Positions 1 to 64,000 of a stretch of 64,000 nucleotides of DNA are shown here, piece after piece. The stretch comes from Rhizobium leguminosarum bv. trifolii WSM1325 (GTDB lineage Bacteria > Pseudomonadota > Alphaproteobacteria > Rhizobiales > Rhizobiaceae): NCBI GenBank assembly GCA_000023185.1, contig CP001624.1, positions 310,001-374,000 on the forward strand. The letters run 5' to 3'. Both the position numbers and the translations under genes were made by a program. The stretch's first letter is position 1, and each line of letters opens with the position of its first letter. Below the pieces are notes generated by a model. The model was not told the origin of the DNA and searched no databases. It worked only from the letters and a program-made list of their open reading frames with translations.

Positions 1-285
1 TTCGGGAGGATTTGGCATCGGTTACCGCTAAAAGGCCAACGTGGCTTGAACCTTATAGCCGGGCGATGCCGAGTGTTCTACCGTAAAAGGTCCCAATGGC
101 TCGGAGCGGGATTGCAGGAATGGTGCTGCGCCCATTGCCTGCAGCGGTAGAAGCGCACGCAACAGCACGAGTGGCTAAAAGGAACTGGCCCGCAGCAAGG
201 TGCGATCAGCAACATAGCCCAACGACGCGGGGCTGTTTTTCGGAGCGTATGCCCTAAAGCCCGTCGAAGGAGGTCCGTCACACCA

Positions 286-2334
286 TTGCCGAGGCCGATC
301 TGCGCCCTAATTTCCAAAGTCTTGGCGAGAGCGACCGACACATCGATGTCTTCGAGCGACGCCAAGATCACGGAGGCGGAATTGGAAAATGACCTCGGTC
401 CCCGCCGCGTCTATTCGACCTCGCCATCCGCCCCTTCACGCATGCCTGCCTTCGCGAGTGTACTCGCTGTTATTGCCATTCTGTATTTCGGCAAGGAAGT
501 ACTTCTTCCTCTAGCAATCGCAGTCCTGTTGACGTTTGCGTTGGCTCCCATCTCCTCTCGTCTTCGAAAACTTGGGATGCCGCGTATTCCGGCGGTAATC
601 GTCACCGTCGTGATCGCTTTTCTTGTTCTCGTCCTGTTCGGGCTTGTCGTAGCGGGACACGTAGCCGAAGTCGCCCAGAACCTTCCGGCCTACCAAGGCA
701 ACATCATAGCAAAAATTCGGTCTCTCCAGGAAAGTGGAACGGATAGCGGTATTGTGCGGCGCCTGACATCCGTCGTTGAGAGCGTCGGTCGTGAGCTCAG
801 CAACGCTGAGCAGCGCCCAGGTGCTCCAGGTACCGGATCAAGACCAAGGGAGCCCGTGCTCGTTGAGATATTCGCGCCTAGTAGACCAATTGAAACGCTT
901 ACTAGCCTGATTGGTCCTCTGCTTGGCCCCATCGCTTCATTGGGCTTGATCATCGTCGTCGTAATATTCATGCTTTTAGAGCGGGAAGAGCTTCGCGATC
1001 GCTTTATCCGGCTCGTTGGCTATGGCGATCTGCATCGCACAACAGAAGCCATCCAGGAGGCAGGTAGCCGCGTCGCGCAGTATCTTCTTATGCAGCTGGT
1101 GGTCAACTGCGCCTACGGTGTCCCATTGGCGCTCGGACTATGGGCGGTTGGCATTCCAAATCCAGCGCTCTGGGGGATGCTAGCCATCGTCCTTCGATTT
1201 GTCCCTTATATCGGGCCTGTAATCGCGACGGTTCTGCCGCTGTTCCTGGCCTTTGCAGTTGACCCTGGCTGGAGCCTTGTTCTCTGGGTTGGGGCCATCT
1301 TCCTTGTGCTGGAATTGACCAGCAACAACGTCATCGAGCCCTGGCTCTATGGTTCTCGTACCGGCCTCTCTCCGCTGGCAATCATCGTCGCGGCGATTTT
1401 TTGGGCGTGGCTGTGGGGACCAGTCGGTCTTGTGCTGTCCACGCCGCTGACCGTGTGTCTCGCAGTGTTGGGCCGGTATGTCCCGCAGTTCGAGTTCCTT
1501 GAGGTCGTTTTTGGTAGTGACCCTGTGCTCGATCCCAAGGAGCGGCTATACCAGCGGCTTCTTGCCGGCGATCCCGATGAGGCGACCGATTACGCTGAGG
1601 AATTCCTCGAGGAGGACTATCTGGAGGATTACTATGGCAAGGTTGCCATTCCCGCCCTTCTACTCGCGGAGAAGGATAGGCGTCGAGGCGTCTTGACCGC
1701 GGAGCAGATGGAACAGGTGTTCGGGACCGCCATCACGCTGGTCTCGAATCTCGCGGAAATCGCGCAGGAAGAAGAGCAGGAAGAGGAAGAGGAAGAGGAA
1801 CAGAAGGAAGCGGCAGGTCGGCCCAGCCCCCCCAAGGAAGGGAATGGCGATGAAAGCGAACTACCTGACGGACGGGGCAAGACCGTCTTTTGCGTCGGAG
1901 GCAGGGGCCCGCTCGACGACGCGTCGGCTGCGATGCTTGCCCAGATACTTCAGGTACAGGGAGCCGAGGTGGTCGCAGCGAGGCATTCCGACATCCCCAA
2001 TCGCCGCGCCATGAGCCTCGTTCCGAAACAATCGAACGCCATCGTAGTTTGTTTCCTCAATGAGGACTCGACAAGGCACGCCACCATACTTGTTCGTCGG
2101 TTCAAGCGCATATACCCAGCCATTCGCGTCGGCGCGGTCCTTTGGGCGGAAAACCAGAAGGAAAGGCAACCGCCCGCGCTTGGGGAGGCAGATTTCGTTG
2201 CCACAACCTTGACCTCGGCTGCCCGCGAGGCACTCGCCGATGCACCACCATCATTGGTGACGACCGCGCGCAAGATTCGTACCCGGCGGTCCTCGAACAA
2301 GACAGGCATAGCCGCCGCGCGCTCCGGGATTTAG
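286..2334 (+). CDS. AI-2E family (PerM/TqsA-like) permease with long acidic cytosolic tail
   Basis: Inner-membrane protein of the AI-2E exporter/PerM family; members export small molecules or ions, and the substrate here is unknown. Hydrophobic helices fill residues about 45-400. The family core is about 350 residues, so this 682-residue protein carries an extra C-terminal part: a helical region, an almost pure glutamate run near residues 493-510, and a Rossmann-like alpha/beta domain at about 525-655 starting KTVFCVGG, resembling B12-binding-type folds. The start is TTG at 286, chosen because GAAGGAGGT at 266-274 is an excellent ribosome-binding site. An in-frame ATG at 346 has none as good. 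No operon partner. The permease family is clear; the role of the tail is unknown. Confidence 0.88.
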   Translation: MPRPICALISKVLARATDTSMSSSDAKITEAELENDLGPRRVYSTSPSAPSRMPAFASVLAVIAILYFGKEVLLPLAIAVLLTFALAPISSRLRKLGMPRIPAVIVTVVIAFLVLVLFGLVVAGHVAEVAQNLPAYQGNIIAKIRSLQESGTDSGIVRRLTSVVESVGRELSNAEQRPGAPGTGSRPREPVLVEIFAPSRPIETLTSLIGPLLGPIASLGLIIVVVIFMLLEREELRDRFIRLVGYGDLHRTTEAIQEAGSRVAQYLLMQLVVNCAYGVPLALGLWAVGIPNPALWGMLAIVLRFVPYIGPVIATVLPLFLAFAVDPGWSLVLWVGAIFLVLELTSNNVIEPWLYGSRTGLSPLAIIVAAIFWAWLWGPVGLVLSTPLTVCLAVLGRYVPQFEFLEVVFGSDPVLDPKERLYQRLLAGDPDEATDYAEEFLEEDYLEDYYGKVAIPALLLAEKDRRRGVLTAEQMEQVFGTAITLVSNLAEIAQEEEQEEEEEEEQKEAAGRPSPPKEGNGDESELPDGRGKTVFCVGGRGPLDDASAAMLAQILQVQGAEVVAARHSDIPNRRAMSLVPKQSNAIVVCFLNEDSTRHATILVRRFKRIYPAIRVGAVLWAENQKERQPPALGEADFVATTLTSAAREALADAPPSLVTTARKIRTRRSSNKTGIAAARSGI

Positions 2335-2611
2335 CGGCAAACGGTGTTCAGGGGCCGGTCAGAGCCATGGAGCATCACATGAATTGCTCATTCGCGGGTT
2401 GGAGCCTCCAACCGTCACCGAGGATGTTCTTGTCGTCCGCCGTAAAGATCAGAGGAGTTCCACCCGGACGCTGACGTCGATGCTGTCGATCGCGAATTAG
2501 ACGGTCTTGGCAGAGCGGCCCAGGACGCGCTATCGTGCTCAAACGATAGTTCGTCGCCGTCGCCTGAAACGCACCGAAGCGGCATCTTGTTCTTGTGGCG
2601 TCGTTATCAGC

Positions 2612-3049
2612 TCAAGATAGCGATGCGATCACTCGACTTGCAAGCTGGGACACCTGACGCGGGATCGCTATGGCACTATGCTTCGCCACATACGACAGCC
2701 TCGCGTTCCTAGGCAAAAGGATCCGGTCCATCTGCCTCGCGAAAAGTGTCTTGAGCTCCGACGGCACCTTGGTGTGCGAAACGAGGATCCGATAGTCGTC
2801 GGTCAGCGAAATCAGATGCCTATCGAAGAGCCGGTGCACGGCGGCGGAAAGCGCGACGTTCGTTCTGGACGACATCCGGGCCGCCTTCTTTAACCGGCAT
2901 ATGTGTGCAGCCTGCGCTTCGGACTTGCCGCCGCCATTGACGATCCGCAGTCCGGTGATCGCGCATCGGCTGTCGTAGGCGTCGCAGACCTTCCGCCGGA
3001 AGCTGGCCTCCCGGATTTTGCGGTTCATAAGGATCTGTTCAATAGGCGA
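2612..3049 (-). pseudogene. Remnant of HNH endonuclease (HNH_2 type)
   Basis: The readable part (138 codons from ATG 3028) is the C-terminal HNH domain of a rhizobial HNH endonuclease family whose members are about 300 residues. It shows CAITGLR, NGGGKSEAQAAHI (first His), TNVALS (Asn) and HRLFDRHLISL (second His). Going upstream in the same frame a TGA comes ten codons before the ATG, after residues that could still belong to the gene. The N-terminal half is missing. I read it as a 5'-truncated relic; expression of the 138-residue HNH domain alone cannot be excluded. Confidence 0.65.
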
Positions 3050-3250
3050 CCTGCTCCTCCCCTTCGATCCGCGGCCGCGCCCTGCGTCTCCGGCCCACCG
3101 CTGATGTCGATCTTGCAGGGAGACGCTTGAAGAGGCAGTGACGCTACTTACCGCCAGTTCACCAGCGCGCTTGCCATTGTAGATGATTTAAAGGAGAGTT
3201 CTCGGCGTGGCCCTCGAGGCCTGGGCAGCCTGCCATGATCGGAGAACGCC

Positions 3251-3391
3251 GTGCCTCTGAAAAATATTTTGGCCGCAGCAGCAATCGTCTTCATGACACT
3301 CTCGGGATGCGCGACGAGTGGATCAGACAACACGACCTATGCACAGCCGCAGGGGATTGGCCCAATTCGCGGCGATATTGGCGGTTACTAG
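3251..3391 (+). CDS. Small putative lipoprotein (46 aa)
   Basis: A short ORF starting at GTG 3251 encodes a protein with a typical lipoprotein signal: Lys near the N-terminus, a hydrophobic stretch LAAAAIVFM, then the lipobox LSGC with Cys at residue 20. The mature peptide would be only about 27 residues (CATSGSDNTTY... ending GDIGGY). GGAG at 3241-3244 sits six bases before the start, which supports translation. Such tiny lipoproteins are common in rhizobia and mostly uncharacterised. No operon partner is visible. The lipobox and ribosome-binding site together make it believable; function unknown. Confidence 0.6.
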   Translation: MPLKNILAAAAIVFMTLSGCATSGSDNTTYAQPQGIGPIRGDIGGY

Positions 3392-3846
3392 CCCATCGGC
3401 GCCACTGAGCTCCGCACTTTTCCCGACAAAATCAGTTCATCGTGTTCAACGCGAATTGCACTCGCCGCGCATCTACGATCCGAGGTGGCGTTCGGCCGAT
3501 ACTGGAACCGCACCGGTGAGTCGGGCGATCCTCGCGGTCATCGCTCTCGCCCCTCGGTGCGATCGCCGCCTGGATCGGTGGTGCCGTCGGCACGACGCAC
3601 ATCGTCCGCGACGAGGACGCCCTCAGTTGTTATGTGGCGCTTCGTCAACGGGCGTGCGTGGGGCGTCAAGCCCCGAGAGCTCGAGGTCCCCACCGAATAA
3701 TCTAGGCTGGAACAAATGGGTCTGGAGGGCATTGTTTCGTGACTCTGCAACCGAGGGCGGCACTACCGCCGTGCCGGAGAATTCACGCGACCGCCATCAG
3801 CACCCAAGTCGCGCTCATTCTAAGATGCCAAGGATGAAGGTTAGTC
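3392..3846. other. Gap without recognisable gene
   Basis: I see no convincing gene here. Open frames exist on both strands, but their translations are arginine/serine-rich and match no family I know. One plus-strand frame near 3555-3700 reads LGAIAAWIGGAVGTTHIV, which could be a scrap of a membrane protein, without a start or ribosome-binding site. Confidence 0.4.
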
Positions 3847-4362
3847 TTGAAAGCTGCAAAATCAGCACGTGCGCCGGCAAAACCCGCCTTACCCGAGGGC
3901 GTACAGGATCACGGTCCTTTTCAGCGCCGCTTTTGGGCGGCGCAAAGGATCGCCTGGTTGGTCTTCGCGTTGATATTGCTCGCCTGCCTCCTCGGCCTGC
4001 TTGGCCGAGGAGGCCCCTTCTCAAGGCATCGGATCGCGCTTCCAGCCGGGACGCTGGAACTCCCGGCGATCTCCAGGTGGAACGCTCCTGACGAAATGCG
4101 GGTGACGCTCGCTCCTTCGCCGGGAGACCAGACGCTCTTCGTCGATGCACGCTTTCTCGAGGTCTTTTCGATTGAGGGTGTTGACCCGCCGCAAAAGGCC
4201 ACAGTGCAGCGGAATGGCCGTATCGGCTACGTTTTCGCGGCCGATCCGTCGGCGCCCGCGAAAATCGTCTTCCGCCTACACACCGAGCAGGTCGGACTGC
4301 GGTCCTACTTCGCTGGTATCGGCAACGATGTGTCCGAGCGGACAAGTTTAATTCTGCCTTAG
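3847..4362 (+). CDS. Single-pass membrane protein upstream of DUF421
   Basis: A 171-residue protein with an N-terminal cytosolic stretch, one transmembrane helix (IAWLVFALILLACLLGLLG, about residues 35-53) and a periplasmic domain of about 115 residues rich in beta-type sequence. The start is TTG 3847, preceded by GAAGG six bases upstream; no ATG fits the frame. The DUF421 gene follows nine bases downstream, so the two are surely cotranscribed and probably work together at the inner membrane. I know of homologues only as hypothetical proteins beside DUF421 genes; the function is unknown. Confidence 0.75.
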   Translation: MKAAKSARAPAKPALPEGVQDHGPFQRRFWAAQRIAWLVFALILLACLLGLLGRGGPFSRHRIALPAGTLELPAISRWNAPDEMRVTLAPSPGDQTLFVDARFLEVFSIEGVDPPQKATVQRNGRIGYVFAADPSAPAKIVFRLHTEQVGLRSYFAGIGNDVSERTSLILP

Positions 4363-4371
4363 GGAGGCTTC

Positions 4372-4812
4372 ATGGACGCCGTCTTTCGCGGGCTCGCGAT
4401 TTACTTCACGCTGCTGATCATTATCCGGCTGTCAGGACGCCGCACGCTCGCGCAGATGACGCCGTTCGACCTGGTGATCGTCCTTGTCATATCCGAGACC
4501 ACGCAGCAGGCGATGCTCGGCGACGACTTTTCCATCACTAACGCCGTCCTGCTGATCCTTACTCTGTTCACCACCGACATCGGCCTGTCCTACGTCAAAC
4601 GTTGGTGGAAACAAGCGGGCCATGTGATCGACGGCGTGCCTACCATCCTCGTGACGGATGGCGTTTACGATCGCGAAGCGCTTGGGGGATGCCGTCTTGA
4701 CAGCGAGGACGTGATGGAGGCGGCCCGCAGCCAGGGCATCGAGTCCGTGAAGGACATCAAGTTCGCAATCCTCGAAGTCAGCGGCAACATCAGCATCGTG
4801 AAGAAGAACTGA
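4372..4812 (+). CDS. DUF421 (YetF-type) membrane protein
   Basis: A 146-residue member of the DUF421/YetF family. Hydrophobic helices at about residues 5-20, 30-50 and 57-72 are followed by a cytosolic alpha/beta domain (VPTILVTDGVYDREALGGCRLDSEDV...). The conserved family signature RLSGRRTLAQMTPFDLVI is present at residues 19-36. Bacillus YetF proteins have been linked to spore and membrane biology; the rhizobial short forms have no known function. GGAGG at 4362-4366 lies a few bases before the ATG. It forms a two-gene unit with the preceding membrane protein. Confidence 0.85.
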   Translation: MDAVFRGLAIYFTLLIIIRLSGRRTLAQMTPFDLVIVLVISETTQQAMLGDDFSITNAVLLILTLFTTDIGLSYVKRWWKQAGHVIDGVPTILVTDGVYDREALGGCRLDSEDVMEAARSQGIESVKDIKFAILEVSGNISIVKKN

Positions 4813-4814
4813 CG

Positions 4815-5164
4815 ACTACGACGCCATCCGTCGCAGGGTCTGTGATCCGCCGCGCGTTGTAAGGCTTCGGATAGGAGACGCCCTTTCGGGCAGTCACCGA
4901 GGTCAGGATCCTTCACCCCGGAAACAACGACGAATTCGATCGGAGGCCAGCGATCGCGCACCGCGGGTGCAAGCTTCAGTCCGTCCATCGAGCCTGGCGT
5001 GTGATGTCCGTCGACATGATCCTGATATCAGGGACTTCCCGAGGAAGACGAATTGCCTCGTCCGCGCTTCAAGCCTCAACCGTCGGACCAGCGTCTTCGA
5101 CCATATCGATCACCATCATCAGCGGAAGCGGCTCGTCCTCCACGATTGGTGCTCTTCTGTTCAT
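4815..5164 (-). pseudogene. Decayed single-domain response regulator
   Basis: Read leftward from ATG 5164, the DNA encodes the start of a receiver domain (IVEDEPLPLMMVIDMVEDAG) and hits TGA at 5071-5069. The same frame goes on as SADEAIRL...DIRIMSTDI, then homology jumps to another frame as MDGLKLAPAVRDRWPPIEFVVVSG (about 4990-4915) and again for the C-terminal pieces KPYN and LRRM. These are the successive blocks of a rhizobial CheY-like regulator of about 120 residues. At least one stop and two or three frameshifts make it a clear pseudogene. Confidence 0.75.
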
Positions 5165-5600
5165 GCCGACGCTCTCGCGACTCCACTAATCGCGAATGAT
5201 GACTTCCTTGCCTTCCCAAGTCCAATATTGAAAAGGACAACTCGAAGCTAACCCCGTCATGGCGATAATCTGGCCTGCGTCGAGCCCCCTCTTGTTCCTG
5301 CTGCGGGCGGACAATGGCGGCGAAGGCGGCACTTTATCGCTATTGGGGCTCCTAATTAAGTAGACGGAAGTTACATGCTGGCTCTGTTTGGCGCTGGCCT
5401 TACTCCGGCTTGCGTTAGCGCGCTTCGACGCGGAGGTAGGCACCTTCCCGCGCTGATGCCATGGTTCGACGCGCCCCGGAACGCGCGGCGGCTTAAATAA
5501 CCAAACCAGGTGCGCAAGGCAACGACCACGACGAGATATGGATATTGCTTGGGCTTGCTGTCGTGTCGGTTGCCTTTTGTCGGTCGCAACTCAACATCGA
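5165..5600. other. Gap without recognisable gene
   Basis: Nothing I can name. A minus-strand frame (5186-5443) is open but its translation shows no familiar motif and no ribosome-binding site. Short A/T-rich patches at 5350-5375 could hold a promoter for the decayed response regulator to the left. Confidence 0.4.
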
Positions 5601-6176
5601 TCAGCCTATTTCCCTGAAGGTGATCGAATAGCGAAGTGTGTCGACCGGCGGAATGGAGTGCTCCCACTCGTTTCGGGCCGGCCCCGACAGGAGATATGCC
5701 GACCCGGGCTCTACCCTGAGCGAGAAGCGCTCCCACTTGGCGCCAGCCCGCCGTCTCAATCTGAAGGTGCATGGGGCCAACAGCGACACACCGACAACCC
5801 TGCCAAATACCTTTTTGTCCCTATGCCATCCAATCGGCGCGCCTTGGGCATATTCGGTGATCAAGGCTTGCTGCAGCTGGTTGGCCTCGATCCCGGCGAA
5901 ACCGGCGGCGAGCGCACGGACAGGAAGAAGGAAATCTGGGATATCCTCGGCCGGCCTCATCCGTTCCGTCTCGAAGTCGTACTTCCAGCCGAAGGAGACG
6001 ACCCTTCTTTTGCCCTCGAAGCCGTGGAAATCGAAAGGCTTAAGCGGCAGCGAAGAGACATACTCGACGAGGCGAGACTGTTCGAAGTCCGGAACAACGG
6101 CGGCTTCGTAGCGGAAGCCTTCAGGAAGCTCCACTTCCGATGCGGCAAACAGGTCTCCTTGCTGCAATGGTTTCAT
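5601..6176 (-). CDS. AlkB-like 2-oxoglutarate/Fe(II) dioxygenase
   Basis: A 191-residue protein of the AlkB family, which oxidatively demethylates alkylated bases in DNA or RNA using Fe(II), O2 and 2-oxoglutarate. The iron-binding HxD is seen in GWHRDKK (about residues 117-123), the distal histidine in WEHSIPP, and the 2-oxoglutarate/substrate RxxxxxR pattern in RYSITFR near the C-terminus. The length matches the short alpha-proteobacterial AlkB group (about 190-210 aa). It stands alone. The ribosome-binding site is weak. Family assignment is firm; the substrate (DNA, RNA or tRNA) is not shown by sequence. Confidence 0.88.
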   Translation of the reverse strand: MKPLQQGDLFAASEVELPEGFRYEAAVVPDFEQSRLVEYVSSLPLKPFDFHGFEGKRRVVSFGWKYDFETERMRPAEDIPDFLLPVRALAAGFAGIEANQLQQALITEYAQGAPIGWHRDKKVFGRVVGVSLLAPCTFRLRRRAGAKWERFSLRVEPGSAYLLSGPARNEWEHSIPPVDTLRYSITFREIG

Positions 6177-6327
6177 GAAAGACTTCGGTAATTCGTACAG
6201 AAAGGGAATTGAACTCGTGGAGCGCGGAGGAAATCTCCTCGCGCCCTCATCTCAATATAGAGCCCACGGTAGTACATGGCGTTGCTGGTCGTGGCACCGG
6301 TTTTCATCGCGCTGAAGCTTTGCCGGG

Positions 6328-6777
6328 TCACAACGCCTTCGCGGTCGTGTCCATCCAGGCACGATGCCGTTCCTCGTCCTGGTGCGCCTTCATGAAAAAC
6401 GCTTTCGAGGCGGGGATGGCGTCTTCGTGACGTGATGCTCGCTCGTAGGCGGTCACGGTATCATCTTCATTCGTTTTCATCGCCTTGAGAATGGCGGCAT
6501 CCCCCATCAGATCGGCGAGGGCGATCTTGCCGGTCGTCAGCATCTCCTTCATGTCGCCCCGCGTCGGTGCCTGGATCCCAAGTTCGCGCGCCATCTCGTT
6601 TAGCACTTCGAGATGCTGCAGGTGGTCCTGCTTGAAGCTGGTGATCTTTGTCGCGAACTGCTTGTCATCGAGACGCTCTATGCAGGAATCATACGCGGCG
6701 ATCGCATCATACTCGAGATAGATTAGATCCTTAACCAGACCCTTGATGTCGGATTCGTTGCCTACCATCGTTACCAT
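6328..6777 (-). CDS. DUF2383 ferritin-like four-helix protein
   Basis: A 149-residue protein of the DUF2383/PA2169-like ferritin superfamily. Ferritin-type carboxylate/histidine positions recur in the helices: LEYDAIAAYD, QDHLQHLE, NEDDTVTAYE and HQDEERHRAW, as expected for a di-iron or stress-related bundle. The frame is open much further upstream, but GGAGG at 6781-6785 is five bases from ATG 6777, so I start there; ATG 6789 is the alternative. A candidate EcfG-type promoter (6833-6809) puts transcription about 25 bases before this ATG. General stress role inferred from the promoter and the divergent sigma factor gene. Confidence 0.85.
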   Translation of the reverse strand: MVTMVGNESDIKGLVKDLIYLEYDAIAAYDSCIERLDDKQFATKITSFKQDHLQHLEVLNEMARELGIQAPTRGDMKEMLTTGKIALADLMGDAAILKAMKTNEDDTVTAYERASRHEDAIPASKAFFMKAHQDEERHRAWMDTTAKAL

Positions 6778-6808
6778 GTCGTCCTCCATTTGCTGGTTGA
6801 GAAGGCCA

Positions 6809-6833
6809 AACCCTCCGCGCGGACTGTTGTTCC
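6809..6833 (-). promoter_or_regulatory. Candidate EcfG-type promoter of the DUF2383 gene
   Basis: On the minus strand GGAAC (6833-6829) is followed after exactly 16 bases by GGTT (6812-6809). The alpha-proteobacterial EcfG consensus is GGAAC-N16/17-CGTT, so one base differs in the -10 box. The start of transcription would fall near 6802, some 25 bases before ATG 6777. Confidence 0.5.
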
Positions 6834-7176
6834 CTTGACGCGATTGTAAGAGTGAGCCGCGTTCTTGCCATTTCGCCCTGGCAAGTCGAGTGCCGAAGCG
6901 CATTCGGCCCCAATCGGCGAACGGGGGGCGCCATTTGATTCCGAGCCGCATGAGCAAGGTTCTCCCGAATGCGATCGGCGACCTGACGCCCTGGCCTCTG
7001 CTCTTGAAACGGGCGGGATCCGCGGATCGGTCATGATGTGGAGAGCGTCTGGTCGTCTGAGGCTTTAGAAGTGACAGAATGGCAGACACAGGCATCCTCA
7101 TTAGCCGCTCTTGGTGAATGCACGCATTCCCGCCCGCGAACGGCCTGTACGTTACCGCACTGTTCCCGGGAGCGTC

Positions 7177-7201
7177 GGAACGCGTAGCTGCCATGCACAT
7201 T
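7177..7201 (+). promoter_or_regulatory. Candidate EcfG-type promoter of the sigma factor gene
   Basis: GGAAC (7177-7181), 16 bases, then CATT (7198-7201), one base from the CGTT consensus. Transcription would start near 7207, about 20 bases before ATG 7228, the same geometry as the promoter of the DUF2383 gene. It suggests autoregulation. Confidence 0.4.
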
Positions 7202-7227
7202 CTTCCTGAGCCCCAAGGAGAGAGAAC

Positions 7228-7755
7228 ATGAGCGGACTGACTGGAACAGGTGCCACCCTCGAACAGGATATTGTCGCGTTGATGCCGGCTGTGCGCCGGT
7301 TCGCGATGAGGTTGGAGCGGTCCGCGACAGATGCGGACGATCTGACGCAGGATACGATGGTCAAGGCGCTGGCCCATGTCGATCAATTTCAGCCCGGGAC
7401 CAACCTAAAATCCTGGTTGTTCACGATTGCCCGCAACACCTACTGCACGAAATACAGGATGCGCCGGAGATATACGCTCCATGCCGACATGGAAGTAGCT
7501 GGTTCCGGACAGGCAGTACAGTCCACTCAGGAATGGTCTTTACGGAGGGGCGAGGTCGACAAAGCCATTTCAGCTCTCGACGTTGACAAGCGCCGGGTGT
7601 CGCTGATGGCGATAAGTGGCGAAAGCTATAAGGACATCGCCGGGGCATGCGGATGTGGACTCGGAACGATCAAGAGCCGCATTGCGCGTGGACGGGCCGC
7701 GGTGATCGCGACTTTGGGGGAAACCACCGCTGCGGGAGCCGTCGCGGCGAGGTGA
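7228..7755 (+). CDS. ECF sigma factor, EcfG (ECF15) type
   Basis: A 175-residue RNA polymerase sigma factor with region 2 (LMPAVRRFAMRLERSATDADDLTQDTMVKAL, then NLKSWLFTIARNTY; about residues 18-75) and region 4 (RRVSLMAISGESYKDIAGACGCGLGTIKSRIARGRA, about 120-158). The GTNLKSWLFTIARNT block and the ESYKDIA/GCGLGTIKSR helix-turn-helix are typical of EcfG sigma factors that drive the general stress response of alpha-proteobacteria. AAGGAG lies just before ATG 7228. The usual neighbours PhyR and NepR are absent, so this is probably an extra EcfG paralogue. A possible EcfG promoter precedes it. Confidence 0.88.
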   Translation: MSGLTGTGATLEQDIVALMPAVRRFAMRLERSATDADDLTQDTMVKALAHVDQFQPGTNLKSWLFTIARNTYCTKYRMRRRYTLHADMEVAGSGQAVQSTQEWSLRRGEVDKAISALDVDKRRVSLMAISGESYKDIAGACGCGLGTIKSRIARGRAAVIATLGETTAAGAVAAR

Positions 7756-7788
7756 TCTGCCATCGCGATTTAAGGGACCAAAAGCCGC

Positions 7789-7810
7789 CGGGCCCAAAGG
7801 CCCGCTTCTT
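7789..7810 (+). terminator. Weak hairpin after the sigma factor gene
   Basis: Six-base stem CGGGCC/GGCCCG with a CAAA loop (7789-7804), followed by CTTCTT. Short stem and poor T-run, so efficiency is doubtful. Confidence 0.35.
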
Positions 7811-7878
7811 CAGAAACGGGAACCAACGCCTCGTGTTAAAGCTTTGCAAAGGCCAGAGAGGGATACGGGAGGGAAGTC

Positions 7879-7968
7879 ATGCGCTTCATACCGACGATGC
7901 TCAAGGCAACCGCCGACCACGACATCGGCCTAAAGGTCGTATTGGCCGCATTAGATCATGGACGCTGA
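7879..7968 (+). CDS. Possible 29-aa small protein
   Basis: ATG 7879 is preceded by GGGAGGG at 7868-7874, an unusually good ribosome-binding site in an otherwise empty stretch (7756-8116). It reads MRFIPTMLKATADHDIGLKV and ends with TGA 7966-7968. An overlapping frame begins at ATG 7958 and encodes 40 residues (MDADAATLKDACHDFEAKYG...) ending at 8080. I recognise neither. They may be one decayed gene split by a frameshift, or a true short ORF pair. Confidence 0.3.
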   Translation: MRFIPTMLKATADHDIGLKVVLAALDHGR

Positions 7969-8116
7969 TGCCGCAACTCTCAAGGACGCATGCCACGATT
8001 TCGAAGCCAAATATGGCATCGAAGCCTTCCTCTATACTAGGCCGCGATCATGCACGATCGTCTCGGCGCCCTTGGCCTGAACGTCACGTTCGATGATGAA
8101 GAAGGTGGAGATCCAA

Positions 8117-9118
8117 ATGAAGACCCAAAAGAAAGTGGTGGTGATCACCGGAGCCTCCAGCGGCATCGGGCAAGCGACTGCTGAGGCTTTCGCGCGAGAG
8201 GGCGCCAATCTCGTGATCGCCGCCCGAAACGCAGTAGCACTTCAGGCCGTGGCCAACACCTGTCGTGAACTGGGCGCCGATGTTATCGTCGTTCCCACAG
8301 ATGTCACCGATGCCCAACAGGTAAAGGCGCTCGCCGAAGCAGCGCTTGGCGTTGGCCCAATCGACGTGTGGGTGAGCAACGTCGGCGTCGGCGCCGTCGG
8401 CAAGTTCCAGGACACCCCGATCGAGGCGCACGAGCAGGTGATCCGTGCCAATCTGATCGGTCACATGAACGACGCCCACGCCGTGCTGCCGATTTTTCTC
8501 GACCAGGACCACGGCGTGTTCATCAACATGATCTCGCTGGGCGGTTTCGCAGGAGCCCCTTACGCCACCGCCTACAGTGCCAGTAAATTCGGTTTGAAAG
8601 GATTTTCAGAGGCGCTCAGGGGCGAACTGGCGAACCATCCCAATATACATATTTGCGATATCTATCCGGCTTTCATGGATACACCTGGGATCAGCCATGG
8701 CGCCAACTACACGGGTCGGAAGTTATCGGCGCCGCCGCCGGTCTACGACGCACGCAAGGTCGCCGAGGCGGTCGTCAGGGTTTCCCGGCATCCAAAAGTG
8801 ACAACGACGGTCGGTGCAACCGCTGACCTGATACGCGTCGGACATTTTTTCGCTCCACGCTTGAGCGCACGGCTCATGAACTGGTTCATGACGACCTACT
8901 TCAGACAGGCTGACTCCGGGCCTATGACGGATGGCAACCTCTTCGCTCCATCAACGCGACCAGGCGGTATCGATGGCGGTTTGCGATCACGCACGCAACG
9001 GGTGGCGTTGGGAGCGGTGGCGGCGACGGTAGCGGTCGGGCTCGGCCTTCTCGCTGTTGCGAATACCTACAACCGAAACAGCCGTCGCATACAAAGGCGA
9101 TATCGACGCGGAATTTAA
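8117..9118 (+). CDS. Short-chain dehydrogenase/reductase with C-terminal membrane anchor
   Basis: A 333-residue SDR oxidoreductase. The NAD(P) site TGASSGIG is at residues 12-19, the structural Asn in VSNVG, the catalytic Ser in MISLGG and the YxxxK pair in YSASK. An unusual C-terminal extension of about 60 residues carries one hydrophobic helix (VALGAVAATVAVGLGLLAVA) and a basic tail, so the enzyme may sit on the membrane. GGTGGAG at 8104-8110 supports ATG 8117 rather than the earlier ATGs at 8093 and 8096. SDRs with such tails are found near rhizobial stress genes; the substrate cannot be predicted. Confidence 0.87.
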   Translation: MKTQKKVVVITGASSGIGQATAEAFAREGANLVIAARNAVALQAVANTCRELGADVIVVPTDVTDAQQVKALAEAALGVGPIDVWVSNVGVGAVGKFQDTPIEAHEQVIRANLIGHMNDAHAVLPIFLDQDHGVFINMISLGGFAGAPYATAYSASKFGLKGFSEALRGELANHPNIHICDIYPAFMDTPGISHGANYTGRKLSAPPPVYDARKVAEAVVRVSRHPKVTTTVGATADLIRVGHFFAPRLSARLMNWFMTTYFRQADSGPMTDGNLFAPSTRPGGIDGGLRSRTQRVALGAVAATVAVGLGLLAVANTYNRNSRRIQRRYRRGI

Positions 9119-9151
9119 TCGCGTTCGTTTTTATGACCGTCCGAGGATCGC

Positions 9152-9871
9152 ATGACGACTTACCCGCCTCTCGATATCCTGAAGCCTATCGGCCAGGGCA
9201 TCTGGATCGTTGACAGCGGCCCCCTTCACGCTGGTGGCGTCATCCCCTTGCCGGTCCGAATGACGATCATGCAGCTGTCCGACGGCAGCACGCTCCTCCA
9301 CTCGCCCACCCGCTTCGACCAAGCCCTCCGACTGGAGATCGAACGAGTTGGCCCCATCCGGCATATCGTCGCGCCAAACAGCGCGCACTGGAGTTTCGTG
9401 AAGGACTGGAAGGGACGCGTCCCTGAAGCCCTTGTCTGGGCAGCGCCCGGCTTGAGGCAACGTCGCCAGGTCAAGAAGGCGCGTATTCCATGGCACGGCG
9501 ATCTTGGCGACGCATCCCAAGCTCACTGGACCGCGGATATCGATCAAATCGAGGTGCCGGGCATCGGTGGGTTCAGCGAGGTCTGCCTCTTTCACCGGAA
9601 CAGCCAGGCCCTGGTGGTTACCGACCTGATCCAAAACCTCGATGATCACCAGCAATCCCCATGGATGCGGCTCTTCTCATCGCTTGTCGGCGCGCGGGAG
9701 AGAGCGCCAATCTACCTTCGAGCCGTGGTCCAGTTGAGAGGCGAGCCCGCGAAGGCGGCGGCCCGGCGGCTGGTGGCGCTGGAGCCGAAGCTGGTGATCT
9801 TCAGCCATGGACGATACATCGATCAAGACGCTCCTGCGCGACTGCGAAAGTCCCTTGATTGGCTGGTCTAG
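9152..9871 (+). CDS. DUF4336 (metallo-beta-lactamase-like) protein
   Basis: A 239-residue DUF4336 protein. The family is related in fold to metallo-beta-lactamases but lacks the full HxHxDH motif; here the scaffold blocks IVAPNSAHWSFVKDW, WHGDLGD and VIFSHGRYI are seen. The function is unknown. The gene follows the SDR gene by 33 bases on the same strand and may be in one transcript with it. ATG 9152 is preceded by GAGGA at 9143-9147. Confidence 0.8.
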   Translation: MTTYPPLDILKPIGQGIWIVDSGPLHAGGVIPLPVRMTIMQLSDGSTLLHSPTRFDQALRLEIERVGPIRHIVAPNSAHWSFVKDWKGRVPEALVWAAPGLRQRRQVKKARIPWHGDLGDASQAHWTADIDQIEVPGIGGFSEVCLFHRNSQALVVTDLIQNLDDHQQSPWMRLFSSLVGARERAPIYLRAVVQLRGEPAKAAARRLVALEPKLVIFSHGRYIDQDAPARLRKSLDWLV

Positions 9872-9949
9872 CCAGCCTTGGCGCCGGCCAATGACACACC
9901 TGCGCGCGACCAGCTACTGGCGAATTCCTCGAGCTTCCGGAATGGCAGT

Positions 9950-10330
9950 GTCTGTGGTAGCCTCTGATGGGTACGATCAAATCGGTACGCTTGGCCGGCA
10001 AGGAAAGATCCTCGCCAAGCCCGGCATTCGATCGGTTTCGATCCGTCAGCTGTCTGACAAACCACCCGCTCGGCCAGCTGTTAGTCGAACAGGAAATTCG
10101 GCGCTGCGCGGAGGCTTCGTCGCTTCCACGGCAATTGGCGAGAACAGAGCGGCGTTCCTTCCACATGTGCAGCGACGTCGGCCAGCGCGAAGAACTTGCG
10201 GCGCGGGTGTGCCCAGCAAAGTGCCTTCGCAAGAGGACCGGGACTACGATCAACTCACGTGGATGCCCCCGCGGGGCATAGCGTTCGCTCTGGCGGTTGA
10301 GCGGCTGGTGTTCGGCGAACCTGCCCGGGG
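9950..10330 (-). mobile_element. Relic of an IS66-family transposase
   Basis: Read leftward, pieces of an IS66 TnpC transposase appear in order. GRFAEHQPLNRQSERYA lies at about 10326-10276. CWAHPRRKFFALADVAA at about 10218-10168 is the conserved CWAHxRRxF block around the catalytic core. SPIAVEATK lies at about 10140-10114. The frame changes between them, and far too little DNA separates the first two blocks compared with a full TnpC of about 500 residues, so a large internal deletion has occurred. No terminal inverted repeats are visible. Inactive remnant. Confidence 0.7.
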
Positions 10331-10504
10331 AACCGCGCGGCGTTACACTGACACGGGATAACCTCCAGGGTCTGGATGCGCGCATCCCGCCGGCGTGTTA
10401 GCGTTGGCCTGCCGACCAGTGCCATTCCCATATCGATCATCGTAGGGATGGAATTGAATAGCCGAAGCTCGCGAGAGTCACGGCAACCAAACAGGACATG
10501 ACTT

Positions 10505-12406
10505 TTGACCTCCACCCAGATGCGATCCGAGGATCCGGAACTCGGAGAGGAAACCAGAGGCGGCCTACCTTCGCTCGTCCTCGCCGCGCTGGGCGTCGTC
10601 TATGGCGACATCGGGACGAGCCCGCTCTACGCGTTCAGGGAGGCTCTCCACGCCACGGGCGGGTCGGGAGCCCACCAAGAGAACGTCCTCGGCATCCTTT
10701 CATTGATCATCTGGGCTCTCACCATCGTCGTCACCCTGAAATACGTGACCTTCGTGCTGAAGGCGGATAACCGGGGCGAAGGCGGAACGCTGTCTTTGAT
10801 GAGCCTCGCGCGGGAGAGCCTAAGAGGACGACCCAAATGGGTGCTTGTCCTCGGCGTGACGGGCGCGTCGCTGTTTCTCGGCGACGCCATCATCACGCCG
10901 GCGATTTCCGTTCTCTCGGCGGTCGAGGGCATTCAGGTGGTGGCGCCCGCGCTTACGAACTGGGTGGTGCCGATCACGCTGACGATCATCGCCGCGCTGT
11001 TCTTCGTCCAGCGCTTCGGCACGGGTGGCGTGGCGGCCGTCTTCGGGCCGATAACGGCGCTGTGGTTCGTCGTCCTGGGCGTCAGCGGGGCGATCCACAT
11101 CCTCGACGATCCATCGGTCCTCGGCGCGATCAACCCGGTCCACGCCGTTTGGTACGTCGCCTACAACATCGCATCCGCCGTCGCGGTCTTCGGCGCGGTC
11201 TTCCTCGCGGTGACGGGCGCCGAGGCGCTTTATGTCGACCTTGGACACTTTGGCCGGCGGCCGATCGTCGTGGCGTGGTTCGCGCTCGTCTTCCCGAGCC
11301 TGCTCCTGAACTACTTCGGACAGGGAGCCTTCGTGCTCGCAAATCCCACGATGGCCGCCCATCCGTTCTTCAACATGCATCCAGAATGGGCCAGGATCCC
11401 CATGGTCTGCCTCGCGACGGCGGCGACGGTCATCGCCAGCCAGGCGGTGATATCGGGAGCATACTCGCTCGTGCGCCAGGCGATCCATCTCAACCTGCTT
11501 CCCCGCCTGCAGATACTGCACACGTCCGAGACCCATTCGGGGCAGATCTACATGCCGCGGGTGAACACGCTGCTCTTCGTCTTCGTGGCGGCCCTGGTCC
11601 TGTTTTTCCGCAGTTCCAGCGGACTGTCGGCCGCCTATGGCATCGCCGTCACCGGCGAGATGCTGATCACGTCCGTACTGCTGTTCGTCGTCATGCGGCG
11701 GATCTGGAGTTGGAAACTGGCAACGACCCTCGCCGTCATCATCCCGATATCCCTGATCGACGCCGGTTTCCTCGCGGCCAACATCGCCAAGTTCGCCGAC
11801 GGCGGCTGGGTCCCGGTGGCCGTCGCCGCCACCATGGCGCTCATCATGCAGACCTGGACGGCAGGGCGACGGCTCCTCATCAGTCGCACCAAGGCCGACG
11901 AAATTCCGCTCGCGACGATCATCGACAACCTGGCCCGCAAGAAGCCACCGACGGTGCCAGGAACCGCTATCTTCCTGACAAGCGACGTCGAGGGCGCGCC
12001 GACGGCGCTCCTTCACAGTCTGAAGCACTACAAGGTGCTTCACGAGCGGAACGTCATCCTGAGCGTCGTCACCGCCACCACGCCGTTCGTTCCCGACACC
12101 GAGAAGATCTTTCTCGAAAGTTTCAATCCGCTGTTCAGCCGGATCGTCGTCACCTTCGGCTACATGGAGACGCCCAACATCCCGCGCGCGCTTGTCCTGG
12201 CGCGAAAGCTCGGCCTGAAATTCGACATCATGTCGACCTCGTTCTTCCTCTCCCGCCGGACGATCCTTCCATCAAGGAAGGGCGGCCTGCCCTTCTGGCA
12301 GGACCGGCTGTTCATCGCCCTTTCGCGCAACGCCAGCAACGCCACGGATTATTTCGGACTGCCCACCGGGCGGGTGGTGGAACTCGGCCTGCAAACCACC
12401 ATCTAG
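10505..12406 (+). CDS. kup: Low-affinity potassium transporter Kup
   Basis: A 633-residue KUP/HAK/KT potassium uptake permease, driven by proton symport, with twelve predicted transmembrane helices over residues about 25-450 and a cytosolic C-terminal domain. Hallmarks are ALGVVYGDIGTSPLYAFREA at residues 27-46, the conserved GEGG in KADNRGEGGTLSL, and GDAIITPAISVLSAVEG. The length is that of full Kup proteins. The start is TTG 10505 with AGGA upstream; ATG 10520 is a possible alternative five codons in. Rhizobia often carry several kup copies. It follows the IS66 relic and has no operon partner. Confidence 0.95.
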   Translation: MTSTQMRSEDPELGEETRGGLPSLVLAALGVVYGDIGTSPLYAFREALHATGGSGAHQENVLGILSLIIWALTIVVTLKYVTFVLKADNRGEGGTLSLMSLARESLRGRPKWVLVLGVTGASLFLGDAIITPAISVLSAVEGIQVVAPALTNWVVPITLTIIAALFFVQRFGTGGVAAVFGPITALWFVVLGVSGAIHILDDPSVLGAINPVHAVWYVAYNIASAVAVFGAVFLAVTGAEALYVDLGHFGRRPIVVAWFALVFPSLLLNYFGQGAFVLANPTMAAHPFFNMHPEWARIPMVCLATAATVIASQAVISGAYSLVRQAIHLNLLPRLQILHTSETHSGQIYMPRVNTLLFVFVAALVLFFRSSSGLSAAYGIAVTGEMLITSVLLFVVMRRIWSWKLATTLAVIIPISLIDAGFLAANIAKFADGGWVPVAVAATMALIMQTWTAGRRLLISRTKADEIPLATIIDNLARKKPPTVPGTAIFLTSDVEGAPTALLHSLKHYKVLHERNVILSVVTATTPFVPDTEKIFLESFNPLFSRIVVTFGYMETPNIPRALVLARKLGLKFDIMSTSFFLSRRTILPSRKGGLPFWQDRLFIALSRNASNATDYFGLPTGRVVELGLQTTI

Positions 12407-12815
12407 CCGGCCGCTTCCGAAACCAGTTCTCCGACGTCGCGCCATGAGGAATGATTGAAAGCGCTCGGCAACCAGGAATCTAGGCTTCGCGAAAACTCGC
12501 CACGCGACGCGTGTGGAATAGACGTCCATGAATGACAGCTCGATGTTTATAGCGTGTACGTCGTGAACCAAATTCGAACTTGCGACCGTCAGCCCTTCTT
12601 GTTCTCGAGATCGTGCCTGCCACGGCAGGCACGCCTCCTCCAAACAATGAGCATACCAGGCAAAGGCGCGTCCGCGCCGGCGCCAGTTCGCGCAGGGCTT
12701 GACCGGTTAAAAGGGCAGCCGCAGGAGGGTTAGCGGAGCGCCGCTCGCAACGAGCGGAACCCGGGACCGACTGCCCCCGGCAAGCCGTTCTGCTTTGGGT
12801 GTACCCGTGGTGCCC
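12407..12815. other. Gap with a GC palindrome, no gene recognised
   Basis: No believable gene. A near-perfect inverted repeat at 12612-12633 (CGTGCCTGCC/GGCAGGCACG, two bases between) could form a hairpin but has no T-run. Around 12555-12590 the minus strand resembles a tRNA T-arm (TTCGAAT loop) but no acceptor or anticodon stem is found. Confidence 0.4.
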
Positions 12816-12819
12816 CTCC

Positions 12820-13060
12820 CTCGACTCGCCTGCCCGGTCGCGCCAACGATCTCGCGATATCGACGATGTCGTCACGCGAGGCAGTCGGATCCTCTTTGTT
12901 CCAGGCGACGCCAGCCCAATCCGGAAATCGATGCCCCTGACCACCTTCAGCTCGAAAAGGCCCGGTTCGGCAGTCCCTCGGTCCATTCCGGCGCAAAGCC
13001 GATGCCAAGGCCTGCCGAGACGCCGCTAACTCCGTTGGGCGAATTTACACGGGGGCAAAA
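12820..13060 (-). pseudogene. C-terminal relic of a LysR-family regulator
   Basis: Leftward from 13060 the translation gives the end of a LysR effector domain in three frames: VSGVSAGLGIGFAPEWTEGL (ending in LPNRAF), then ELKVVRGIDFRIGL, then GVAWNKEDPTASRDDIVDIA (ending in RSLARPGR). The blocks follow each other without gaps, separated only by single-base frameshifts near 12958 and 12915. The N-terminal two thirds, with the helix-turn-helix, are absent. The gene was cut where the DUF995 gene now begins. Confidence 0.7.
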
Positions 13061-13098
13061 TGGGCGCAGTTTTCAATCACAAGCAAGGAGGATCAGCC

Positions 13099-13596
13099 GT
13101 GAAAAAGTTCGCTACTGCCGTTGTGATCTCAATGGCGTTGGTCTTTTCAGCGCCGGCTTTTGCGAAGAATGAAGGGAAATTGCCGAAGAGCGCGGTCGAA
13201 TTGTCCGAGCAGGAAGTCAAGGATCTATACCTCGGCCATACCGTCAAGTACGACGTCGGCGACGGCTTGGTCTATTACACCTGGTTTGCCGATGGGACGC
13301 TCAAAGGCGTCAAAGTTGGCAAAAAGAAAGGTGAGTATGGCTATGCGGAAGGCACGTGGACAGGCACCGGCAACACCTTTTGCTTTACTTCGAATTGGAA
13401 AGGCAAGAGTGGCGAGACCAAATTCGTCTACAGCCCGTGCAAGGGTTGGTGGCGGGTCGGCAAGCAGATTTGGACTAAGAACATTTCCGGCGATGACCAG
13501 TACGACGGAGACATCTACAACGGCGAAGTGAAAAAGATGTCAAAAGGTGACAAGGTCACGCCGATGTTCGACAAGGCCAAAGCCGCAGCGAAATGA
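13099..13596 (+). CDS. Exported DUF995-like protein
   Basis: A 165-residue protein with a Sec signal peptide (VKKFATAVVISMALVFSAPA, cleavage near AFA-KN at residue about 22). The mature part has the pattern of DUF995: ELSEQEVKDLYLGHTVKYD, then WFADGTLKG, EGTWTGTGNTFCF and a final WTKNISGDD block, likely a small beta-barrel in the periplasm with one Cys pair (FCF and SPCKGWW). The start is GTG 13099, with AAGGAGG at 13085-13091 eight bases before it. Monocistronic. Family call is moderately sure; function unknown. Confidence 0.7.
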   Translation: MKKFATAVVISMALVFSAPAFAKNEGKLPKSAVELSEQEVKDLYLGHTVKYDVGDGLVYYTWFADGTLKGVKVGKKKGEYGYAEGTWTGTGNTFCFTSNWKGKSGETKFVYSPCKGWWRVGKQIWTKNISGDDQYDGDIYNGEVKKMSKGDKVTPMFDKAKAAAK

Positions 13597-13706
13597 TAGG
13601 GAATGGTTCTCCTCGACGGCTTGGAGAATCTCCTGTCTCTATCGCGGCACTGTCCTTTGCAACTGCACCGGGGCAGATTTATCCGCGACGGCTGGGGCTC
13701 CAAGTC

Positions 13707-13928
13707 TCAATATTGTCGAGCATCGAATTCTTCAATCGTTTCGGGGTCCTGCTTATATTCCCATTGCACACCGTTCAGCCGGCGCCATATTTGTCCCGAC
13801 GGGTTTCGGGAGGCGGCGTCGACGAGTGGCACCGGCAGGAGCGTCTCGTGCTTGTGCCAGAGTGTGACGTCTGTGACGTTGGCCTGCCTGGGCTTCCGGA
13901 ACATGTTGAAAAGGAGTGCGAAGTCCAT
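13707..13928 (-). CDS. Small conserved-looking protein (73 aa)
   Basis: ATG 13928 begins a 73-residue protein, MDFALLFNMFRKPRQANVTD and onward, with segments VTLWHKHETLLPVPL, GQIWRRLNGVQWEY and a C-terminus TIEEFDARQY. The even amino-acid composition and aromatic pattern look like a true protein rather than an antisense frame. GGAG lies 11 bases upstream, somewhat far; ATG 13904 (MFRKPRQ) is an alternative. I believe similar short proteins occur in Rhizobium genomes, all hypothetical. Function unknown. Confidence 0.5.
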   Translation of the reverse strand: MDFALLFNMFRKPRQANVTDVTLWHKHETLLPVPLVDAASRNPSGQIWRRLNGVQWEYKQDPETIEEFDARQY

Positions 13929-14125
13929 TGGCCGATTTTCTCCATGGACTCAACTATAGGGACATTTTAAGTACTTTCAAGTACCATAATTTGCAGAACC
14001 CGACGCGCGGATAATGTCGGCGCCACTGGCTTACGCTTCGGGCTCAAGACGTTGGGGAAAGTGCATTCTGGAATGCAGCAGAAGCCTGACAAAACGAGTG
14101 ACCCGTTAACGCCTGATCCCACGAA

Positions 14126-14160
14126 AAAGCCCCGCGGTTGTTGCGACCGCGGGGCTTCTT
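14126..14160 (-). terminator. Rho-independent terminator of the agp operon
   Basis: Ten-base perfect stem GCCCCGCGGT/ACCGCGGGGC (14129-14138 and 14146-14155), seven-base loop. On the minus strand it is followed by TTTTTCG, a proper T-run, about 25 bases after the stop of the last gene. On the plus strand TTCTT follows, so it may work weakly both ways. Confidence 0.8.
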
Positions 14161-14183
14161 GACGCCTCACCCGGGAGAGGGGC

Positions 14184-15554
14184 TCAGGCGGCCTGTACCT
14201 TGCGGGCGGTGCGTGCCCATTCGGGCAGCCAGTCGCCGTGGGTGGCGAGCAGATCGTCGACCAGCGACCAGATCTGGTCGAGGTCGAGTTCGGCTGCCGT
14301 ATGCGGGTCCATCATCGCGGCGTGATAGATATGCTCGCGGTTTTCCGTCATCAGCGCCTGCACCGTCAGTTCCTGCACGTTGATATTGGTGCGGATCAGA
14401 GCCGTCAGCTGCGGCGGCAGGTCGCCGATGAAGGTCGGCTGGATGCCGGAGGCATCGACGAGGCAGGGCACCTCGGCGGCGCAATTGGCGGGCAGCGAGG
14501 TGATGCAGCCATTGTTGCGGACATTGCCGTAGATCACCGAGGGCTCGCCGGTCCAGACCGAGTTGATGATCGAGGAGGCATATTCCTTCGACGGCTTGAC
14601 CTCGATCTTGTCGGCCGAACGATAGGCCTCCGCCTGGCCTTTCCAGCGCTCGATCTGCTCGATGCAGCGCTTCGGATATTCATCGAGCGGGATGCCGAAT
14701 TTCTCGATCAGGTCGTCGCGGCCCTCCTTGATGAAATAGGGCGTGTATTCGGCGAAATGCTCCGAGCTCTCGGTGACGAAATAGCCGAGCCGCGTCAGCA
14801 TCTCGTAGCGCACCTTGTTCGGGCAGCGCGGGTTCCAGCCAGGCTTCGGCGCCCTGCCCTCGCGATAGGCGCGCACGAGATCGGGATAGAGGTCGCGGTA
14901 AGAACCGTCGGCCTGGCGATGCTCGAATTTGAGATAGAAGGCCATGTGGTTGATGCCGGCCGCCCGGTAACGGATTTCCTCGTAGGGAATTTCGAGGTCG
15001 TGGGCCAGTTCCATCGCCGTGCCCTGCACCGAATGGCAAAGGCCGACTTGGCGAATGGTCGGATACTTCTCCGATATCGCCCAGGTGTTGATCGCCATCG
15101 GGTTGACATATTGCAACATGATCGCCTCGGGGCAGACGGCGAGCATGTCCTCGCAGACCTTCCAGAGATGCGGCACGGTGCGAAGCCCGCGCATGATGCC
15201 GCCGACGCCGAGCGTATCGGCGATCGTCTGGCGCAGGCCATATTTCTTCGGCACTTCGAAATCGGTGACCGTGCAGGGTTCATAGCCGCCGATCTGGAAG
15301 GCGACGACGACGAAATCTGCGCCCGAAAGCGCCTTGCGCTGGTCAGAATAGGTCTCGGCCTTCGCCTTGACGCCGAGCGTCGAGATCAGCTTGTTGACGA
15401 CGATGGCGCTTTCTTCCAGCCGCTGCGGGTTGAGATCCATCAAGGCGATCGTCGCACCCGACAGGGCCGGACGCTGCAGCACGTCACCGACGATGTTCTT
15501 CATGAAGACGGTGGAGCCAGCTCCGATGAAAGTGATTTTGGGATTTCTTGCCAT
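14184..15554 (-). CDS. agaL1: Alpha-galactosidase, glycoside hydrolase family 4
   Basis: A 456-residue GH4 enzyme of the MelA type. GH4 glycosidases use NAD+ and a divalent metal and hydrolyse by a redox-elimination route. The NAD-binding GAGST is at residues 10-14, the metal-binding Cys/His in VGLCHSVQG, and the family blocks YVNPMAINTW and AGINHMAF follow. The start is ATG 15554, with GGAGG five bases upstream; the frame is open five codons further. It is the last gene of the operon, 22 bases after the ATPase gene. Position and family match agaL1 of the Sinorhizobium meliloti alpha-galactoside locus, so melibiose and raffinose are the likely substrates. Alpha-glucosidase activity is the alternative within GH4. 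Confidence 0.85.
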   Translation of the reverse strand: MARNPKITFIGAGSTVFMKNIVGDVLQRPALSGATIALMDLNPQRLEESAIVVNKLISTLGVKAKAETYSDQRKALSGADFVVVAFQIGGYEPCTVTDFEVPKKYGLRQTIADTLGVGGIMRGLRTVPHLWKVCEDMLAVCPEAIMLQYVNPMAINTWAISEKYPTIRQVGLCHSVQGTAMELAHDLEIPYEEIRYRAAGINHMAFYLKFEHRQADGSYRDLYPDLVRAYREGRAPKPGWNPRCPNKVRYEMLTRLGYFVTESSEHFAEYTPYFIKEGRDDLIEKFGIPLDEYPKRCIEQIERWKGQAEAYRSADKIEVKPSKEYASSIINSVWTGEPSVIYGNVRNNGCITSLPANCAAEVPCLVDASGIQPTFIGDLPPQLTALIRTNINVQELTVQALMTENREHIYHAAMMDPHTAAELDLDQIWSLVDDLLATHGDWLPEWARTARKVQAA

Positions 15555-15576
15555 TATAACCTCCGGCATTCGGCAA

Positions 15577-17244
<1,668 letters not shown>

Positions 17245-17254
17245 ATCAATCACC

Positions 17255-18388
17255 TCAATAAGGATCGACCGCGTCGCGCAATCCGTCGCCGAGCGCGTTG
17301 AACGCGAAGACGGTGACGAGCACGAAGCCGACAGGAGCGAGAATCCAGGGATAGGAGCCGATGACCGAATAGGTCGCCGTATCCTGCAGCATCAGCCCCC
17401 AGGAGATCAGCGGCGGCTTGACGGCGAAACCGAGGAAACCGAGGAAGGATTCCAACAGCACGACGCTCGGTATATGCAGCGTCACCGCGACGATGACGTG
17501 GCTCATCACATTCGGGAAGATGTGCTGCATGATGATGCGCGTGTCGGTGGCGCCGACGGCCATGGCTGCCCGGACATAATCGATGCGGGCAAGTGCCAAG
17601 GTCTTGCCGCGCACCTCGCGCGACATCTGCGCCCAGCCGAGCGCCGACATCACGACGATGACGAAGGCAAGGAAGACGTTGGTCGGCGCCGTCACCGGGA
17701 TCAACGAGGTCAGCGCCAGATAGAGCGGCAATTGCGGGAAGGCGAGCACCAGGTCGACGAAACGCTGCAGCCAGACGTCGAAGGTGCCGCCGAAGTAACC
17801 CGACACCATGCCGACGGTCGTGCCGATGATGGTGACGATGAAGACAACCGTCAGGGCAATCGTCAGCGAAATGCGCGAGCCGATGATGGCGCGCGACAGC
17901 ACGTCGCGGCCGAACTTGTCGGTGCCGAGGAAATGCACCGGCTGGCCGTCGGTCGAGCCGAAGAAGTGCCGGCTGGCCGGGATCAGGCCGAAAAGCCGGT
18001 ATTCGGCGCCCTTGACGAAGAAGCCGAGCAGCCGCGGATTGTCGTAGTCGATGCCGACGATCGGCTGGAAGGTAACGGGGTCAAGCTCTTCGGAATCCGA
18101 CAGCGCGTAGACGCGCGGCTGGAAGACGAAATCGCCGTCCTTGTCGTGGAAGCTCATCACCTGTGGCGGCGCGAAGCCGACATCGGTCGCCTTCGGATCC
18201 ATCGGCGCGAAGAAATCGGCAAAGATCGCCATGAGGATCAAGAGCGCGACGAGCACGAGCCCGGCCATGCCGGTCCAGGAGCGCCTCAACCGACGCCAGA
18301 CAAGGGCGATATAGCTTTCATGCCCACGCGATGGCTTGGTCACGATGTCGGTTGTCGGTGGCGTCGCGGAAGAGTCGAAAGCAAGCAT
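17255..18388 (-). CDS. agpC: Alpha-galactoside ABC permease (OppC/DppC type)
   Basis: A 377-residue inner-membrane permease of the peptide/nickel-type ABC family. An N-terminal OppC_N segment with one helix (MAGLVLVALLILMAIFADFFAP) is followed by a large periplasmic insert and five helices with the EAA loop (VRAAMAVGATDTRIIMQHIFPNV). The frame extends to GTG 18415, but ATG 18388 has GGAGG eight bases upstream and starts right after the agpB stop (18390), as usual in a coupled operon. It works with AgpB, AgpA and AgpD. Confidence 0.9.
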   Translation of the reverse strand: MLAFDSSATPPTTDIVTKPSRGHESYIALVWRRLRRSWTGMAGLVLVALLILMAIFADFFAPMDPKATDVGFAPPQVMSFHDKDGDFVFQPRVYALSDSEELDPVTFQPIVGIDYDNPRLLGFFVKGAEYRLFGLIPASRHFFGSTDGQPVHFLGTDKFGRDVLSRAIIGSRISLTIALTVVFIVTIIGTTVGMVSGYFGGTFDVWLQRFVDLVLAFPQLPLYLALTSLIPVTAPTNVFLAFVIVVMSALGWAQMSREVRGKTLALARIDYVRAAMAVGATDTRIIMQHIFPNVMSHVIVAVTLHIPSVVLLESFLGFLGFAVKPPLISWGLMLQDTATYSVIGSYPWILAPVGFVLVTVFAFNALGDGLRDAVDPY

Positions 18389-18389
18389 C

Positions 18390-19397
18390 TCAGGCTCCTC
18401 CATATTGGCGGACACGCGGATCGAGAAGAGCGAGCAGCATGTCGGCGATGATATTGCCGATGATCAGGGTGGCCGACAGCACCATCATGAAGGTGGCGGT
18501 GACATAGACGTCGCCGACCGCCATCGAGCCGACGATGGCCGGACCGACGGTCGGCAGCGCGAAGATGATGGCGGTCTCGATCTCGCCGGTCAGCATGTAG
18601 GGCAGCACGACGCCCTGATACATCACCAGCGGGTGCAGCGCGTTCGGCACCGCATGGCGCATCACCACGGCTGCGCCGGAAAGCCCCTTGGCCTTTGCCG
18701 TCTCGACATATTGGGCGTTCAGCGTATCGAGCAGATTACCGCGCATCACCCGCATATTATAGGCCAGCCCGCCGAAGGTGGCGATCGCCACGACCGGCCA
18801 GACATGGTGGACGAGATCGACGAATTTCGCCCAGGACCATGGCGCGCCGCCATACTGCGGCGAAAAGAAGCTACCGATCTCGGAAACATTGAGCTGGAAG
18901 ACCAGGAGATAGACGATGATCAGCGCCATCAGGAAGCGCGGCACCGTCATGCCGAGGAAGGAAATCCCCGATAGCAGGCTGTCGATCCAGCTGTACTGTC
19001 GCGTTGCCGCCCAGATGCCGAAACCGATGCCGAGCACCGAGGCAAAGAGATGGCAGACGAGCGCCAGAAGCAGCGTCCTCGGCAGGCGTTCGCCGACGAC
19101 ATCGGCGACCGGCTTGTTATAGAACATGCTGTATCCGAAATCGCCGCGCGTCACGATGCCGCCGATCCAGTTGACGTATTGGACGACCAGCGGCTTATCG
19201 AGGCCGTGTTCGACGCGGTAAGCCTGCGCCTGCTCTTCGGCCTGCGCATAGGACGCGCCGCCCTGGTTGATCAGCTGGGAGCGGATGTAGTCGGCGTAGT
19301 CGCCAGGCGGGGCCTGGATGATCGCGAAAGTCACCACGCTCAGAATGAAGAGAACGGGGATCGCGGAGGCTATGCGCACGAGCAGGAATCGTAACAT
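18390..19397 (-). CDS. agpB: Alpha-galactoside ABC permease (OppB/DppB type)
   Basis: A 335-residue permease beginning MLRFLLVRIASAIPVLFILS, the classic OppB-type first helix, with the conserved DPL-like loop, six helices and the EAA motif (VETAKAKGLSGAAVVMRHAVPNALHPL). It is the partner of AgpC in the same transporter. The start ATG 19397 lies 118 bases after the agpA stop; that space holds strong hairpins. No close ribosome-binding site is visible beyond AAGGAG some 14 bases upstream, so expression is probably lower than that of agpA. Confidence 0.9.
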   Translation of the reverse strand: MLRFLLVRIASAIPVLFILSVVTFAIIQAPPGDYADYIRSQLINQGGASYAQAEEQAQAYRVEHGLDKPLVVQYVNWIGGIVTRGDFGYSMFYNKPVADVVGERLPRTLLLALVCHLFASVLGIGFGIWAATRQYSWIDSLLSGISFLGMTVPRFLMALIIVYLLVFQLNVSEIGSFFSPQYGGAPWSWAKFVDLVHHVWPVVAIATFGGLAYNMRVMRGNLLDTLNAQYVETAKAKGLSGAAVVMRHAVPNALHPLVMYQGVVLPYMLTGEIETAIIFALPTVGPAIVGSMAVGDVYVTATFMMVLSATLIIGNIIADMLLALLDPRVRQYGGA

Positions 19398-19437
19398 TAG
19401 ACGGTTCGCTTCTCCTTGCCGCCAGTCGCTCCTCGTC

Positions 19438-19489
19438 AGCGCGGCCGGCTTGTTGGTCTTGCCCGGCCGCGCGCTGCACGCGCGGCCGG
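19438..19489 (-). other. Intercistronic hairpins between agpA and agpB
   Basis: GCGCGGCCGG occurs at 19439-19448 and again at 19480-19489, on either side of its complement CCGGCCGCGC (19463-19472). The middle strand can pair with either copy, giving two alternative ten-base stems. Such structures after a binding-protein gene typically protect its mRNA and lower downstream expression. Confidence 0.65.
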
Positions 19490-19515
19490 AAGCTCACTTC
19501 AGCTGGGAGGGAGCT

Positions 19516-21603
19516 CTAGTTTATGGGACCCTTGTCGCCGGGCTTGCCAGGCAGCTGTTCGGGGAACAGCTCGTATTTGCCCTGCTTGTCGGCGGCCACC
19601 CACAGGCGTTCGCGGATAACCGAATCTTCAGCCCAGTTGAACATCATGATCGGCGTACCCTGGGGCACGTTAGAGAACCGCTTGTTGACGATCAGGGCGC
19701 CCGGATATTCCGTCAGGCCAACGGTGTTGACGTGCTCCGTCGAGATCTTCTGATACTGCTTCATCAGATCGACGCGCTCGTCGTTGCTTTGGCTCGTCCT
19801 GAACTTGTTGACGACATCGACAAGCTCCTTCTCGAACGGCATCAGATCAAGCTGATCATCCTTGCCGGCGCGATGGTGCCAGCTGGTGCGCGGACCGACA
19901 GGGGCAAGCTGTTCGGTGTTCTGCACCACCGACGACAGTTCCGTCGTGTTGCGCTGGATCAGCCAGTCGAAGCGGCCGGCATAGTGGGCATCGTCACGCT
20001 TGGCGCCGTCGAGCGCGTTGATGACGATCTTCAGACCAAGCTTCTCCATCTGGCCGACGACACCTTCGGCGAGGCTCTTGTCGGTCGTGTACTGATTGTT
20101 GATCAGCATGACGATTTCGACATCCTTGCCGCCGAGCGTCCCGGCCGGGAAGTTCACGACGCCGTTGCCGTCGGTGTCCTTGAGGCCGGCCTTGGCGAGT
20201 TCCTCCTTGGCGCCCTTAAGATCGAAGGGATAGTAGACCGTCGAGTTGCGGTCGTAGAAGCTGGTGCCGGAGGAGAGCCCGCCGGGATAGATCGCGGTGA
20301 ACGGCCCCTTGACCAGCGAGTCGCCGATCGCCTTGCGGTCGAGCGCCATGGTGACGGCCTTGCGGAAATCCTCGTTGCGGTTGAGCTCGCGGATCGCCTC
20401 ACCGCGCTCGTCCGGGTTGCCCCAGCCGTTGGCGGAGAAGTTCATGCGAAGATTGTAGCCGATGAGGCGCGGGCCGAAGGCGAGACGGGCGGGTGCGGTC
20501 TTTTCCGCGGCACGCTTCAGCGAGGCGACGAAGTTTTCCGGCTGCTCGAGGTTGGAGAAATCGGCTGATCCCGCCACGGCCTGAACGTCGCGGTCCGCCC
20601 AGGTCGAAAGCTTGTAGTGCAGCTCGTTCAGATAGGGCAACTGATCGCCCTTCTCGTCCACCTTCCAGTAGTAAGGGTTGCGGCGCATGACGATGATATC
20701 GTCGGAGCGATATTCCACCGGCACCCAGGCGCCCATGACCGGCATGTTCATGAACTCCGGCGGGAACGCGTTCTTGAACTGGTCGTAGGTGTTCTTCGAA
20801 TATTTCGGATGCTTCGGCTTCAAGATATGCGACGGACCCGGGCAGAAGTTCGGGTAGGACATCGTATAGAGATATTGCTTCGGGAACGCCTCCTTGAAGG
20901 TCCATTCGACGGTGTAATCGTCGACCTTCTTCAGTGTCGTTCCCACACCGAAAGCTTCCGGCGAGGCGCCGCCGCCGAGTGGCGAGACGTTCGGGTCGAC
21001 GACTTCGTCGTCCCAGTAGAACATGATGTCGTCGGCGTTGAACGGCGCGCCGTCGGACCATTTGGCGCCTTCGACCAGGTGCATGGTCAGCTTATGGCCG
21101 TCTTGCGACCAATCCCAGCTCTTGGCGAGGTTCGGCAGCGGCTCGGTGTCGGAGGCCTGCACCTGGAACAGCGGCGCGGTGCGCGTCAGGCATTCGGAGA
21201 GACCGATATCGATGCCGCCCCAGCCCTGCGTCTGGCCGGCGCCATAGTTCCAGCCTTCCGGCCGGCCGCCAATGACGTGACGCATCGTATCGCCGTAGAC
21301 GCCGATGCCGTCGGGCATATTGCCTGTCTTGAAGACCATCGGCTCCTTCGGCAGGCGATCCTTGACCGGCGGCAGCTTGCCGGTGGCGACGAAATTCTTC
21401 GTGACCCAGTCGGGCTCGTGATATTCGGGCAGCGCCTTGAACTCCAGGATGGAGTCGCGCGCCACATAGTTGATCTTGCCTTCGGCCGGAAAGTCCGCCG
21501 GCGCCGGTGGCACGGTTGGCTCGGAGGCATATGCATTCAGCGCCGCGGCTGAGACGCTGAGCGCCAGTCCGGCCAGAATGCCTGCGTTACGGAAATTCAT
21601 CAT
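19516..21603 (-). CDS. agpA: Periplasmic alpha-galactoside-binding protein
   Basis: A 695-residue extracellular solute-binding protein, family 5 (SBP_bac_5), with a Sec signal (MMNFRNAGILAGLALSVSAA, cleavage near AYA-SE). It is longer than OppA-type proteins (about 540 aa), as is typical for rhizobial oligosaccharide-binding members. The family region TEPLPNLAKSWDWSQDGHKL followed by WSDGAPFNADDIMFYWD is present. The start is ATG 21603 with GGGAG five bases upstream; the frame is open 11 codons further. In S. meliloti AgpA is required for growth on melibiose and raffinose; synteny supports the same role. Confidence 0.9.
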   Translation of the reverse strand: MMNFRNAGILAGLALSVSAAALNAYASEPTVPPAPADFPAEGKINYVARDSILEFKALPEYHEPDWVTKNFVATGKLPPVKDRLPKEPMVFKTGNMPDGIGVYGDTMRHVIGGRPEGWNYGAGQTQGWGGIDIGLSECLTRTAPLFQVQASDTEPLPNLAKSWDWSQDGHKLTMHLVEGAKWSDGAPFNADDIMFYWDDEVVDPNVSPLGGGASPEAFGVGTTLKKVDDYTVEWTFKEAFPKQYLYTMSYPNFCPGPSHILKPKHPKYSKNTYDQFKNAFPPEFMNMPVMGAWVPVEYRSDDIIVMRRNPYYWKVDEKGDQLPYLNELHYKLSTWADRDVQAVAGSADFSNLEQPENFVASLKRAAEKTAPARLAFGPRLIGYNLRMNFSANGWGNPDERGEAIRELNRNEDFRKAVTMALDRKAIGDSLVKGPFTAIYPGGLSSGTSFYDRNSTVYYPFDLKGAKEELAKAGLKDTDGNGVVNFPAGTLGGKDVEIVMLINNQYTTDKSLAEGVVGQMEKLGLKIVINALDGAKRDDAHYAGRFDWLIQRNTTELSSVVQNTEQLAPVGPRTSWHHRAGKDDQLDLMPFEKELVDVVNKFRTSQSNDERVDLMKQYQKISTEHVNTVGLTEYPGALIVNKRFSNVPQGTPIMMFNWAEDSVIRERLWVAADKQGKYELFPEQLPGKPGDKGPIN

Positions 21604-21677
21604 CGTTTCTCCCTCTTGTTCCGGAGCACGGCTCACGCGGCTCCTTTTTCCTCGAACGACATGAAAGCGGGCCTGAC

Positions 21678-21708
21678 GTCATGGATTTCCCTCCCGGAAA
21701 CCCATGAC
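21678..21708 (-). other. Hairpin between agaL2 and agpA
   Basis: GTCATGG/CCATGAC and TTTCC/GGAAA arms, one A-C mismatch between them, five-base loop CTCCC. It lies between the agaL2 stop and the agpA start and may be a processing or attenuation structure; no T-run follows on the minus strand. Confidence 0.55.
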
Positions 21709-21727
21709 GACCCATCTTTCACGAAAA

Positions 21728-23194
21728 TCAGACGGCCTGTTTCAGTGCCGCCTTTTCCGCGCGCAGCTCCTCGATCGAGCGAACGTTGCGGCGTGCGGCC
21801 CCCGCCCAGTCGCGGGTCTGCACCTTCGATTTCGACAGCCGCTCCTTGGCGGCCGGCACGGCATGCGCATATTGCGGCAGCCAGCGCGCCTGGGCAACGA
21901 CCATCTCGTCGACCATCTGCCAGACCTCTTCCGGCGTCGAGACGGCGCCGACCAGCGGGTCGTGCAGCACGGCAAGCTTCAAGAGGTCGATGTCGCCTGA
22001 TATCGCCGCGTGCACCGACATGCGCTGGACGTTGATCGAGGCGATGCAGGTGGCCGCGCAGGCTTCCGGCAGGGTGACGCCGGAGACCATGTTGATGCCG
22101 AAGCGATCGACGAAGCCCGGCGATTCGATGATCGCATCGGACGGCAGGTTGGTGATGACGCCATTGTTCTTGAGGTTGAAATGGCCGCGATAGACCCGGT
22201 TCGTCTCCAGCGCCTCGAGGATATGGCTGGCATGTTCGTTCGAGCGCTTGGCAGGATCGATCGGCTTTGCGGCGGATTCCAAAAATTGCGGATATTCCGT
22301 CTCGAACCAGTTGCGCGTTTCAGTGGAATGGCGGAGATAGCCGCCGGTCTCGCCGTGGATCCAGTCGGACATGTCGATCCAGCGGGTGATTTCGTCCGGC
22401 CGCTTGCGATACCAGGGCAGGTATTCCGAGAGATGGCCGTTGCTTTCCGTGGAATAGACGCCGAAACGCTTCAGCACGTCGATGCGCAATTTCTCCTGCT
22501 GCGAATAGACCGGATGCGCCTCGAAGGCGGCGATGAGCTCGTCCTTGCCGATCCTGCGGCCGTTGAGGCGCAGGTCGATGAACCAGGTTTGATGGTTGAT
22601 GCCGGAGCAAATATAGTCGAGCTCGCTCAGCGACTTCGCGCCGAGCACCTCGGCGATCTGTTCGGCGCCATGCTGGACGCCGTGGCAGAGGCCGACGGTA
22701 TCGACCTTGCCATATTCGATCGCCGCCCAGGTGTTCATCGCCATCGGGTTGGCATAGTTCAGGAATTTCGCGCCGGGCTCGGCGACCTCGCGGATATCCT
22801 TGCAGAAGTCGAGGATGACCGGGATGTTGCGCTGGCCATAGAGGATGCCGCCGGCACAGATCGTATCGCCGACGCACTGGTCGATGCCGTATTTCAGGGG
22901 AATTCCGATATCATCGGCATAGGCCTCGAGCCCACCGACCCGAACGCAGCTGATAATATACCGCGCGCCTTCCAACGCCTGGCGCCGGTTGGTGGTCGCC
23001 GTCACCTTCGTCGGCAGCCCGTTCGCCTCGACGACGCGGTCGAGGATCGCCTTGATCATTTCGAGATTGTGTTCGCTGAGATCCGTCAGCGCGAATTCGA
23101 CGTCGCGAAACTCGGGAACGCACAATATATCGGTAAACAGCTTCTTGGTGAAACCGACGCTGCCCGCACCGATGATAGCGATTTTGAAACTCAT
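21728..23194 (-). CDS. agaL2: Alpha-galactosidase, glycoside hydrolase family 4
   Basis: A 488-residue GH4 enzyme, paralogous to the one at the operon end but clearly diverged. It has IGAGSVGF (NAD site) at residues 9-16, LNYANPMAMNTW, VGLCHGVQHG with the metal Cys/His, and CSGINHQTWF. As first gene of the operon it is transcribed divergently from the AraC regulator. ATG 23194 is preceded by GAGG eight bases upstream; a GTG three codons earlier is the alternative. By order it corresponds to agaL2. Having two GH4 enzymes may widen the range of linkages cleaved. Confidence 0.85.
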   Translation of the reverse strand: MSFKIAIIGAGSVGFTKKLFTDILCVPEFRDVEFALTDLSEHNLEMIKAILDRVVEANGLPTKVTATTNRRQALEGARYIISCVRVGGLEAYADDIGIPLKYGIDQCVGDTICAGGILYGQRNIPVILDFCKDIREVAEPGAKFLNYANPMAMNTWAAIEYGKVDTVGLCHGVQHGAEQIAEVLGAKSLSELDYICSGINHQTWFIDLRLNGRRIGKDELIAAFEAHPVYSQQEKLRIDVLKRFGVYSTESNGHLSEYLPWYRKRPDEITRWIDMSDWIHGETGGYLRHSTETRNWFETEYPQFLESAAKPIDPAKRSNEHASHILEALETNRVYRGHFNLKNNGVITNLPSDAIIESPGFVDRFGINMVSGVTLPEACAATCIASINVQRMSVHAAISGDIDLLKLAVLHDPLVGAVSTPEEVWQMVDEMVVAQARWLPQYAHAVPAAKERLSKSKVQTRDWAGAARRNVRSIEELRAEKAALKQAV

Positions 23195-23437
23195 GATCTT
23201 CACCTCGACCCAATCGAATGCTAAGGAAAAGAAGGTTATGGAGGATCAGGCCGCATACTGACGCATGTGGCTGAAAACACCGTAAAATCTGCCTTTTTCC
23301 TCCCGGCCGCTCTATCGGCCGTGGTCTCTTCCTCTTGTCGGCCGGGATTATGCCCGAAATCGACAGGGCGACCAGAGAAGGATTATGCTTTCAGGGGTAA
23401 TTTTGTGCTGCAGGATTTGATCGCCAACGGACAGTCG

Positions 23438-24280
23438 ATGAGGACGGTTTCGCTACCCCGGGGCCGCCAGCGATTGCACGCCATGCCGACCAGCGCCGGC
23501 TATGAAGTGCGCGAGAACGAGAGCTATGACTGGGACGGCCGCCGGCGCGGTCAAACCCCCTTCACCGTGCTGCAGCACACGATTAGCGGTAGCGGCCAGC
23601 TGCGCTACCAGCACCGCAACTATCGCCTTCAAGGCGGCGACACGCTGCTCGTTCTCGTGCCGCACAATCATCGCTACTGGCTGGAGAAGGGCGACCGCTG
23701 GGAATATTTCTGGATCTCGATGAATGGCGAGGAAACGCTGCGCATCCACCAGATGGTGCTGTCGACCGCCGGGCCGGTGCTGAAGCTCCAGCCCTCGACC
23801 ATCGATCATCTCGCCGATTGCAGCCTGCGCCTGGTCAAGGGCGCAACGTCGCCGGGTGCCGCCTCGGCGATCGCCTATGAAGCGGCGATGGCGCTTTACG
23901 ACGACGTCTTCGGCTCGCCGGCCTTCGCCGCCGAACTCAGCCTGATGCAGCCGGTGATCGACCATATCAACACCAATCTCGAAAAGCCGCTGCCGGTCAG
24001 CGAGCTTGCCGGCATCGTCGGCCTCAGCCGCGCGCATTTCTCGCGCAGCTTCGCCGAGAGCGAGGGCATGCCGCCGGCCGAATTCGTGCTGCAGCAACGC
24101 CTGCAGCGCGCCGTCAAGCTTCTGACCAAGGCCGACTTCCTGCCGGTCAAGGAAGTCGCCATCATGTGCGGCTTCGAAGACCCCAACTATTTCTCCAAGG
24201 TCTTCCGCCGCGTCTACGGCACCAATCCCACCGAATTCCGCACGACAGGCATGTATGCCAGCATCGGAAAACTGAGATAG
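23438..24280 (+). CDS. agpT: AraC-family activator of the alpha-galactoside genes
   Basis: An AraC-type regulator with an N-terminal cupin-like sensing domain (residues about 1-150, with GQLRYQHRNYRLQGGDTLLVLVP) and a C-terminal double helix-turn-helix (PVSELAGIVGLSRAHFSRSF and VKEVAIMCGFEDPNYFSKVFRRVYG). In S. meliloti AgpT activates the agp genes in response to alpha-galactosides. The frame is open from GTG 23267, but the first 57 residues do not look like protein; ATG 23438 (MRTVSLPRG) fits the cupin start. The 240-base divergent interval should hold the AgpT-controlled promoter; I could not define repeats there. Confidence 0.82.
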   Translation: MRTVSLPRGRQRLHAMPTSAGYEVRENESYDWDGRRRGQTPFTVLQHTISGSGQLRYQHRNYRLQGGDTLLVLVPHNHRYWLEKGDRWEYFWISMNGEETLRIHQMVLSTAGPVLKLQPSTIDHLADCSLRLVKGATSPGAASAIAYEAAMALYDDVFGSPAFAAELSLMQPVIDHINTNLEKPLPVSELAGIVGLSRAHFSRSFAESEGMPPAEFVLQQRLQRAVKLLTKADFLPVKEVAIMCGFEDPNYFSKVFRRVYGTNPTEFRTTGMYASIGKLR

Positions 24281-24309
24281 CTGCTCGTCCCGATCGGCGG
24301 GACCTGGCT

Positions 24310-25371
24310 TCAGGCCCGGACTTCGAACACCATGTTGAACGGCGTTTCCGTGGCGCGACGGAAATGCGTGAAGCCGGCGTCGAGCGCGACCTTTCGAAGC
24401 TTCATTTCTCCCGCCTGGGCGCCGAGCCCGAGCCCGACCTCCTGGGAGAGCGATGCCGGCGTGCAGATCATCGTCGACGCGCCGTAGTAGACGCGGCCGA
24501 CCGGATTGAGATTGTCCTTGAGATGGTCATGGGCAAAGGGCTCGACGATGAGCCACGTGCCGTTCGGCCCAAGCGTGTCCTTAACATGCCGGCCGGCGCC
24601 GACCGGATCGCCCATGTCGTGAAGGCAATCGAACATGGCGACCATGTCATAGCCGCGCCCCGGAAATTCCGCCGCCGAGCCCTGCTCGAAGCTCACACGG
24701 TCGGAAACACCCGCTTCCTTGGCGGCGGCGTTTGCCCTTTCGATCGACGGGCCGTGATAGTCGAAGCCGGTAAAGCGGGACGCGGGATAGGCCTGCGCCA
24801 TCAGGATGGTCGATGCCCCATGACCGCAGCCGACATCGGCGACACTGGCGCCGGCCTTGAGCCTTTCTTCGACCCCGCCAAGGGCTGGAATCCATTCATT
24901 GACGAGATGGCTGTTATAGCCCGGACGAAAGAACCGCTCGGTTCCCCGAAACAGGCAGGTGCTGTGCTCATGCCAGCCGAGACCCTTGCCCGTGCGGAAG
25001 GCATCGGCGACCTTGGGCTCGTCCATCCACATGGATTGCACGACCTCGAAGGCGCCGACGAAGAAGGCGGGGCTGTTTTCCTCGCCAAAGACCATCGCCT
25101 GCTCCGGCGTCAGGCTGAAACGGTCGGTCTTTTCATCGTAAGCGACATAGTCGGCCGCCGCCTGGGCGCTTAGCCATTCCCTGAGATAGCGCTCCTTGAT
25201 CCCCGTCTTCTTGGCAAGATCCTGGACGCTCATCGGTGTTCCGTCGGCCATCGCCTTGTAGATTCCGACCTGGTCGCCAAGCACGACCAAGGCACCTGAC
25301 ATGGCGGCGCCGACGTCGCCAACAAGACGACCGACAAGCGCATCGAGTTTTTGCATATCCGGCTCACGCAT
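24310..25371 (-). CDS. Class I SAM-dependent methyltransferase
   Basis: A 353-residue protein with an N-terminal winged-helix dimerisation-like domain (about residues 10-95, GIYKAMADGTPMSVQDLAKK) and a Rossmann methyltransferase domain: motif I VADVGCGHG at about 175-183, the acidic end of beta-2 in FTGFDYHG, and FDCLHDMGDP. It resembles the O-methyltransferase-like group of Mycobacterium Rv2258c, whose substrates are unknown. GGGAGG precedes ATG 25371 by five to six bases. It is convergent with agpT, 29 bases apart, and is not part of the agp operon. Confidence 0.85.
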   Translation of the reverse strand: MREPDMQKLDALVGRLVGDVGAAMSGALVVLGDQVGIYKAMADGTPMSVQDLAKKTGIKERYLREWLSAQAAADYVAYDEKTDRFSLTPEQAMVFGEENSPAFFVGAFEVVQSMWMDEPKVADAFRTGKGLGWHEHSTCLFRGTERFFRPGYNSHLVNEWIPALGGVEERLKAGASVADVGCGHGASTILMAQAYPASRFTGFDYHGPSIERANAAAKEAGVSDRVSFEQGSAAEFPGRGYDMVAMFDCLHDMGDPVGAGRHVKDTLGPNGTWLIVEPFAHDHLKDNLNPVGRVYYGASTMICTPASLSQEVGLGLGAQAGEMKLRKVALDAGFTHFRRATETPFNMVFEVRA

Positions 25372-25958
25372 TGTTACCTCCCGGGTGCGTGATAAAGGTA
25401 AGCTAAATTAGGCTTTAATAATATTCAGTCAATCAACCTTGTCGTTCGATGGACGGGCGTGGAGTACTGAAGGTCGAAAGAATGGCATAGGGGTGCACTT
25501 GCAGGCTTCGGAGTCTCCACTCCTACTCACCCCGAGGGTTGCCATGAAGGACGGCAGGGATGCCTTTTGCCACGTGGCGGAAGTTTGATTTCACTTCCAC
25601 GCAGGCGAGGAGTACCGTGACTGCGCCGATGTTCGATCCACCTCCCGAGTGCCTCTACGCATCACGGCGACGGCCCTTCGGGCGCAGGCTGGTAGCAAAA
25701 ACAGCAATCGGTGTTCTATCGAGATCACCATGTAAGAGATGCCGATTTCGCCAGTGCATGCGGCCCGGGCACGTTCTTCTTGATGCGAGGTAATGTGGGG
25801 CACGTTGCATGGTAAGCCCGGAGCGCAGGTCTAAAACCTAATAAAGACAATAAAACCCAGTTTACGCTGTCGCCGGGCGCTCATCGCTTGCATCGAGATT
25901 GCGTTTTTAATATAATCTGCCCGAGGCTGAATCACACTTTTGATGCAAGGTTATTGTT
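25372..25958. other. Gap without recognisable gene
   Basis: The first 70 bases are A/T-rich and probably carry the methyltransferase promoter. Between 25500 and 25800 both strands are open in places (for example plus 25560-25793), but the translations are unfamiliar and lack ribosome-binding sites. A second A/T-rich patch at 25830-25955 precedes the XRE operon and is likely its promoter region. Confidence 0.4.
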
Positions 25959-26279
25959 TTGTGTCTATCTTCCGCTCAGTGCCGCGCTGCTCGCGCCCTT
26001 TTGGCATGGTCTCAGGACGAGCTTTCATCGGCCTCGAAAGTCGCAAAGGCGACGATAGCTAATTTCGAGGCCGGAAAGCGCTCCCCCTACGAACGAACGC
26101 TTCAGGATATGAAGCACGCCCTGGAGGGCGCGGGTGTGATATTCATCCCTGAAAATGGCGGGGGTGCGGGCGTCCGCCTGGCGAAACGCGCCGATGCCTC
26201 GATCGACACGAATGAGACCGAGACGGTTCAGTATGAAGAATATCTCGAAAACGACGCACCGCCCGGTGCGGGTGGCTGA
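25959..26279 (+). CDS. XRE-family helix-turn-helix regulator
   Basis: A 106-residue DNA-binding protein. The helix-turn-helix spans residues about 6-60 (SAQCRAARALLAWSQDELSS, then KVAKATIANFEAGKRSPYERTL), followed by FIPENGGGAGVRL, a combination common to small rhizobial XRE regulators. The start is TTG 25959, with AAGG about ten bases before; no ATG fits. It is first of three tightly packed genes (one-base spacing to the next) and may regulate its own operon. Confidence 0.82.
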   Translation: MCLSSAQCRAARALLAWSQDELSSASKVAKATIANFEAGKRSPYERTLQDMKHALEGAGVIFIPENGGGAGVRLAKRADASIDTNETETVQYEEYLENDAPPGAGG

Positions 26280-26543
26280 ATGATGGCGAAAAAAGAAAAG
26301 CTCGAACACTCCGAACTCGCGGGAGAATTCACCGACGACGGGATCACCGTGCTCGTCGATATCTTCCGCACGTCGGGCAGCAATGAAGACTGGTCGATGG
26401 AGGTGGTCACGCAAGCGGAGGATCTGATCCGCTGGGACGAACCATTTCCAACCGACCGGGATGCCTTCGACGAATTCCTGGCCGTCGTCGCCCGCGACGG
26501 CATTCGATCGTTTCTCGAGGATGAAGAGCCGTCCGTGCATTGA
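26280..26543 (+). CDS. Hypothetical acidic protein (87 aa)
   Basis: An acidic 87-residue protein (MMAKKEKLEHSELAGEFTDD...), with the block GITVLVDIFRTSGSNEDWSMEVV suggesting a compact alpha/beta fold. It starts one base after the stop of the XRE gene, so it is translationally coupled, with GGTGG just upstream. I do not recognise the family. Its place between a regulator and another small gene suggests a minor accessory operon. Confidence 0.65.
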   Translation: MMAKKEKLEHSELAGEFTDDGITVLVDIFRTSGSNEDWSMEVVTQAEDLIRWDEPFPTDRDAFDEFLAVVARDGIRSFLEDEEPSVH

Positions 26544-26553
26544 GGGATATTCG

Positions 26554-26793
26554 GTGAAGAGCATCAACGATCTGGTCGCATCGGCGAAAACCGTCTGCGA
26601 TCGATACCGGGCCGGGCGGATGGAGCGCGAGACCGTGCGCGAATGGGTTCTCGGACTTGGCGCCTATCCGTCGCCGCATGGAGATCGGGTGCGGGAAGCC
26701 GCGGAATGGTTCCGGCTGCACAATCGCGAGCCTGTTTCCGAGGACATCGTGCTGGTCGACATCGACCGGCTTGCAGCGATTTCAGCGCCGTGA
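26554..26793 (+). CDS. Hypothetical helical protein (79 aa)
   Basis: The start is GTG 26554, with GAGGG seven bases upstream, ten bases after the previous stop. The 79 residues (VKSINDLVASAKTVCDRYRA...) are helical and charged, with WVLGLGAYPSPHGDRVREAAEWF in the middle. No family recognised. Third gene of the XRE operon. Confidence 0.6.
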   Translation: MKSINDLVASAKTVCDRYRAGRMERETVREWVLGLGAYPSPHGDRVREAAEWFRLHNREPVSEDIVLVDIDRLAAISAP

Positions 26794-26929
26794 CCCCGGG
26801 GCGTGCGAGGGGATAGGCTGTCTGCAATGGCCAGCCATATCCGACGCTCACCAGTCTTTTTCAGGTCGTTCGATGCGAGACGGATCGCCGGGGCGCCGGC
26901 TCCTGTTTGTCGGTTGCCTCGGCGCCTCG

Positions 26930-27033
26930 ACGCGCACTGGCGCAATTACGCCGTTACTAGGCGGCGTAGGACCACTGACGATCATGAGCCTTATGCATAA
27001 TACCCTCATCGCAGCTTCCATGCTGAGCGGTCA
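26930..27033 (+). pseudogene. folD: C-terminal scrap of folD
   Basis: The frame reads GAITPLLGGVGPLTIMSLMH and ends in NTLIAAS. This is the diagnostic C-terminal motif of the bifunctional methylenetetrahydrofolate dehydrogenase/cyclohydrolase FolD (usually ITPVPGGVGPMT). Only about 30 codons remain. Intact FolD is about 300 residues. The scrap sits just upstream of a folate-linked dehydrogenase gene, so an ancestral one-carbon operon is likely. Confidence 0.7.
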
Positions 27034-27164
27034 GGGGGTTCCGCTGCTTCGGCAAATGTGACACCTCTTACGAGGCTGGCATGGCTCCTGCATCTCACGC
27101 GCGAAGCGTACGTCAAGCGCGGCTAGGGTATTTTGATTCGTGCGATAAATAGAAGGAACAGCAC

Positions 27165-29726
27165 GTGGCAGCATTTCCGGAAAAGGCGAAGGTCGTCATC
27201 ATCGGTCTCGGCGGCATCGTCGGCGCCTCCATCGCCCATCATCTCGTCGAGCGGGGATGGGACGATATTGTCGGCATCGATAAGTCGGGCATACCGACCG
27301 ATATCGGCTCGACAGCCCATGCCTCGGACTTCTGTTACACCACGAGCCACGACTATCTGTCGGTCTGGACGACGCAATATTCGATCGATTTCTACGAGAA
27401 GATGGGCCATTACGCCCGCATTGGCGGCCTCGAAGTGGCCCGCACCGGCGACGATGCCTGGATGGAGGAAATCAAGCGCAAGCTATCCTCGGCACGCGCT
27501 TTCGGCACCCGCGCTCATTATGTCAGCCCTTCCGAGATCAAGGAGAAGTTCCCGCTGATCGAGGAAGATCAGGTGATGGGCGGCCTTTACGATCCGGATG
27601 CCGGCCTCGTCATTCCGCGCTCGCAAACCGTTGCCGGCAAGCTGGTCGATGCCGCCGAAAAGGCCGGCAAGCTTAAGGTGTTCGGCAACACGCCGGCGAA
27701 GTCGCTGATCGTCGAAGGCGGTCGCATCAAGGGTGTGGTCACCCATCGCGGCACGATCATGGCCGACCACGTCATCGTCTGCGCCGGCCTCTGGGGGCGC
27801 CTGATCGCGGAGATGGTCGGCGAAGACCTGCCGGTCATGCCGGTCGACCACCCGCTCACCTTCTTCGGTCCGTATAACGAATTCGAAGGCACCGGCAAGG
27901 AAATCGGCTTCCCGCTGCTGCGCGATCAGGGCAACTCCGCCTATATGCGCGATACCGGCGACCCGGCGACGACGGAGGGCGGCCAGATCGAGTGGGGCTA
28001 TTACGAAGCCACCAATCCGCGCATGTGCCACCCGCGCGACATTCTCGAAAAACACGAGGCGCGCCTGTCGCCTTCGCAGCGCGACCTCGAGATGGAACAG
28101 ATCATCGAGCCGCTCGAGCGCGCCATGGAACTGACGCCGATCCTCGGCGAACTCGGCTACAACGAAGGTCACTCCTTCAATGGCCTGCTGCAAGTATCGG
28201 CAGGCGGCGGCGCATCCTGCGGCGAGAGCCAGAAGGTGCGCGGTCTCTGGTACTGCGTTGCCATCTGGGTCAAGGACGGCCCGGGCTACGGCAAGCTGAT
28301 CGCCGACTGGATGACCGATGGCCGGACTGAAATCGATCACAACAGCATCGACTATGCCCGCTTCTATCCGCATCAGCTGACGGAAGAGTTCATCGAGGGC
28401 CGCTGCTACGAAGCCGCCCAGAAAATCTATTTCCCGGCTGTTCACACCCGCGAACCCTATGCATCCGGCCGCAACGCGAAGCGCTCGCCCTTCTACGAGC
28501 GCGAAAAGGAGCTAGGCGGCTACTTCATGGAACTCGGCGGCTGGGAGCGTGCGCACGGCTACGCCGCCAACGAGCACCTTCTGGAGAAATACGCCGACCG
28601 CGTCCCGGTTCGCGAGAATGAATGGGACAGTCGCCACTTCTGGCGCGTGTCGAATGCCGAGCATCTGGCGATGAGCGACGATTGCGGCATCGTCAATCTC
28701 AGCCACTTCCACATGGTCGATATCGAGGGACCTGACCATGTCGAGCTGATGGAATGGCTGTGCGCCGCCAAGATCGGTGGCGATGGCAACATCGGCAAGG
28801 GCATTTACACCCACTTCCTCGACGACGAAGGCATGGTGCGCGCTGACTTCACCGTCTTCCGCATGGCCGATCGCTGCCGTCTCGTCAACGGCGCCGATGC
28901 CGGCCCGCGCGACCTGCACTACATGAAGCGGGTCGCCGAAGACCGCGGCCTCGACGTGATCATCACCGACGTCTCGGAAAAATTCGTGACGATCGGCATC
29001 TGGGGTCCGAACGCGCGCGACACGCTGAAGAAGACTGTCGCCGATCCGGCCGGGCTCGATCAGGAAAACTTCGCCTTCGCAGCGATCAAGCCGATCGAAA
29101 TCGCGGGTAAGCCCGTCACCGCCTTCCGTATCTCCTATGTCGGCGAGCAGGGCTGGGAACTGCACATGAAGTACGAAGACGGCCTCGCCGTCTGGGACGC
29201 GCTGCGCGCGACCGGCGTGATGGCCTTCGGCGTCGAAACCTACGCGAACTCTCGCCGCATGGAAAAGAGCCTGCGCCTGCAGAACGGCGACCTCCTGACC
29301 CAGTACAACCTGATCGAAGCCGATCTCGCCCGTCCGAAAGTCAAGGAAGCCGATTTCCGCGGCAAGGCAAAGCATCTGGAATACAAGACGCGCGAGCACC
29401 AGCCGGCCATGCTCTGCACGCTTGTGATGACCGAGAATACCGACAAGTCGGGCGTGAAGCGTTATCCCGTCGGCAACATGCCGGTTGTCGATCCCGCCAC
29501 GGGCGAGGTCCTGGTCGACGAGCTTGGCCGTCGGTCCTACACGACCTCGGTCGCCTACGGCCCGACGGTCGGAAAGAACATTGCGCTAGCCTATCTGCCC
29601 TGGTCGCATTGCCAGGTCGGACGCAGGCTGAATGTCGAGTATTTCGCCGAGACTTATCCGGTCGAGGTCGTCGGCGTCGGATACAAGCCAATCTATGACC
29701 CAGAAAATCTGAAGCCGCGCACTTAG
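27165..29726 (+). CDS. FAD-dependent oxidase/dehydrogenase with GcvT domain (dimethylglycine/sarcosine type)
   Basis: An 853-residue two-part enzyme. Residues about 8-370 form a D-amino-acid-oxidase-type FAD domain (VVIIGLGGIVGASIAHHL as the dinucleotide site). A short central FAO_M-like domain follows, then GCV_T and GCV_T_C folate-binding domains from about 470 to the end (HMVDIEGPDHVELMEW, GPNARDTL, YVGEQGWELHM). Such proteins demethylate dimethylglycine, sarcosine or related N-methyl compounds and pass the carbon to tetrahydrofolate. The start is GTG 27165, with GAAGGA upstream. The folD remnant alongside fits one-carbon metabolism. The exact substrate is not predictable. Confidence 0.88.
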   Translation: MAAFPEKAKVVIIGLGGIVGASIAHHLVERGWDDIVGIDKSGIPTDIGSTAHASDFCYTTSHDYLSVWTTQYSIDFYEKMGHYARIGGLEVARTGDDAWMEEIKRKLSSARAFGTRAHYVSPSEIKEKFPLIEEDQVMGGLYDPDAGLVIPRSQTVAGKLVDAAEKAGKLKVFGNTPAKSLIVEGGRIKGVVTHRGTIMADHVIVCAGLWGRLIAEMVGEDLPVMPVDHPLTFFGPYNEFEGTGKEIGFPLLRDQGNSAYMRDTGDPATTEGGQIEWGYYEATNPRMCHPRDILEKHEARLSPSQRDLEMEQIIEPLERAMELTPILGELGYNEGHSFNGLLQVSAGGGASCGESQKVRGLWYCVAIWVKDGPGYGKLIADWMTDGRTEIDHNSIDYARFYPHQLTEEFIEGRCYEAAQKIYFPAVHTREPYASGRNAKRSPFYEREKELGGYFMELGGWERAHGYAANEHLLEKYADRVPVRENEWDSRHFWRVSNAEHLAMSDDCGIVNLSHFHMVDIEGPDHVELMEWLCAAKIGGDGNIGKGIYTHFLDDEGMVRADFTVFRMADRCRLVNGADAGPRDLHYMKRVAEDRGLDVIITDVSEKFVTIGIWGPNARDTLKKTVADPAGLDQENFAFAAIKPIEIAGKPVTAFRISYVGEQGWELHMKYEDGLAVWDALRATGVMAFGVETYANSRRMEKSLRLQNGDLLTQYNLIEADLARPKVKEADFRGKAKHLEYKTREHQPAMLCTLVMTENTDKSGVKRYPVGNMPVVDPATGEVLVDELGRRSYTTSVAYGPTVGKNIALAYLPWSHCQVGRRLNVEYFAETYPVEVVGVGYKPIYDPENLKPRT

Positions 29727-29740
29727 CAGGCAAGCGCTTG

Positions 29741-29765
29741 TGGCGCCCCAAGCAACGGGGCGCCA
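29741..29765 (+). terminator. Hairpin after the FAD-GcvT gene
   Basis: Nine-base perfect stem TGGCGCCCC/GGGGCGCCA with loop AAGCAAC, 14 bases after the stop codon. No T-run follows, so it may be a factor-dependent or 3'-protecting structure. Confidence 0.5.
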
Positions 29766-29854
29766 TCATCCGGTTGCCTTATGCCTTCGGCGTCTAGAGA
29801 AGCTTTTACGGCCATGTCCGCGGGCAAGCCTCCAGTTCCTGCCGTGTTAAGTGC

Positions 29855-30078
29855 CTCGTCGAAATCGACTGGCGAGGCAGTTCGCTTGCCTTGCCCTCGG
29901 CCCACATCCCACGCAGCTCGATGTCTCCACCGCGCTTCTACCATTTGGCGGACCAGTCGCGCATCGCTTCGCGGATGACTTGGCTGGCACCGCCTGCGAC
30001 CGCGTCGCGCAGCAGCTCGGCATGGTGGGGCGTCATCGAGACGCTGATCTTTTCAACATTGGGATAATTCACTTCCAT
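29855..30078 (-). pseudogene. Decayed ParD-like antitoxin
   Basis: From ATG 30078 leftward: NVEKISVSMTPHHAELLRDA, then SQVIREAMRDWSAKW and a TAG at 29940-29938. Further blocks of the same family follow in shifted frames (RGMWAEGK, then ASPVDFDEALNTA). This is a CC2985/ParD-type antitoxin of about 85-90 residues that has lost several residues in the middle and acquired a stop and a frameshift. No ParE toxin follows. The first part (46 codons) could still be translated. Confidence 0.7.
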
Positions 30079-30149
30079 ACGCTTGTGGAAAGAATTATAG
30101 CCCCGCCTGACACTCTGCTAAGAAAATTTCGACGTAGTTTCGCCGACGC

Positions 30150-30416
30150 TTATCTTCTTGCGCGACGCCAGCCTGCAGCGCGGGCTTCAGCCTCCGAGCA
30201 AAACCACCTCTCCCCATACCGAGGGGAAATGTTGGTCTTCTCGTAGTACTCTTGGCCTGGCAGATGGTAGATGCGCTCGTGGCTGCCGATGCTCACATTG
30301 CCTTTGATCGTGCAGCCGACGCCACGATTGGCGAATGAAGCACCGTTGGCCGCTGCTTCGACGCCAAGGTATCCGGCGACCCCTGCTCCGATGATCGCGA
30401 GATAGAACGCCTCCAT
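30150..30416 (-). CDS. Small membrane-anchored protein with C-terminal sunset-like module
   Basis: An 88-residue protein: an N-terminal helix (AFYLAIIGAGVAGYLGVEAAA) and a cysteine-containing module, CTIKGNVSIGSHERIYHLPG, followed by QEYYEKTNISPRYGERWFCSEAEARAAGW. The same module ends rhizobial secreted thermonuclease-like and other exported proteins, and is often annotated as a sunset domain. Here it stands with only a membrane anchor. I place the start at ATG 30416 before the helix; the frame is open to ATG 30482. Function unknown. Confidence 0.7.
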   Translation of the reverse strand: MEAFYLAIIGAGVAGYLGVEAAANGASFANRGVGCTIKGNVSIGSHERIYHLPGQEYYEKTNISPRYGERWFCSEAEARAAGWRRARR

Positions 30417-30780
30417 CGTGAACCGTGGGCGGGCCCGTTTCTTGGTTGTATATCTGGGCGAAAATGAGCGGTGGGTCGGCATTCGCCATCAGACACGAAT
30501 CCCGCGACCAATCGCAAGCCCTGGTTGAATAGCTGGTTAATCCCTCTCCGCGCAGATCGTTAAAAATGCACCGGTATGGATTGCTTCAAGCAGCCAGTCG
30601 AGAGGCAGGCGGTGCCGCTCCCGGCTTCAGCTCGTTAATGGATACACCCATCATCACAGATGTTGCATCTTACGAAATCGGTCCCGACGTCACAGGGATG
30701 TCACGCACCCGCCGCGTACCCAGCGTTTCGTCAATAAGCGAATCTGATAGATCATGACGCGTGTAGAATTCGATAGTGAG

Positions 30781-30826
30781 GCATGATGTCGTCCGAAATT
30801 CGCTCATCCTTTTCGGCATCATGCTC
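30781..30826. repeat. RIME-type palindromic repeat
   Basis: Arms GCATGATGTCGTCCGAAA (30781-30798) and TTTTCGGCATCATGC (30810-30824) form an imperfect hairpin. The same sequence, inverted, occurs at 58415-58464. This is the core of the Rhizobium intergenic mosaic element (RIME) family. It lies about 20 bases before the channel gene and could affect its mRNA. Confidence 0.8.
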
Positions 30827-30843
30827 TGGCAAGTGGACAATCG

Positions 30844-32364
30844 ATGCTTGAAACTCTCACATGGTCCGGAGTGCTTGCCGATCCTGTCGTCCAGGCCGGG
30901 ACGCTGGCCGTGGTCGGCGCGATCGTCACGCGCATAGCGCTCCGGCCCTTCCCGAGCTGGAGGCTCGCCGGCCAGGTATTCTTCTTCGCGGCGCTGACCG
31001 TCCTGCTGCTCTATCATGACATCGTGCCCTACCAGGTCGGGCCGACAACGGCATCGACCTTCGAACGCGTCTTCATCGCCCTTGCCAAGGTTGTCTGGTG
31101 GATCAACGCGGCCTGGGCATTGATCGCCTTCGTCCGCGTCTTCCTGATCTTCGAGCGCCAACCGCGCGAAGGCCGCCTCGTTCAGGATCTGGTCATCGGC
31201 CTGATCTATCTCGGCGCGATCCTCTCGGTGGTCGCCTATGTCTTCAGCTTTCCCGTCGGCACGCTGATCGCCACGTCTGGCGTCCTTGCCGTCATTCTCG
31301 GTCTGGCGATGCAGAGCACCCTGAGCGACGTCTTTTCCGGCATAGCGCTCAACCTCGGCCGGCCCTACGCGATCGGCGACTGGATCGTGCTGAATGACGG
31401 CGTCGAAGGCCGTGTCGTCGAAACCAACTGGCGCTCCACCCATCTGCTGAACGGCTCGAACGACCTCGTCGTCCTGCCCAACAGTTTTCTGGCCAAGGTC
31501 GGGCTGACCAATCTCAGTAGTCCTGACCGCAGTCACGGCGCGACGCTGACGGTCCGCGTCGTGCCGACAATCGGGCCGTCGGCGATCATCGACGTCATGC
31601 GCGCCGTGCTCTTGAGCAGCGACTTGATCCTGACCGAGCCGAAACCCGGCGTGCAGATCAAATCACTGACGTCGGACGCAATCGAGGTGGAGCTCTCCTT
31701 CCGCGTCCGGGATATCGGCCAGGCGGGGCCGGCGAAAAACGAAATATTCGACCTGATCTACCGCCATGTCAAAGCCGCGGGTCTCACCTTGGCGCGACCG
31801 CTCGACGCCGCCGGCCCACCGCCCGAGCAATTGCAGCCCGAGGAGCTGGCAAAGCCGCACCGGCCGACGCCGCTCAAGCTTCTCGACGCCATCCCGCTGT
31901 TTTCCTCACTGACCGAGGACGAGAAGGAAACGCTCGCAGCCTCGATGACGCGGCGGACCTACAAGAAGGATGCCATCCTCATCGAGCAGGGCGATACGGT
32001 CGCATCGCTGATGATCGTGCGCAGCGGCGCCCTCGTCGCCACACGGAGGGAGGGCCACAAGGAAATCGAACTCGGCCGGCTGGCGCCGGGCGATTATTTC
32101 GGCGAAAGCGGGCTGCTGATTGGCGTCGGCGAGGCCGCGAGCCTGCGGGCGTTGACCTTCGTCGTCGTCTACGAGATTGCCCAGGCAAGCCTGACGCCGC
32201 TGCTGCACGACCGGCCCGGCATCGCCGAAGAGCTTGCCGCCACTTTGTCGCGCCGCATCGAGACCGGCCAGCATTCCTTCGCGGCCGACGGCGCCACGCT
32301 GAACGGTGGCTCGATGACCTCGCTGGTGACGCGCATCCGTCATCTGTTCCAGGTGCCGCAGTAG
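30844..32364 (+). CDS. Cyclic-nucleotide-gated mechanosensitive channel (MscS + cNMP domain)
   Basis: A 506-residue fusion. Residues about 15-160 contain four to five helices. About 155-320 is the MscS core: pore helix TSGVLAVILGLAMQSTLSDV, then GIALNLGRPYAIGDWIVLND. About 345-470 is a cyclic-nucleotide-binding domain (LFSSLTEDEKETLAASMTRR, ILIEQGDTVASLMIVRSGAL, FGESGLLIG). Bacterial channels of this bCNG type may open on cNMP binding rather than tension. The FGES motif lacks the usual FGE(x)AL...R arrangement, so ligand preference is uncertain. The 3' end of this gene is repeated 1,317 bases downstream. Confidence 0.9.
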   Translation: MLETLTWSGVLADPVVQAGTLAVVGAIVTRIALRPFPSWRLAGQVFFFAALTVLLLYHDIVPYQVGPTTASTFERVFIALAKVVWWINAAWALIAFVRVFLIFERQPREGRLVQDLVIGLIYLGAILSVVAYVFSFPVGTLIATSGVLAVILGLAMQSTLSDVFSGIALNLGRPYAIGDWIVLNDGVEGRVVETNWRSTHLLNGSNDLVVLPNSFLAKVGLTNLSSPDRSHGATLTVRVVPTIGPSAIIDVMRAVLLSSDLILTEPKPGVQIKSLTSDAIEVELSFRVRDIGQAGPAKNEIFDLIYRHVKAAGLTLARPLDAAGPPPEQLQPEELAKPHRPTPLKLLDAIPLFSSLTEDEKETLAASMTRRTYKKDAILIEQGDTVASLMIVRSGALVATRREGHKEIELGRLAPGDYFGESGLLIGVGEAASLRALTFVVVYEIAQASLTPLLHDRPGIAEELAATLSRRIETGQHSFAADGATLNGGSMTSLVTRIRHLFQVPQ

Positions 32365-32375
32365 CGTTCCAGGGC
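32323..32375 (+). repeat. Direct repeat copy 1 (3' end of the channel gene)
   Basis: These 53 bases cover the last 13 codons, the stop and 11 bases beyond. They recur at 33640-33692 with seven differences, several of them synonymous, so the second copy is the tail of a diverged homologue rather than a fresh duplication. Confidence 0.85.
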
Positions 32376-32706
32376 AATGGTCGCCCGAGGCCTTTCACAG
32401 CTGGGATCATATCCGCTTCAATGCGAACCCCGAGAATGAGGTTCGCTCCGTCCCGGCGAACGAGGAGCTGATGGCTTGCTACGTTTCGCCCAGAGCGGCC
32501 CGGCAGGAGGTTGGCAAGGCGCTAGGCGCCTCACTGAGAAAAAGCGGGGACCCCTTCGGTTGGACTCATCTTGAGCGCTCACCCCTTTTAGAAGCCATGG
32601 ACTATCGGGCTGGTAGTTGACAGGACGTCTATCGCGCAACGCGCTTGTAGAAACAATCAACTCATCATATATGACATTATAAGTAACTTTATCTGCCATA
32701 TCTGGG
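32365..32706. other. Gap before hipB; A/T-rich promoter region at its end
   Basis: 32376-32620 holds nothing I recognise. 32640-32700 is strikingly A/T-rich for this replicon, with TTGTAG near 32646 and a TATAAG box at 32677-32682. An imperfect inverted repeat ATAAGT/ACTTTAT lies there too, a likely hipB promoter and self-operator. Confidence 0.45.
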
Positions 32707-33093
32707 ATGACTGCCATGGGATCGCCCAAATCGAAACCTGCCCTCCAAAGGCTCGGACACGACGTCCGCGGCGCTCGTTTGCGGCGCAGCATGGCCGTGG
32801 TCGATCTGGCGGTGCGGGCGGGCACGTCGCCGAGCACCGTCGCGCGCTTGGAAAAGGGAGATCCTGGTGTCGGGATCGGCACGCTCGCCGATGTTCTCGT
32901 TGTGCTTGGCCTCGTCGACCGGTTGGCCGACCTGGTCGACATCCGGAAAGACGATCTGGGTCTGGCGTTGACCGCCGAACGCCAGCCACGTCGCGGACGG
33001 TCTTTTGCGACTACGCTGCGCAGGCAGAGGGCCAAGGGTAAGACGGCACAGGAGGATCCGGATGTCGTTGATCCAGACGGCGCTTCATTCTGA
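32707..33093 (+). CDS. HipB-like XRE antitoxin/regulator
   Basis: A 128-residue helix-turn-helix protein (GHDVRGARLRRSMAVVDLAV, then AGTSPSTVARLEKGDPGVG, residues about 17-58). The following segment VLVVLGLVDRLADLVDI and the long basic tail are typical of HipB partners of HipA kinases. The stop TGA overlaps the next ATG (TGATG), the usual hipBA coupling, but hipA is only a stub. It may now act as an orphan DNA-binding protein. ATG 32716 is an alternative start. Confidence 0.78.
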   Translation: MTAMGSPKSKPALQRLGHDVRGARLRRSMAVVDLAVRAGTSPSTVARLEKGDPGVGIGTLADVLVVLGLVDRLADLVDIRKDDLGLALTAERQPRRGRSFATTLRRQRAKGKTAQEDPDVVDPDGASF

Positions 33094-33218
33094 TGCCTGA
33101 GTTCAACGCCCATGTCCTTCTCGGCGGGAGCCTGACACCCGTTGGCCAGTTGCGTATCCGATCCAAGCTCTTGAGGAGGCGCTCCCGCGAGAGAACGACG
33201 CGCAAGGCGGACGGCTGA
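33093..33218 (+). pseudogene. Truncated hipA (N-terminal stub)
   Basis: ATG 33093 overlaps the hipB stop. The first 21 residues (MPEFNAHVLLGGSLTPVGQL plus R) are the conserved start of HipA-like kinases. After that the sequence turns into an arginine-rich run and ends at TGA 33216-33218, 41 residues in total, against about 400 for HipA. The kinase domain is gone, so no toxin is expected. Confidence 0.7.
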
Positions 33219-33376
33219 ATAGAGGAAAGTCGCCGTGCGACGTTGCTCCGCCGATCGAGGTCCAAAAGGCCTTCTTGACAGCGCCCGCCAAACTCCGTTC
33301 TCACAGTTCGGTGCGGGGTTTGGTCCCGTCACCATTCTGTGGCACGCTGACGCCGGCGACAATTGACGGGCTCATC

Positions 33377-33589
33377 ATGACCTCAGAACGTTTCTCCGAG
33401 TGCCTGCTGCATATCCGGTGGACGCCAATCAACATTGCCTCGGCACTGCAATGCGAGCTGTCGTGGATTGAATCAATGGAGGCCGGCAACGAAGAAATTC
33501 CGAATGTTCTGGCAACGTGGCTCGAAACACTGGCTCAAGCCCACGAAGCGCTTCCGCCTCCAACGACCTATCGCGGTCGAAGAGCATAG
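33377..33589 (+). CDS. Small helix-turn-helix-like protein (70 aa)
   Basis: A 70-residue protein from ATG 33377: ERFSECLLHIRWTPINIASA, then LQCELSWIESMEAGNEEIPN and the tail LPPPTTYRGRRA. It looks like a minimal HTH with a short basic end, of a type found in rhizobia as hypothetical proteins beside plasmid-borne genes. The frame is open further upstream, but the familiar part begins here. It lies inside the segment bounded by the 53-base repeats. Confidence 0.6.
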   Translation: MTSERFSECLLHIRWTPINIASALQCELSWIESMEAGNEEIPNVLATWLETLAQAHEALPPPTTYRGRRA

Positions 33590-33639
33590 GAGTGACCGGC
33601 GAGACTGCCTAATGAACCTTAGCTTGCGCACCTCCTCGG

Positions 33640-33692
33640 CTGGTGACGCGCATCAGCCACCTGTTCAAGGTGCCGCAATAGCGTTCCGAGGC
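33640..33692 (+). repeat. Direct repeat copy 2 (tail of a lost channel homologue)
   Basis: Encodes LVTRISHLFKVPQ and a stop, against LVTRIRHLFQVPQ at the end of the intact channel gene, and continues with the same GCGTTCC context. It is the surviving 3' end of a second MscS-cNMP gene. Confidence 0.8.
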
Positions 33693-33916
33693 TATTTCCG
33701 CTGAAACCTCTTCCGCGCCGCGCGTGCCACGCTCTCGGCGAGGACCATCAGACAGCCGACGAGAAGCAGTGTAGCGCCGAGCAGCGCGTCGACATGCGCG
33801 AATTTCACCAGCACGCCGACGGCGGCGATCAATAGCAGCGCCAGCAGCGCCAGCGCGCCGTCGTCGATGAACATGCCGAAGAACTCCCTGAACACGACTT
33901 TAAGAATATTCATCAT
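33692..33916 (-). CDS. Small two-helix membrane protein
   Basis: A 74-residue protein (MMNILKVVFREFFGMFIDDG...) with two hydrophobic helices, ALALLALLLIAAVGVLVKFA and DALLGATLLLVGCLMVLAE. Its ATG overlaps the TGA of the COG4280 gene (ATGA, 33916-33913), so the two are translationally coupled and probably form a complex. No family known to me. Confidence 0.65.
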   Translation of the reverse strand: MMNILKVVFREFFGMFIDDGALALLALLLIAAVGVLVKFAHVDALLGATLLLVGCLMVLAESVARAARKRFQRK

Positions 33917-34665
33917 GCGGCGACCTCGGCATGGGTGTTGGAATAGCGGCGCAGCATCCGGACTGCGGCGAAGGAAAAGACGGCGAGCACGGCAAGGATG
34001 GCCAGAAGCGAAAGATCGGCGCCCGGCCAGTCGGCGCCAACGCCCTCGCCAACCCAGAATATACCGAAGGCGCTGAGCAGCAGCCCGACGACGAATTTGA
34101 GGCTGTTCTCTGGAACCGCCGAGAGCGGTTTGTGCACGAAGACGCCGATGATCAGCACCAGCAGGCAGGCGGCGGCGGCCCCAAGGCTGGCATAACCGAT
34201 CATGCCGTGTCCGGCGCCGGTGGCGATGACGATGAACACCACTTCGATCCCCTCGAGCAGAACCGCTTTGAAAGCCGCGATCCCTGCCAGGAAATTGGCA
34301 CGGCGCTCGGCGGATTGGCGCCGCAGGCTGTCGGTCTCGGCCGCAAAGGCCTTGTCCTCGTCGTGCAGCGCGATGAAGCCCGAGGCCCGCAAGATCGCCT
34401 TGCGCAACCAGCGCAGGCCGAACAGAACGAGCAGCGTCCCGATGACGAACTGCATCAGCTCGATCGGAATGAGGCCGAGCAGCGGACCGAGCGTCAGCAC
34501 GAGAAGTGCGAGAAGGGCGAGTGCAAGACCGGTGCCGATGAGGGCCGGACGCCAGCTCTGCGTGACGCCGACGGCGAGGATGATGGTGAAGGCTTCAACG
34601 ACCTCGACGAAGGAGCCGAGAAACGCGGCCGTGACCGTCGAGGTGATCGTTGTCAAAGTTGTCAT
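33913..34665 (-). CDS. COG4280-type polytopic membrane protein
   Basis: A 250-residue inner-membrane protein with six to seven helices. Two related acidic motifs lie in helices: GSFVEVVEAFTIILAVG near the N-terminus and LEGIEVVFIVIATGAG in the middle. This is an internal repeat like those of FTR1/LysE/GDT1-type cation transporters. COG4280 has no known function; a cation or metal transport role is inference from the paired glutamates. It heads a two-gene unit with the small protein downstream. Confidence 0.75.
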   Translation of the reverse strand: MTTLTTITSTVTAAFLGSFVEVVEAFTIILAVGVTQSWRPALIGTGLALALLALLVLTLGPLLGLIPIELMQFVIGTLLVLFGLRWLRKAILRASGFIALHDEDKAFAAETDSLRRQSAERRANFLAGIAAFKAVLLEGIEVVFIVIATGAGHGMIGYASLGAAAACLLVLIIGVFVHKPLSAVPENSLKFVVGLLLSAFGIFWVGEGVGADWPGADLSLLAILAVLAVFSFAAVRMLRRYSNTHAEVAA

Positions 34666-34722
34666 GGTTCTTGTCCGTTATGTCGGCGGAAATCACGTAT
34701 CAGCCTGAACTGCTGTCTCCTC

Positions 34723-35478
34723 TTACCGTTTTCCGGCTTCGCCAACATCATCTGGAGCGCGGCTCGGAACGAATCGCTTCGAAATCAGCCAGCAGCCGAG
34801 CGCCCAGAGTGCACCGGCGCACCATCCAGCCAAGACGTCCGTGGGATAGTGGACGCCGAGGTAGATCCGGCTCAAACCGATGATGACGGCGAGGAAGACG
34901 CCGACGCCCATGACGAAGATCCGCGTCGACCGGTAGCGCTGTGTCCGGGCCAGCAGCGCCCCAAGCGTCAGATAGGTCACCGCCGAGACCATCGCGTGTC
35001 CGGAGGGAAAGCTGAGATCGCTCACCTCGACCAGGTGCGGCACGATATCGGGGCGCGGCCGGGCGACGAGGATCTTCAAGAGCGTGCTCGCCAGCCAGCC
35101 GGTCAGCACCGAGGAAAAGACGAAGATCGCGATCGGCCAGCGCCGGTCGAGCAGAAGATAGACGGTCACGAGAACCGTCATCAGCGAGAGAACGGTAATG
35201 CCGCCGAGGCTGGTTATGTCGCCGATGGCATGCGTCAGCCAGCCGGGCCCGATCGGCACGGCAAGTTCGCCAGGCCGTCGCAACGCCAGCAGGATCGCGT
35301 CATCGAAGCGGAACGTCTCGCCCTCAAGAACCTCGCTCGTCAATCGCTGCAGCACGAACAAGCCTCCCGCGATGGATGCCAGCATAATCAGCGTCAGCGG
35401 CTCATAGGCCGTTAGCCTCGTCAGAAAACCTCGTCGTTGAACCTCGGTCATGCCGCCGTCGAGCTCCCATTGCATCAT
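34723..35478 (-). CDS. PAP2-family membrane phosphatase
   Basis: A 251-residue phosphatidic-acid-phosphatase type 2 enzyme with six helices and the three catalytic motifs: KILVARPRPD, PSGHAM and SRIYLGVHYPTDV. Members remove phosphate from lipid phosphates or undecaprenyl pyrophosphate on the outer face of the inner membrane. ATG 35478 has GAGG six bases upstream; ATG 35451 is an alternative. It lies 57 bases downstream-adjacent to the COG4280 gene start on the same strand and may share a transcript. Confidence 0.88.
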   Translation of the reverse strand: MMQWELDGGMTEVQRRGFLTRLTAYEPLTLIMLASIAGGLFVLQRLTSEVLEGETFRFDDAILLALRRPGELAVPIGPGWLTHAIGDITSLGGITVLSLMTVLVTVYLLLDRRWPIAIFVFSSVLTGWLASTLLKILVARPRPDIVPHLVEVSDLSFPSGHAMVSAVTYLTLGALLARTQRYRSTRIFVMGVGVFLAVIIGLSRIYLGVHYPTDVLAGWCAGALWALGCWLISKRFVPSRAPDDVGEAGKR

Positions 35479-36025
35479 GTCGGTCCTCGTGCAAATCGGC
35501 AACGCGGCCTCGGGATTCAAGGCATCGCTGCATTCGAAACGTCCCTGAAGCACGTTTTACGCCCGGCGTCGCCGCCGTCCATGATTCATCGACCCTGGCT
35601 CGCCCCGCGGCCTAGAAGGCGTCGACGCCTTGGAATGGCCTGAGCGGCACACGCTCAACGCGGTGACCGACCTTATCAAGGCGTCATCCCGGTACGCCCA
35701 TGGACGTGTCCCCGCCTTCGCTACTTATGACGATCCCAGTTTGATGGCTATCGGCGGTCTGAAAGAGGCAAAATGTTTCCATCATTAATCCTTTCGCAAT
35801 GAGCGCGCATGTCGACGCGAAATGTGCTATGGTCTGTTGGTCGGCACCAAACATCGTTGCCGGCCTATCGCCACTGCACATCAAGGATTTCAGTGGCTTA
35901 TGTGCGGTTTTGTCATAAACGCACACTTCCTCGGGACCTCTGGTCAAACCGACGGCCGTCCCGTAGTTTTTCACCACACCCACAGGCGTTTGGCTTGACA
36001 TCCAAGCTCCCTATGCGGAGCTGCC
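35479..36025. other. Gap before the Crp-type gene
   Basis: No gene recognised. One plus frame near 35620-35720 reads DALEWPERHTLNAVTDLIKA, helical but without a start. The minus frame 35684-36001 is open but looks like antisense noise. An A/T-rich patch at 35770-35835 may hold promoters. Confidence 0.4.
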
Positions 36026-36751
36026 ATGCCCCACTTCGACCAATCGACCGTTGGAAATACCCTGCTGAAAAAGTTGAGCGCGGACCGCTTCGCACGCCTG
36101 TCGGGAGCGATGGAGCGCATCGACCTGCCATTACGGCATGCTCTTGTCGCCAGCGACGTGCCGACCACGCATGTTTGTTTCCTGGAAAGGGGCCTGGCAT
36201 CCATGGTTGTCAGCAGCATCGACGAAGAAGTTGTGGAAATTGGCCACATCGGGCGCGAAGGCGCATCCGGCATGCACGTCGTCCTGGCGGTAGAGACCAC
36301 CCCCACGCGCACGTTCATGCAAGTCGCGGGGTCCGGAATTATGGTGCCGATGGAGACATTTCAGCGCGCGCTCGCCGATGATCCCGAGATGAAGGATTTC
36401 TTCCTTCGCTATGTTCACACAACCGTGCTGCAGCTCGCCCATTCGGCGCTCGCCAACGCCCGCTACAATATGCATGAGCGGCTGGCTCGATGGATCCTGA
36501 TGTGTCACGACCGCCTCGAAGGCAATGACCTGGCCATTACCCATGAATTTCTGGCATTGATGCTCGGCGTCCGCCGTTCGGGCGTCACCAACGAACTACA
36601 CGTCCTTGAGGGCGTCCACGCCATCCGATCGACCCGCGGAAACGTTAGAATTCTGGACAGGGAAAAATTGATCGAAATTGCCGGTGGCTGTTATGGAGTG
36701 CCGGAGCGCGAATATGAGAGGTTGCTGGGTCTTCCGCTCCGCCCCAGATAG
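36026..36751 (+). CDS. Crp/Fnr-family regulator
   Basis: A 241-residue transcription regulator: an N-terminal cyclic-nucleotide-type beta-roll (residues about 10-140) and a C-terminal Crp helix-turn-helix (THEFLALMLGVRRSGVTNEL, about 172-191). The beta-roll lacks the FGE and Arg-Ser/Thr phosphate-cassette residues that bind cAMP in Crp, and the Cys cluster of Fnr, so the signal is unknown. It belongs to a rhizobial Crp subgroup with many paralogues; one lies at 60855-61622. It is convergent with a DUF6894 gene two bases away. Confidence 0.88.
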   Translation: MPHFDQSTVGNTLLKKLSADRFARLSGAMERIDLPLRHALVASDVPTTHVCFLERGLASMVVSSIDEEVVEIGHIGREGASGMHVVLAVETTPTRTFMQVAGSGIMVPMETFQRALADDPEMKDFFLRYVHTTVLQLAHSALANARYNMHERLARWILMCHDRLEGNDLAITHEFLALMLGVRRSGVTNELHVLEGVHAIRSTRGNVRILDREKLIEIAGGCYGVPEREYERLLGLPLRPR

Positions 36752-36753
36752 AT

Positions 36754-36993
36754 TTAGCCCATTGGCTTCACCGCTTCCGCAAAGGGCAACACGAGCAGGA
36801 TATCGCCTGTTTCGTTTCTGATCTCGACGCTTCTTGACGAAATGTCATATCCAAGCAGCACGGCACTGCTCATCAATGCGCGCGCATCACGCACCGCTTC
36901 AACGCGAGCGGCATCCAAATCGGCAAGCTCGGTTCCTTCCCAGTCGTCGAGCGATCCTGCTTCAGACAGAATGTTGAAGTAAAAGCGTGGCAT
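36754..36993 (-). CDS. DUF6894 family protein
   Basis: A 79-residue protein, MPRFYFNILSEAGSLDDWEG and onward, then TELADLDAARVEAVRDARAL and IRNETGDILLVLPF. This is the layout of DUF6894: an opening beta-strand PRFYF, a D(x)EG turn, a helix rich in Ala/Glu, and a final beta-hairpin. Function unknown. It ends two bases from the stop of the Crp-type gene. The pairing is repeated at 60509-61622. Confidence 0.8.
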   Translation of the reverse strand: MPRFYFNILSEAGSLDDWEGTELADLDAARVEAVRDARALMSSAVLLGYDISSRSVEIRNETGDILLVLPFAEAVKPMG

Positions 36994-37213
36994 TCGAAAT
37001 CCTTCAAAGCCCGGAAGGACAAGTCGCCTATCTTGCCGGTCCGCGGCGTTCAGATCAACAGCATTGGGCCCGCCTTCGTCATCGGCGCCGATGTCCTTAC
37101 GGCCACTGTGCGCAACCGCACTGATGGTTGGCGGCGAGGTACCAATGGATTAAGTTTTCAACGCGAGCTTCAACTCAAGATTAATCTGGAGCGGCGACGC
37201 GTAGGAGGATGAT

Positions 37214-37462
37214 ATGATCGATCTCAATCTCTCGCTCCAGACGAAAGACGTGAACGTGCTTACGGAGGCGGTTCGAACCTGGTACCGGCATAACCGCGTC
37301 ACGCCGACGGAACGAGCAACGGAATTGCTCTGCAGCGCGGCTGTCGATCTCTTTAGCCAAGGGCACAGGACGCCGGAGGAACTGGTCACGCTGCTGATCA
37401 TGAAGTTTGACAGCCCTCTTTCGCTGAAGATCAACGCGGCGACGTCCACTGCTCATCACTAG
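37214..37462 (+). CDS. Unknown small protein, tandem copy 1
   Basis: An 82-residue protein (MIDLNLSLQTKDVNVLTEAV, then RTWYRHNRVTPTERATELLC...). AGGAGG lies just before ATG 37214. It is related to the next gene: both have an N-terminal L-x-D-x-D stretch, a helix ending V-R-x-W, N-H/R, and a second helix AVDLF/AIDLV. No family known to me; probably a small helical protein in the cytosol. Confidence 0.7.
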   Translation: MIDLNLSLQTKDVNVLTEAVRTWYRHNRVTPTERATELLCSAAVDLFSQGHRTPEELVTLLIMKFDSPLSLKINAATSTAHH

Positions 37463-37527
37463 CGAATTCGATTTCATCCCTTGGCATGACCGCAGGGCTG
37501 CTCCTATCGGATTTTGGAGGCATCGAA

Positions 37528-37782
37528 ATGCTTCAGTCCCTCATTACCTTGTCCGATCAAGACATTGATATCGTCATCACCGCGGTTCGGCGGTGGTGCA
37601 CGAAGAACCACTGTGAGATCGATAGCAACGAGGGCCGCCGCGCCCTGACCCTTGCCATCGATCTCGTTCAGCACTCCGCTCGAGACACGCTCCTCCAGAA
37701 CCTAATCGAGCGCCTTGGGCCGCACCCGCCATCGGGGATCGACGCGGAAAGCTCCGGCGCTCACTCGTGGAGGTCAAGCTGA
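37528..37782 (+). CDS. Unknown small protein, tandem copy 2
   Basis: An 84-residue paralogue of the preceding gene (MLQSLITLSDQDIDIVITAV, then RRWCTKNHCEIDSNEGRRAL...). GGAGG is eight bases before ATG 37528; the frame is open 14 codons upstream. It follows the first copy by 65 bases and probably shares its transcript. The two differ at most positions, so the duplication is old. Confidence 0.7.
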   Translation: MLQSLITLSDQDIDIVITAVRRWCTKNHCEIDSNEGRRALTLAIDLVQHSARDTLLQNLIERLGPHPPSGIDAESSGAHSWRSS

Positions 37783-37956
37783 GGGCGGATTTGAAAGGCG
37801 AGGATTGAACCTTTCGAGGTTCGGCCGCCATCTCATTTTGGCCTGGCTTCTGTTGCCACTTGAATCTCGCGCGGCCTGCCTCGACGATACCCCGTCCCGC
37901 TTCGGCTGAGAGCCTGGATGCGCTACTTGGACATCATCCGGCAGAATGTTTATGAA

Positions 37957-38904
37957 TCATCCGCGGGCAATACATCGGAAGCCCAGATGGCAAGTTGCTG
38001 TGTCGACGGGTTGCGCCATGCGCGCGGCCGGCCGGTAGCGGCGGCAATAATTGGGTGCGCAAAGATGTGAACCGCCTTTCATGACCTTGCGTGGAATGCT
38101 GATTTGCGGTTGGCGCGGATCATGGCTGTTGGAGAGTTCAGCGCCGACGGGATTCGAGATTGTGCAGCACGGGCTGTCGATCATGCCATGCTCTTGATAC
38201 CAGTCGGTCGTCCATTCCCAGACATTGCCGGCCATATCGAACAAACCATAGCCGTTGGCCGGAAAACTTCCCACGGGAGATGTCCCCTCGAAACCGTCTT
38301 CCCGACTGTTCTGGAGGGGAAACTCGCCCTGCCAGGTGTTGGCCATATGCCGGCCGCCGGGTAACATTTCCCCGCCCCAGACATAGTCCGCCGCCTCAAG
38401 CCCGCCGCGTGCGGCGAACTCCCATTCCGCTTCGGTCGGCAGTTCCTTGCCGGCCCAGGCCGCATAGGCTTTCGCGTCCTCGAACGCGACGTGGACAACC
38501 GGGTGCTCCAATAGCCCCTTGATCGTGCTTGCCGGTCCCCGCGGATGGCGCCAGTTCGCTCCGCGCACATATTTCCACCAGTTGTAGTGGTTCGTGAGAT
38601 CAACGGGCGACTTCGGCTTGATGAAAACGACCGATGCTGGTGCCAGCATCTCCATGATCGCACCCGGATAATCCGCCGGGTTGGCCGGCCGCTCCGCCGT
38701 GGTGACATAGCCGGTCGCCTCGACAAAGGCGGAAAACGCCCAGTTCGTCACCGGGCATGTGTCCATCCAGAAACCGTCGACGCGAACCCTGTGTGCCGGG
38801 GCTTCCTCCGCATAGTGGCGATCCGAGCCCATCAGGAAATCGCCGCCGGGGATCCATGACATACCGCCGCTCGGAGGAGCTTTCGCAATCCGTGGTTCCA
38901 CCAT
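37957..38904 (-). CDS. Formylglycine-generating enzyme (SUMF1-like)
   Basis: A 315-residue FGE-sulfatase-domain protein. FGEs oxidise a cysteine in sulfatases to formylglycine using O2 and copper. The two active-site cysteines are present in GGSHLCAPNYCRRYRPAARM (C282 and C287), as are GGDFLMGSD, PVTNWAFSAF, ELPTEAEWEFAARGG and NVWEWTTDWY. There is no signal peptide, so it would act in the cytosol before sulfatase export. A sulfatase gene with the cysteine-type motif lies just upstream on the same strand, and another is at 44900. ATG 38904 chosen; the frame opens at 38937. Confidence 0.92.
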   Translation of the reverse strand: MVEPRIAKAPPSGGMSWIPGGDFLMGSDRHYAEEAPAHRVRVDGFWMDTCPVTNWAFSAFVEATGYVTTAERPANPADYPGAIMEMLAPASVVFIKPKSPVDLTNHYNWWKYVRGANWRHPRGPASTIKGLLEHPVVHVAFEDAKAYAAWAGKELPTEAEWEFAARGGLEAADYVWGGEMLPGGRHMANTWQGEFPLQNSREDGFEGTSPVGSFPANGYGLFDMAGNVWEWTTDWYQEHGMIDSPCCTISNPVGAELSNSHDPRQPQISIPRKVMKGGSHLCAPNYCRRYRPAARMAQPVDTATCHLGFRCIARG

Positions 38905-39028
38905 GGCGTCGCCTTGCGTTCGACCTTCACTTATCATTCATTCGCGGAGACCTTCACTCGATCGCCGCCGTGCTGTGTGCCTTCATCAACACGGACGAGA
39001 ATTCGTCTTCGCCAATCGTTGTTTGCAC

Positions 39029-39553
39029 CTACCGCACCTCGCGATGCTCAAAGAACAGACCCCAAAGCCTTCCTTTGCCGAGCGCCACTCCGAGTTCCCT
39101 CGAAGCCAGATAAGGGATCAAGATCAGTAGCATGATCGCGCTCATGGCCAGGAGTTCGGGTAACCTGCCGGCCATACCTGTGATCACAACCGAGAGCGTC
39201 CGGCCATGGAGGAACCCAACGACGCACTCTTCGGCGAGCGACATGACGAGGATCAGCGAAAGATAGAGTGCCGCCTTATATGCCACGACGCCGACGAGTC
39301 TCGAACCGCCGGACCTCTCTCCCAGCCGGATCGTATGACCGAGCAGGATGAACTTTCCGAGAATGAGGGCCTTGAGCGCGGGTATACCGAACACAAGAAA
39401 TTCCACACCCTGACCACCGAGCACTGCCATTTTGTAGAGGAGGATAGCCGCGAAACAGACATAGAGATAGGCGCAGAGGAAGGCATACTCCTTTATCTCG
39501 TGCCTCGCTCGCTGGAGAATGGTCGTTGTTTGCCTGTTCTCATTCGCGATCAT
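39029..39553 (-). CDS. Four-helix membrane protein in the sulfatase cluster
   Basis: A 174-residue inner-membrane protein with about four hydrophobic helices: YAFLCAYLYVCFAAILLYKM, LVFGIPALKALILGKFILLG, LYLSLILVMSLAEECVVGFL and MSAIMLLILIPYLASRELGV. No motif I recognise. It lies between the FGE and the sulfatase genes on the same strand, 56 bases from the latter, so it is probably cotranscribed and may serve transport or assembly. Confidence 0.75.
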   Translation of the reverse strand: MIANENRQTTTILQRARHEIKEYAFLCAYLYVCFAAILLYKMAVLGGQGVEFLVFGIPALKALILGKFILLGHTIRLGERSGGSRLVGVVAYKAALYLSLILVMSLAEECVVGFLHGRTLSVVITGMAGRLPELLAMSAIMLLILIPYLASRELGVALGKGRLWGLFFEHREVR

Positions 39554-39609
39554 TGATCTTTTCCGATCCGAAAATTAACGGCGCATCCTTGCCTTTCGTC
39601 AAAGCGTGA

Positions 39610-41247
39610 TCACTGTCCGCCACCCCGCTGGAGTTTCTCAAGCACATGGTCCATCGAGAAGCTTCCCGGCGCCTGGCGGGGCGGATATTTTACATAGGTT
39701 TGAAGATGTTTGGCCACATATGCCTGGGCCGGAACCAGCGCGAAGGCATGTTCTACACGCCATCTTGCATAGTCTCCCGCTGCATGCTGGGCAATTTCGA
39801 ACGGATCGGCGCGCAGGTCGATTAACTTCGGAAATCTCAGTGTGATCAGAGGATCCTGCCACACGTCCAACCCCTCTGCTCGTTGTTCCATGAACACCAG
39901 CTTCCAGCGGTCGTAGCGCAATCCGGCCAGGCTTCCGTCATCAGTCCAGTAAAAATACTCCTTGCGCGCCCCAGGCCCTGTGCCATCAAGCAGTTTGCGT
40001 TGATTGTAGCCGTCAAGATGCACGTTGAATGTCTTGCCGGCCGCTTCATAGCCGTTCAGAAGCTTGGCTGCGATGTCCGGCTCGCCGGCTGCCGCAACCA
40101 AGGTCGGAAGCCAGTCTTCGTGGGAGACAATCTCGTTGATCTCGGTTCCCGGTTTGACAACGCCCGGCCAGCGCACCATCCCGGGCACGCGGTAGCCCCC
40201 CTCCCAATTTGTATTCTTTTCGCCATGGAACGGCGTTGTGCCCCCGTCAGGCCAGGAGAACACCTCTGCACCGTTATCGGTCGTCCAGACAACAATGGTG
40301 TTTTCGGCGATTCCAAGATCATCGAGCTGGTCGAGCAGCTGGCCAACCATACCGTCAAATTCGGCCATGCCGTCGGCAACGATCCCCAACCCCGTTTTGC
40401 CTTCCGACTCAGCCTTAAGATGCGTGTAGATATGCATCCGGGTCGAGTTGAACCAGCAAAAGAACGGTTTGTCGGCTTTGGCGCTGCGGTCGATGAAGTC
40501 CTTGGCAGCGCCTAGGAATTCCTCATCAACGGTTTCCATGCGTTTTCTATTGAGCGGTCCCGTATCCTCAATCGTCTGCTTGCCCACTCTTCCGAAACGC
40601 GGATCCTCGGTCGGATCGTCTGTCTCGCTTGCTTTGCATTTCAGCACGCCACGCGGTCCGAATTTTGCGAGAAACTGTGGATCCTTCGGGTAATCGGGGT
40701 TCTCCGGTTCTTCTTCGGCATTGAGGTGATAGAGGTTGCCAAAGAATTCATCGAAGCCATGGACCGTTGGCAGAAATTCGTTGCGATCGCCGAGATGGTT
40801 CTTGCCGAACTGGCCGGTAACGTACCCTTGTGGCTTGAGCAGTTCGGCGATTGTCGGATCCTTCTCAGACAGACCCTCCTTGGCTCCGGGAAGCCCGACT
40901 TTTAGCAGCCCCGTGCGAAAACAGCTTTGGCCTGTGATGAAGGCCGCCCGCCCCGCCGTGCAGGATTGCTGAGCGTAGAGATCGGTGAACATCGCACCTT
41001 CGTCGGCGATACGGTCGATATTTGGCGTCTGGTATCCCATCTGCCCGCGATTGTAAGCGCTGGTGTTCCACCAGCCGATGTCATCGCCGAAGATCACAAG
41101 GATGTTCGGTTTCTTTGCTCCTGCCTGGGCAAGCGCCGGGATGCTGGCGATCGGACAGAATGCCGTTAAAGCGATTGCCGAACCGCCGGCCAGCAGGATT
41201 TGGCGACGGGTGGCGTTGTAACCTTGCCGGTTGCTCTTGCTGCTCAT
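39610..41247 (-). CDS. Arylsulfatase with Tat signal (formylglycine type)
   Basis: A 545-residue type I sulfatase, hydrolysing sulfate esters outside the cytoplasm. The Tat signal TRRQILLAGGSAIALTAF is at residues 13-30, cleavage near ALA-QA. The metal-binding ILVIFGDDIGWW follows. The motif SCTAGR contains the cysteine (C96) to be turned into formylglycine (C-x-A-x-R). Then come GKNHLGD and WTTDNGAE. A Tat signal means export after folding, consistent with prior modification by the cytosolic FGE encoded downstream. ATG 41247 with GGAG upstream was chosen over 41265. Confidence 0.9.
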   Translation of the reverse strand: MSSKSNRQGYNATRRQILLAGGSAIALTAFCPIASIPALAQAGAKKPNILVIFGDDIGWWNTSAYNRGQMGYQTPNIDRIADEGAMFTDLYAQQSCTAGRAAFITGQSCFRTGLLKVGLPGAKEGLSEKDPTIAELLKPQGYVTGQFGKNHLGDRNEFLPTVHGFDEFFGNLYHLNAEEEPENPDYPKDPQFLAKFGPRGVLKCKASETDDPTEDPRFGRVGKQTIEDTGPLNRKRMETVDEEFLGAAKDFIDRSAKADKPFFCWFNSTRMHIYTHLKAESEGKTGLGIVADGMAEFDGMVGQLLDQLDDLGIAENTIVVWTTDNGAEVFSWPDGGTTPFHGEKNTNWEGGYRVPGMVRWPGVVKPGTEINEIVSHEDWLPTLVAAAGEPDIAAKLLNGYEAAGKTFNVHLDGYNQRKLLDGTGPGARKEYFYWTDDGSLAGLRYDRWKLVFMEQRAEGLDVWQDPLITLRFPKLIDLRADPFEIAQHAAGDYARWRVEHAFALVPAQAYVAKHLQTYVKYPPRQAPGSFSMDHVLEKLQRGGGQ

Positions 41248-41610
41248 CGTGGCGCTCCCGTTCACGTTATCGGCTGTTTGGCTGCTTCCAAAAATTTAGC
41301 GCAAATACGGTCCCGCGCTATTGCACTTAAGGGAGGGTCGGTGTGCTTTGCCCTGAGCAGGGCACTTTAGGCGCCAAGCTGTCAGCCCGCTCAATGGCCG
41401 CCTGTAAATTCACGGGCGGCTGCATCATAGATGTCTAAAGATTCAAATTGCAAATTACAAAGATCGGCAATCAACATCGGCAATTTTCTTGATTTTAGCA
41501 TGTTAACTTATTGATTATAATCGTATTTTATAAATTATAAGGTCGGCAAAGCTGCCGCCGATGCGACGCCGACCGCCGTGCTGGGGAGCGCATGGTCTCC
41601 GGCTCTCAGG
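41248..41610. other. A/T-rich intergenic region
   Basis: No gene. 41430-41545 is very A/T-rich compared with its surroundings, with several TTATAA/TATTTT-like boxes and repeated GATCGGCAA/CATCGGCAA. It is the likely promoter region of the sulfatase-FGE operon. Confidence 0.5.
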
Positions 41611-41982
41611 TCACAATCCCAATGCTTTGTTGATGGCCGCAATCAGCGCGGCTCCGGAAAACTGCTTCTGCAGATAAGCAACGCATCCCACCTTTTCCGC
41701 CTCTGCCTTCACGGAGGCGGTTTCCACTGCCGTGATGAAAATCACTGGAAGGGTCGTCCCGTCGGCCTTCAGCCTGCGTTGCAGATCGATGCCGGACATG
41801 CCACCGAGGTCGATATCAAGGACAAGACAGTCTATCGCCGCTTTGGGATCGCGAGCGAGAAAGGCCTCGGCGGATGCAAACTCCATGGCCAGAAAACCGT
41901 AGGCGTTGAGCAGCCGCCCCAGGCTGCGCCGCAGGCTTGCGTCATCGTCGACGACAGCGACCGTGCGGCGAAGGTTCTCCAC
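41611..41982 (-). CDS. Single-domain response regulator
   Basis: A 123-residue CheY-like receiver: acidic pocket VVDDD (residues 10-14), phospho-acceptor D56 in LVLDIDLGGMSG, the T/S position in FITAVE, and Lys in YLQKQFSG, where the usual KP is KQ. No output domain, so it probably acts as a phosphate relay or sink for the kinase encoded nearby on the same strand. Confidence 0.87.
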   Translation of the reverse strand: MENLRRTVAVVDDDASLRRSLGRLLNAYGFLAMEFASAEAFLARDPKAAIDCLVLDIDLGGMSGIDLQRRLKADGTTLPVIFITAVETASVKAEAEKVGCVAYLQKQFSGAALIAAINKALGL

Positions 41983-42083
41983 CTCATGCCCCCTCTTTCG
42001 AACCTATGAGAGACTAACGGTTGCCGGTCAAATTAGGCCGCTTAGAGGTCGATTGATATTGTCCTAAGGGGAAGGATATCGGA

Positions 42084-42716
42084 TCAACCCGCTGACGATG
42101 CCGTATCCTGATCGATGAGACCGATATTCGCGGCGATCGACACGGCCTCGGCCAGCGAACGTACCCCAAGCTTTTCCATGACCTGATGGCGATGCACCTT
42201 CACCGTTCGCTCCGAGATGCCGAGCGCATGAGCGATCTGCTTGTTGAGACGGCCGCGAATGAGGAACCGGAACACTTCGGCCTCGCGCGGGCTAAGCCCC
42301 GCCACCAGCGACCGCTGGCCCTGGAGACGGTCGTGTTCGGCCCGCTGTCTTTCATATTGGATAAGAGCGCGATCGATCGCCCCCATCAATGTCGCTGCGG
42401 TAGAACTTTTCTCCAGAAAATCCTTGGCGCCCGCCTTCATCGCCTCGACGCTTGCCTTGATGTCTCCTTCCCCCGTCAGGAACACGACCGGAAATAGCGG
42501 CGCCAGCTCGCACAGCCGGCGTTGGATCTGCAGGCCGGATTGGCCAGGCATCTGGAGGTCGAGAAGAACGCAGCCCGGCTCGCAAGCGGAAAGTCGGGAA
42601 AGAAACTGATCCCCGGATTCATAAGCTTCGACCCTAAGGCCGTTTGCGGAAAGCAGCCTTGCGGTCGCCGTCCGGTAGGATTTGTCGTCATCGACGATAT
42701 GGACAACCGGTTTCAT
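42084..42716 (-). CDS. FixJ-type response regulator
   Basis: A 210-residue two-domain regulator: a receiver (HIVDDDKSY, D53 in LLDLQMPG, LTGEGD, LEKSS) and a LuxR-type helix-turn-helix (LSPREAEVFRFLIRGRLNKQ, then IAHALGISERTVKVHRHQVM; residues about 140-200). ATG 42716 overlaps the kinase stop (ATGA), so it is the cognate partner. It probably controls the adjacent sulfatase or cytochrome genes. Confidence 0.92.
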   Translation of the reverse strand: MKPVVHIVDDDKSYRTATARLLSANGLRVEAYESGDQFLSRLSACEPGCVLLDLQMPGQSGLQIQRRLCELAPLFPVVFLTGEGDIKASVEAMKAGAKDFLEKSSTAATLMGAIDRALIQYERQRAEHDRLQGQRSLVAGLSPREAEVFRFLIRGRLNKQIAHALGISERTVKVHRHQVMEKLGVRSLAEAVSIAANIGLIDQDTASSAG

Positions 42717-44608
42717 CTCGATTGCTCCTCCCTGTGGGCGAGAGGCAGGGCCACGCGAAAGACCGCGCCTCCCTCGGGGCGGTTGTCGGCACGGATGGTA
42801 CCGCCATAGGTCTCGAGAATGGCGCGGGCTATGGACAGACCCAGCCCCGTCCCCGCCTGCTTGGTGGTATAGAACGGTTCGAATATGCGGATCAGCCTCT
42901 CTTCCGGAATGCCGTCTCCGGTGTCGGAGACCCGCAGCTCCGCCTTTTCGTTCGCCAGTCCCGTCGCGAAGGTAAGAGTTCTCCCGGCCGGAACGGCGTC
43001 CAGCATGGCGTCCATCGCGTTGGTCGCCAGATTGAGAATGACCTGCTGCACGTGAACCTTGTCGGCACGCACCGGCAGTTCACCGGGCGGCTGGGTTGAG
43101 GTCAGCGTAATTCCGCGCCGTTCCGCCTCGCCGTGAATGATGTGGATTGCGCTCGATGTGACATCGTTCAGATCGAACTCCTGCCAATCGATCTCGCTTC
43201 TCTTCTTGAGCAACCCTCTCATCCGGCTGATAATATCGCCTGCGCGTTGATCGTCCTCCTGGATGTCGAGAAGAATCTGCTGGATCAGCCCGTGATCCGG
43301 GTTTGCACTCCGCAGCAGCACCGAGGCAGCCTCAGCGTTGTTTCGGATGGCCGATAGCGGCTGGTTCAGTTCGTGAGCGATCGACGAGGATAGTGCGCCG
43401 GCCGTCGCGGACTGGTTGAGATGGACAGCTTCAAGCAGGTGAAGCTGCGAGCTGCGCTCGGCGTCGCGGCGGCGCCTCCTCTCGAGCAGAAGCACCGAGA
43501 TGATGCTGGCCTGCGCCAGCACGAGGCCGCCCCCCGCCACCAACACGATCCAATGTTCCTCCCAGAGACTCCTCTCCTTGTGCATCTGGATCGTGCCCGG
43601 CGGCAGATCCTTTTCGGCGAGCCCCCAGCGCTTGAGCTGCCGGGCATCGGCGACATAGGTCTGTGGCGCTTCGAGATCGGATACCGGCTTGCCGGCAATC
43701 GCATCGATGACGAGGTCACCGACGGTCCGGCCGAGCGCTTCGAATGTGACGGTATTGCCGCCGACGACGCCATGATCGATGTAGGTCTGATAAGGGCCGT
43801 AGACAGGCGCGCTGGCCGTCGACGCGATCTGTCTGATCGCGTCGCGCGGAATGAAGTTGCGCCCTGCCCGATCCTTAAAGACCGTCAATGCCAGGATGAT
43901 GCTGTCGGGCGGTACGCGGGAAGCACGTTCGACCAATTCGTCGATCGTCAGATCTTCCAGATAGGTCGTCGTATCATAGGATTTGGAGAACTGTTTCAAA
44001 TCCACGCGGGCCGTCGTCAGCCAGCTCCGGTCGAAGTCGGACGAGCCACCGACGACGTAGAGGTGGCGGGCATCGGGCTGCAGGCCGCGGGCCATCTCAG
44101 CCGTCTTCAGAATGTCGAAGGTCGAGAAGGCTCCGATAACGTCATCGGGCAAGTCGATCTTCTCGGCGGTGGCGGTGCCGAAACCGGCGGCGACGATTTT
44201 TGCGCCTGGAGCGATCGTGCCGCGGTTCGCGACGAAGAAGCTCGTCGATTCCCGGCCGAGGGCCACGACCACGTCGGGGCGGCGCGCCGCGTATTTCTCG
44301 CCCAGATAGCGTGCCATGCGCGCGACGTGGTCACCTTCCGGAAACCGCGAGAGATCCAGGAACTCGGAAAACAGGTCGATCTTGCCGTTTGTCGCCTCCA
44401 GCAAACGGGTCCGCAGCGCCTCTCCAGCAGCGGTCGTCGCCGCGATCCTCTCGTCATAGGGATAGAGGACGAGGACGCGGGGAACCCGGTCAATGATGGC
44501 AATAGAGGTGTCGGAGGCTGCGGCCTGGCGACTGGGCACACTCATGGCGACGACCGCCAACAAAAAGGCAGCGCAGCATAATCGACCTGACCATTCGCCC
44601 AAGCCCAT
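42713..44608 (-). CDS. Histidine kinase with periplasmic ABC-type substrate-binding sensor
   Basis: A 631-residue sensor kinase. A signal sequence (to about residue 32) precedes a periplasmic ABC_sub_bind-type domain (about 45-320), a single transmembrane helix (about 352-375), a coiled linker, HisKA with H412 in SSIAHELNQPLSAI, and HATPase (NLATNAMDAM, DTGDGIP, GTGLGLSIARAI). A binding-protein-like sensor implies direct detection of a small molecule in the periplasm. The start is ATG 44608, after GGGGGGAAA; TTG 44623 is possible. It is divergent from the second sulfatase, coupled to the FixJ-type regulator. Confidence 0.9.
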   Translation of the reverse strand: MGLGEWSGRLCCAAFLLAVVAMSVPSRQAAASDTSIAIIDRVPRVLVLYPYDERIAATTAAGEALRTRLLEATNGKIDLFSEFLDLSRFPEGDHVARMARYLGEKYAARRPDVVVALGRESTSFFVANRGTIAPGAKIVAAGFGTATAEKIDLPDDVIGAFSTFDILKTAEMARGLQPDARHLYVVGGSSDFDRSWLTTARVDLKQFSKSYDTTTYLEDLTIDELVERASRVPPDSIILALTVFKDRAGRNFIPRDAIRQIASTASAPVYGPYQTYIDHGVVGGNTVTFEALGRTVGDLVIDAIAGKPVSDLEAPQTYVADARQLKRWGLAEKDLPPGTIQMHKERSLWEEHWIVLVAGGGLVLAQASIISVLLLERRRRRDAERSSQLHLLEAVHLNQSATAGALSSSIAHELNQPLSAIRNNAEAASVLLRSANPDHGLIQQILLDIQEDDQRAGDIISRMRGLLKKRSEIDWQEFDLNDVTSSAIHIIHGEAERRGITLTSTQPPGELPVRADKVHVQQVILNLATNAMDAMLDAVPAGRTLTFATGLANEKAELRVSDTGDGIPEERLIRIFEPFYTTKQAGTGLGLSIARAILETYGGTIRADNRPEGGAVFRVALPLAHREEQSR

Positions 44609-44899
44609 CCGCTTTCCCCCCAAAGCCGGGCGACAATAACAGCTTCCCGCTGCGTCGTCATCTGCGCATCACTACTGTCGATTGCCACACATGAAGATTC
44701 CCTAAAGTACAATATCGAGCGAAGGCAGCATTCGCTAGGGTTCAGCACGCCGGGGCAGAGATGCGCCGGCTTCGCAACCCGCCGGAGACAGTTCCGGCAG
44801 GATCTTCGTTTTCAAAGCAGTCTAGTTGAATCGACGATGCAATCGCAGGCCTTTGCCGCGCGGCTTCGTCATTCAAGAACGTCAACGGAGGGATTTGAA

Positions 44900-46570
44900 A
44901 TGAACAGCAGAATCCTTATCCGCTGCATCGGAGCACTGGCTTCATCCACCATTCTTTGGTGTGCGGCCTCGCCCCTGCAAGCGCAGGACTCCCAACGAAA
45001 ACCCAACATCCTGTTCATCGTTTCGGATGATACCGGCTACGGTGATCTCGGCCCCTATGGCGGAGGTGAAGGTCGCGGGATGCCGACCCCGAACATCGAC
45101 AAGCTTGCTGAAGACGGCATGACCTTCTTCTCCTTCTACGCCCAGCCGAGTTGCACGCCCGGCCGTGCGGCCATGCAGACGGGGCGAATACCAAACCGCA
45201 GCGGCATGACGACTGTCGCCTTTCAAGGTCAGGGCGGTGGCTTGCCCGCGGCCGAATGGACACTTGCATCCGTGCTGAAACGTGGCGGCTATCACACCTA
45301 TTTCACCGGCAAATGGCATCTCGGCGAAGCGGACTACGCCCTACCGACTGCGCAGGGTTATGATGAGATGCGGTACGCCGGCCTCTACCATCTGAATGCC
45401 TATACGTATGCCGATCCCACCTGGTTCCCGGACATGGATCCGAAGCTGCGGGAGATGTTCCAGAAGGTGACCAAGGGGGCTTTGTCCGCCAAGGCAGGAG
45501 GACCAGTGACCGAAGAATTCAAGGTCAATGGCCAATACGTCGACACACCCATGATCGACGGTAAGGAGGGCGTTGTCGGCATTCCGTTCTTCGACGGCTA
45601 CGTCGAGAAAGCGGCACTGGGCTTTCTGGACGAGGCTGCCAAAGCACCGGACGAACCCTTCTTCATCAACGTGAACTTCATGAAGGTCCACCAGCCGAAC
45701 ATGCCGGCCCCAGAGTTCGAGCACAAGTCCATGTCGAAGTCGAAGTATGCGGACTCGATCGTGGAACTCGACACCCGCATTGGCCGAATCATGGACAAAT
45801 TGCGGGAAACCGGCATGGACCGCAACACGCTGGTTTTCTACACCACCGACAATGGGGCATGGCAGGACGTCTATCCGGACGCCGGATACACCCCGTTCCG
45901 CGGAACCAAAGGCACCTTGCGAGAGGGCGGCAACCGTGTTCCTGCGATTGCGGTCTGGCCGGGAAAGATCAAACCCCGCACCAAGAACCACGACATCGTC
46001 GGTGGTCTCGATCTGATGGCGACATTCGCCGCCGTCGGTGCGGTTCCGCTACCCGACAAGGATCGCGAAGACAAACCGATCATATTCGATAGCTACGACA
46101 TGTCGCCGATCTTGCTCGGCACCGGTAAATCGGAACGCAAGTCCTGGTTTTACTTTACTGAAAACGAGCTCTCGCCCGGTGCGATACGCGTCAACAACTA
46201 CAAGTTCGCCTTTAATATCCGCGGGGATAACGGAGCCTCGACGGGCGGACTGGCGGTCGACACCAACCTCGGCTGGAAGGGTGAGGAGAAGTATGTCGCT
46301 ACGGTACCCCAAGTGTTCGATCTGTGGCAGGACCCGCAGGAACGCTACGACATTTTCATGAACAACTTCACCGAGCGGACCTGGATGGGCGTCGTCATGG
46401 GCGAAGAATTGAAGAAGATCATGGCCACCTACGTGGAGTACCCACCTCGCAAACCCCAGAGCCTGACCTACAATGGTCCCATCACGCTATCGGACTACAG
46501 TCGTTTTCAGTGGATCCGAGAATCGTTGGCAAAGGAAGGCGTGAGCATTCCTATGCCGACCGGAAACTAA
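44900..46570 (+). CDS. Arylsulfatase with Sec signal (formylglycine type)
   Basis: A 556-residue type I sulfatase. Sec signal MNSRILIRCIGALASSTILW, cleavage near LQA-QD; metal site ILFIVSDDTGYGDLG; C85 in SCTPGRAAM, the canonical C-x-P-x-R formylglycine motif; GKWHLGE; and YTTDNGAW. It shares only the general fold with the Tat-exported sulfatase. Export by Sec implies that FGE must modify it co-translationally. GGAGGG lies eight bases before ATG 44900. It heads a run of plus-strand genes (HAD phosphatase, octahaem cytochrome, outer-membrane proteins). Confidence 0.92.
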   Translation: MNSRILIRCIGALASSTILWCAASPLQAQDSQRKPNILFIVSDDTGYGDLGPYGGGEGRGMPTPNIDKLAEDGMTFFSFYAQPSCTPGRAAMQTGRIPNRSGMTTVAFQGQGGGLPAAEWTLASVLKRGGYHTYFTGKWHLGEADYALPTAQGYDEMRYAGLYHLNAYTYADPTWFPDMDPKLREMFQKVTKGALSAKAGGPVTEEFKVNGQYVDTPMIDGKEGVVGIPFFDGYVEKAALGFLDEAAKAPDEPFFINVNFMKVHQPNMPAPEFEHKSMSKSKYADSIVELDTRIGRIMDKLRETGMDRNTLVFYTTDNGAWQDVYPDAGYTPFRGTKGTLREGGNRVPAIAVWPGKIKPRTKNHDIVGGLDLMATFAAVGAVPLPDKDREDKPIIFDSYDMSPILLGTGKSERKSWFYFTENELSPGAIRVNNYKFAFNIRGDNGASTGGLAVDTNLGWKGEEKYVATVPQVFDLWQDPQERYDIFMNNFTERTWMGVVMGEELKKIMATYVEYPPRKPQSLTYNGPITLSDYSRFQWIRESLAKEGVSIPMPTGN

Positions 46571-46576
46571 GTCTTT

Positions 46577-46604
46577 GGCAGCCCCGGAGCGATCCGGGGC
46601 TGCC
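46577..46604 (+). other. Perfect 12-bp hairpin after the sulfatase gene
   Basis: GGCAGCCCCGGA/TCCGGGGCTGCC with loop GCGA, starting six bases after the stop. The next bases are GTATAG, so there is no proper T-run. It may terminate partly or protect the sulfatase mRNA. Confidence 0.7.
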
Positions 46605-46654
46605 GTATAGTTCCGAGTTTTAGATTGCTGCAAGCTAGTCGTGGAGGATTTGCG

Positions 46655-47665
46655 ATGATTTCGGCACGTAATTTCCGGTATTTTTCCCGCGGCGTCGCGC
46701 TCGCCGCTGCAGTATGGCTTTTTGCCGCGGCGGCGGCGGTCGCTCAGACGGACGCACTGCCTTCGTGGAATGATACTGCGCCGAAGCAAGCGATTATCTC
46801 CTTCGTTGAGAAGGTGACAAAACCGGGTTCAGCCGAGTTCGTCCCGGAAGCGGCGCGTATCGCCGTTTTCGACAATGATGGAACCCTGTGGGTCGAGCAT
46901 CCGATGTATACGCAGCTGGCGTTCGCCCTGGACCGAGTGAAGGGGCTTGCTCCGCAGCATCCGGAATGGAAGCAAACGCAGCCGTTCAAGGCCGTGCTCG
47001 AAGGCGATATGAAGACGCTCGCGGCATCCGGCGAAAAGGGCCTCGTCGAGCTTATCATGGCCACGCATGCCGGAATGACCAGCGACGATTTCCAGAAGGT
47101 CGTCACTGATTGGCTCGCTTCGGCGCGCGACCCTAAATTCAAGCGGCCATACACCGAACTCGTCTATCAGCCGATGGTCGAGCTTCTCGCCTATCTCCGC
47201 GCCAACGGCTTCAAGACCTTCATCGTGTCAGGCGGAGGCATCGAGTTCATGCGGCCATGGGTGGAGAAGGTCTACGGTGTCCCGCCGGAGCAGGTTATCG
47301 GCTCGTCGATCAAGACCGAATTCAGGATGCAGGACGACACGCCGACCCTCTTTCGCCTCCCCGAAGTCAATTTCATCGACGACAAGGCCGGTAAACCCGT
47401 CGGAATCAACCAGCAGATCGGCCGGCGGCCGATTGCCGCCTTCGGCAATTCCGACGGAGATCTCCAAATGCTGCAATGGACGACCATGGCGGGCGCACCT
47501 GCTAGGCTGGGCGTGCTGATCCATCATACCGATGCGAAGCGTGAATACGCCTACGACCGAGATACAGAGTTCGGCCGCCTCGACAAGGCGCTCGATGCAG
47601 CCGCGATCACCGGCTGGACCGTCGTCGATATGAAGGCCGACTGGAAGCAGGTCTTCAAGGACTAG
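46655..47665 (+). CDS. Exported HAD-family phosphatase
   Basis: A 336-residue HAD hydrolase with a Sec signal (GVALAAAVWLFAAAAAVAQT). Motif I is FDNDGTLW (DxDGT variant), motif II is VSGGGIEF, and motif IV is AFGNSDGDLQM. It resembles phosphoserine-phosphatase-like HADs but is periplasmic, so it probably removes phosphate from an extracytoplasmic substrate. GGAGG lies eight bases before ATG 46655. It lies between sulfatase and octahaem cytochrome genes on the same strand. Confidence 0.85.
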   Translation: MISARNFRYFSRGVALAAAVWLFAAAAAVAQTDALPSWNDTAPKQAIISFVEKVTKPGSAEFVPEAARIAVFDNDGTLWVEHPMYTQLAFALDRVKGLAPQHPEWKQTQPFKAVLEGDMKTLAASGEKGLVELIMATHAGMTSDDFQKVVTDWLASARDPKFKRPYTELVYQPMVELLAYLRANGFKTFIVSGGGIEFMRPWVEKVYGVPPEQVIGSSIKTEFRMQDDTPTLFRLPEVNFIDDKAGKPVGINQQIGRRPIAAFGNSDGDLQMLQWTTMAGAPARLGVLIHHTDAKREYAYDRDTEFGRLDKALDAAAITGWTVVDMKADWKQVFKD

Positions 47666-47735
47666 GACCGCGCCCTCACGCCAGAGACTTCAACCTGCGG
47701 CGGGACCTTGCAAAACGTCATATGGGAGTGATTGA

Positions 47736-50012
47736 GTGGCAGCGTCTGTTCGATCAGCAGCGGTGAGAGGAACACACCTCCTGTTCTTCCTGTTGCTCGC
47801 CTTTGCCGGGCGCAGCCTTGCGAGTGACGACATTTCGATACCCGCCTCCGATCCGCAGATATCGATCCACGAAGGTTTCGTGGACGAAAGGACGTGCGCA
47901 TCCTGCCACGCCGATCAGGCGGCGGCTTTTTCGAAATCCCACCATGCAAAGGCCATGGCACTGGCCGACAACGGAACGGTGCGTGGCGATTTCGACAATA
48001 GCAGGTTCGAACATGACGGCGTCGTCACGACCTTCACCCGCCGCGCCGGCCGCTTCTTCGTTAACACCGAGGGAGCGGACGGCGGCCAGGCCGAGTTCGA
48101 AGTCAAATATACCTTTGCCTACGAACCACTGCAGCAATACCTCGTCGACATTGGAGGAGGGCGGCTGCAGGCTCTCGACATCGCCTGGGATACAGCCAGA
48201 CGGCAGTGGTTCTGGCTCGGAAACGGCACCCCGGCCAAACCCGGATCGACCTATCATTGGACAGGTCCTTTCTACCGCTGGAACCGCACCTGTATCGATT
48301 GCCATTCGACCGATCCCCAAGCGGGGTTTCAACCGCAGACGAACGAATACAAGTCGACCTACGTCGCCACCAGCATCGGCTGTCAATCCTGTCACGGCCC
48401 GGGCGCAAAACACGTGGCTTTGGCGCGATCGGGCAACGCATCATCCTCGGTCAAGCCGGATACAGGTCTGCCGAAAGTCGATGCGGGCATCTGTTTCGCC
48501 TGCCATGCCAGGCGCACCAAGCTGCTGGACGGTTATCAACCGGGAAAGCCCTTTCTCGATTATTTCTCACCCGCCCTGCTTCGGCAGGATCTTTATTTCC
48601 CGGACGGACAGATACTCGACGAGGTCTTCGAATATGGCTCGTTTCAGCAAAGCAAGATGGCCAGGGCGGGCGTGACCTGTCTCGACTGTCATCGGCCGCA
48701 CGAGGCCGGGCTCAAGGCCGAGGGCAATGCACTGTGCACGCAATGCCACACAGAGACGAAGCCGGACCGCTTCGTCAACCAGGATCCGAGCGGGCGGTTC
48801 GACACTCCCGCGCACACCCACCATCAGGCCGGTTCGACTGGAGCACAATGCGCCAACTGCCATATGCCCGAACGCACCTACATGAAGGTGGACCCGCGCC
48901 GCGACCACTCCTTCGTCATCCCACGGCCCGATCTGTCGGCAACGCTTGGAACGCCGAATGCATGCACGACCTGCCATGTCGGCGAAACCGATGATTGGGC
49001 AGCCGAGACAATGGACGAATGGTACGGAACGCAATGGCGCAAACGCGCGTCGATCGCCCATGCCTTCGCCGGAGCCACGAACGGCGATCAAGCCGCGGTG
49101 GAGGCTCTGCGCGCCCTAGTCAGCGACCAAAAGCAAGCAGGAATTGTCAGGGGCAGCGCCATCGCCGCACTGAGTGGGATTAGCGGCGTGGATATCACAG
49201 CCGATATTCGAACGGCCGCAACCGATGCAGATCCGCTCGTCAGGCTCGGCGCTGCGGAAGCGGCAGGTAACATTCCGCCGGAGCAGAGGCTGGATGCGAT
49301 CAGCAATCTGCTGAGCGATGCGACGCGGGCGGTGCGCGTTGCGGCCGCCAACGCGCTCGCCAGCACCCCTCCCGAGCTCTTCGGCAATCAGCGCGAAAAT
49401 TTCGAAGCCGCTGTCGCGGACCTTCGCGCCTATGTCGAAACGAATGGCGACGTCGCGGAAACGCAAAGCAATTATGGCTTCTTCCTGTTCGCCCGCCAGC
49501 GTACGGCCGAGGCAGAAGCCGCCTTCCGGCGAGCGATTTCGCTAGACCCAACGCTGGAGGCAACGCGCATCAATCTCGCCGAGTTCTACCGCGCCACGGG
49601 TCAGAACGACAGGTCGGAACAAACTTATGCCGAAGCGATCGCCATGGCGCCGGCACGCGCGGATTTGCGCTACGGACATGCGCTGTCCCTGGTACGCAGG
49701 CAGGCATTGACCGAGGCGATCACGGAACTCGAAGAAGCGGTGCGGCTCGATCCGCAAAACCCCCGCTACAAGACCACCTTTGCCGTCGCTCTCGATTCCG
49801 CTGGCCGGACAGAAGAGGCGCTGGGCAGGCTCGATGGTTGGGCGGCAGGCGGAGACGCCGACATCATCGGCCTGGCACTCCAATACAGTCTCAAGCTTCG
49901 ACACTTGCCGGAGGCGCTGAAACACGCGGAGGATCTGGCGCGATTGAGGCCTCAGGACCCGCAGATTTCAGGCCTCATCGGGCAGCTGAAGCAGGCGATC
50001 AACGGGAAATAG
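47736..50012 (+). CDS. Octahaem c-type cytochrome with HEAT and TPR repeats
   Basis: A 758-residue exported protein. A Sec signal (LLFFLLLAFAGRSLA) precedes eight CxxCH haem-binding motifs at about residues 54, 186, 216, 253, 315, 334, 372 and 410 (CASCH, CIDCH, CQSCH, CFACH, CLDCH, CTQCH, CANCH, CTTCH). Residues about 435-565 are HEAT-like alpha repeats, and about 570-755 are tetratricopeptide repeats. Such multihaem-TPR proteins are periplasmic electron carriers or oxidoreductases of unknown substrate. The start is GTG 47736, with GGGAG upstream. Multihaem cytochromes are rare in Rhizobium. Confidence 0.9.
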   Translation: MAASVRSAAVRGTHLLFFLLLAFAGRSLASDDISIPASDPQISIHEGFVDERTCASCHADQAAAFSKSHHAKAMALADNGTVRGDFDNSRFEHDGVVTTFTRRAGRFFVNTEGADGGQAEFEVKYTFAYEPLQQYLVDIGGGRLQALDIAWDTARRQWFWLGNGTPAKPGSTYHWTGPFYRWNRTCIDCHSTDPQAGFQPQTNEYKSTYVATSIGCQSCHGPGAKHVALARSGNASSSVKPDTGLPKVDAGICFACHARRTKLLDGYQPGKPFLDYFSPALLRQDLYFPDGQILDEVFEYGSFQQSKMARAGVTCLDCHRPHEAGLKAEGNALCTQCHTETKPDRFVNQDPSGRFDTPAHTHHQAGSTGAQCANCHMPERTYMKVDPRRDHSFVIPRPDLSATLGTPNACTTCHVGETDDWAAETMDEWYGTQWRKRASIAHAFAGATNGDQAAVEALRALVSDQKQAGIVRGSAIAALSGISGVDITADIRTAATDADPLVRLGAAEAAGNIPPEQRLDAISNLLSDATRAVRVAAANALASTPPELFGNQRENFEAAVADLRAYVETNGDVAETQSNYGFFLFARQRTAEAEAAFRRAISLDPTLEATRINLAEFYRATGQNDRSEQTYAEAIAMAPARADLRYGHALSLVRRQALTEAITELEEAVRLDPQNPRYKTTFAVALDSAGRTEEALGRLDGWAAGGDADIIGLALQYSLKLRHLPEALKHAEDLARLRPQDPQISGLIGQLKQAINGK

Positions 50013-50102
50013 GTATTTTAGCTTGTCCAAATCTACTTCTCGCTGCACAGTGCCGACTCGGGACAGCAGTGCCGAGGCGACAAACGGGATCGGGGGATTC
50101 TC

Positions 50103-50891
50103 ATGAAGGCCATATACTTGCGTGCCATTCTGTTACTGGCGGGCATTTCTGCAGCGTCGGGCGGCAACGCCGCCGATATCACGCCGCTCACGCCGGAAGC
50201 AAAAACAGTCGAGAGCCAGAGCGGCTGGGAATTCACCTTCGCTCCATATTTCTGGGCTGCCGGCTTATCCGGCGACATTGGGCAGTTCGGGCTTCCGGAA
50301 GTTCATGTCGACGCGGACTTCGGCGATATCCTCCAGAACCTCGACTTCGCTTTCATGGCGGCAGGCGAAGCAAGATATGATCGCTTCAGCATCGTCGGTG
50401 ACGTGATCTACACCAAGCTCGGTGCCGACGCCGACACACCTGCCGGCATCCTTGCCGAGAGCGTCGATGTGACGTCGAAGACCTTCGCGGGATTTCTTGG
50501 CGTCGGTTACGCCGTGCTCGAAGACCAAAATGGCCATCTCGACGTGGTCGGCGGCATGAAGGTCTGGTCGGCCAAAACCGAGATTTCCTTCAATGGCGGC
50601 ATTCTGGCCGGAGTGGATGTCGAAGACAGCGCCACATGGGTTGATGCCGTCGCCGGCGTCAGAGGAAACTACTTCTTCACGCCGGAAATCTATCTCACCG
50701 GATGGGGTCTGGTGGGTGCCGGCGGCGCCGACCTCGACTGGGACGTGGCATTGGGCCTCGGCTACAAGTTCAACGACAGCATCTCGGCGGTCGCCGGATA
50801 TCGCGCACTCGGCGTCAATTACGACAATGACGGGTTCGTCTTCGACGTCGTCCAGCAGGGGCCGATCTTCGGGGTCGCCATTCGGTTCTAA
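50103..50891 (+). CDS. Outer-membrane beta-barrel protein
   Basis: A 262-residue protein with signal peptide MKAIYLRAILLLAGISAASG and a mature part of alternating amphipathic strands (WEFTFAPYFWAAGLSGDIG, YDRFSIVGDVIYTKLG, YLTGWGLVGAGGADLDWD), ending VQQGPIFGVAIRF with the terminal phenylalanine of outer-membrane barrels. An eight- to ten-strand barrel is likely. It lies 90 bases after the octahaem gene. Function unknown; perhaps uptake of the cluster's substrate. Confidence 0.8.
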   Translation: MKAIYLRAILLLAGISAASGGNAADITPLTPEAKTVESQSGWEFTFAPYFWAAGLSGDIGQFGLPEVHVDADFGDILQNLDFAFMAAGEARYDRFSIVGDVIYTKLGADADTPAGILAESVDVTSKTFAGFLGVGYAVLEDQNGHLDVVGGMKVWSAKTEISFNGGILAGVDVEDSATWVDAVAGVRGNYFFTPEIYLTGWGLVGAGGADLDWDVALGLGYKFNDSISAVAGYRALGVNYDNDGFVFDVVQQGPIFGVAIRF

Positions 50892-51002
50892 CGCCCGGAC
50901 TGGCGAACTTCGTGCTGTTGGCGATTATCCTTCCGATATGCTCGCCATTAAAGACCTGATTTCTCCAGGAGCCGGAACAACGACGTCCCCCAGGAAGCAG
51001 AG

Positions 51003-51128
51003 AGCCGCCGTGAAAAGAACAGCGGCTCACAGTTCGGTATCCAGCAAGGCTCGATCCTGGGGATATCGTTTCACTTCGCAGAACGCCTGCCTCGCGGGCT
51101 GAATTCAATCGGATCATGGAGGCATTGA
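51003..51128 (+). pseudogene. Tail fragment of a second beta-barrel gene
   Basis: From about 51003 a frame reads SRREKNSGSQFGIQQGSILG, then ISFHF, the pattern of a last outer-membrane strand ending in Phe, before continuing into a short unrelated tail to TGA 51126-51128. It parallels the end of the preceding barrel protein (VQQGPIFGVAIRF). Only the 3' end is left. Its stop overlaps the ATG of the next gene. Confidence 0.5.
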
Positions 51129-51931
51129 TGACGAACGTCGCTTCTCGGATGGCACTGGTTGTCGCGGCACTCAGTCTCTGGGCAGGTACGGCAAGCGCTC
51201 AGTCGAGCGAAGAGCTTGCGAAGAAGTTGTCGAATCCAATCGCCTCGCTCATCAGCGTGCCGTTCCAGTTCAACTACGACCACGGCTATGGTCCCGAAGA
51301 CGGCGACAAGGCAACGATGAACATCCAGCCTGTCATTCCGTTTTCTCTGAACGAGGACTGGAATCTCATTTCGAGGACCATCCTGCCGGTCACATGGCAG
51401 AACGACATCGCCGGACCCTCCGGCACGCAATTCGGCCTCGGCGACACGTTGCAAAGCTTCTTTCTCTCTCCTTCAAAGCCGACCGAGAGTGGCGTGGTCT
51501 GGGGTGCAGGACCCGTGTTCCTTCTTCCGACGGGCACGGATGAGCTTCTCGGAAGCGGTAAGTGGGGAGCGGGTCCGACCGCGGTCGTCCTCAAGCAGGA
51601 CGGTCCCTGGACCTACGGCATGCTCGGCAACCATATCTGGTCATTTGCCGGTCAGAGTGATCGTCGGGACGTGAGTTCGACGTTCATGCAACCGTTCATC
51701 TCGTACACCACCAAGGACGCCTGGACTTTCTCGCTGAATACCGAGTCCACCTATGACTGGGAAGCAAACGACTGGTCGGTGCCGATCAACTTCGCAGTCG
51801 CCAAGCTGATCACCATCGACAAACAGCCAATCAGCCTGACGGCGGGCATACGATATTGGGCGGCTGCTCCAGACAATGGCCCGGAAGGACTGGGCTTCCG
51901 CGTCGCGGTCACGTTCCTCTTTCCTAAGTGA
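51128..51931 (+). CDS. Outer-membrane transporter-like protein
   Basis: A 267-residue exported beta-rich protein (signal MTNVASRMALVVAALSLWAG, cleavage near ASA-QS). The following LSNPIASLISVPFQFNYDHG, WNLISRTILPVTWQ, GLGDTLQSFFLSP and a C-terminal GFRVAVTFLFPK are typical of the MetA-pathway/phenol-degradation-type outer-membrane proteins, often annotated as neuromedin U-like or transporter. GGAGG is five bases before ATG 51128. Probable role: passage of substrates through the outer membrane in this cluster. Confidence 0.78.
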   Translation: MTNVASRMALVVAALSLWAGTASAQSSEELAKKLSNPIASLISVPFQFNYDHGYGPEDGDKATMNIQPVIPFSLNEDWNLISRTILPVTWQNDIAGPSGTQFGLGDTLQSFFLSPSKPTESGVVWGAGPVFLLPTGTDELLGSGKWGAGPTAVVLKQDGPWTYGMLGNHIWSFAGQSDRRDVSSTFMQPFISYTTKDAWTFSLNTESTYDWEANDWSVPINFAVAKLITIDKQPISLTAGIRYWAAAPDNGPEGLGFRVAVTFLFPK

Positions 51932-52482
51932 ATCCGCAGCCGACGACGCGCTCCGCCCAAACGTCTTGGAGCTCGGGTCTACCAATCTTCGTGAAATATG
52001 GGCTTGCCTGGCGTCCATCGAAATTTGCTCTAGGAGCAGGACCTATTAATCTGGCATCAACTGCCAACAGCCATTGTTTGCGGGATAGGCGACGAACGGC
52101 AACTTTCCGCCATTGTGAGATTTAGACCAAAGTCTCAAAGCCGCCATAAGCTGCCGTTTGCCAATGATGCTGCGAAGGCTCGACCCCGCCCTAAGCTACG
52201 GCCGCTATTTAAGGCGGACACTCGCTCCTTATGTGATGTAATTTATAATAATCTAATGTACAGTAGCGTACCTATCTCGGGCTGTGGTTTAGAGAATTCA
52301 ACACGTATTGCCAGCCCTCCGGCGACGAACGTCGCCCCGCAACTGACACGCTAGTGCATGGTTTCTTAAATCGGAATCGATTTAAGAACAAAATTATACA
52401 GAAATTCAAAGCGTTAAAGCCATATTTGCGCGTCTGAAAAGATGTGTGGAGTTGTAGGCTATTTCAACCGATGGAGGATGTC
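51932..52482. other. Gap carrying an intergenic repeat
   Basis: No gene recognised in 51932-52350. From 52357 to about 52457 runs a typical rhizobial intergenic repeat (listed separately). The A/T-rich part at 52225-52265 may be a promoter. Confidence 0.5.
52357..52457. repeat. Intergenic repeat with palindrome
   Basis: Begins with the palindrome TTCTTAAATCG/CGATTTAAGAA (52363-52388, GAAT between) and continues through CAAAATTATACAGAAATTCA to TTTGCGCGTCTGAAAAGA and GTTGTAGG. I recall the same order of blocks from many Rhizobium intergenic regions. A degraded copy of its right end lies at 53997-54034, on the other side of the DUF1254 gene. Confidence 0.6.
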
Positions 52483-53895
52483 ATGCAGCTGACCAGACGC
52501 GACTTCACGAGGGCTTCATTGTTAGCGGCAGGTCTTTTGGGACTTCGCTCCACTGGTGCCGCAGCCGACGATGTAACGGCAGAGGAGGCTCGCGCAATCG
52601 CCAAGGAGGCTTATACCTACGGCTTCCCAGCGGTGGACAGCTACCGGATCCAATACGCCTATTTCGTCGACGACAAGAACCCGGAATACAAGGCTCCGTG
52701 GAACCACCTCAAGAACATCCCCCGCGTCTACACGCCCGCAGATACGGCAATCCAGACGCCCAATTCCGACACGCCCTATTCCATGATTGGCCTGGACCTG
52801 CGCGCTGAACCGATGGTCCTTACTGTGCCAGTGATCGAGAAGGACCGGTATTTCAGCATTCAGCTCATCGACGCTTATACGTTTAACTTCGACTATGCCG
52901 GCAGCCGCACGACCGGCAACGACGGCGGCAGCTTCCTGGTCGCGGGCCCCGAGTGGAAAGGCGAGATGCCTGCGGGCATCAAGAATGTGTTTCGCGCGGA
53001 GACCGATCTCGTTATTGGGGCTTATCGCACGCAGTTGTTCAACACCGACGACTTGGACAATGTGAAAAAGATCCAGGATGGCTACAAGGCTGAGCCGCTT
53101 TCGTCGTTTCTCGGCAAGCCCGCACCTGCGGCCGCTCCCGCAATCGACTTTATCAAGCCGGTTTCGCCGGACGACGAGCGCAAGTCGCTCGAGTTTTTCA
53201 ACATCCTGAATTTCGTCCTGCGGTTCTGCTCGCTCAATCCATCCGAGACCGAGTTGATGGCGCGTTTTGCCAAGATCGGGATCGGTGCAGGCAAGACAAT
53301 AGACGTTGCTGCGCTCTCGCCCGGGATGAAGACTACCATGGAACAGGGCATGGCCGACGCCTGGGCCGATCTTGGGATATTGAAAAAGCAGATCGACGCC
53401 GGCACGGTGACCTCGGGCGATATGTTCGGCACGCGCGAATACCTCAAGAACAACTATCTGTATCGCATGGCGGCGGCCGTTCTCGGAATTTACGGAAATT
53501 CAAAGCAGGAGGCGATGTACCCGGTCTACGCCATTGACACTGAGGGGCAGAAGCTCGACGGCGCCAACCGCTACACCGTCCACTTCGCAGCCGACAAGAT
53601 GCCGCCGGTTCACGCCTTCTGGTCGCTGACGATGTATGATCTCCCGGCGAGCCTGCTGGTCGCCAATCCGATCGACCGATACCTGCTCAACAAGCCGATG
53701 CTGCCGCAATTCGTGAAGGATTCCGATGGAGGCTACACCTTCTATGTGCAGAATGGGTCGCCGGGCAAGGACAAGGAGCCGAATTGGCTGCCAGCGCCCA
53801 AAGGCCCCTTCTTCGTCGCGATGCGCCTCTACTGGCCAAAAGACGAGGCGCTCGACGGCACGTGGAAACATCCGCCCATGGCCAAGACATCATAG
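52483..53895 (+). CDS. Tat-exported DUF1254/DUF1214 protein
   Basis: A 470-residue protein with a Tat signal (TRRDFTRASLLAAGLLGL, residues 4-21), an N-terminal DUF1254 domain (YTYGFPAVDSYRIQYAYF, NIPRVYTPADTAIQTPNSDT) and a C-terminal DUF1214 domain (YPVYAIDTEGQKLDGANRYT, HAFWSLTMYDLPASLLV). The family is widespread and without established function. GGAGG lies before ATG 52483; the frame opens 13 codons earlier. Flanked by repeat copies on both sides. Confidence 0.9.
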   Translation: MQLTRRDFTRASLLAAGLLGLRSTGAAADDVTAEEARAIAKEAYTYGFPAVDSYRIQYAYFVDDKNPEYKAPWNHLKNIPRVYTPADTAIQTPNSDTPYSMIGLDLRAEPMVLTVPVIEKDRYFSIQLIDAYTFNFDYAGSRTTGNDGGSFLVAGPEWKGEMPAGIKNVFRAETDLVIGAYRTQLFNTDDLDNVKKIQDGYKAEPLSSFLGKPAPAAAPAIDFIKPVSPDDERKSLEFFNILNFVLRFCSLNPSETELMARFAKIGIGAGKTIDVAALSPGMKTTMEQGMADAWADLGILKKQIDAGTVTSGDMFGTREYLKNNYLYRMAAAVLGIYGNSKQEAMYPVYAIDTEGQKLDGANRYTVHFAADKMPPVHAFWSLTMYDLPASLLVANPIDRYLLNKPMLPQFVKDSDGGYTFYVQNGSPGKDKEPNWLPAPKGPFFVAMRLYWPKDEALDGTWKHPPMAKTS

Positions 53896-53996
53896 CCAGT
53901 TCGGTTCAGTTCAGTTCGCCGCGGCGTTCAGCCGAATCCTATCCGACTCACAGCCAGACGCGGCAAGCAGGAACAGCAGTTCAAACTGCTACAATG

Positions 53997-54034
53997 TGCT
54001 TGCGTGTCTGAAAAGACCCGCGGCGCTGTAGTAG
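53997..54034. repeat. Degraded partial copy of the intergenic repeat
   Basis: CTTGCGTGTCTGAAAAGA followed by a GGCGCTGTAG block matches the right end of the repeat at 52425-52457 with several differences. Confidence 0.45.
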
Positions 54035-54093
54035 CAAAAGCTCAACCTTCTTTTGCTATTGCTGGAGCCGGTTGCGTTGGAGATGGTTCGGCG

Positions 54094-54636
54094 ATGAAAA
54101 TTCCGACAGTGATGGTTCTGATGGCGGCCCTGTTGCAGCCGGTCTCTGCCTTCGGCGAGACCGAATGGATGGGCGGCGCAAGACAATGGTCGGTCGGCTT
54201 TTCCAACGAGAGCCCGCATCCCTATTGCCGCCTGCTGTGGGACAGCGAGATCGGCAAGACCATGGAATTCCGCCAGAGCGCGACCGAGACATTCTGGCTG
54301 GTCGCAAAGACCACATGGGACATTCCGGCCGGCACGAAGACCGAGGTGACGCTGACCGATCGTACGGTGACGAAAGTAATCGCTGCCGATTTCTTCGACA
54401 AGAACACGCTTCGCCTCTGGGGCCCGGCCAGCAAGGGGAGCGCCGGGCTGAAGAAGATCATCAAGAATTCCTTTGCCGGAATGCCTGACGTGCAGATCAC
54501 ATTCGCCGGCGACGAAGGCGACTGGATGCTGCCGCTCTCGCGGGTGGAGCAGCTTTACCCGACTTATCTCCAGTGCCTCAAGCGTCTCGAGGCCGGCGAA
54601 AAGCCAAAGAAGAATTCCGAAACTCAGCCGTTCTGA
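54094..54636 (+). CDS. Exported hypothetical protein (180 aa)
   Basis: A 180-residue protein with a clear Sec signal (MKIPTVMVLMAALLQPVSAF, cleavage near AFG-ET). The mature part is beta-rich (WSVGFSNESPHPYCRLLWDS, TTWDIPAGTKTEVTLTDRTV). No family recognised. The frame opens at 54004, but the signal peptide places the start at ATG 54094; GGAG is 13 bases upstream, a little far. It ends seven bases from the stop of the convergent HutH-like gene. Confidence 0.7.
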   Translation: MKIPTVMVLMAALLQPVSAFGETEWMGGARQWSVGFSNESPHPYCRLLWDSEIGKTMEFRQSATETFWLVAKTTWDIPAGTKTEVTLTDRTVTKVIAADFFDKNTLRLWGPASKGSAGLKKIIKNSFAGMPDVQITFAGDEGDWMLPLSRVEQLYPTYLQCLKRLEAGEKPKKNSETQPF

Positions 54637-54643
54637 CAGCCGA

Positions 54644-56131
54644 CTATAGCGGCGGCGCAGTCTCGCGGATCAGGCTGCGGACAGCCTCGATATCGCCGTT
54701 GAGTGGCCGTTCGTCACCATAATGGGAAACACGTTCCCGCACGGCTTGATAGACGAGATCCGTGCCTGCGGCTCGCGGCGCCGTCGTCGCCAGGAAATCA
54801 TGCGCCTGGGCGGCCGCCATCAGCTCGACCGCCAGGATATATTCGGCGTTGTCGATGACCGCGAGCAGCTTGCCGGCGGCAGCTGTCGGATGCGCGAGAA
54901 AATCTTCCTGCAGGCCGGAGGTCAGCCCGCCGTCCATGGCCGCCGGTGCGGCAAGGCGGCGGTTCTCGTTGCTGAGTGCGGCGGCGGTATACTGAGCAAT
55001 CATGAAGCCGGAATGGCTGCCGGCATCGCTCGCCAAAAAGGGCGGCAGCCCGCTCACCAGCGGATTGACCAGCCGGTCCAGGCGCCGCTCGCTGATCGCG
55101 CCGATCTGTGCGAGCGCAATCGCCAGGCTATCGGCCGCCTGCCCAAGGGCCGGGGCGACCGCATGGGCTTCGGAGGAGACGATCGGCTGCTCCGGCGTGC
55201 CCGAGACAGCCGGATTGTCCGTCACCGAAGCAAGTTCCTGATCGACGACGCGGGCGGAATTGTCGAAGACATCGCGGGCTGCGCCATGGGCATGCGGCAC
55301 CGAACGAAGGCTGAGCGCATCCTGCGTGCGCCGGCCGAAGGCGGCGGCGACAAGACCGCTGCCCTGAAGCCGCGCGCGCAGGCTCGCTCCTACGTTCTCT
55401 ATTCCCGCCGATGGGCGCAGCGCCAGTACGACTTCGTCGAAGGCGCCGATCTGGCAGCCCGCCGCTTCCAGCGTCAGTGCTGCGATCGCATCGGCCCAGT
55501 CGAGCAGCCGTTCGGCGCGCGATAGCGCGACAGTGGTCAGGCCGGTGGCGCAGGCCGTGCCGTTGACAAGGCTCAAGCCCTCCTTGGCCCCAAGCACCAA
55601 GGGCTCGAGGCCGATCGCGGCAAGCGTCTCTCGGCCGCTCATGCGCCGACCATCCAACTGAGCGCTGCCTTCGCCGATTAGAACAAGGGCAATATGGGCA
55701 TTGTGGACGAGATAACCGGCAGAGCCCTTCGACGGCACATCCGGAATGCAATCGTGTTCTAGCAGTGCCGCAAGATGCTCGACGATCTCGCGCCGCACCC
55801 CGGAATGGCCATGAGCGAAATTGGCGATCCCGGCTGCGATGATGGCGCGCACCTCGCGGGCGGCAAGCAACGGCCCAACGCCGCAGGCATGGCTGAGCAC
55901 GATGCTGCGCGACAACAGGCTCTGCGAGGCGCGATCAACCACCGTATCGGCCAGCGCCCCGACGCCGGTGTTGATGCCATAGGCGCGCGCACCGGTCTCG
56001 ACGATGCGCGCAACGATGCGGCTTGCCTGCTCGACACGTGCAAAGGCGGCGGGCGACAGCGCAAGCTCTTCCCCGGCCGCAACGCGCGCGACTTCGCGCC
56101 AGGTGAGCCCCGCATCGATGGTGACCGTCAT
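54644..56131 (-). CDS. HutH-like aromatic amino acid lyase lacking the MIO triad
   Basis: A 495-residue member of the histidine/phenylalanine ammonia-lyase family, which normally converts His to urocanate. Seen: AYGINTGVG (Y51, as catalytic Tyr53 of Pseudomonas HAL), [13 protein letters not shown] (N190), RTQDALSLR and GLQEDF. Oddities: the segment that should read GSVGASGDL, whose A-S-G forms the MIO electrophile, reads [12 protein letters not shown] (residues 135-146) and is three residues short. QDPYSLR is QDALSLR, losing the second catalytic Tyr. It may have another activity. Start codon ATG overlaps the ATPase gene's stop (ATGA). Last gene of the transporter operon. Confidence 0.85.
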
Positions 56132-56904
56132 TGACCGCTTCCGAAATGGCCAATGAACTGGCGGAAGGCGGGGGTCGCGCCGCCGGTGAACATTTCCTCC
56201 GGCTTGCCGCTGCTTTCGATCAAGCCTTCGCGCATGAAGACGACGCGGTTCGAGACGTTGCGGGCAAAGCTCATCTCATGGGTGACGACGAGCATGGTCA
56301 TGCCTTCCTCGGCAAGCGAGCGCATGACGCGCAGCACCTCGCCGACGAGCTCCGGATCGAGCGCCGAAGTCGGCTCGTCGAAGAGCATCACCTTCGGCTT
56401 CATTGCCAGCGCCCGGGCAATCGCCGCACGCTGCTGCTGGCCGCCGGAGAGGTGGGCGGGATAGGCGTGGCGCTTGTCGGCGATACCGACCTTTTCGAGC
56501 AGCGCTTCGGCCTCGGCGATGCAGTCGGCCCGCGGCCGCTTCAGCACATGGATCGGGCCCTCGATGACGTTCTGCAGGATCGTCATGTGGGACCAGAGAT
56601 TGAAGGACTGGAACACCATGCCGAGTTCAGAGCGGATATGGTCCACTTGCTTCTGGCTGGCCGGCTTGCTCCGGCCGTTCTTGTGCACCATGCGGATCTC
56701 CTCGCCGTCGACCCAGATTTCGCCGTCGCTGGCGGTTTCGAGCATGTTGATGCAGCGCAGAAAGGTCGATTTTCCGGAACCGGAGGCGCCGAGCAGCGAA
56801 ATCACATCGCCGTCTTCAGCATCGAGGGAAATGCCGCGCAGCACCTCGTGCGTACCGAAGCTCTTGCGGATATTGCGGACCGATAGTCGGGTTACGCCTG
56901 GCAT
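56128..56904 (-). CDS. Amino-acid ABC transporter ATPase (HisP/GlnQ type)
   Basis: A 258-residue polar-amino-acid ABC ATPase. Walker A GASGSGKS (about residues 39-46), [20 protein letters not shown] (Q-loop), LSGGQQQR signature, [18 protein letters not shown] and the H-loop VTHEM. It energises the two permeases encoded upstream. ATG 56904 lies 25 bases after the second permease stop. In the same operon as the binding protein and the HutH-like gene, so the cargo is probably histidine or a related compound (inference). Confidence 0.92.
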
Positions 56905-56929
56905 GGGTGCTCCAATCGGGTCAAAATGC

Positions 56930-57634
56930 TTACGCCTTCAGCGCCTGCGGGGCCGCGCGGCGATGTCGCGAGAGCGAATATTCGAGCAGAGCCATGCCCT
57001 GCAGGATGATGAAGTTGAGGACGAGATAGATGATCGCCGCACAGAGAAAGACTTCCATCGTGCGGTAGGTCTGCGAGATCAGCCGCTGGGCGACGCCGGT
57101 GACCTCCCAGACGGTGACGAGGCTTGCGAGCGCCGTCGACTTCATCATCAGCACGATCTCGGTGGAATAGGCCGGCAACGCGTGGCGAAAAGCGATCGGC
57201 GCCAGGATACGGCGGACCAGCAGGAAGCCGGACATGCCGATCGAGCGCGCCGCCTCGATCTCTTTCGGCGAGACGGCGCGAATGCCGCCGCGGAAGATCT
57301 CCGCCGTGTAGCCGGCGGTGCAGAGCGCCAGCGACAGCACGGCGCAGACCATCGGCTCGCGCAGGAACGGCCAGAGGAAGGAATAACGGATGAAGCCGAA
57401 CTGGCCGAGGCCGTAGAATACCAGGAACATCTGGATCAGCAGCGGCGAGCCGCGGAAGATGAAGATGTAACCCTTGGCGAAGCTTGACAGCACCGGGTTG
57501 CCGCTGGTCCGCATCCAGACGATGACGAGCGCCAGCAGGCCACCGGTTAGGATCGACAGCGAAAACAGGATGAGCGTCGTCGGTACGGCCTTGAGCAGGG
57601 TGACCAAGGTCGAGGCGATGAAGGTGAAATCCAT
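56930..57634 (-). CDS. Amino-acid ABC transporter permease (HisM type)
   Basis: A 234-residue inner-membrane permease of the HisMQ family with five helices, the N-terminal [16 protein letters not shown] motif and the EAA loop [29 protein letters not shown] (read in part). Pairs with the other permease ten bases upstream. Confidence 0.92.
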
Positions 57635-57644
57635 TGTCGCCTCC

Positions 57645-58370
57645 TTACGCCTGGCCCATGGCGGATGCCGGCATGCTGCGATTGGCGCGGCGCTCCGCCC
57701 CGTTGAAGATGCGGTCAGAAAGGCTGGTCAGGAGCAAATAGAGGCAGCCGCCGGCGATGAAGAACAGGAAATATTGCCGCGTCGAGCCCGCCGCCACCTG
57801 GCTGGTGCGCATCAGTTCGGCAAGGCCGGTGACGGAGATCAGCGCCGAATCCTTGAGACTGAGCTGCCAGACGTTACCGAGGCCGGGGATGGCGAGGCGA
57901 AACACCTGCGGCATGATGATGCGGCGAAGGCGCATGCCGCGATGCATGCCGATCGCCGAGGCTGCCTCGAGCTCGCCCTTGGAGATGGCGAGAAAAGCGC
58001 TGCGGAACACCTCCGCCTGATAGGCGCCGGAGATGATGCCGACGGCAAGCGCGCCCGCGATAAAGGAGGGCAGGCCGAGGAAACCTTCGTAACCCATCGC
58101 CTGGCCGATCGAGGTGACGGCCGAGGAGCCGCCGAAATAGATGAGATAGATGATCAGCAGCTCGGGCACGCCGCGAAACACAGTCGTATAGACGTTGCCG
58201 AGCGTGACGAGGACAAGATTACCGGAGAGTTTTGCCGCAGCGACGATCGCGCCGAGCACCGCGCCGATCGCGAGCGCTGTAGCCGTGACAGCCAGCGTCA
58301 TCAAGGCAGCGGCAATGAGCAGCGCGCCCCATCCGGTCGAGCCGAAGCCGAGCAGTTCCAAGCTTGCCAT
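57645..58370 (-). CDS. Amino-acid ABC transporter permease (HisQ type)
   Basis: A 241-residue HisMQ-family permease: FRGVPELLIIYLIYFGG, the EAA loop EAASAIGMHRGMRLRRIIMP and five to six helices. ATG 58370 was chosen (MASLELLGFGS); the frame is open to 58421 inside the preceding repeat. The 217-base interval before it, filled by a RIME element and hairpins, separates it from the binding-protein gene. Confidence 0.9.
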   Translation of the reverse strand: MASLELLGFGSTGWGALLIAAALMTLAVTATALAIGAVLGAIVAAAKLSGNLVLVTLGNVYTTVFRGVPELLIIYLIYFGGSSAVTSIGQAMGYEGFLGLPSFIAGALAVGIISGAYQAEVFRSAFLAISKGELEAASAIGMHRGMRLRRIIMPQVFRLAIPGLGNVWQLSLKDSALISVTGLAELMRTSQVAAGSTRQYFLFFIAGGCLYLLLTSLSDRIFNGAERRANRSMPASAMGQA

Positions 58371-58414
58371 ATCGTCCGTTCCCCGTCCGTGGCAGTGTTT
58401 TGCGGATTGACACC

Positions 58415-58526
58415 AGAGCATGATGCCGAAAAGTGTGAGCGGCTTTCGGACGACATCATGCTCTAACTCTTTTCTTTAGAACAGGATCAGATTTTAGGCC
58501 GGCCGGGCCTGAAAACATCCTGTTCG
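58415..58526. repeat. RIME element (two palindromes)
   Basis: First palindrome AGAGCATGATGCCGAAAAG .. CTTTCGGACGACATCATGCTCT (58415-58464), second AACAGGATCAGATTTTAGGC .. GGGCCTGAAAACATCCTGTT (58480-58524). Two palindromes joined by a short spacer is the full structure of the Rhizobium intergenic mosaic element. The first half matches 30781-30826. It sits inside an operon. Confidence 0.85.
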
Positions 58527-58532
58527 AGCATG

Positions 58533-58560
58533 CTGTCTCCGGCGATAAAGCCGGAGACAG
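58533..58560 (-). other. Perfect 11-bp hairpin after the binding-protein gene
   Basis: CTGTCTCCGGC/GCCGGAGACAG with loop GATAAA, 28 bases after the binding-protein stop on the minus strand. With the RIME palindromes it gives three stem-loops in a row, a likely mRNA-stabilising or attenuating block. No T-run directly follows. Confidence 0.7.
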
Positions 58561-58587
58561 CTGTATGAGGCCGAAAGGCCGAAACGC

Positions 58588-59430
58588 TTATTCCTGCGGG
58601 CTGACGTCGACCTGGAACCACTTCATCGACAGGTTCTTGACGGTTCCGTCGGCAAGCGTCGACTTGATCGCCTCGTTGAACTTGTCGCGCAGGTCGGTAT
58701 CGGCCTTGCGGACGCCAAGGCCTTCGCCCTCGCCCCAGATCGAGCCGACGATCTCGGGGCCGGTGAAGTCGAGCGTGTCGTTGGCCGCCTTAAACGCGTT
58801 GGCGAAATAGACGGCGTCGTCGAAGCCAAGGTCGATACGGCCGTTCTGCAGGTCGAGGTCGCGGTCGGCGCCGGTCTTGTATTCGCGGATCTCGGCAATA
58901 TCGCCGAAATTGTCATAGACGAACTTGGCATAGACGGTTGCCGCCTGGATGCCGATCGTCTTGCCCTTGAAGGCGGCCTTCAGCGCGTCGATCTCCTTCA
59001 CGCCGGTCTGGCCGGGGGTCATCTTGATCGTGGCGCCGGTGCCGGCGGCCTTTGCCAGCGGGCTGTCCTTGGCGGTGGCGAAGGCAGCAGGAGTAGCGGC
59101 ATAAGGAATGGTGAAACCGATCACCTGCTTGCGCTCCTCGGTGATCGACAGCGCATCCATGATGACGTCGAACTTGCCGGCATTGAGCGCCGGGATCATG
59201 CCATCCCAATCGGAGGCGACCAGCGTGCACTCGATCTTGGCGCGCTCGCAGAGCACCTTGGCGAGTTCCGGTTCGAAGCCGCCAAGCGTGCCGTCGGCAT
59301 TGGTGAGGTTCCAGGGCGCGTAGGCACCTTCAAGTGTAATGGTCGCCTTTGTCCAGTCCTTGGAAAAGGCAGGGGCGGCGAAAGCGGAAAAAGCCGCCAC
59401 GCCGCAGAACAGGATTGCGCTGAATTTCAT
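58588..59430 (-). CDS. Amino-acid-binding protein of the ABC transporter
   Basis: A 280-residue periplasmic binding protein, family 3 (SBP_bac_3), with signal peptide MKFSAILFCGVAAFSAFAAP (cleavage near AFS-KD). The family core is visible: GAYAPWNLTNADGTLGGFEP, KIECTLVASDWDGMIPALNA, FDVIMDALSITEERKQVIGF and the arginine/aspartate contacts for the amino acid. It resembles HisJ/lysine-arginine-ornithine-binding proteins. First gene of the operon ending in the HutH-like lyase. GGAG precedes ATG 59430. Divergent from a HutC-type repressor gene. Confidence 0.9.
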   Translation of the reverse strand: MKFSAILFCGVAAFSAFAAPAFSKDWTKATITLEGAYAPWNLTNADGTLGGFEPELAKVLCERAKIECTLVASDWDGMIPALNAGKFDVIMDALSITEERKQVIGFTIPYAATPAAFATAKDSPLAKAAGTGATIKMTPGQTGVKEIDALKAAFKGKTIGIQAATVYAKFVYDNFGDIAEIREYKTGADRDLDLQNGRIDLGFDDAVYFANAFKAANDTLDFTGPEIVGSIWGEGEGLGVRKADTDLRDKFNEAIKSTLADGTVKNLSMKWFQVDVSPQE

Positions 59431-59536
59431 TGATGAATTCTCCTCTGGAGTTGAAACAGACCTTGCGGCACCACGGCCGATCTTCGCCGGCTTGCCCTTT
59501 CCCGTCCTATTTCTGTTTCAAGGACCGATTGGGAGG

Positions 59537-59555
59537 TTGTATATGGTACCATATG
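59537..59555. promoter_or_regulatory. Candidate operator of the HutC-type repressor
   Basis: A 14-base perfect palindrome ATATGGTACCATAT (59541-59554), preceded by GTTGT, lies between the divergent binding-protein and repressor genes. HutC-family operators contain TTGTATA-type half-sites, which fits GTTGTATATGG here. The last 11 bases recur at 60397. Confidence 0.55.
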
Positions 59556-59627
59556 AGATATTTTGTGTTATGCAAGAGGGAAAGTCGATTTATGTGGCGA
59601 ATTGCATTCGTGCAAAAGGAATAGGCA

Positions 59628-60383
59628 ATGAAACGTCCCGGCGAGATGAAGCGCGAACTGGCGGAAAATGATAGCACCCCGCTCTATGCCGGCGTCAAGC
59701 AGGTGATCCTCGACCGCATCCAGAGCGGCGAGTGGCCGCCGAAATACCGGGTGCCGTCGGAAAACGAGCTGGTCGTCGAACTCGGCGTCAGTAAGATGAC
59801 CGCCAATCGGGCGCTGCGCGAACTTGCCAACGAGGGCGAACTTGTCCGCATTCAGGGCGTCGGCTCCTTCGTTGCCGAACGCAAGGGCTATTCGGCACTG
59901 TTCGAGGTCCGCAACATCGCCGAGGAAATCGCCGAACGCGGTCATGTCCACGAGGCCTCCGTCGTTGTTCTCGCCCAGGAAGCCGCCTCTCCCGAGGTTG
60001 CCGACGCGCTCGAACTGCCGATTGGCGCCGCGGTTTTCCACTCGTTGATCGTCCACAGCGAAAACGGTGTTCCCGTGCAGATCGAGGACCGTTTCGTCCA
60101 TCCGGAGGCCGCGCCTGAATATCTCGTCCAGGATTTTTCGACGCTGACGCCGAACGCCTATCTGACTGCCTCAGCCCCGCTCAGCGGCTCCGAGCATGTC
60201 GTCGAGGCGGCGATGCCGCAGGCCTGGGAATGCAAGCTCTTGACCATCATGAAGACCGAACCGTGCCTGACGATCCGCCGGCGCACATGGTCGGCGAAAC
60301 AGGTGGTCTCGACCGCCCGCCTCGTCTATCCCGGCCACCGCTATCGGCTGGAAGCGCGCAGCGGCAAGATGTTCGAGGAATGA
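59628..60383 (+). CDS. GntR/UTRA repressor of the HutC subfamily
   Basis: A 251-residue regulator: a winged helix (residues about 15-85, YAGVKQVILDRIQSGEWPPK, then YRVPSENELVVELGVSKMTA) and a UTRA effector domain (FEVRNIAEEIAERGHVHEAS ... LVYPGHRYRLEARSG) like HutC, which binds urocanate. AAAGGA precedes ATG 59628 by seven bases. Divergent from the amino-acid transporter operon, it most likely represses that operon and itself through the palindrome at 59541. Confidence 0.88.
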   Translation: MKRPGEMKRELAENDSTPLYAGVKQVILDRIQSGEWPPKYRVPSENELVVELGVSKMTANRALRELANEGELVRIQGVGSFVAERKGYSALFEVRNIAEEIAERGHVHEASVVVLAQEAASPEVADALELPIGAAVFHSLIVHSENGVPVQIEDRFVHPEAAPEYLVQDFSTLTPNAYLTASAPLSGSEHVVEAAMPQAWECKLLTIMKTEPCLTIRRRTWSAKQVVSTARLVYPGHRYRLEARSGKMFEE

Positions 60384-60396
60384 AAACGCTCGCGAT

Positions 60397-60411
60397 GTTG
60401 TATATGGGACC
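60397..60411. promoter_or_regulatory. Possible second operator half-site
   Basis: GTTGTATATGGGACC repeats the GTTGTATATGGTACC of 59537-59551 with one change, 14 bases after the repressor gene. The right palindromic arm is missing. It may be chance or a secondary site. Confidence 0.3.
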
Positions 60412-60456
60412 GCGCAATACCATCGGCGGGAGTGAGGGGTGCGATCAGGTTCGGGA

Positions 60457-60481
60457 GGAACAACTTCCCGCTTGAGAGGTT
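60457..60481 (+). promoter_or_regulatory. Candidate EcfG-type promoter of the DUF6894 gene
   Basis: GGAAC (60457-60461), 16 bases, GGTT (60478-60481): the same spacing and -10 box as the candidate promoter of the DUF2383 gene. Transcription would start near 60488, about 20 bases before ATG 60509. Confidence 0.5.
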
Positions 60482-60508
60482 AGGGGGGCCTTGTTGATGG
60501 AGCAAACG

Positions 60509-60745
60509 ATGCCGAAGTATTTTTTCCACGTCCGCAGGAACGATGTCTTCAATGAAGATCTGGAAGGCATTGACCTAGCCACGCCCGAGCTGGCGTTCGA
60601 GGAAGCAACGGCCGCCGCCCGCGAAATCGTCGCGGAAAGGATCCGCATGGGCGATCCCACGGACGGAGACACTTTCGAGATCAGGACCGAAGACGGCTCG
60701 TTGGTCGCAACCGTTCCTTTCCGGTCGGCGGTTCAGTTGAACTAG
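60509..60745 (+). CDS. DUF6894 family protein
   Basis: A 78-residue protein, MPKYFFHVRRNDVFNEDLEG and onward, with a helix rich in Ala/Glu and a final RTEDGSLVATVPF hairpin; DUF6894 layout as at 36754-36993. GGAG is seven bases before ATG 60509. A GGAAC-N16-GGTT promoter candidate lies just upstream, suggesting expression under general stress. It is followed on the same strand by a Crp-type gene. Confidence 0.82.
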   Translation: MPKYFFHVRRNDVFNEDLEGIDLATPELAFEEATAAAREIVAERIRMGDPTDGDTFEIRTEDGSLVATVPFRSAVQLN

Positions 60746-60854
60746 GTCCATCGGCGTCGATGCTGAAAAGCCGCCTTATTGTCAAAATCAGACAGAGCGT
60801 GAACTCTCTGAACCATAGGAGTGGCGTCGCGTTGGTCACCAAAGCGGTGCTATC

Positions 60855-61622
60855 ATGACAATAATCAGGCAGAGCGGGACTAAGAATAGGTTGCTGCGCC
60901 GGTTTCCGGAGGAAGCCTTCGGGCGTCTGGCGCCGTTCCTGGAACCCGTCGATCTTCCGGTCAAGCACGCGCTCGTGCTGCCGCGCAAGCCGATCGAGCA
61001 TGTCTGCTTTCTTGAAAGCGGCCTCGCCTCGATGGTTGCGGAAAGCTCGGACGGCAAAAGCGTTGAAATCCGCCACATCGGGCGCGAAGGGATTGCCGGT
61101 TATCCCGTTGTGCTGGGCGTCGACCGAACCCCGAACAGTACCTTCATGCAGGTGCCGGGCCACGGGCTTCAGGTGGCCACGGAGCATTTTGTTCCGATCC
61201 TTGAACACCCAGAGGTGCGGCAACTGCTGCTGCGTTATATTCATACCTGCGAATTGCAGCTTGCCCACAGCGCGCTGGCCGCCGCCAAATTCAACGTACA
61301 TCAGCGGCTGGCGCGCTGGTTGCTCATGTGTCACGACCGTATCGACGGCAATGATCTGCCACTGACGCACGAATTCCTGGCGCTGATGCTTGGCGTCAGG
61401 CGGGCGGGCGTCACCGATGAGCTGCACATCCTTGAGGGCATCTACGCCATCAAATCGACACGCGGCAACGTCCGCATCCTGGATCGCGACATGCTGATCG
61501 AAATCGCCGATGGCTGCTACGGGGTGCCGGAGCAGGAGTACGAGCGGCTGATCGAGACGTCGGCGCGGCCGTCGGTACTTCCCGTCCATCCAAACGGAAA
61601 TCCCCTTCACGGTATTCTTTGA
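60855..61622 (+). CDS. Crp/Fnr-family regulator
   Basis: A 255-residue paralogue of the regulator at 36026-36751: the beta-roll domain (HVCFLESGLASMVAESSDGK, then SVEIRHIGREGIAGYPVVLG) and helix-turn-helix (THEFLALMLGVRRAGVTDEL) match closely, and both end ILDRDMLIEIADGCYGVPEQ-like. No cAMP phosphate-cassette or Fe-S cysteines. The signal is unknown. It lies 109 bases downstream of the DUF6894 gene, the same family pairing as at 36 kb, though there the two genes converge. Confidence 0.88.
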   Translation: MTIIRQSGTKNRLLRRFPEEAFGRLAPFLEPVDLPVKHALVLPRKPIEHVCFLESGLASMVAESSDGKSVEIRHIGREGIAGYPVVLGVDRTPNSTFMQVPGHGLQVATEHFVPILEHPEVRQLLLRYIHTCELQLAHSALAAAKFNVHQRLARWLLMCHDRIDGNDLPLTHEFLALMLGVRRAGVTDELHILEGIYAIKSTRGNVRILDRDMLIEIADGCYGVPEQEYERLIETSARPSVLPVHPNGNPLHGIL

Positions 61623-61942
61623 GCAGTCTCCCGCGACCGCGCTGTGCTCGACCATTCGCCTCGATACCGCCGCCGCGGTCAGCTAATGCCGGCAAATTAT
61701 CACCCAGCCCAGCCAAAGGTTGAGGCGCAAGCCACCCAACAGCGGCCGATCGCGTTCCGGCGGAAAGAACGCATGACTTTGGCCGCCTCCGCGACGTACC
61801 ACTGATTTTTAGGGGTCCTGCTGATCACATGGCGGACGGTGACGCTGCCGGCGGCCCTCATGCCCAGCAGTTCCGACAGCCGGCCATGGGCGGATCCAGC
61901 TGGTTCGTCACCGGGCACCAGCCGGTTGGATCGCGCTCTCTA
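61623..61942. other. Gap without recognisable gene
   Basis: A minus-strand frame (61700-61918) reads HVISRTPKNQWYVAEAAKVM in part, somewhat like small DUF2188-type proteins, but with no start signal or full domain. Nothing else seen. Confidence 0.4.
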
Positions 61943-62662
61943 TCACGATGCCGGCGTGAAACGCGCCACCAACGCGTGGCGATCGCCCGGATAGGTGAAG
62001 CGCACGTGCGTCACTGGGCCAGCATTGCTCCAGGTGCGGCGTTCGACCACGAGACAGGCGGTATTGCGCGCGATGTCCAGGACTGCGGCCACTTCGGCAT
62101 TGGCCGAGACGGCATGGATCCGATGTTCGGCCGTGCTCCACGGCACTTGGTTCAGCAGCCAGGGGCCTGGCGCCGTCGTCAGGAAATCGGCATCGGCGGC
62201 TTCTGGAACCGTCGCAAGACTGATCAGCCGCTCCTCCAGGCAAAAGGGCCGCGCGCCGGCATTGTGGATGCAGACGACTTCGACGACCGAGGACGCCACA
62301 GGCAGTTCCAGCCTTCGACTGTCGTCCACCTTGGCCTTGCGGCTCACCTTCTTCGAAACCGCATAGGAATAGGGCAGGTTCAGCGACCGCACCTCGGCCT
62401 TGATATCGTGGATTTCAAGAATGGCCGATTGCGCCTGCGGCTGGGTGACGAAGCTGCCGGACTTCTTGCGGCGCTCGATCAGGCCGGCCTTGGCAAGCTG
62501 GGTCAGCACCTTGTTCACCGTCATGCGCGAGCAGTCATACTGCGTGGCGAGATCGACCTCGAAGGGAATGCGGTGCCCCGGCGGCCAATCGCCCGAGACG
62601 ATACGGCCCTCGATGTCGCTAAGGATGCGCTGGTGCAAGGTGGGATCCTTGCTTTGGTTCAT
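61943..62662 (-). CDS. hutC: Histidine utilisation repressor HutC
   Basis: A 239-residue GntR/UTRA regulator: winged helix (DIEGRIVSGDWPPGHRIPFE, then VDLATQYDCSRMTVNKVLTQ) and UTRA domain ending TWSNAGPVTHVRFTYPGDRH, then ALVARFTPAS, the usual HutC ending. HutC represses histidine catabolic genes until urocanate binds. It lies 118 bases after the hutF stop on the same strand, the standard hutF-hutC neighbourhood. ATG 62662 was preferred to GTG 62668. It is clearly distinct from the HutC-type gene at 59628. Confidence 0.88.
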   Translation of the reverse strand: MNQSKDPTLHQRILSDIEGRIVSGDWPPGHRIPFEVDLATQYDCSRMTVNKVLTQLAKAGLIERRKKSGSFVTQPQAQSAILEIHDIKAEVRSLNLPYSYAVSKKVSRKAKVDDSRRLELPVASSVVEVVCIHNAGARPFCLEERLISLATVPEAADADFLTTAPGPWLLNQVPWSTAEHRIHAVSANAEVAAVLDIARNTACLVVERRTWSNAGPVTHVRFTYPGDRHALVARFTPAS

Positions 62663-62780
62663 CGCCACGTTCCGTTTGGTCTCCCGCTATCTCTTTGTTT
62701 TTACGCAATCCCGGACGCGAACCGCTCCACACTTGCTGGAATTGCTCTAATTCGAATGCCTGGACAGGAAAAGCTCTTTT

Positions 62781-64000
62781 TCAGTCGGCCAGCAGTTCAC
62801 CCATCGCAGCGAGGAAGCGCCGGTCGATGGCATCACGCTTGAGATGGCGACCGCCCTCCACCTGCTTGCGGCCATGCGCCCAGACGCAATCGACGGAAAT
62901 GCCGCCTGCAAACAGCCAGTGATCGAGGATCTGGTCGCCTGCGAGATAAGGAACAGCCGTCGTATCGAGCGAAACGATATCGGCGTGATGGCCCTCAGCA
63001 AGACCCGCCGGTGCTTTCAGCGCAGCACCGCCGCCGGCAAGCGCATGAGTGAACAGCGAAAGCGCCGTCGATCCGCCGGGTGCCGCGACGACGTTGCGGG
63101 CGCGAAGCGCCAGGCGCTGCGAATATTCGAGCTGGCGCAGTTCCTCCGGCACGGAGATCAGCACGTTGGAATCCGAACCGATGCCGTAACGCCCGCCCTC
63201 TTCGAGAAAGAGCGGCGCGGCGAAAGCGCCGTCGCCGAGATTGGCTTCGGTAATCGGGCAGAGGCCGGCGATCGCGCCGCTTTTCGCCATCCGCCGCGTT
63301 TCGTCCTCGGTCATGTGCGTCGCATGGATCAGGCACCAGCGCTCATCCATAGGCGCATGATCGAGCAGCCATTGCACAGGCCGCGCGCCGGACCAGGCAA
63401 TGCAGTCCTCGACCTCCTTCACCTGCTCGGCGACATGGATATGGATGGGACCGTCGCCGGCCATCGGCACCAGCCTTGTGAGCTCCTCCGGTGTCGCCGC
63501 CCGCAGGCTGTGCGGCGCCAGCCCAAGCTCGGCGCCGTCGAGCCGGCCGGTGACTGCCCGGCATCCCTCCATCAGCCTTTCGAAGCTTTCGAGCGAATTG
63601 ATGAAACGCCGCTGGCCGTCGATCGGGGCAGCGCCGCCGAAGCCGGAATGGGCATAGAAGACCGGCAGCAGTGTCAGGCCGATACCGGTCTCTTGACTTG
63701 CCGCGCCAATGCGTTCGGCAAGCTCGGCGATATTGGCGTAAGTGCCCCCATCCCTGTCGTGGTGGAGATAGTGGAACTCGCCGACGCGGGAAAAACCGGC
63801 CTCCAGCATTTCCGCATAAAGCTTGGCCGCGACCGCCTCGACATGATCAGGCGTCATCGCCAGGGCAAACTTGTACATGACCGTGCGCCAGCTCCAGAAG
63901 CTGTCATTGGCCGGGCCGCGCACTTCGGCAAGGCCGGCCATCGCCCGCTGGAAGGCGTGGCTATGCAGGTTTGCCATGGCGGGAACGAGGAGAGCATGAC
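62781..64000 (-). CDS. hutF: Formimidoylglutamate deiminase HutF (5' end outside window)
   Basis: Amidohydrolase that converts N-formimino-L-glutamate to N-formyl-L-glutamate in the five-step histidine pathway. The metal motif NLHSHAFQRAMAGLAEVRG appears near the right edge. HIHVAEQVKEVEDC, LIHATHMTEDET and GIGSDSNVLISVPEELRQLE follow, with all histidine/aspartate ligands in place. The frame stays open through 64000 (HALLVPAMANLHSHAF), so the first roughly 50 codons lie beyond the window. About 406 residues are seen; the full family length is about 450. Confidence 0.92.
   Translation of the reverse strand, partial: HALLVPAMANLHSHAFQRAMAGLAEVRGPANDSFWSWRTVMYKFALAMTPDHVEAVAAKLYAEMLEAGFSRVGEFHYLHHDRDGGTYANIAELAERIGAASQETGIGLTLLPVFYAHSGFGGAAPIDGQRRFINSLESFERLMEGCRAVTGRLDGAELGLAPHSLRAATPEELTRLVPMAGDGPIHIHVAEQVKEVEDCIAWSGARPVQWLLDHAPMDERWCLIHATHMTEDETRRMAKSGAIAGLCPITEANLGDGAFAAPLFLEEGGRYGIGSDSNVLISVPEELRQLEYSQRLALRARNVVAAPGGSTALSLFTHALAGGGAALKAPAGLAEGHHADIVSLDTTAVPYLAGDQILDHWLFAGGISVDCVWAHGRKQVEGGRHLKRDAIDRRFLAAMGELLAD

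Follow-up and report, generated by a model that had tools for sequence, protein, structure and literature searches.

Multihaem cytochromes tend to be taken for respiratory proteins. On plasmid pR132502 of Rhizobium leguminosarum bv. trifolii WSM1325, one with eight haems lies among sulfatases, a histidine kinase and response regulators, which raises the question of whether these genes act together and what the cytochrome would do among them. A first-pass annotation of the window (the whole 64,000-nucleotide stretch analysed) had grouped about 17 kb into one sensed, periplasmic system removing sulfate, and perhaps phosphate, from an external compound.

Gene content and conserved core

Every gene in that inventory was recovered at its given position, and RefSeq gene calls matched the cluster genes except for some start codons. 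The genes and insertions are listed below; export signals across the cluster were read by eye only.

35536..41586 (ends approximate), no strand: strain-specific insertion 1, with a Crp/Fnr regulator, FGE, membrane protein and SUL1; missing in 8/8 relatives
37957..38904, minus: FGE, formylglycine-generating enzyme; PF03781 5.5e-85; insertion 1; start as in RefSeq
39029..39553, minus: four-helix membrane protein; four hydropathy peaks, no Pfam match; insertion 1
39610..41247, minus: SUL1, S1 sulfatase; PF00884 9.5e-50, CTAGR active site; insertion 1
41611..41982, minus: REC, receiver-only response regulator; PF00072 1.9e-23; core
42084..42716, minus: FixJ-like response regulator with LuxR-type DNA-binding domain; PF00072, PF00196; core
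42713..44608, minus: sensor histidine kinase; HisKA/HATPase_c, periplasmic ABC-binding-protein-like sensor; core
44900..46570, plus: SUL2, S1 sulfatase with putative export signal; PF00884 7.6e-47, CTPGR active site; core
46655..47665, plus: putatively exported HAD phosphatase; PF12710 5.5e-15; core
47736..50012, plus: octahaem c-type cytochrome fused to HEAT and TPR repeats; 8 CXXCH; core
50103..50891, plus: OMP1, predicted beta-barrel, DUF481-like; PF04338 5.8e-5, just over cut-off; core, variable
51116..51931, plus: OMP2, predicted outer-membrane protein; no Pfam match; core, variable
52036..53974 (ends approximate), no strand: strain-specific insertion 2, 1.9 kb, with DUF1254; missing in 8/8 relatives
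52483..53895, plus: DUF1254/DUF1214 protein; PF06863 2.7e-42, Tat-type signal; insertion 2; no operator-like element

The first-pass annotation was thus borne out for the FGE with both active-site cysteines, the cysteine-type sulfatases, the membrane protein, the phosphatase, the DUF1254 protein, the eight-haem HEAT/TPR cytochrome and the two response regulators. Its kinase with an ABC-type sensor was also recovered, the sensor similarity being weak, and both of its outer-membrane protein genes are present, but the OMP1 call is a weak DUF481 match and OMP2 has no family match.

The 17-kb block did not descend as a whole. The conserved core spans 41.6-52.0 kb of the window, and the same ~17 kb holds the two insertions, the first of ~6 kb with the FGE, the four-helix membrane protein and the Tat-sulfatase SUL1. 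Since both insertions (35.5-41.6 kb and 52.0-54.0 kb) are missing in 8/8 close relatives compared, a single unit of descent including FGE and DUF1254 was rejected. In the core, REC, the FixJ-like regulator and the kinase diverge from SUL2, the HAD phosphatase, the octahaem/TPR cytochrome and the outer-membrane proteins. Purifying selection acts on the core genes (pairwise dN/dS 0.02-0.25 versus four relatives). A defence function can be set aside: in PADLOC the cytochrome, the kinase and the HAD protein matched nothing and the regulator matched only weakly. The gap at insertion 2 is larger in three loci (L026, L030 and L067), where it includes OMP2.

The FGE is of the SUMF1 type, with both catalytic cysteines within the motif GGSHLCAPNYCRR (C-x4-C); its closest solved structures are human SUMF1 and bacterial FGEs, and it lacks an obvious signal peptide. 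SUL1 carries a putative Tat-type signal (RRQILL, by eye), and the nearest solved structures to SUL2 are the 7aj0 arylsulfatase and arylsulfatase A. With the PF00884 fold and a C/S-x-P/A-x-R active site, SUL1 and SUL2 are both predicted to be FGly-dependent S1 sulfatases. They resemble the known arylsulfatase A-type enzymes in PF00884, in C-x-P/A-x-R and in having an FGE in the genome or regulon of many strains, but differ in having an octahaem cytochrome and a HAD phosphatase as partners, next to a dedicated two-component system.

That two-component system resembles FixL/FixJ and TtrS/TtrR at scores below the curated cut-offs. The kinase core is FixL-like (6e-45; 153.8 of the 850 bits set by the NCBIfam equivalog), and the regulator matches FixJ (4.7e-52; 176.5 of 255 bits) and TtrR (3.7e-45), both below cut-off. 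In contrast to these systems, the kinase sensor has no Pfam PAS match and gives weak profile matches to ABC-type binding proteins (6hni 6e-4, 3lkv 1.7e-3), a receiver-only protein is added, and the genes adjoin sulfatases.

The octahaem cytochrome

The eight CXXCH motifs are at residues 54, 186, 216, 253, 315, 334, 372 and 410. The haem part matched OcwA (PDB 6i5b, a nonahaem protein from Thermincola) at 2.6e-20 in three pieces, which places it with OcwA-like multihaem proteins by profile similarity over the haem core, followed by 6qvm (4e-13) and c554 (1.6e-6), and more weakly NrfA (~1e-4), MccA (0.0025) and octahaem nitrite reductases (0.02-0.05). Its differences from these families are eight plain CXXCH motifs, the HEAT and TPR fusion, a sulfatase neighbour and a proteobacterial host. 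The catalytic haem of OTR/ONR is bound by CXXCK; no CXXCK and no other C-x-x-C was present among the motifs of the octahaem protein, which sets it apart from that group. In OcwA-like proteins one or two haems have an open or non-His distal site. Six free histidines (70, 226, 322, 360, 363 and 391), for eight haems, were invariant in 50 sequences; His174 was nearly invariant in a 14-sequence set, not in the 50-sequence set.

Co-occurrence of the cytochrome with sulfatases

Sulfatases of the queried type were found in at least 19/20 octahaem-positive Rhizobiaceae genomes versus at least 33/277 octahaem-negative ones (Fisher P = 3e-15 over 297 Rhizobiaceae, uncorrected for phylogeny; counts are lower bounds, with the best 4 candidates per genome scored). 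The 20th positive genome (G346) has a different S1 sulfatase 108 bp from the octahaem gene. A sulfatase of >=250 aa lay in the stretch around the octahaem gene in 71/83 loci (67/79 without four duplicates) and was missing from the examined stretch in 12/83, of which 2 have a fragment and some are on short contigs. A class-wide draw revealed a nearby sulfatase in 7/8 other octahaem genomes, and the adjacency recurs in Methylosinus (with a 4-bp overlap between the two genes as annotated), Methylocystis, Pseudoalteromonas and Vibrio. The co-occurrence that the first-pass annotation had proposed to check therefore extends far past close strains, into alpha- and gammaproteobacteria.

The partner sulfatases fall into ~20 clades, and 84/86 linked sulfatases carry a cysteine at the catalytic position of the alignment, where the remaining 2 have a gap. 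Among named-genome loci, a HAD homologue was present in 41/44 and a kinase in 30/44; homologue clusters of OMP1 and OMP2 covered 30/52 and 21/52 loci, respectively, the R. binae OMP2 homologue being annotated 'transporter'. The FGE is not a conserved neighbour: it lies <=15 kb from the octahaem gene in 1/20 genomes, this strain only.

An operator-like element

A candidate element of the form ~TTCCCCAAAGGACAATATC, new to this study, precedes SUL2, REC and SUL1.

41313..41337, minus: operator-like element upstream of SUL1, 13.9 bits
42051..42075, minus: operator-like element upstream of REC, 14.6 bits
44696..44720, plus: operator-like element upstream of SUL2, 35.7 bits

The kinase/SUL2 intergenic gap has diverged outside the element. 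The exact pattern had 3 matches in the 7.4-Mb genome, all in this cluster, and 32 over 20 genomes versus 9 for a reversed control. Of these, 26/32 precede a sulfatase (15), REC (7), or a HAD, FGE, DUF1254 or Cys-rich gene (1 each; Cys-rich by eye), some at unlinked loci. Because the pattern was derived from this cluster and widened to take in all three sites here, matches count as independent only where the locus played no part in building it: 7 precede regulon-type genes and 6 are background-like. An exact match was absent in 5/14 octahaem-positive genomes searched, and a site of >=25 bits in 11/44 named-genome loci (6 of these 11 in Phyllobacterium). Six octahaem-negative Rhizobium genomes had no match, a weak control since the 2 of the 6 that were checked for sulfatases of the queried type lack them. 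A sigma-70 promoter search found 4 sites versus 4.8 expected, none at the element.

This comparison shows two divergent blocks and a conserved predicted element ahead of genes for sulfatases and receivers, at linked as well as unlinked loci. SUL1, on an insertion, and SUL2, in the core, are predicted to belong to one regulon through the common element. Separate regulation of the blocks, which would have counted against the original grouping, is therefore not what the sequence suggests. The DUF1254 copy in the window has no element and sits on a strain-specific insertion.

A proposed desulfation regulon and its alternatives

We give about even odds that the cluster is a signal-controlled periplasmic desulfation (organosulfate-scavenging) regulon in which electrons pass from the desulfated product to the OcwA-like cytochrome. 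The binding-protein-like domain of the kinase would sense a periplasmic ligand, either a sulfated compound or a sulfur-status signal, and the FixJ-like regulator would bind the element and turn on the sulfatases. FGE, encoded elsewhere in the genome in most strains, would convert the active-site cysteine into formylglycine before export. An organosulfate may enter through the outer-membrane proteins, and the sulfatases and HAD phosphatase would remove sulfate and phosphate. The cytochrome, a relative of OcwA, c554 and nitrite reductases, would be a dedicated redox partner, most likely the electron acceptor during oxidation of a desulfated phenolic or sugar, with its TPR/HEAT part as a docking platform. 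Both the redox chemistry on the desulfated compound and the sensing of a sulfate ester are inferred. The functional link proposed earlier holds in part, through the predicted shared regulation of SUL1, SUL2 and REC; against the reading, neither FGE nor DUF1254 is a conserved neighbour of the cytochrome. Partners from ~20 clades also make a single desulfated product a poor fit.

The cytochrome could instead work in the manner of OcwA or NrfA, either as a terminal reductase or as a conduit for electrons, with nitrite, hydroxylamine, a metal or a sulfur oxyanion as its substrate, and be co-regulated with sulfatases because both respond to one condition. This is unlikely, even though profile comparison puts OcwA (6i5b), 6qvm, c554 and NrfA closest to it among solved structures, and the regulator resembles, below cut-off, the tetrathionate-respiration regulator TtrR: the sulfatase adjacency across alpha- and gammaproteobacteria suggests a common reaction, not a common condition. 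An MtrB-type conduit needs a larger outer-membrane protein than OMP1 or OMP2. Plain sulfur-starvation scavenging, in which any ester serves as a sulfate source and the cytochrome either assists passively or is a passenger with no related function, would suit an element common to several different sulfatases. We consider it distinctly unlikely, as one would not expect a passenger to persist next to sulfatases of different clades in distant lineages.

Sulfatase maturation

Two further readings tie the cytochrome to the sulfatases themselves. In the first, which we regard as very doubtful, the octahaem-HEAT-TPR protein serves formylglycine sulfatases in general as their own redox cofactor. It would activate, re-oxidise or repair their catalytic residue in the periplasm, or else drain off the electrons that each desulfated product yields. 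If true, this would explain the ~20 accompanying clades in alpha- and gammaproteobacteria and a strongly conserved sulfatase beside the octahaem gene in a genome with neither an FGE homologue nor an anSME over cut-off.

In the second, the octahaem protein matures sulfatases independently of FGE, by periplasmic oxidation of the active-site cysteine to formylglycine or by electron uptake from it. The protein accompanies cysteine-type S1 sulfatases from many clades and does not follow a single substrate class, and R. leguminosarum Norway (G026), with four cysteine-type S1 proteins, no FGE homologue and no anSME over cut-off, keeps the regulon and a SUL2 at dN/dS 0.02 against the window copy. Even so, we judge a maturation role highly improbable. 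FGE itself lies within the regulon of some strains, and E. coli, to our knowledge, matures such enzymes without an octahaem protein. Among 52 Rhizobiaceae with a sulfatase detected, the octahaem protein was no commoner without a maturase (2/6) than with one (17/46), in a small test where 3/6 maturase-less genomes are only 68-85% complete. With FGEs below 52% identity left out, the proportions were 7/13 versus 12/39 (P = 0.19), yet the nine such FGEs checked all have C-x4-C. Substitution for FGE, an idea prompted by the genomes lacking FGE and anSME, is thus unsupported over 297 Rhizobiaceae on these small numbers. In favour of another route, a third maturation system was inferred in E. coli (Benjdia 2007, as cited in PMC6189696).

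Weak PF03781 matches in seven genomes (G028, G346, G326, G284, G059, G051 and G219) lacked the C-x4-C motif in a regular-expression search; the absence is less sure in G346, where two overlapping frames are open.

Relation to known systems and significance

No description of an octahaem-sulfatase system was found in the literature, in agreement with the first-pass annotation's view for Rhizobium; the search is weak for locus tags, those for pRL11 and S. meliloti being approximate. S. meliloti 1021 pSymA has the same REC-FixJ-kinase / SUL2-HAD-octahaem arrangement at 56-80% identity, in a gene order that fits SMa1682-SMa1686 (judged from map position). Some of these genes were found as single locus tags in omics papers, not described as a system. 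The closest parallel involves another cytochrome family: in freshwater Verrucomicrobia, sulfatase genes are reported to neighbour genes for planctomycete-specific cytochrome c (PSCyt) often, with a role in carbohydrate degradation suspected by the authors, and the passages drawn on here describe neither a two-component system nor an operator (PMC5615132). The octahaem protein had 19 Pfam families listed at E <= 0.001, none of them a PSCyt domain.

The Norway strain and any other FGE-less keepers of the regulon offer a natural case for studying how cysteine-type sulfatases mature in the absence of known enzymes, a problem that E. coli poses too (PMC6189696). The element provides a handle that predicts which sulfatases, FGE and other genes of a genome obey one sensor, usable in S. 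meliloti 1021, R. johnstonii 3841 and other well-studied rhizobia. The persistence of the octahaem-sulfatase adjacency in alpha- and gammaproteobacteria alike suggests a redox step tied to desulfation, and root-nodule bacteria appear to hold desulfation enzymes and an eight-haem redox protein under one predicted, sensor-controlled DNA switch.

A conserved core flanked by strain-specific insertions

The window corresponds to positions 310001-374000 of the WSM1325 plasmid pR132502, and every gene listed in the first-pass annotation of a sulfatase, formylglycine-generating enzyme (FGE), kinase and octahaem-cytochrome cluster was found in it. RefSeq annotation has 'arylsulfatase' for the two sulfatases (SUL1 and SUL2) and 'tetratricopeptide repeat protein' for the octahaem protein. 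Comparison with eight loci of the R. leguminosarum complex, among them that of R. johnstonii 3841, defined the following features.

35,536-41,586: insertion 1, Crp/Fnr regulator, FGE, membrane protein and SUL1; missing in 8/8 relatives
39610-41247, minus strand: SUL1, sulfatase
41,586-52,036: core, mostly collinear, approximately 85-92% DNA identity
44900-46570, plus strand: SUL2, sulfatase
47736-50012, plus strand: octahaem protein
52,036-53,974: insertion 2, DUF1254; missing in 8/8 relatives

The stretches carrying FGE, the membrane protein and SUL1, and DUF1254, are strain-specific. The variable spot in the core was the predicted outer-membrane protein OMP2 or its surroundings, and one of the eight relatives (L029, R. 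leguminosarum Norway) carried an additional sulfatase between the kinase and SUL2. The histidine-utilisation genes to the right of the cluster (HutH, ABC genes) look like a separate unit. An exported protein of unassigned family (54094-54636; sub-threshold Pfam match at most) lies between DUF1254 and HutH and was present in 10/52 loci.

The octahaem gene is associated with sulfatase genes

A 13-sequence octahaem profile, run against named genomes, identified 44 loci, which belong to Rhizobium, Phyllobacterium, Ensifer/Sinorhizobium, Mesorhizobium and other Rhizobiales/Hyphomicrobiales. Within the fetched stretch, 41/44 loci had a sulfatase no shorter than 250 aa, 41/44 a HAD homologue and 30/44 the kinase. 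Among 297 Rhizobiaceae genomes, 20 had the haem domain, 18 had close relatives of SUL2 and 12 had both; in 11 of these 12 the two shared a contig and were no more than about 15 kb apart. Sulfatases resembling query P0004 (best four candidates per genome scored) were found in at least 52/297 genomes, including 19/20 octahaem genomes (Fisher P = 3e-15, phylogeny ignored). A sulfatase of any type was located within roughly 10 kb of the octahaem gene in 16/20 Rhizobiaceae octahaem genomes; in G325, G124, G284 and G266 none was found near it in the stretches searched. We estimate that a random locus would lie less than 10 kb from a sulfatase about 2% of the time, because genome G000 has 7 PF00884 matches in 7.42 Mb. 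Beyond the Rhizobiaceae the octahaem protein was rare (9/352 Alphaproteobacteria in a class-wide draw, WSM1325 among the nine), and a sulfatase was nearby in 7 of the 8 other genomes. The association was also observed in Methylosinus OB3b, Methylocystis, Pseudoalteromonas THAF3 and Vibrio coralliilyticus. Octahaem/sulfatase co-occurrence, for which the first-pass annotation had suggested a search, thus reaches well past close strains.

Several individual loci differed in content. The sulfatase was reduced to a short fragment in L025 (8577-8860), and in L065 (5000-8800) kinase and sulfatase were both broken into two frames, possibly by sequencing error. The c9 family, Gly-rich proteins that are exported and about 265 aa long (no Pfam match in the one member scanned), was frequently represented beside the octahaem gene (13/52 loci); in L050 and L066 its member lies between the HAD and octahaem genes. 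In L020 and L076, both with a sulfatase of the 800-aa type, an MscS (mechanosensitive-channel-like) gene adjoined the octahaem gene, and weaker relatives did so in L062 and L066. In G219, a genome without the octahaem protein, an over-cut-off anSME (the other sulfatase maturase) adjoined a SUL2 relative (contig C11, 137420-141543).

A tree of the 86 sulfatases (≥440 aa) taken from 64 octahaem loci split, at the cut applied, into about 20 clades; the nearest sulfatase was on the strand of the octahaem gene at 54/64 loci. The catalytic column was Cys in 84/86, the remaining two being gapped there. The number of clades and the near-uniform Cys indicate that the cytochrome is tied to the sulfatase class, not to one subfamily. 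Against four relatives, dS of SUL2 (44900-46570) spread broadly from 0.25 to 1.14, while that of the octahaem gene and PAL was steady at 0.29-0.36; this unevenness suggests allele exchange of the sulfatase.

Haem ligands and sulfatase maturation

The octahaem protein contains eight CXXCH motifs with HEAT and TPR repeats, and its N-terminus appears exported as judged by eye. OcwA and 6qvm ranked closest by haem profile, followed by c554 and NrfA. Across 50 sequences that share 32-86% identity with the protein of the window, six free His residues were invariant; His 174 was near-invariant in a 14-sequence set, not in the 50-sequence set. With six such residues for eight haems, at least one haem may be without a conserved His as distal ligand.

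In the 297-genome set, at least 30 of 58 FGE genes (≥52% identity) started less than 10 kb from a P0004-like sulfatase. Of the 20 octahaem genomes, WSM1325 was the only one with an FGE of this identity no more than 15 kb from the octahaem gene, so the idea of FGE as its regular neighbour was not borne out. R. leguminosarum Norway (G026) had four cysteine-type S1 proteins, no PF03781 match and no anSME over cut-off (weak radical-SAM matches, 37 bits versus a cut-off of 349), and its SUL2 had a dN/dS of 0.02 against the window copy. We considered the octahaem protein as a sulfatase-maturation system. Among sulfatase-bearing genomes of the 297, those without FGE (P0010 query, E ≤ 1e-45) or anSME were not enriched for it (2/6 versus 17/46, P = 1.0, a small sample in which three of the six are incomplete at 68, 83 and 85%). 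Discounting FGEs below 52% identity gave 7/13 versus 12/39 (P = 0.19); however, all nine such FGEs, from seven genomes, have the C-x4-C motif and were therefore kept as FGE. With these counted there was no enrichment, and the maturation reading was therefore considered unlikely and not adopted.

Reported counterparts

The orthologous S. meliloti pSymA cluster lies at about 943.4-952.0 kb; SMa gene order and map position agree, and from these we infer which tag belongs to which gene. SMa1686 is reported as a core-genome FixJ-like regulator under RirA regulation (PMC4560400). Loss of tolC lowers SMa1683 arylsulfatase 5.0-fold (PMC2912261), and loss of PhaR mildly raises SMa1682, 'nonspecific acid phosphatase' (PMC12542648). 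SMa1688 appears among two-component response regulators (PMC11387232). The E. coli sulfatase maturation machinery has been called elusive (PMC6189696). PMC11500405 describes a formylglycine sulfatase of Shinella, whose genome encodes FGEs, and its text does not contain the word 'cytochrome'. In passages of PMC8528874, PMC10199032 and PMC6646835, sulfatases and haem proteins are each mentioned, but not together. The closest precedent found is in freshwater Verrucomicrobia, where sulfatase genes are reported to be frequent neighbours of PSCyt cytochrome genes, with a suggested role in carbohydrate breakdown (PMC5615132); that cytochrome family differs from the octahaem protein.

A shared operator-like element

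Across 26 loci, the otherwise diverged gap between kinase and SUL2 retained the block T-T/G-CCC-n-AA-A/G-G-T/G-n-CAATATC. A 25-base matrix built from 31 distinct sites matched the window three times at 12 bits or more, upstream of SUL2 (35.7 bits), the receiver-only regulator REC (14.6) and SUL1 (13.9), compared with none in five shuffled windows. A looser pattern matched three times versus 0.32 expected, a number reached in 0/100 shuffles. Sites of at least 25 bits were present in 33/44 named-genome loci, the same loci that had trained the matrix.

The exact pattern KCCCNWWRGKRCAATAK, broadened to take in all three window sites, gave 32 matches in 20 genomes compared with 9 for its reverse; 9/14 octahaem-positive and 0/6 octahaem-negative genomes had a match, the latter six being a weak control. 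Downstream genes encoded sulfatase (15), REC (7), HAD, FGE, DUF1254 and, judged by eye, a Cys-rich protein (one each), and six of the 32 looked like background. Seven matches were at loci outside the pattern derivation (sulfatase 4, FGE 1, REC 1, DUF1254 1). A second locus in G029 follows the uninterrupted order REC-FixJ-kinase, element, sulfatase (about 850 aa), FGE, and G011 had a divergent FGE/sulfatase pair with two elements between.

The element is a candidate binding site for the FixJ-like protein. Part of the functional link earlier drawn from adjacency gains support from this predicted shared regulation, through an element not visible to the first-pass annotation. The cluster is real and conserved, with some strain-specific members, and is predicted to be under common control.
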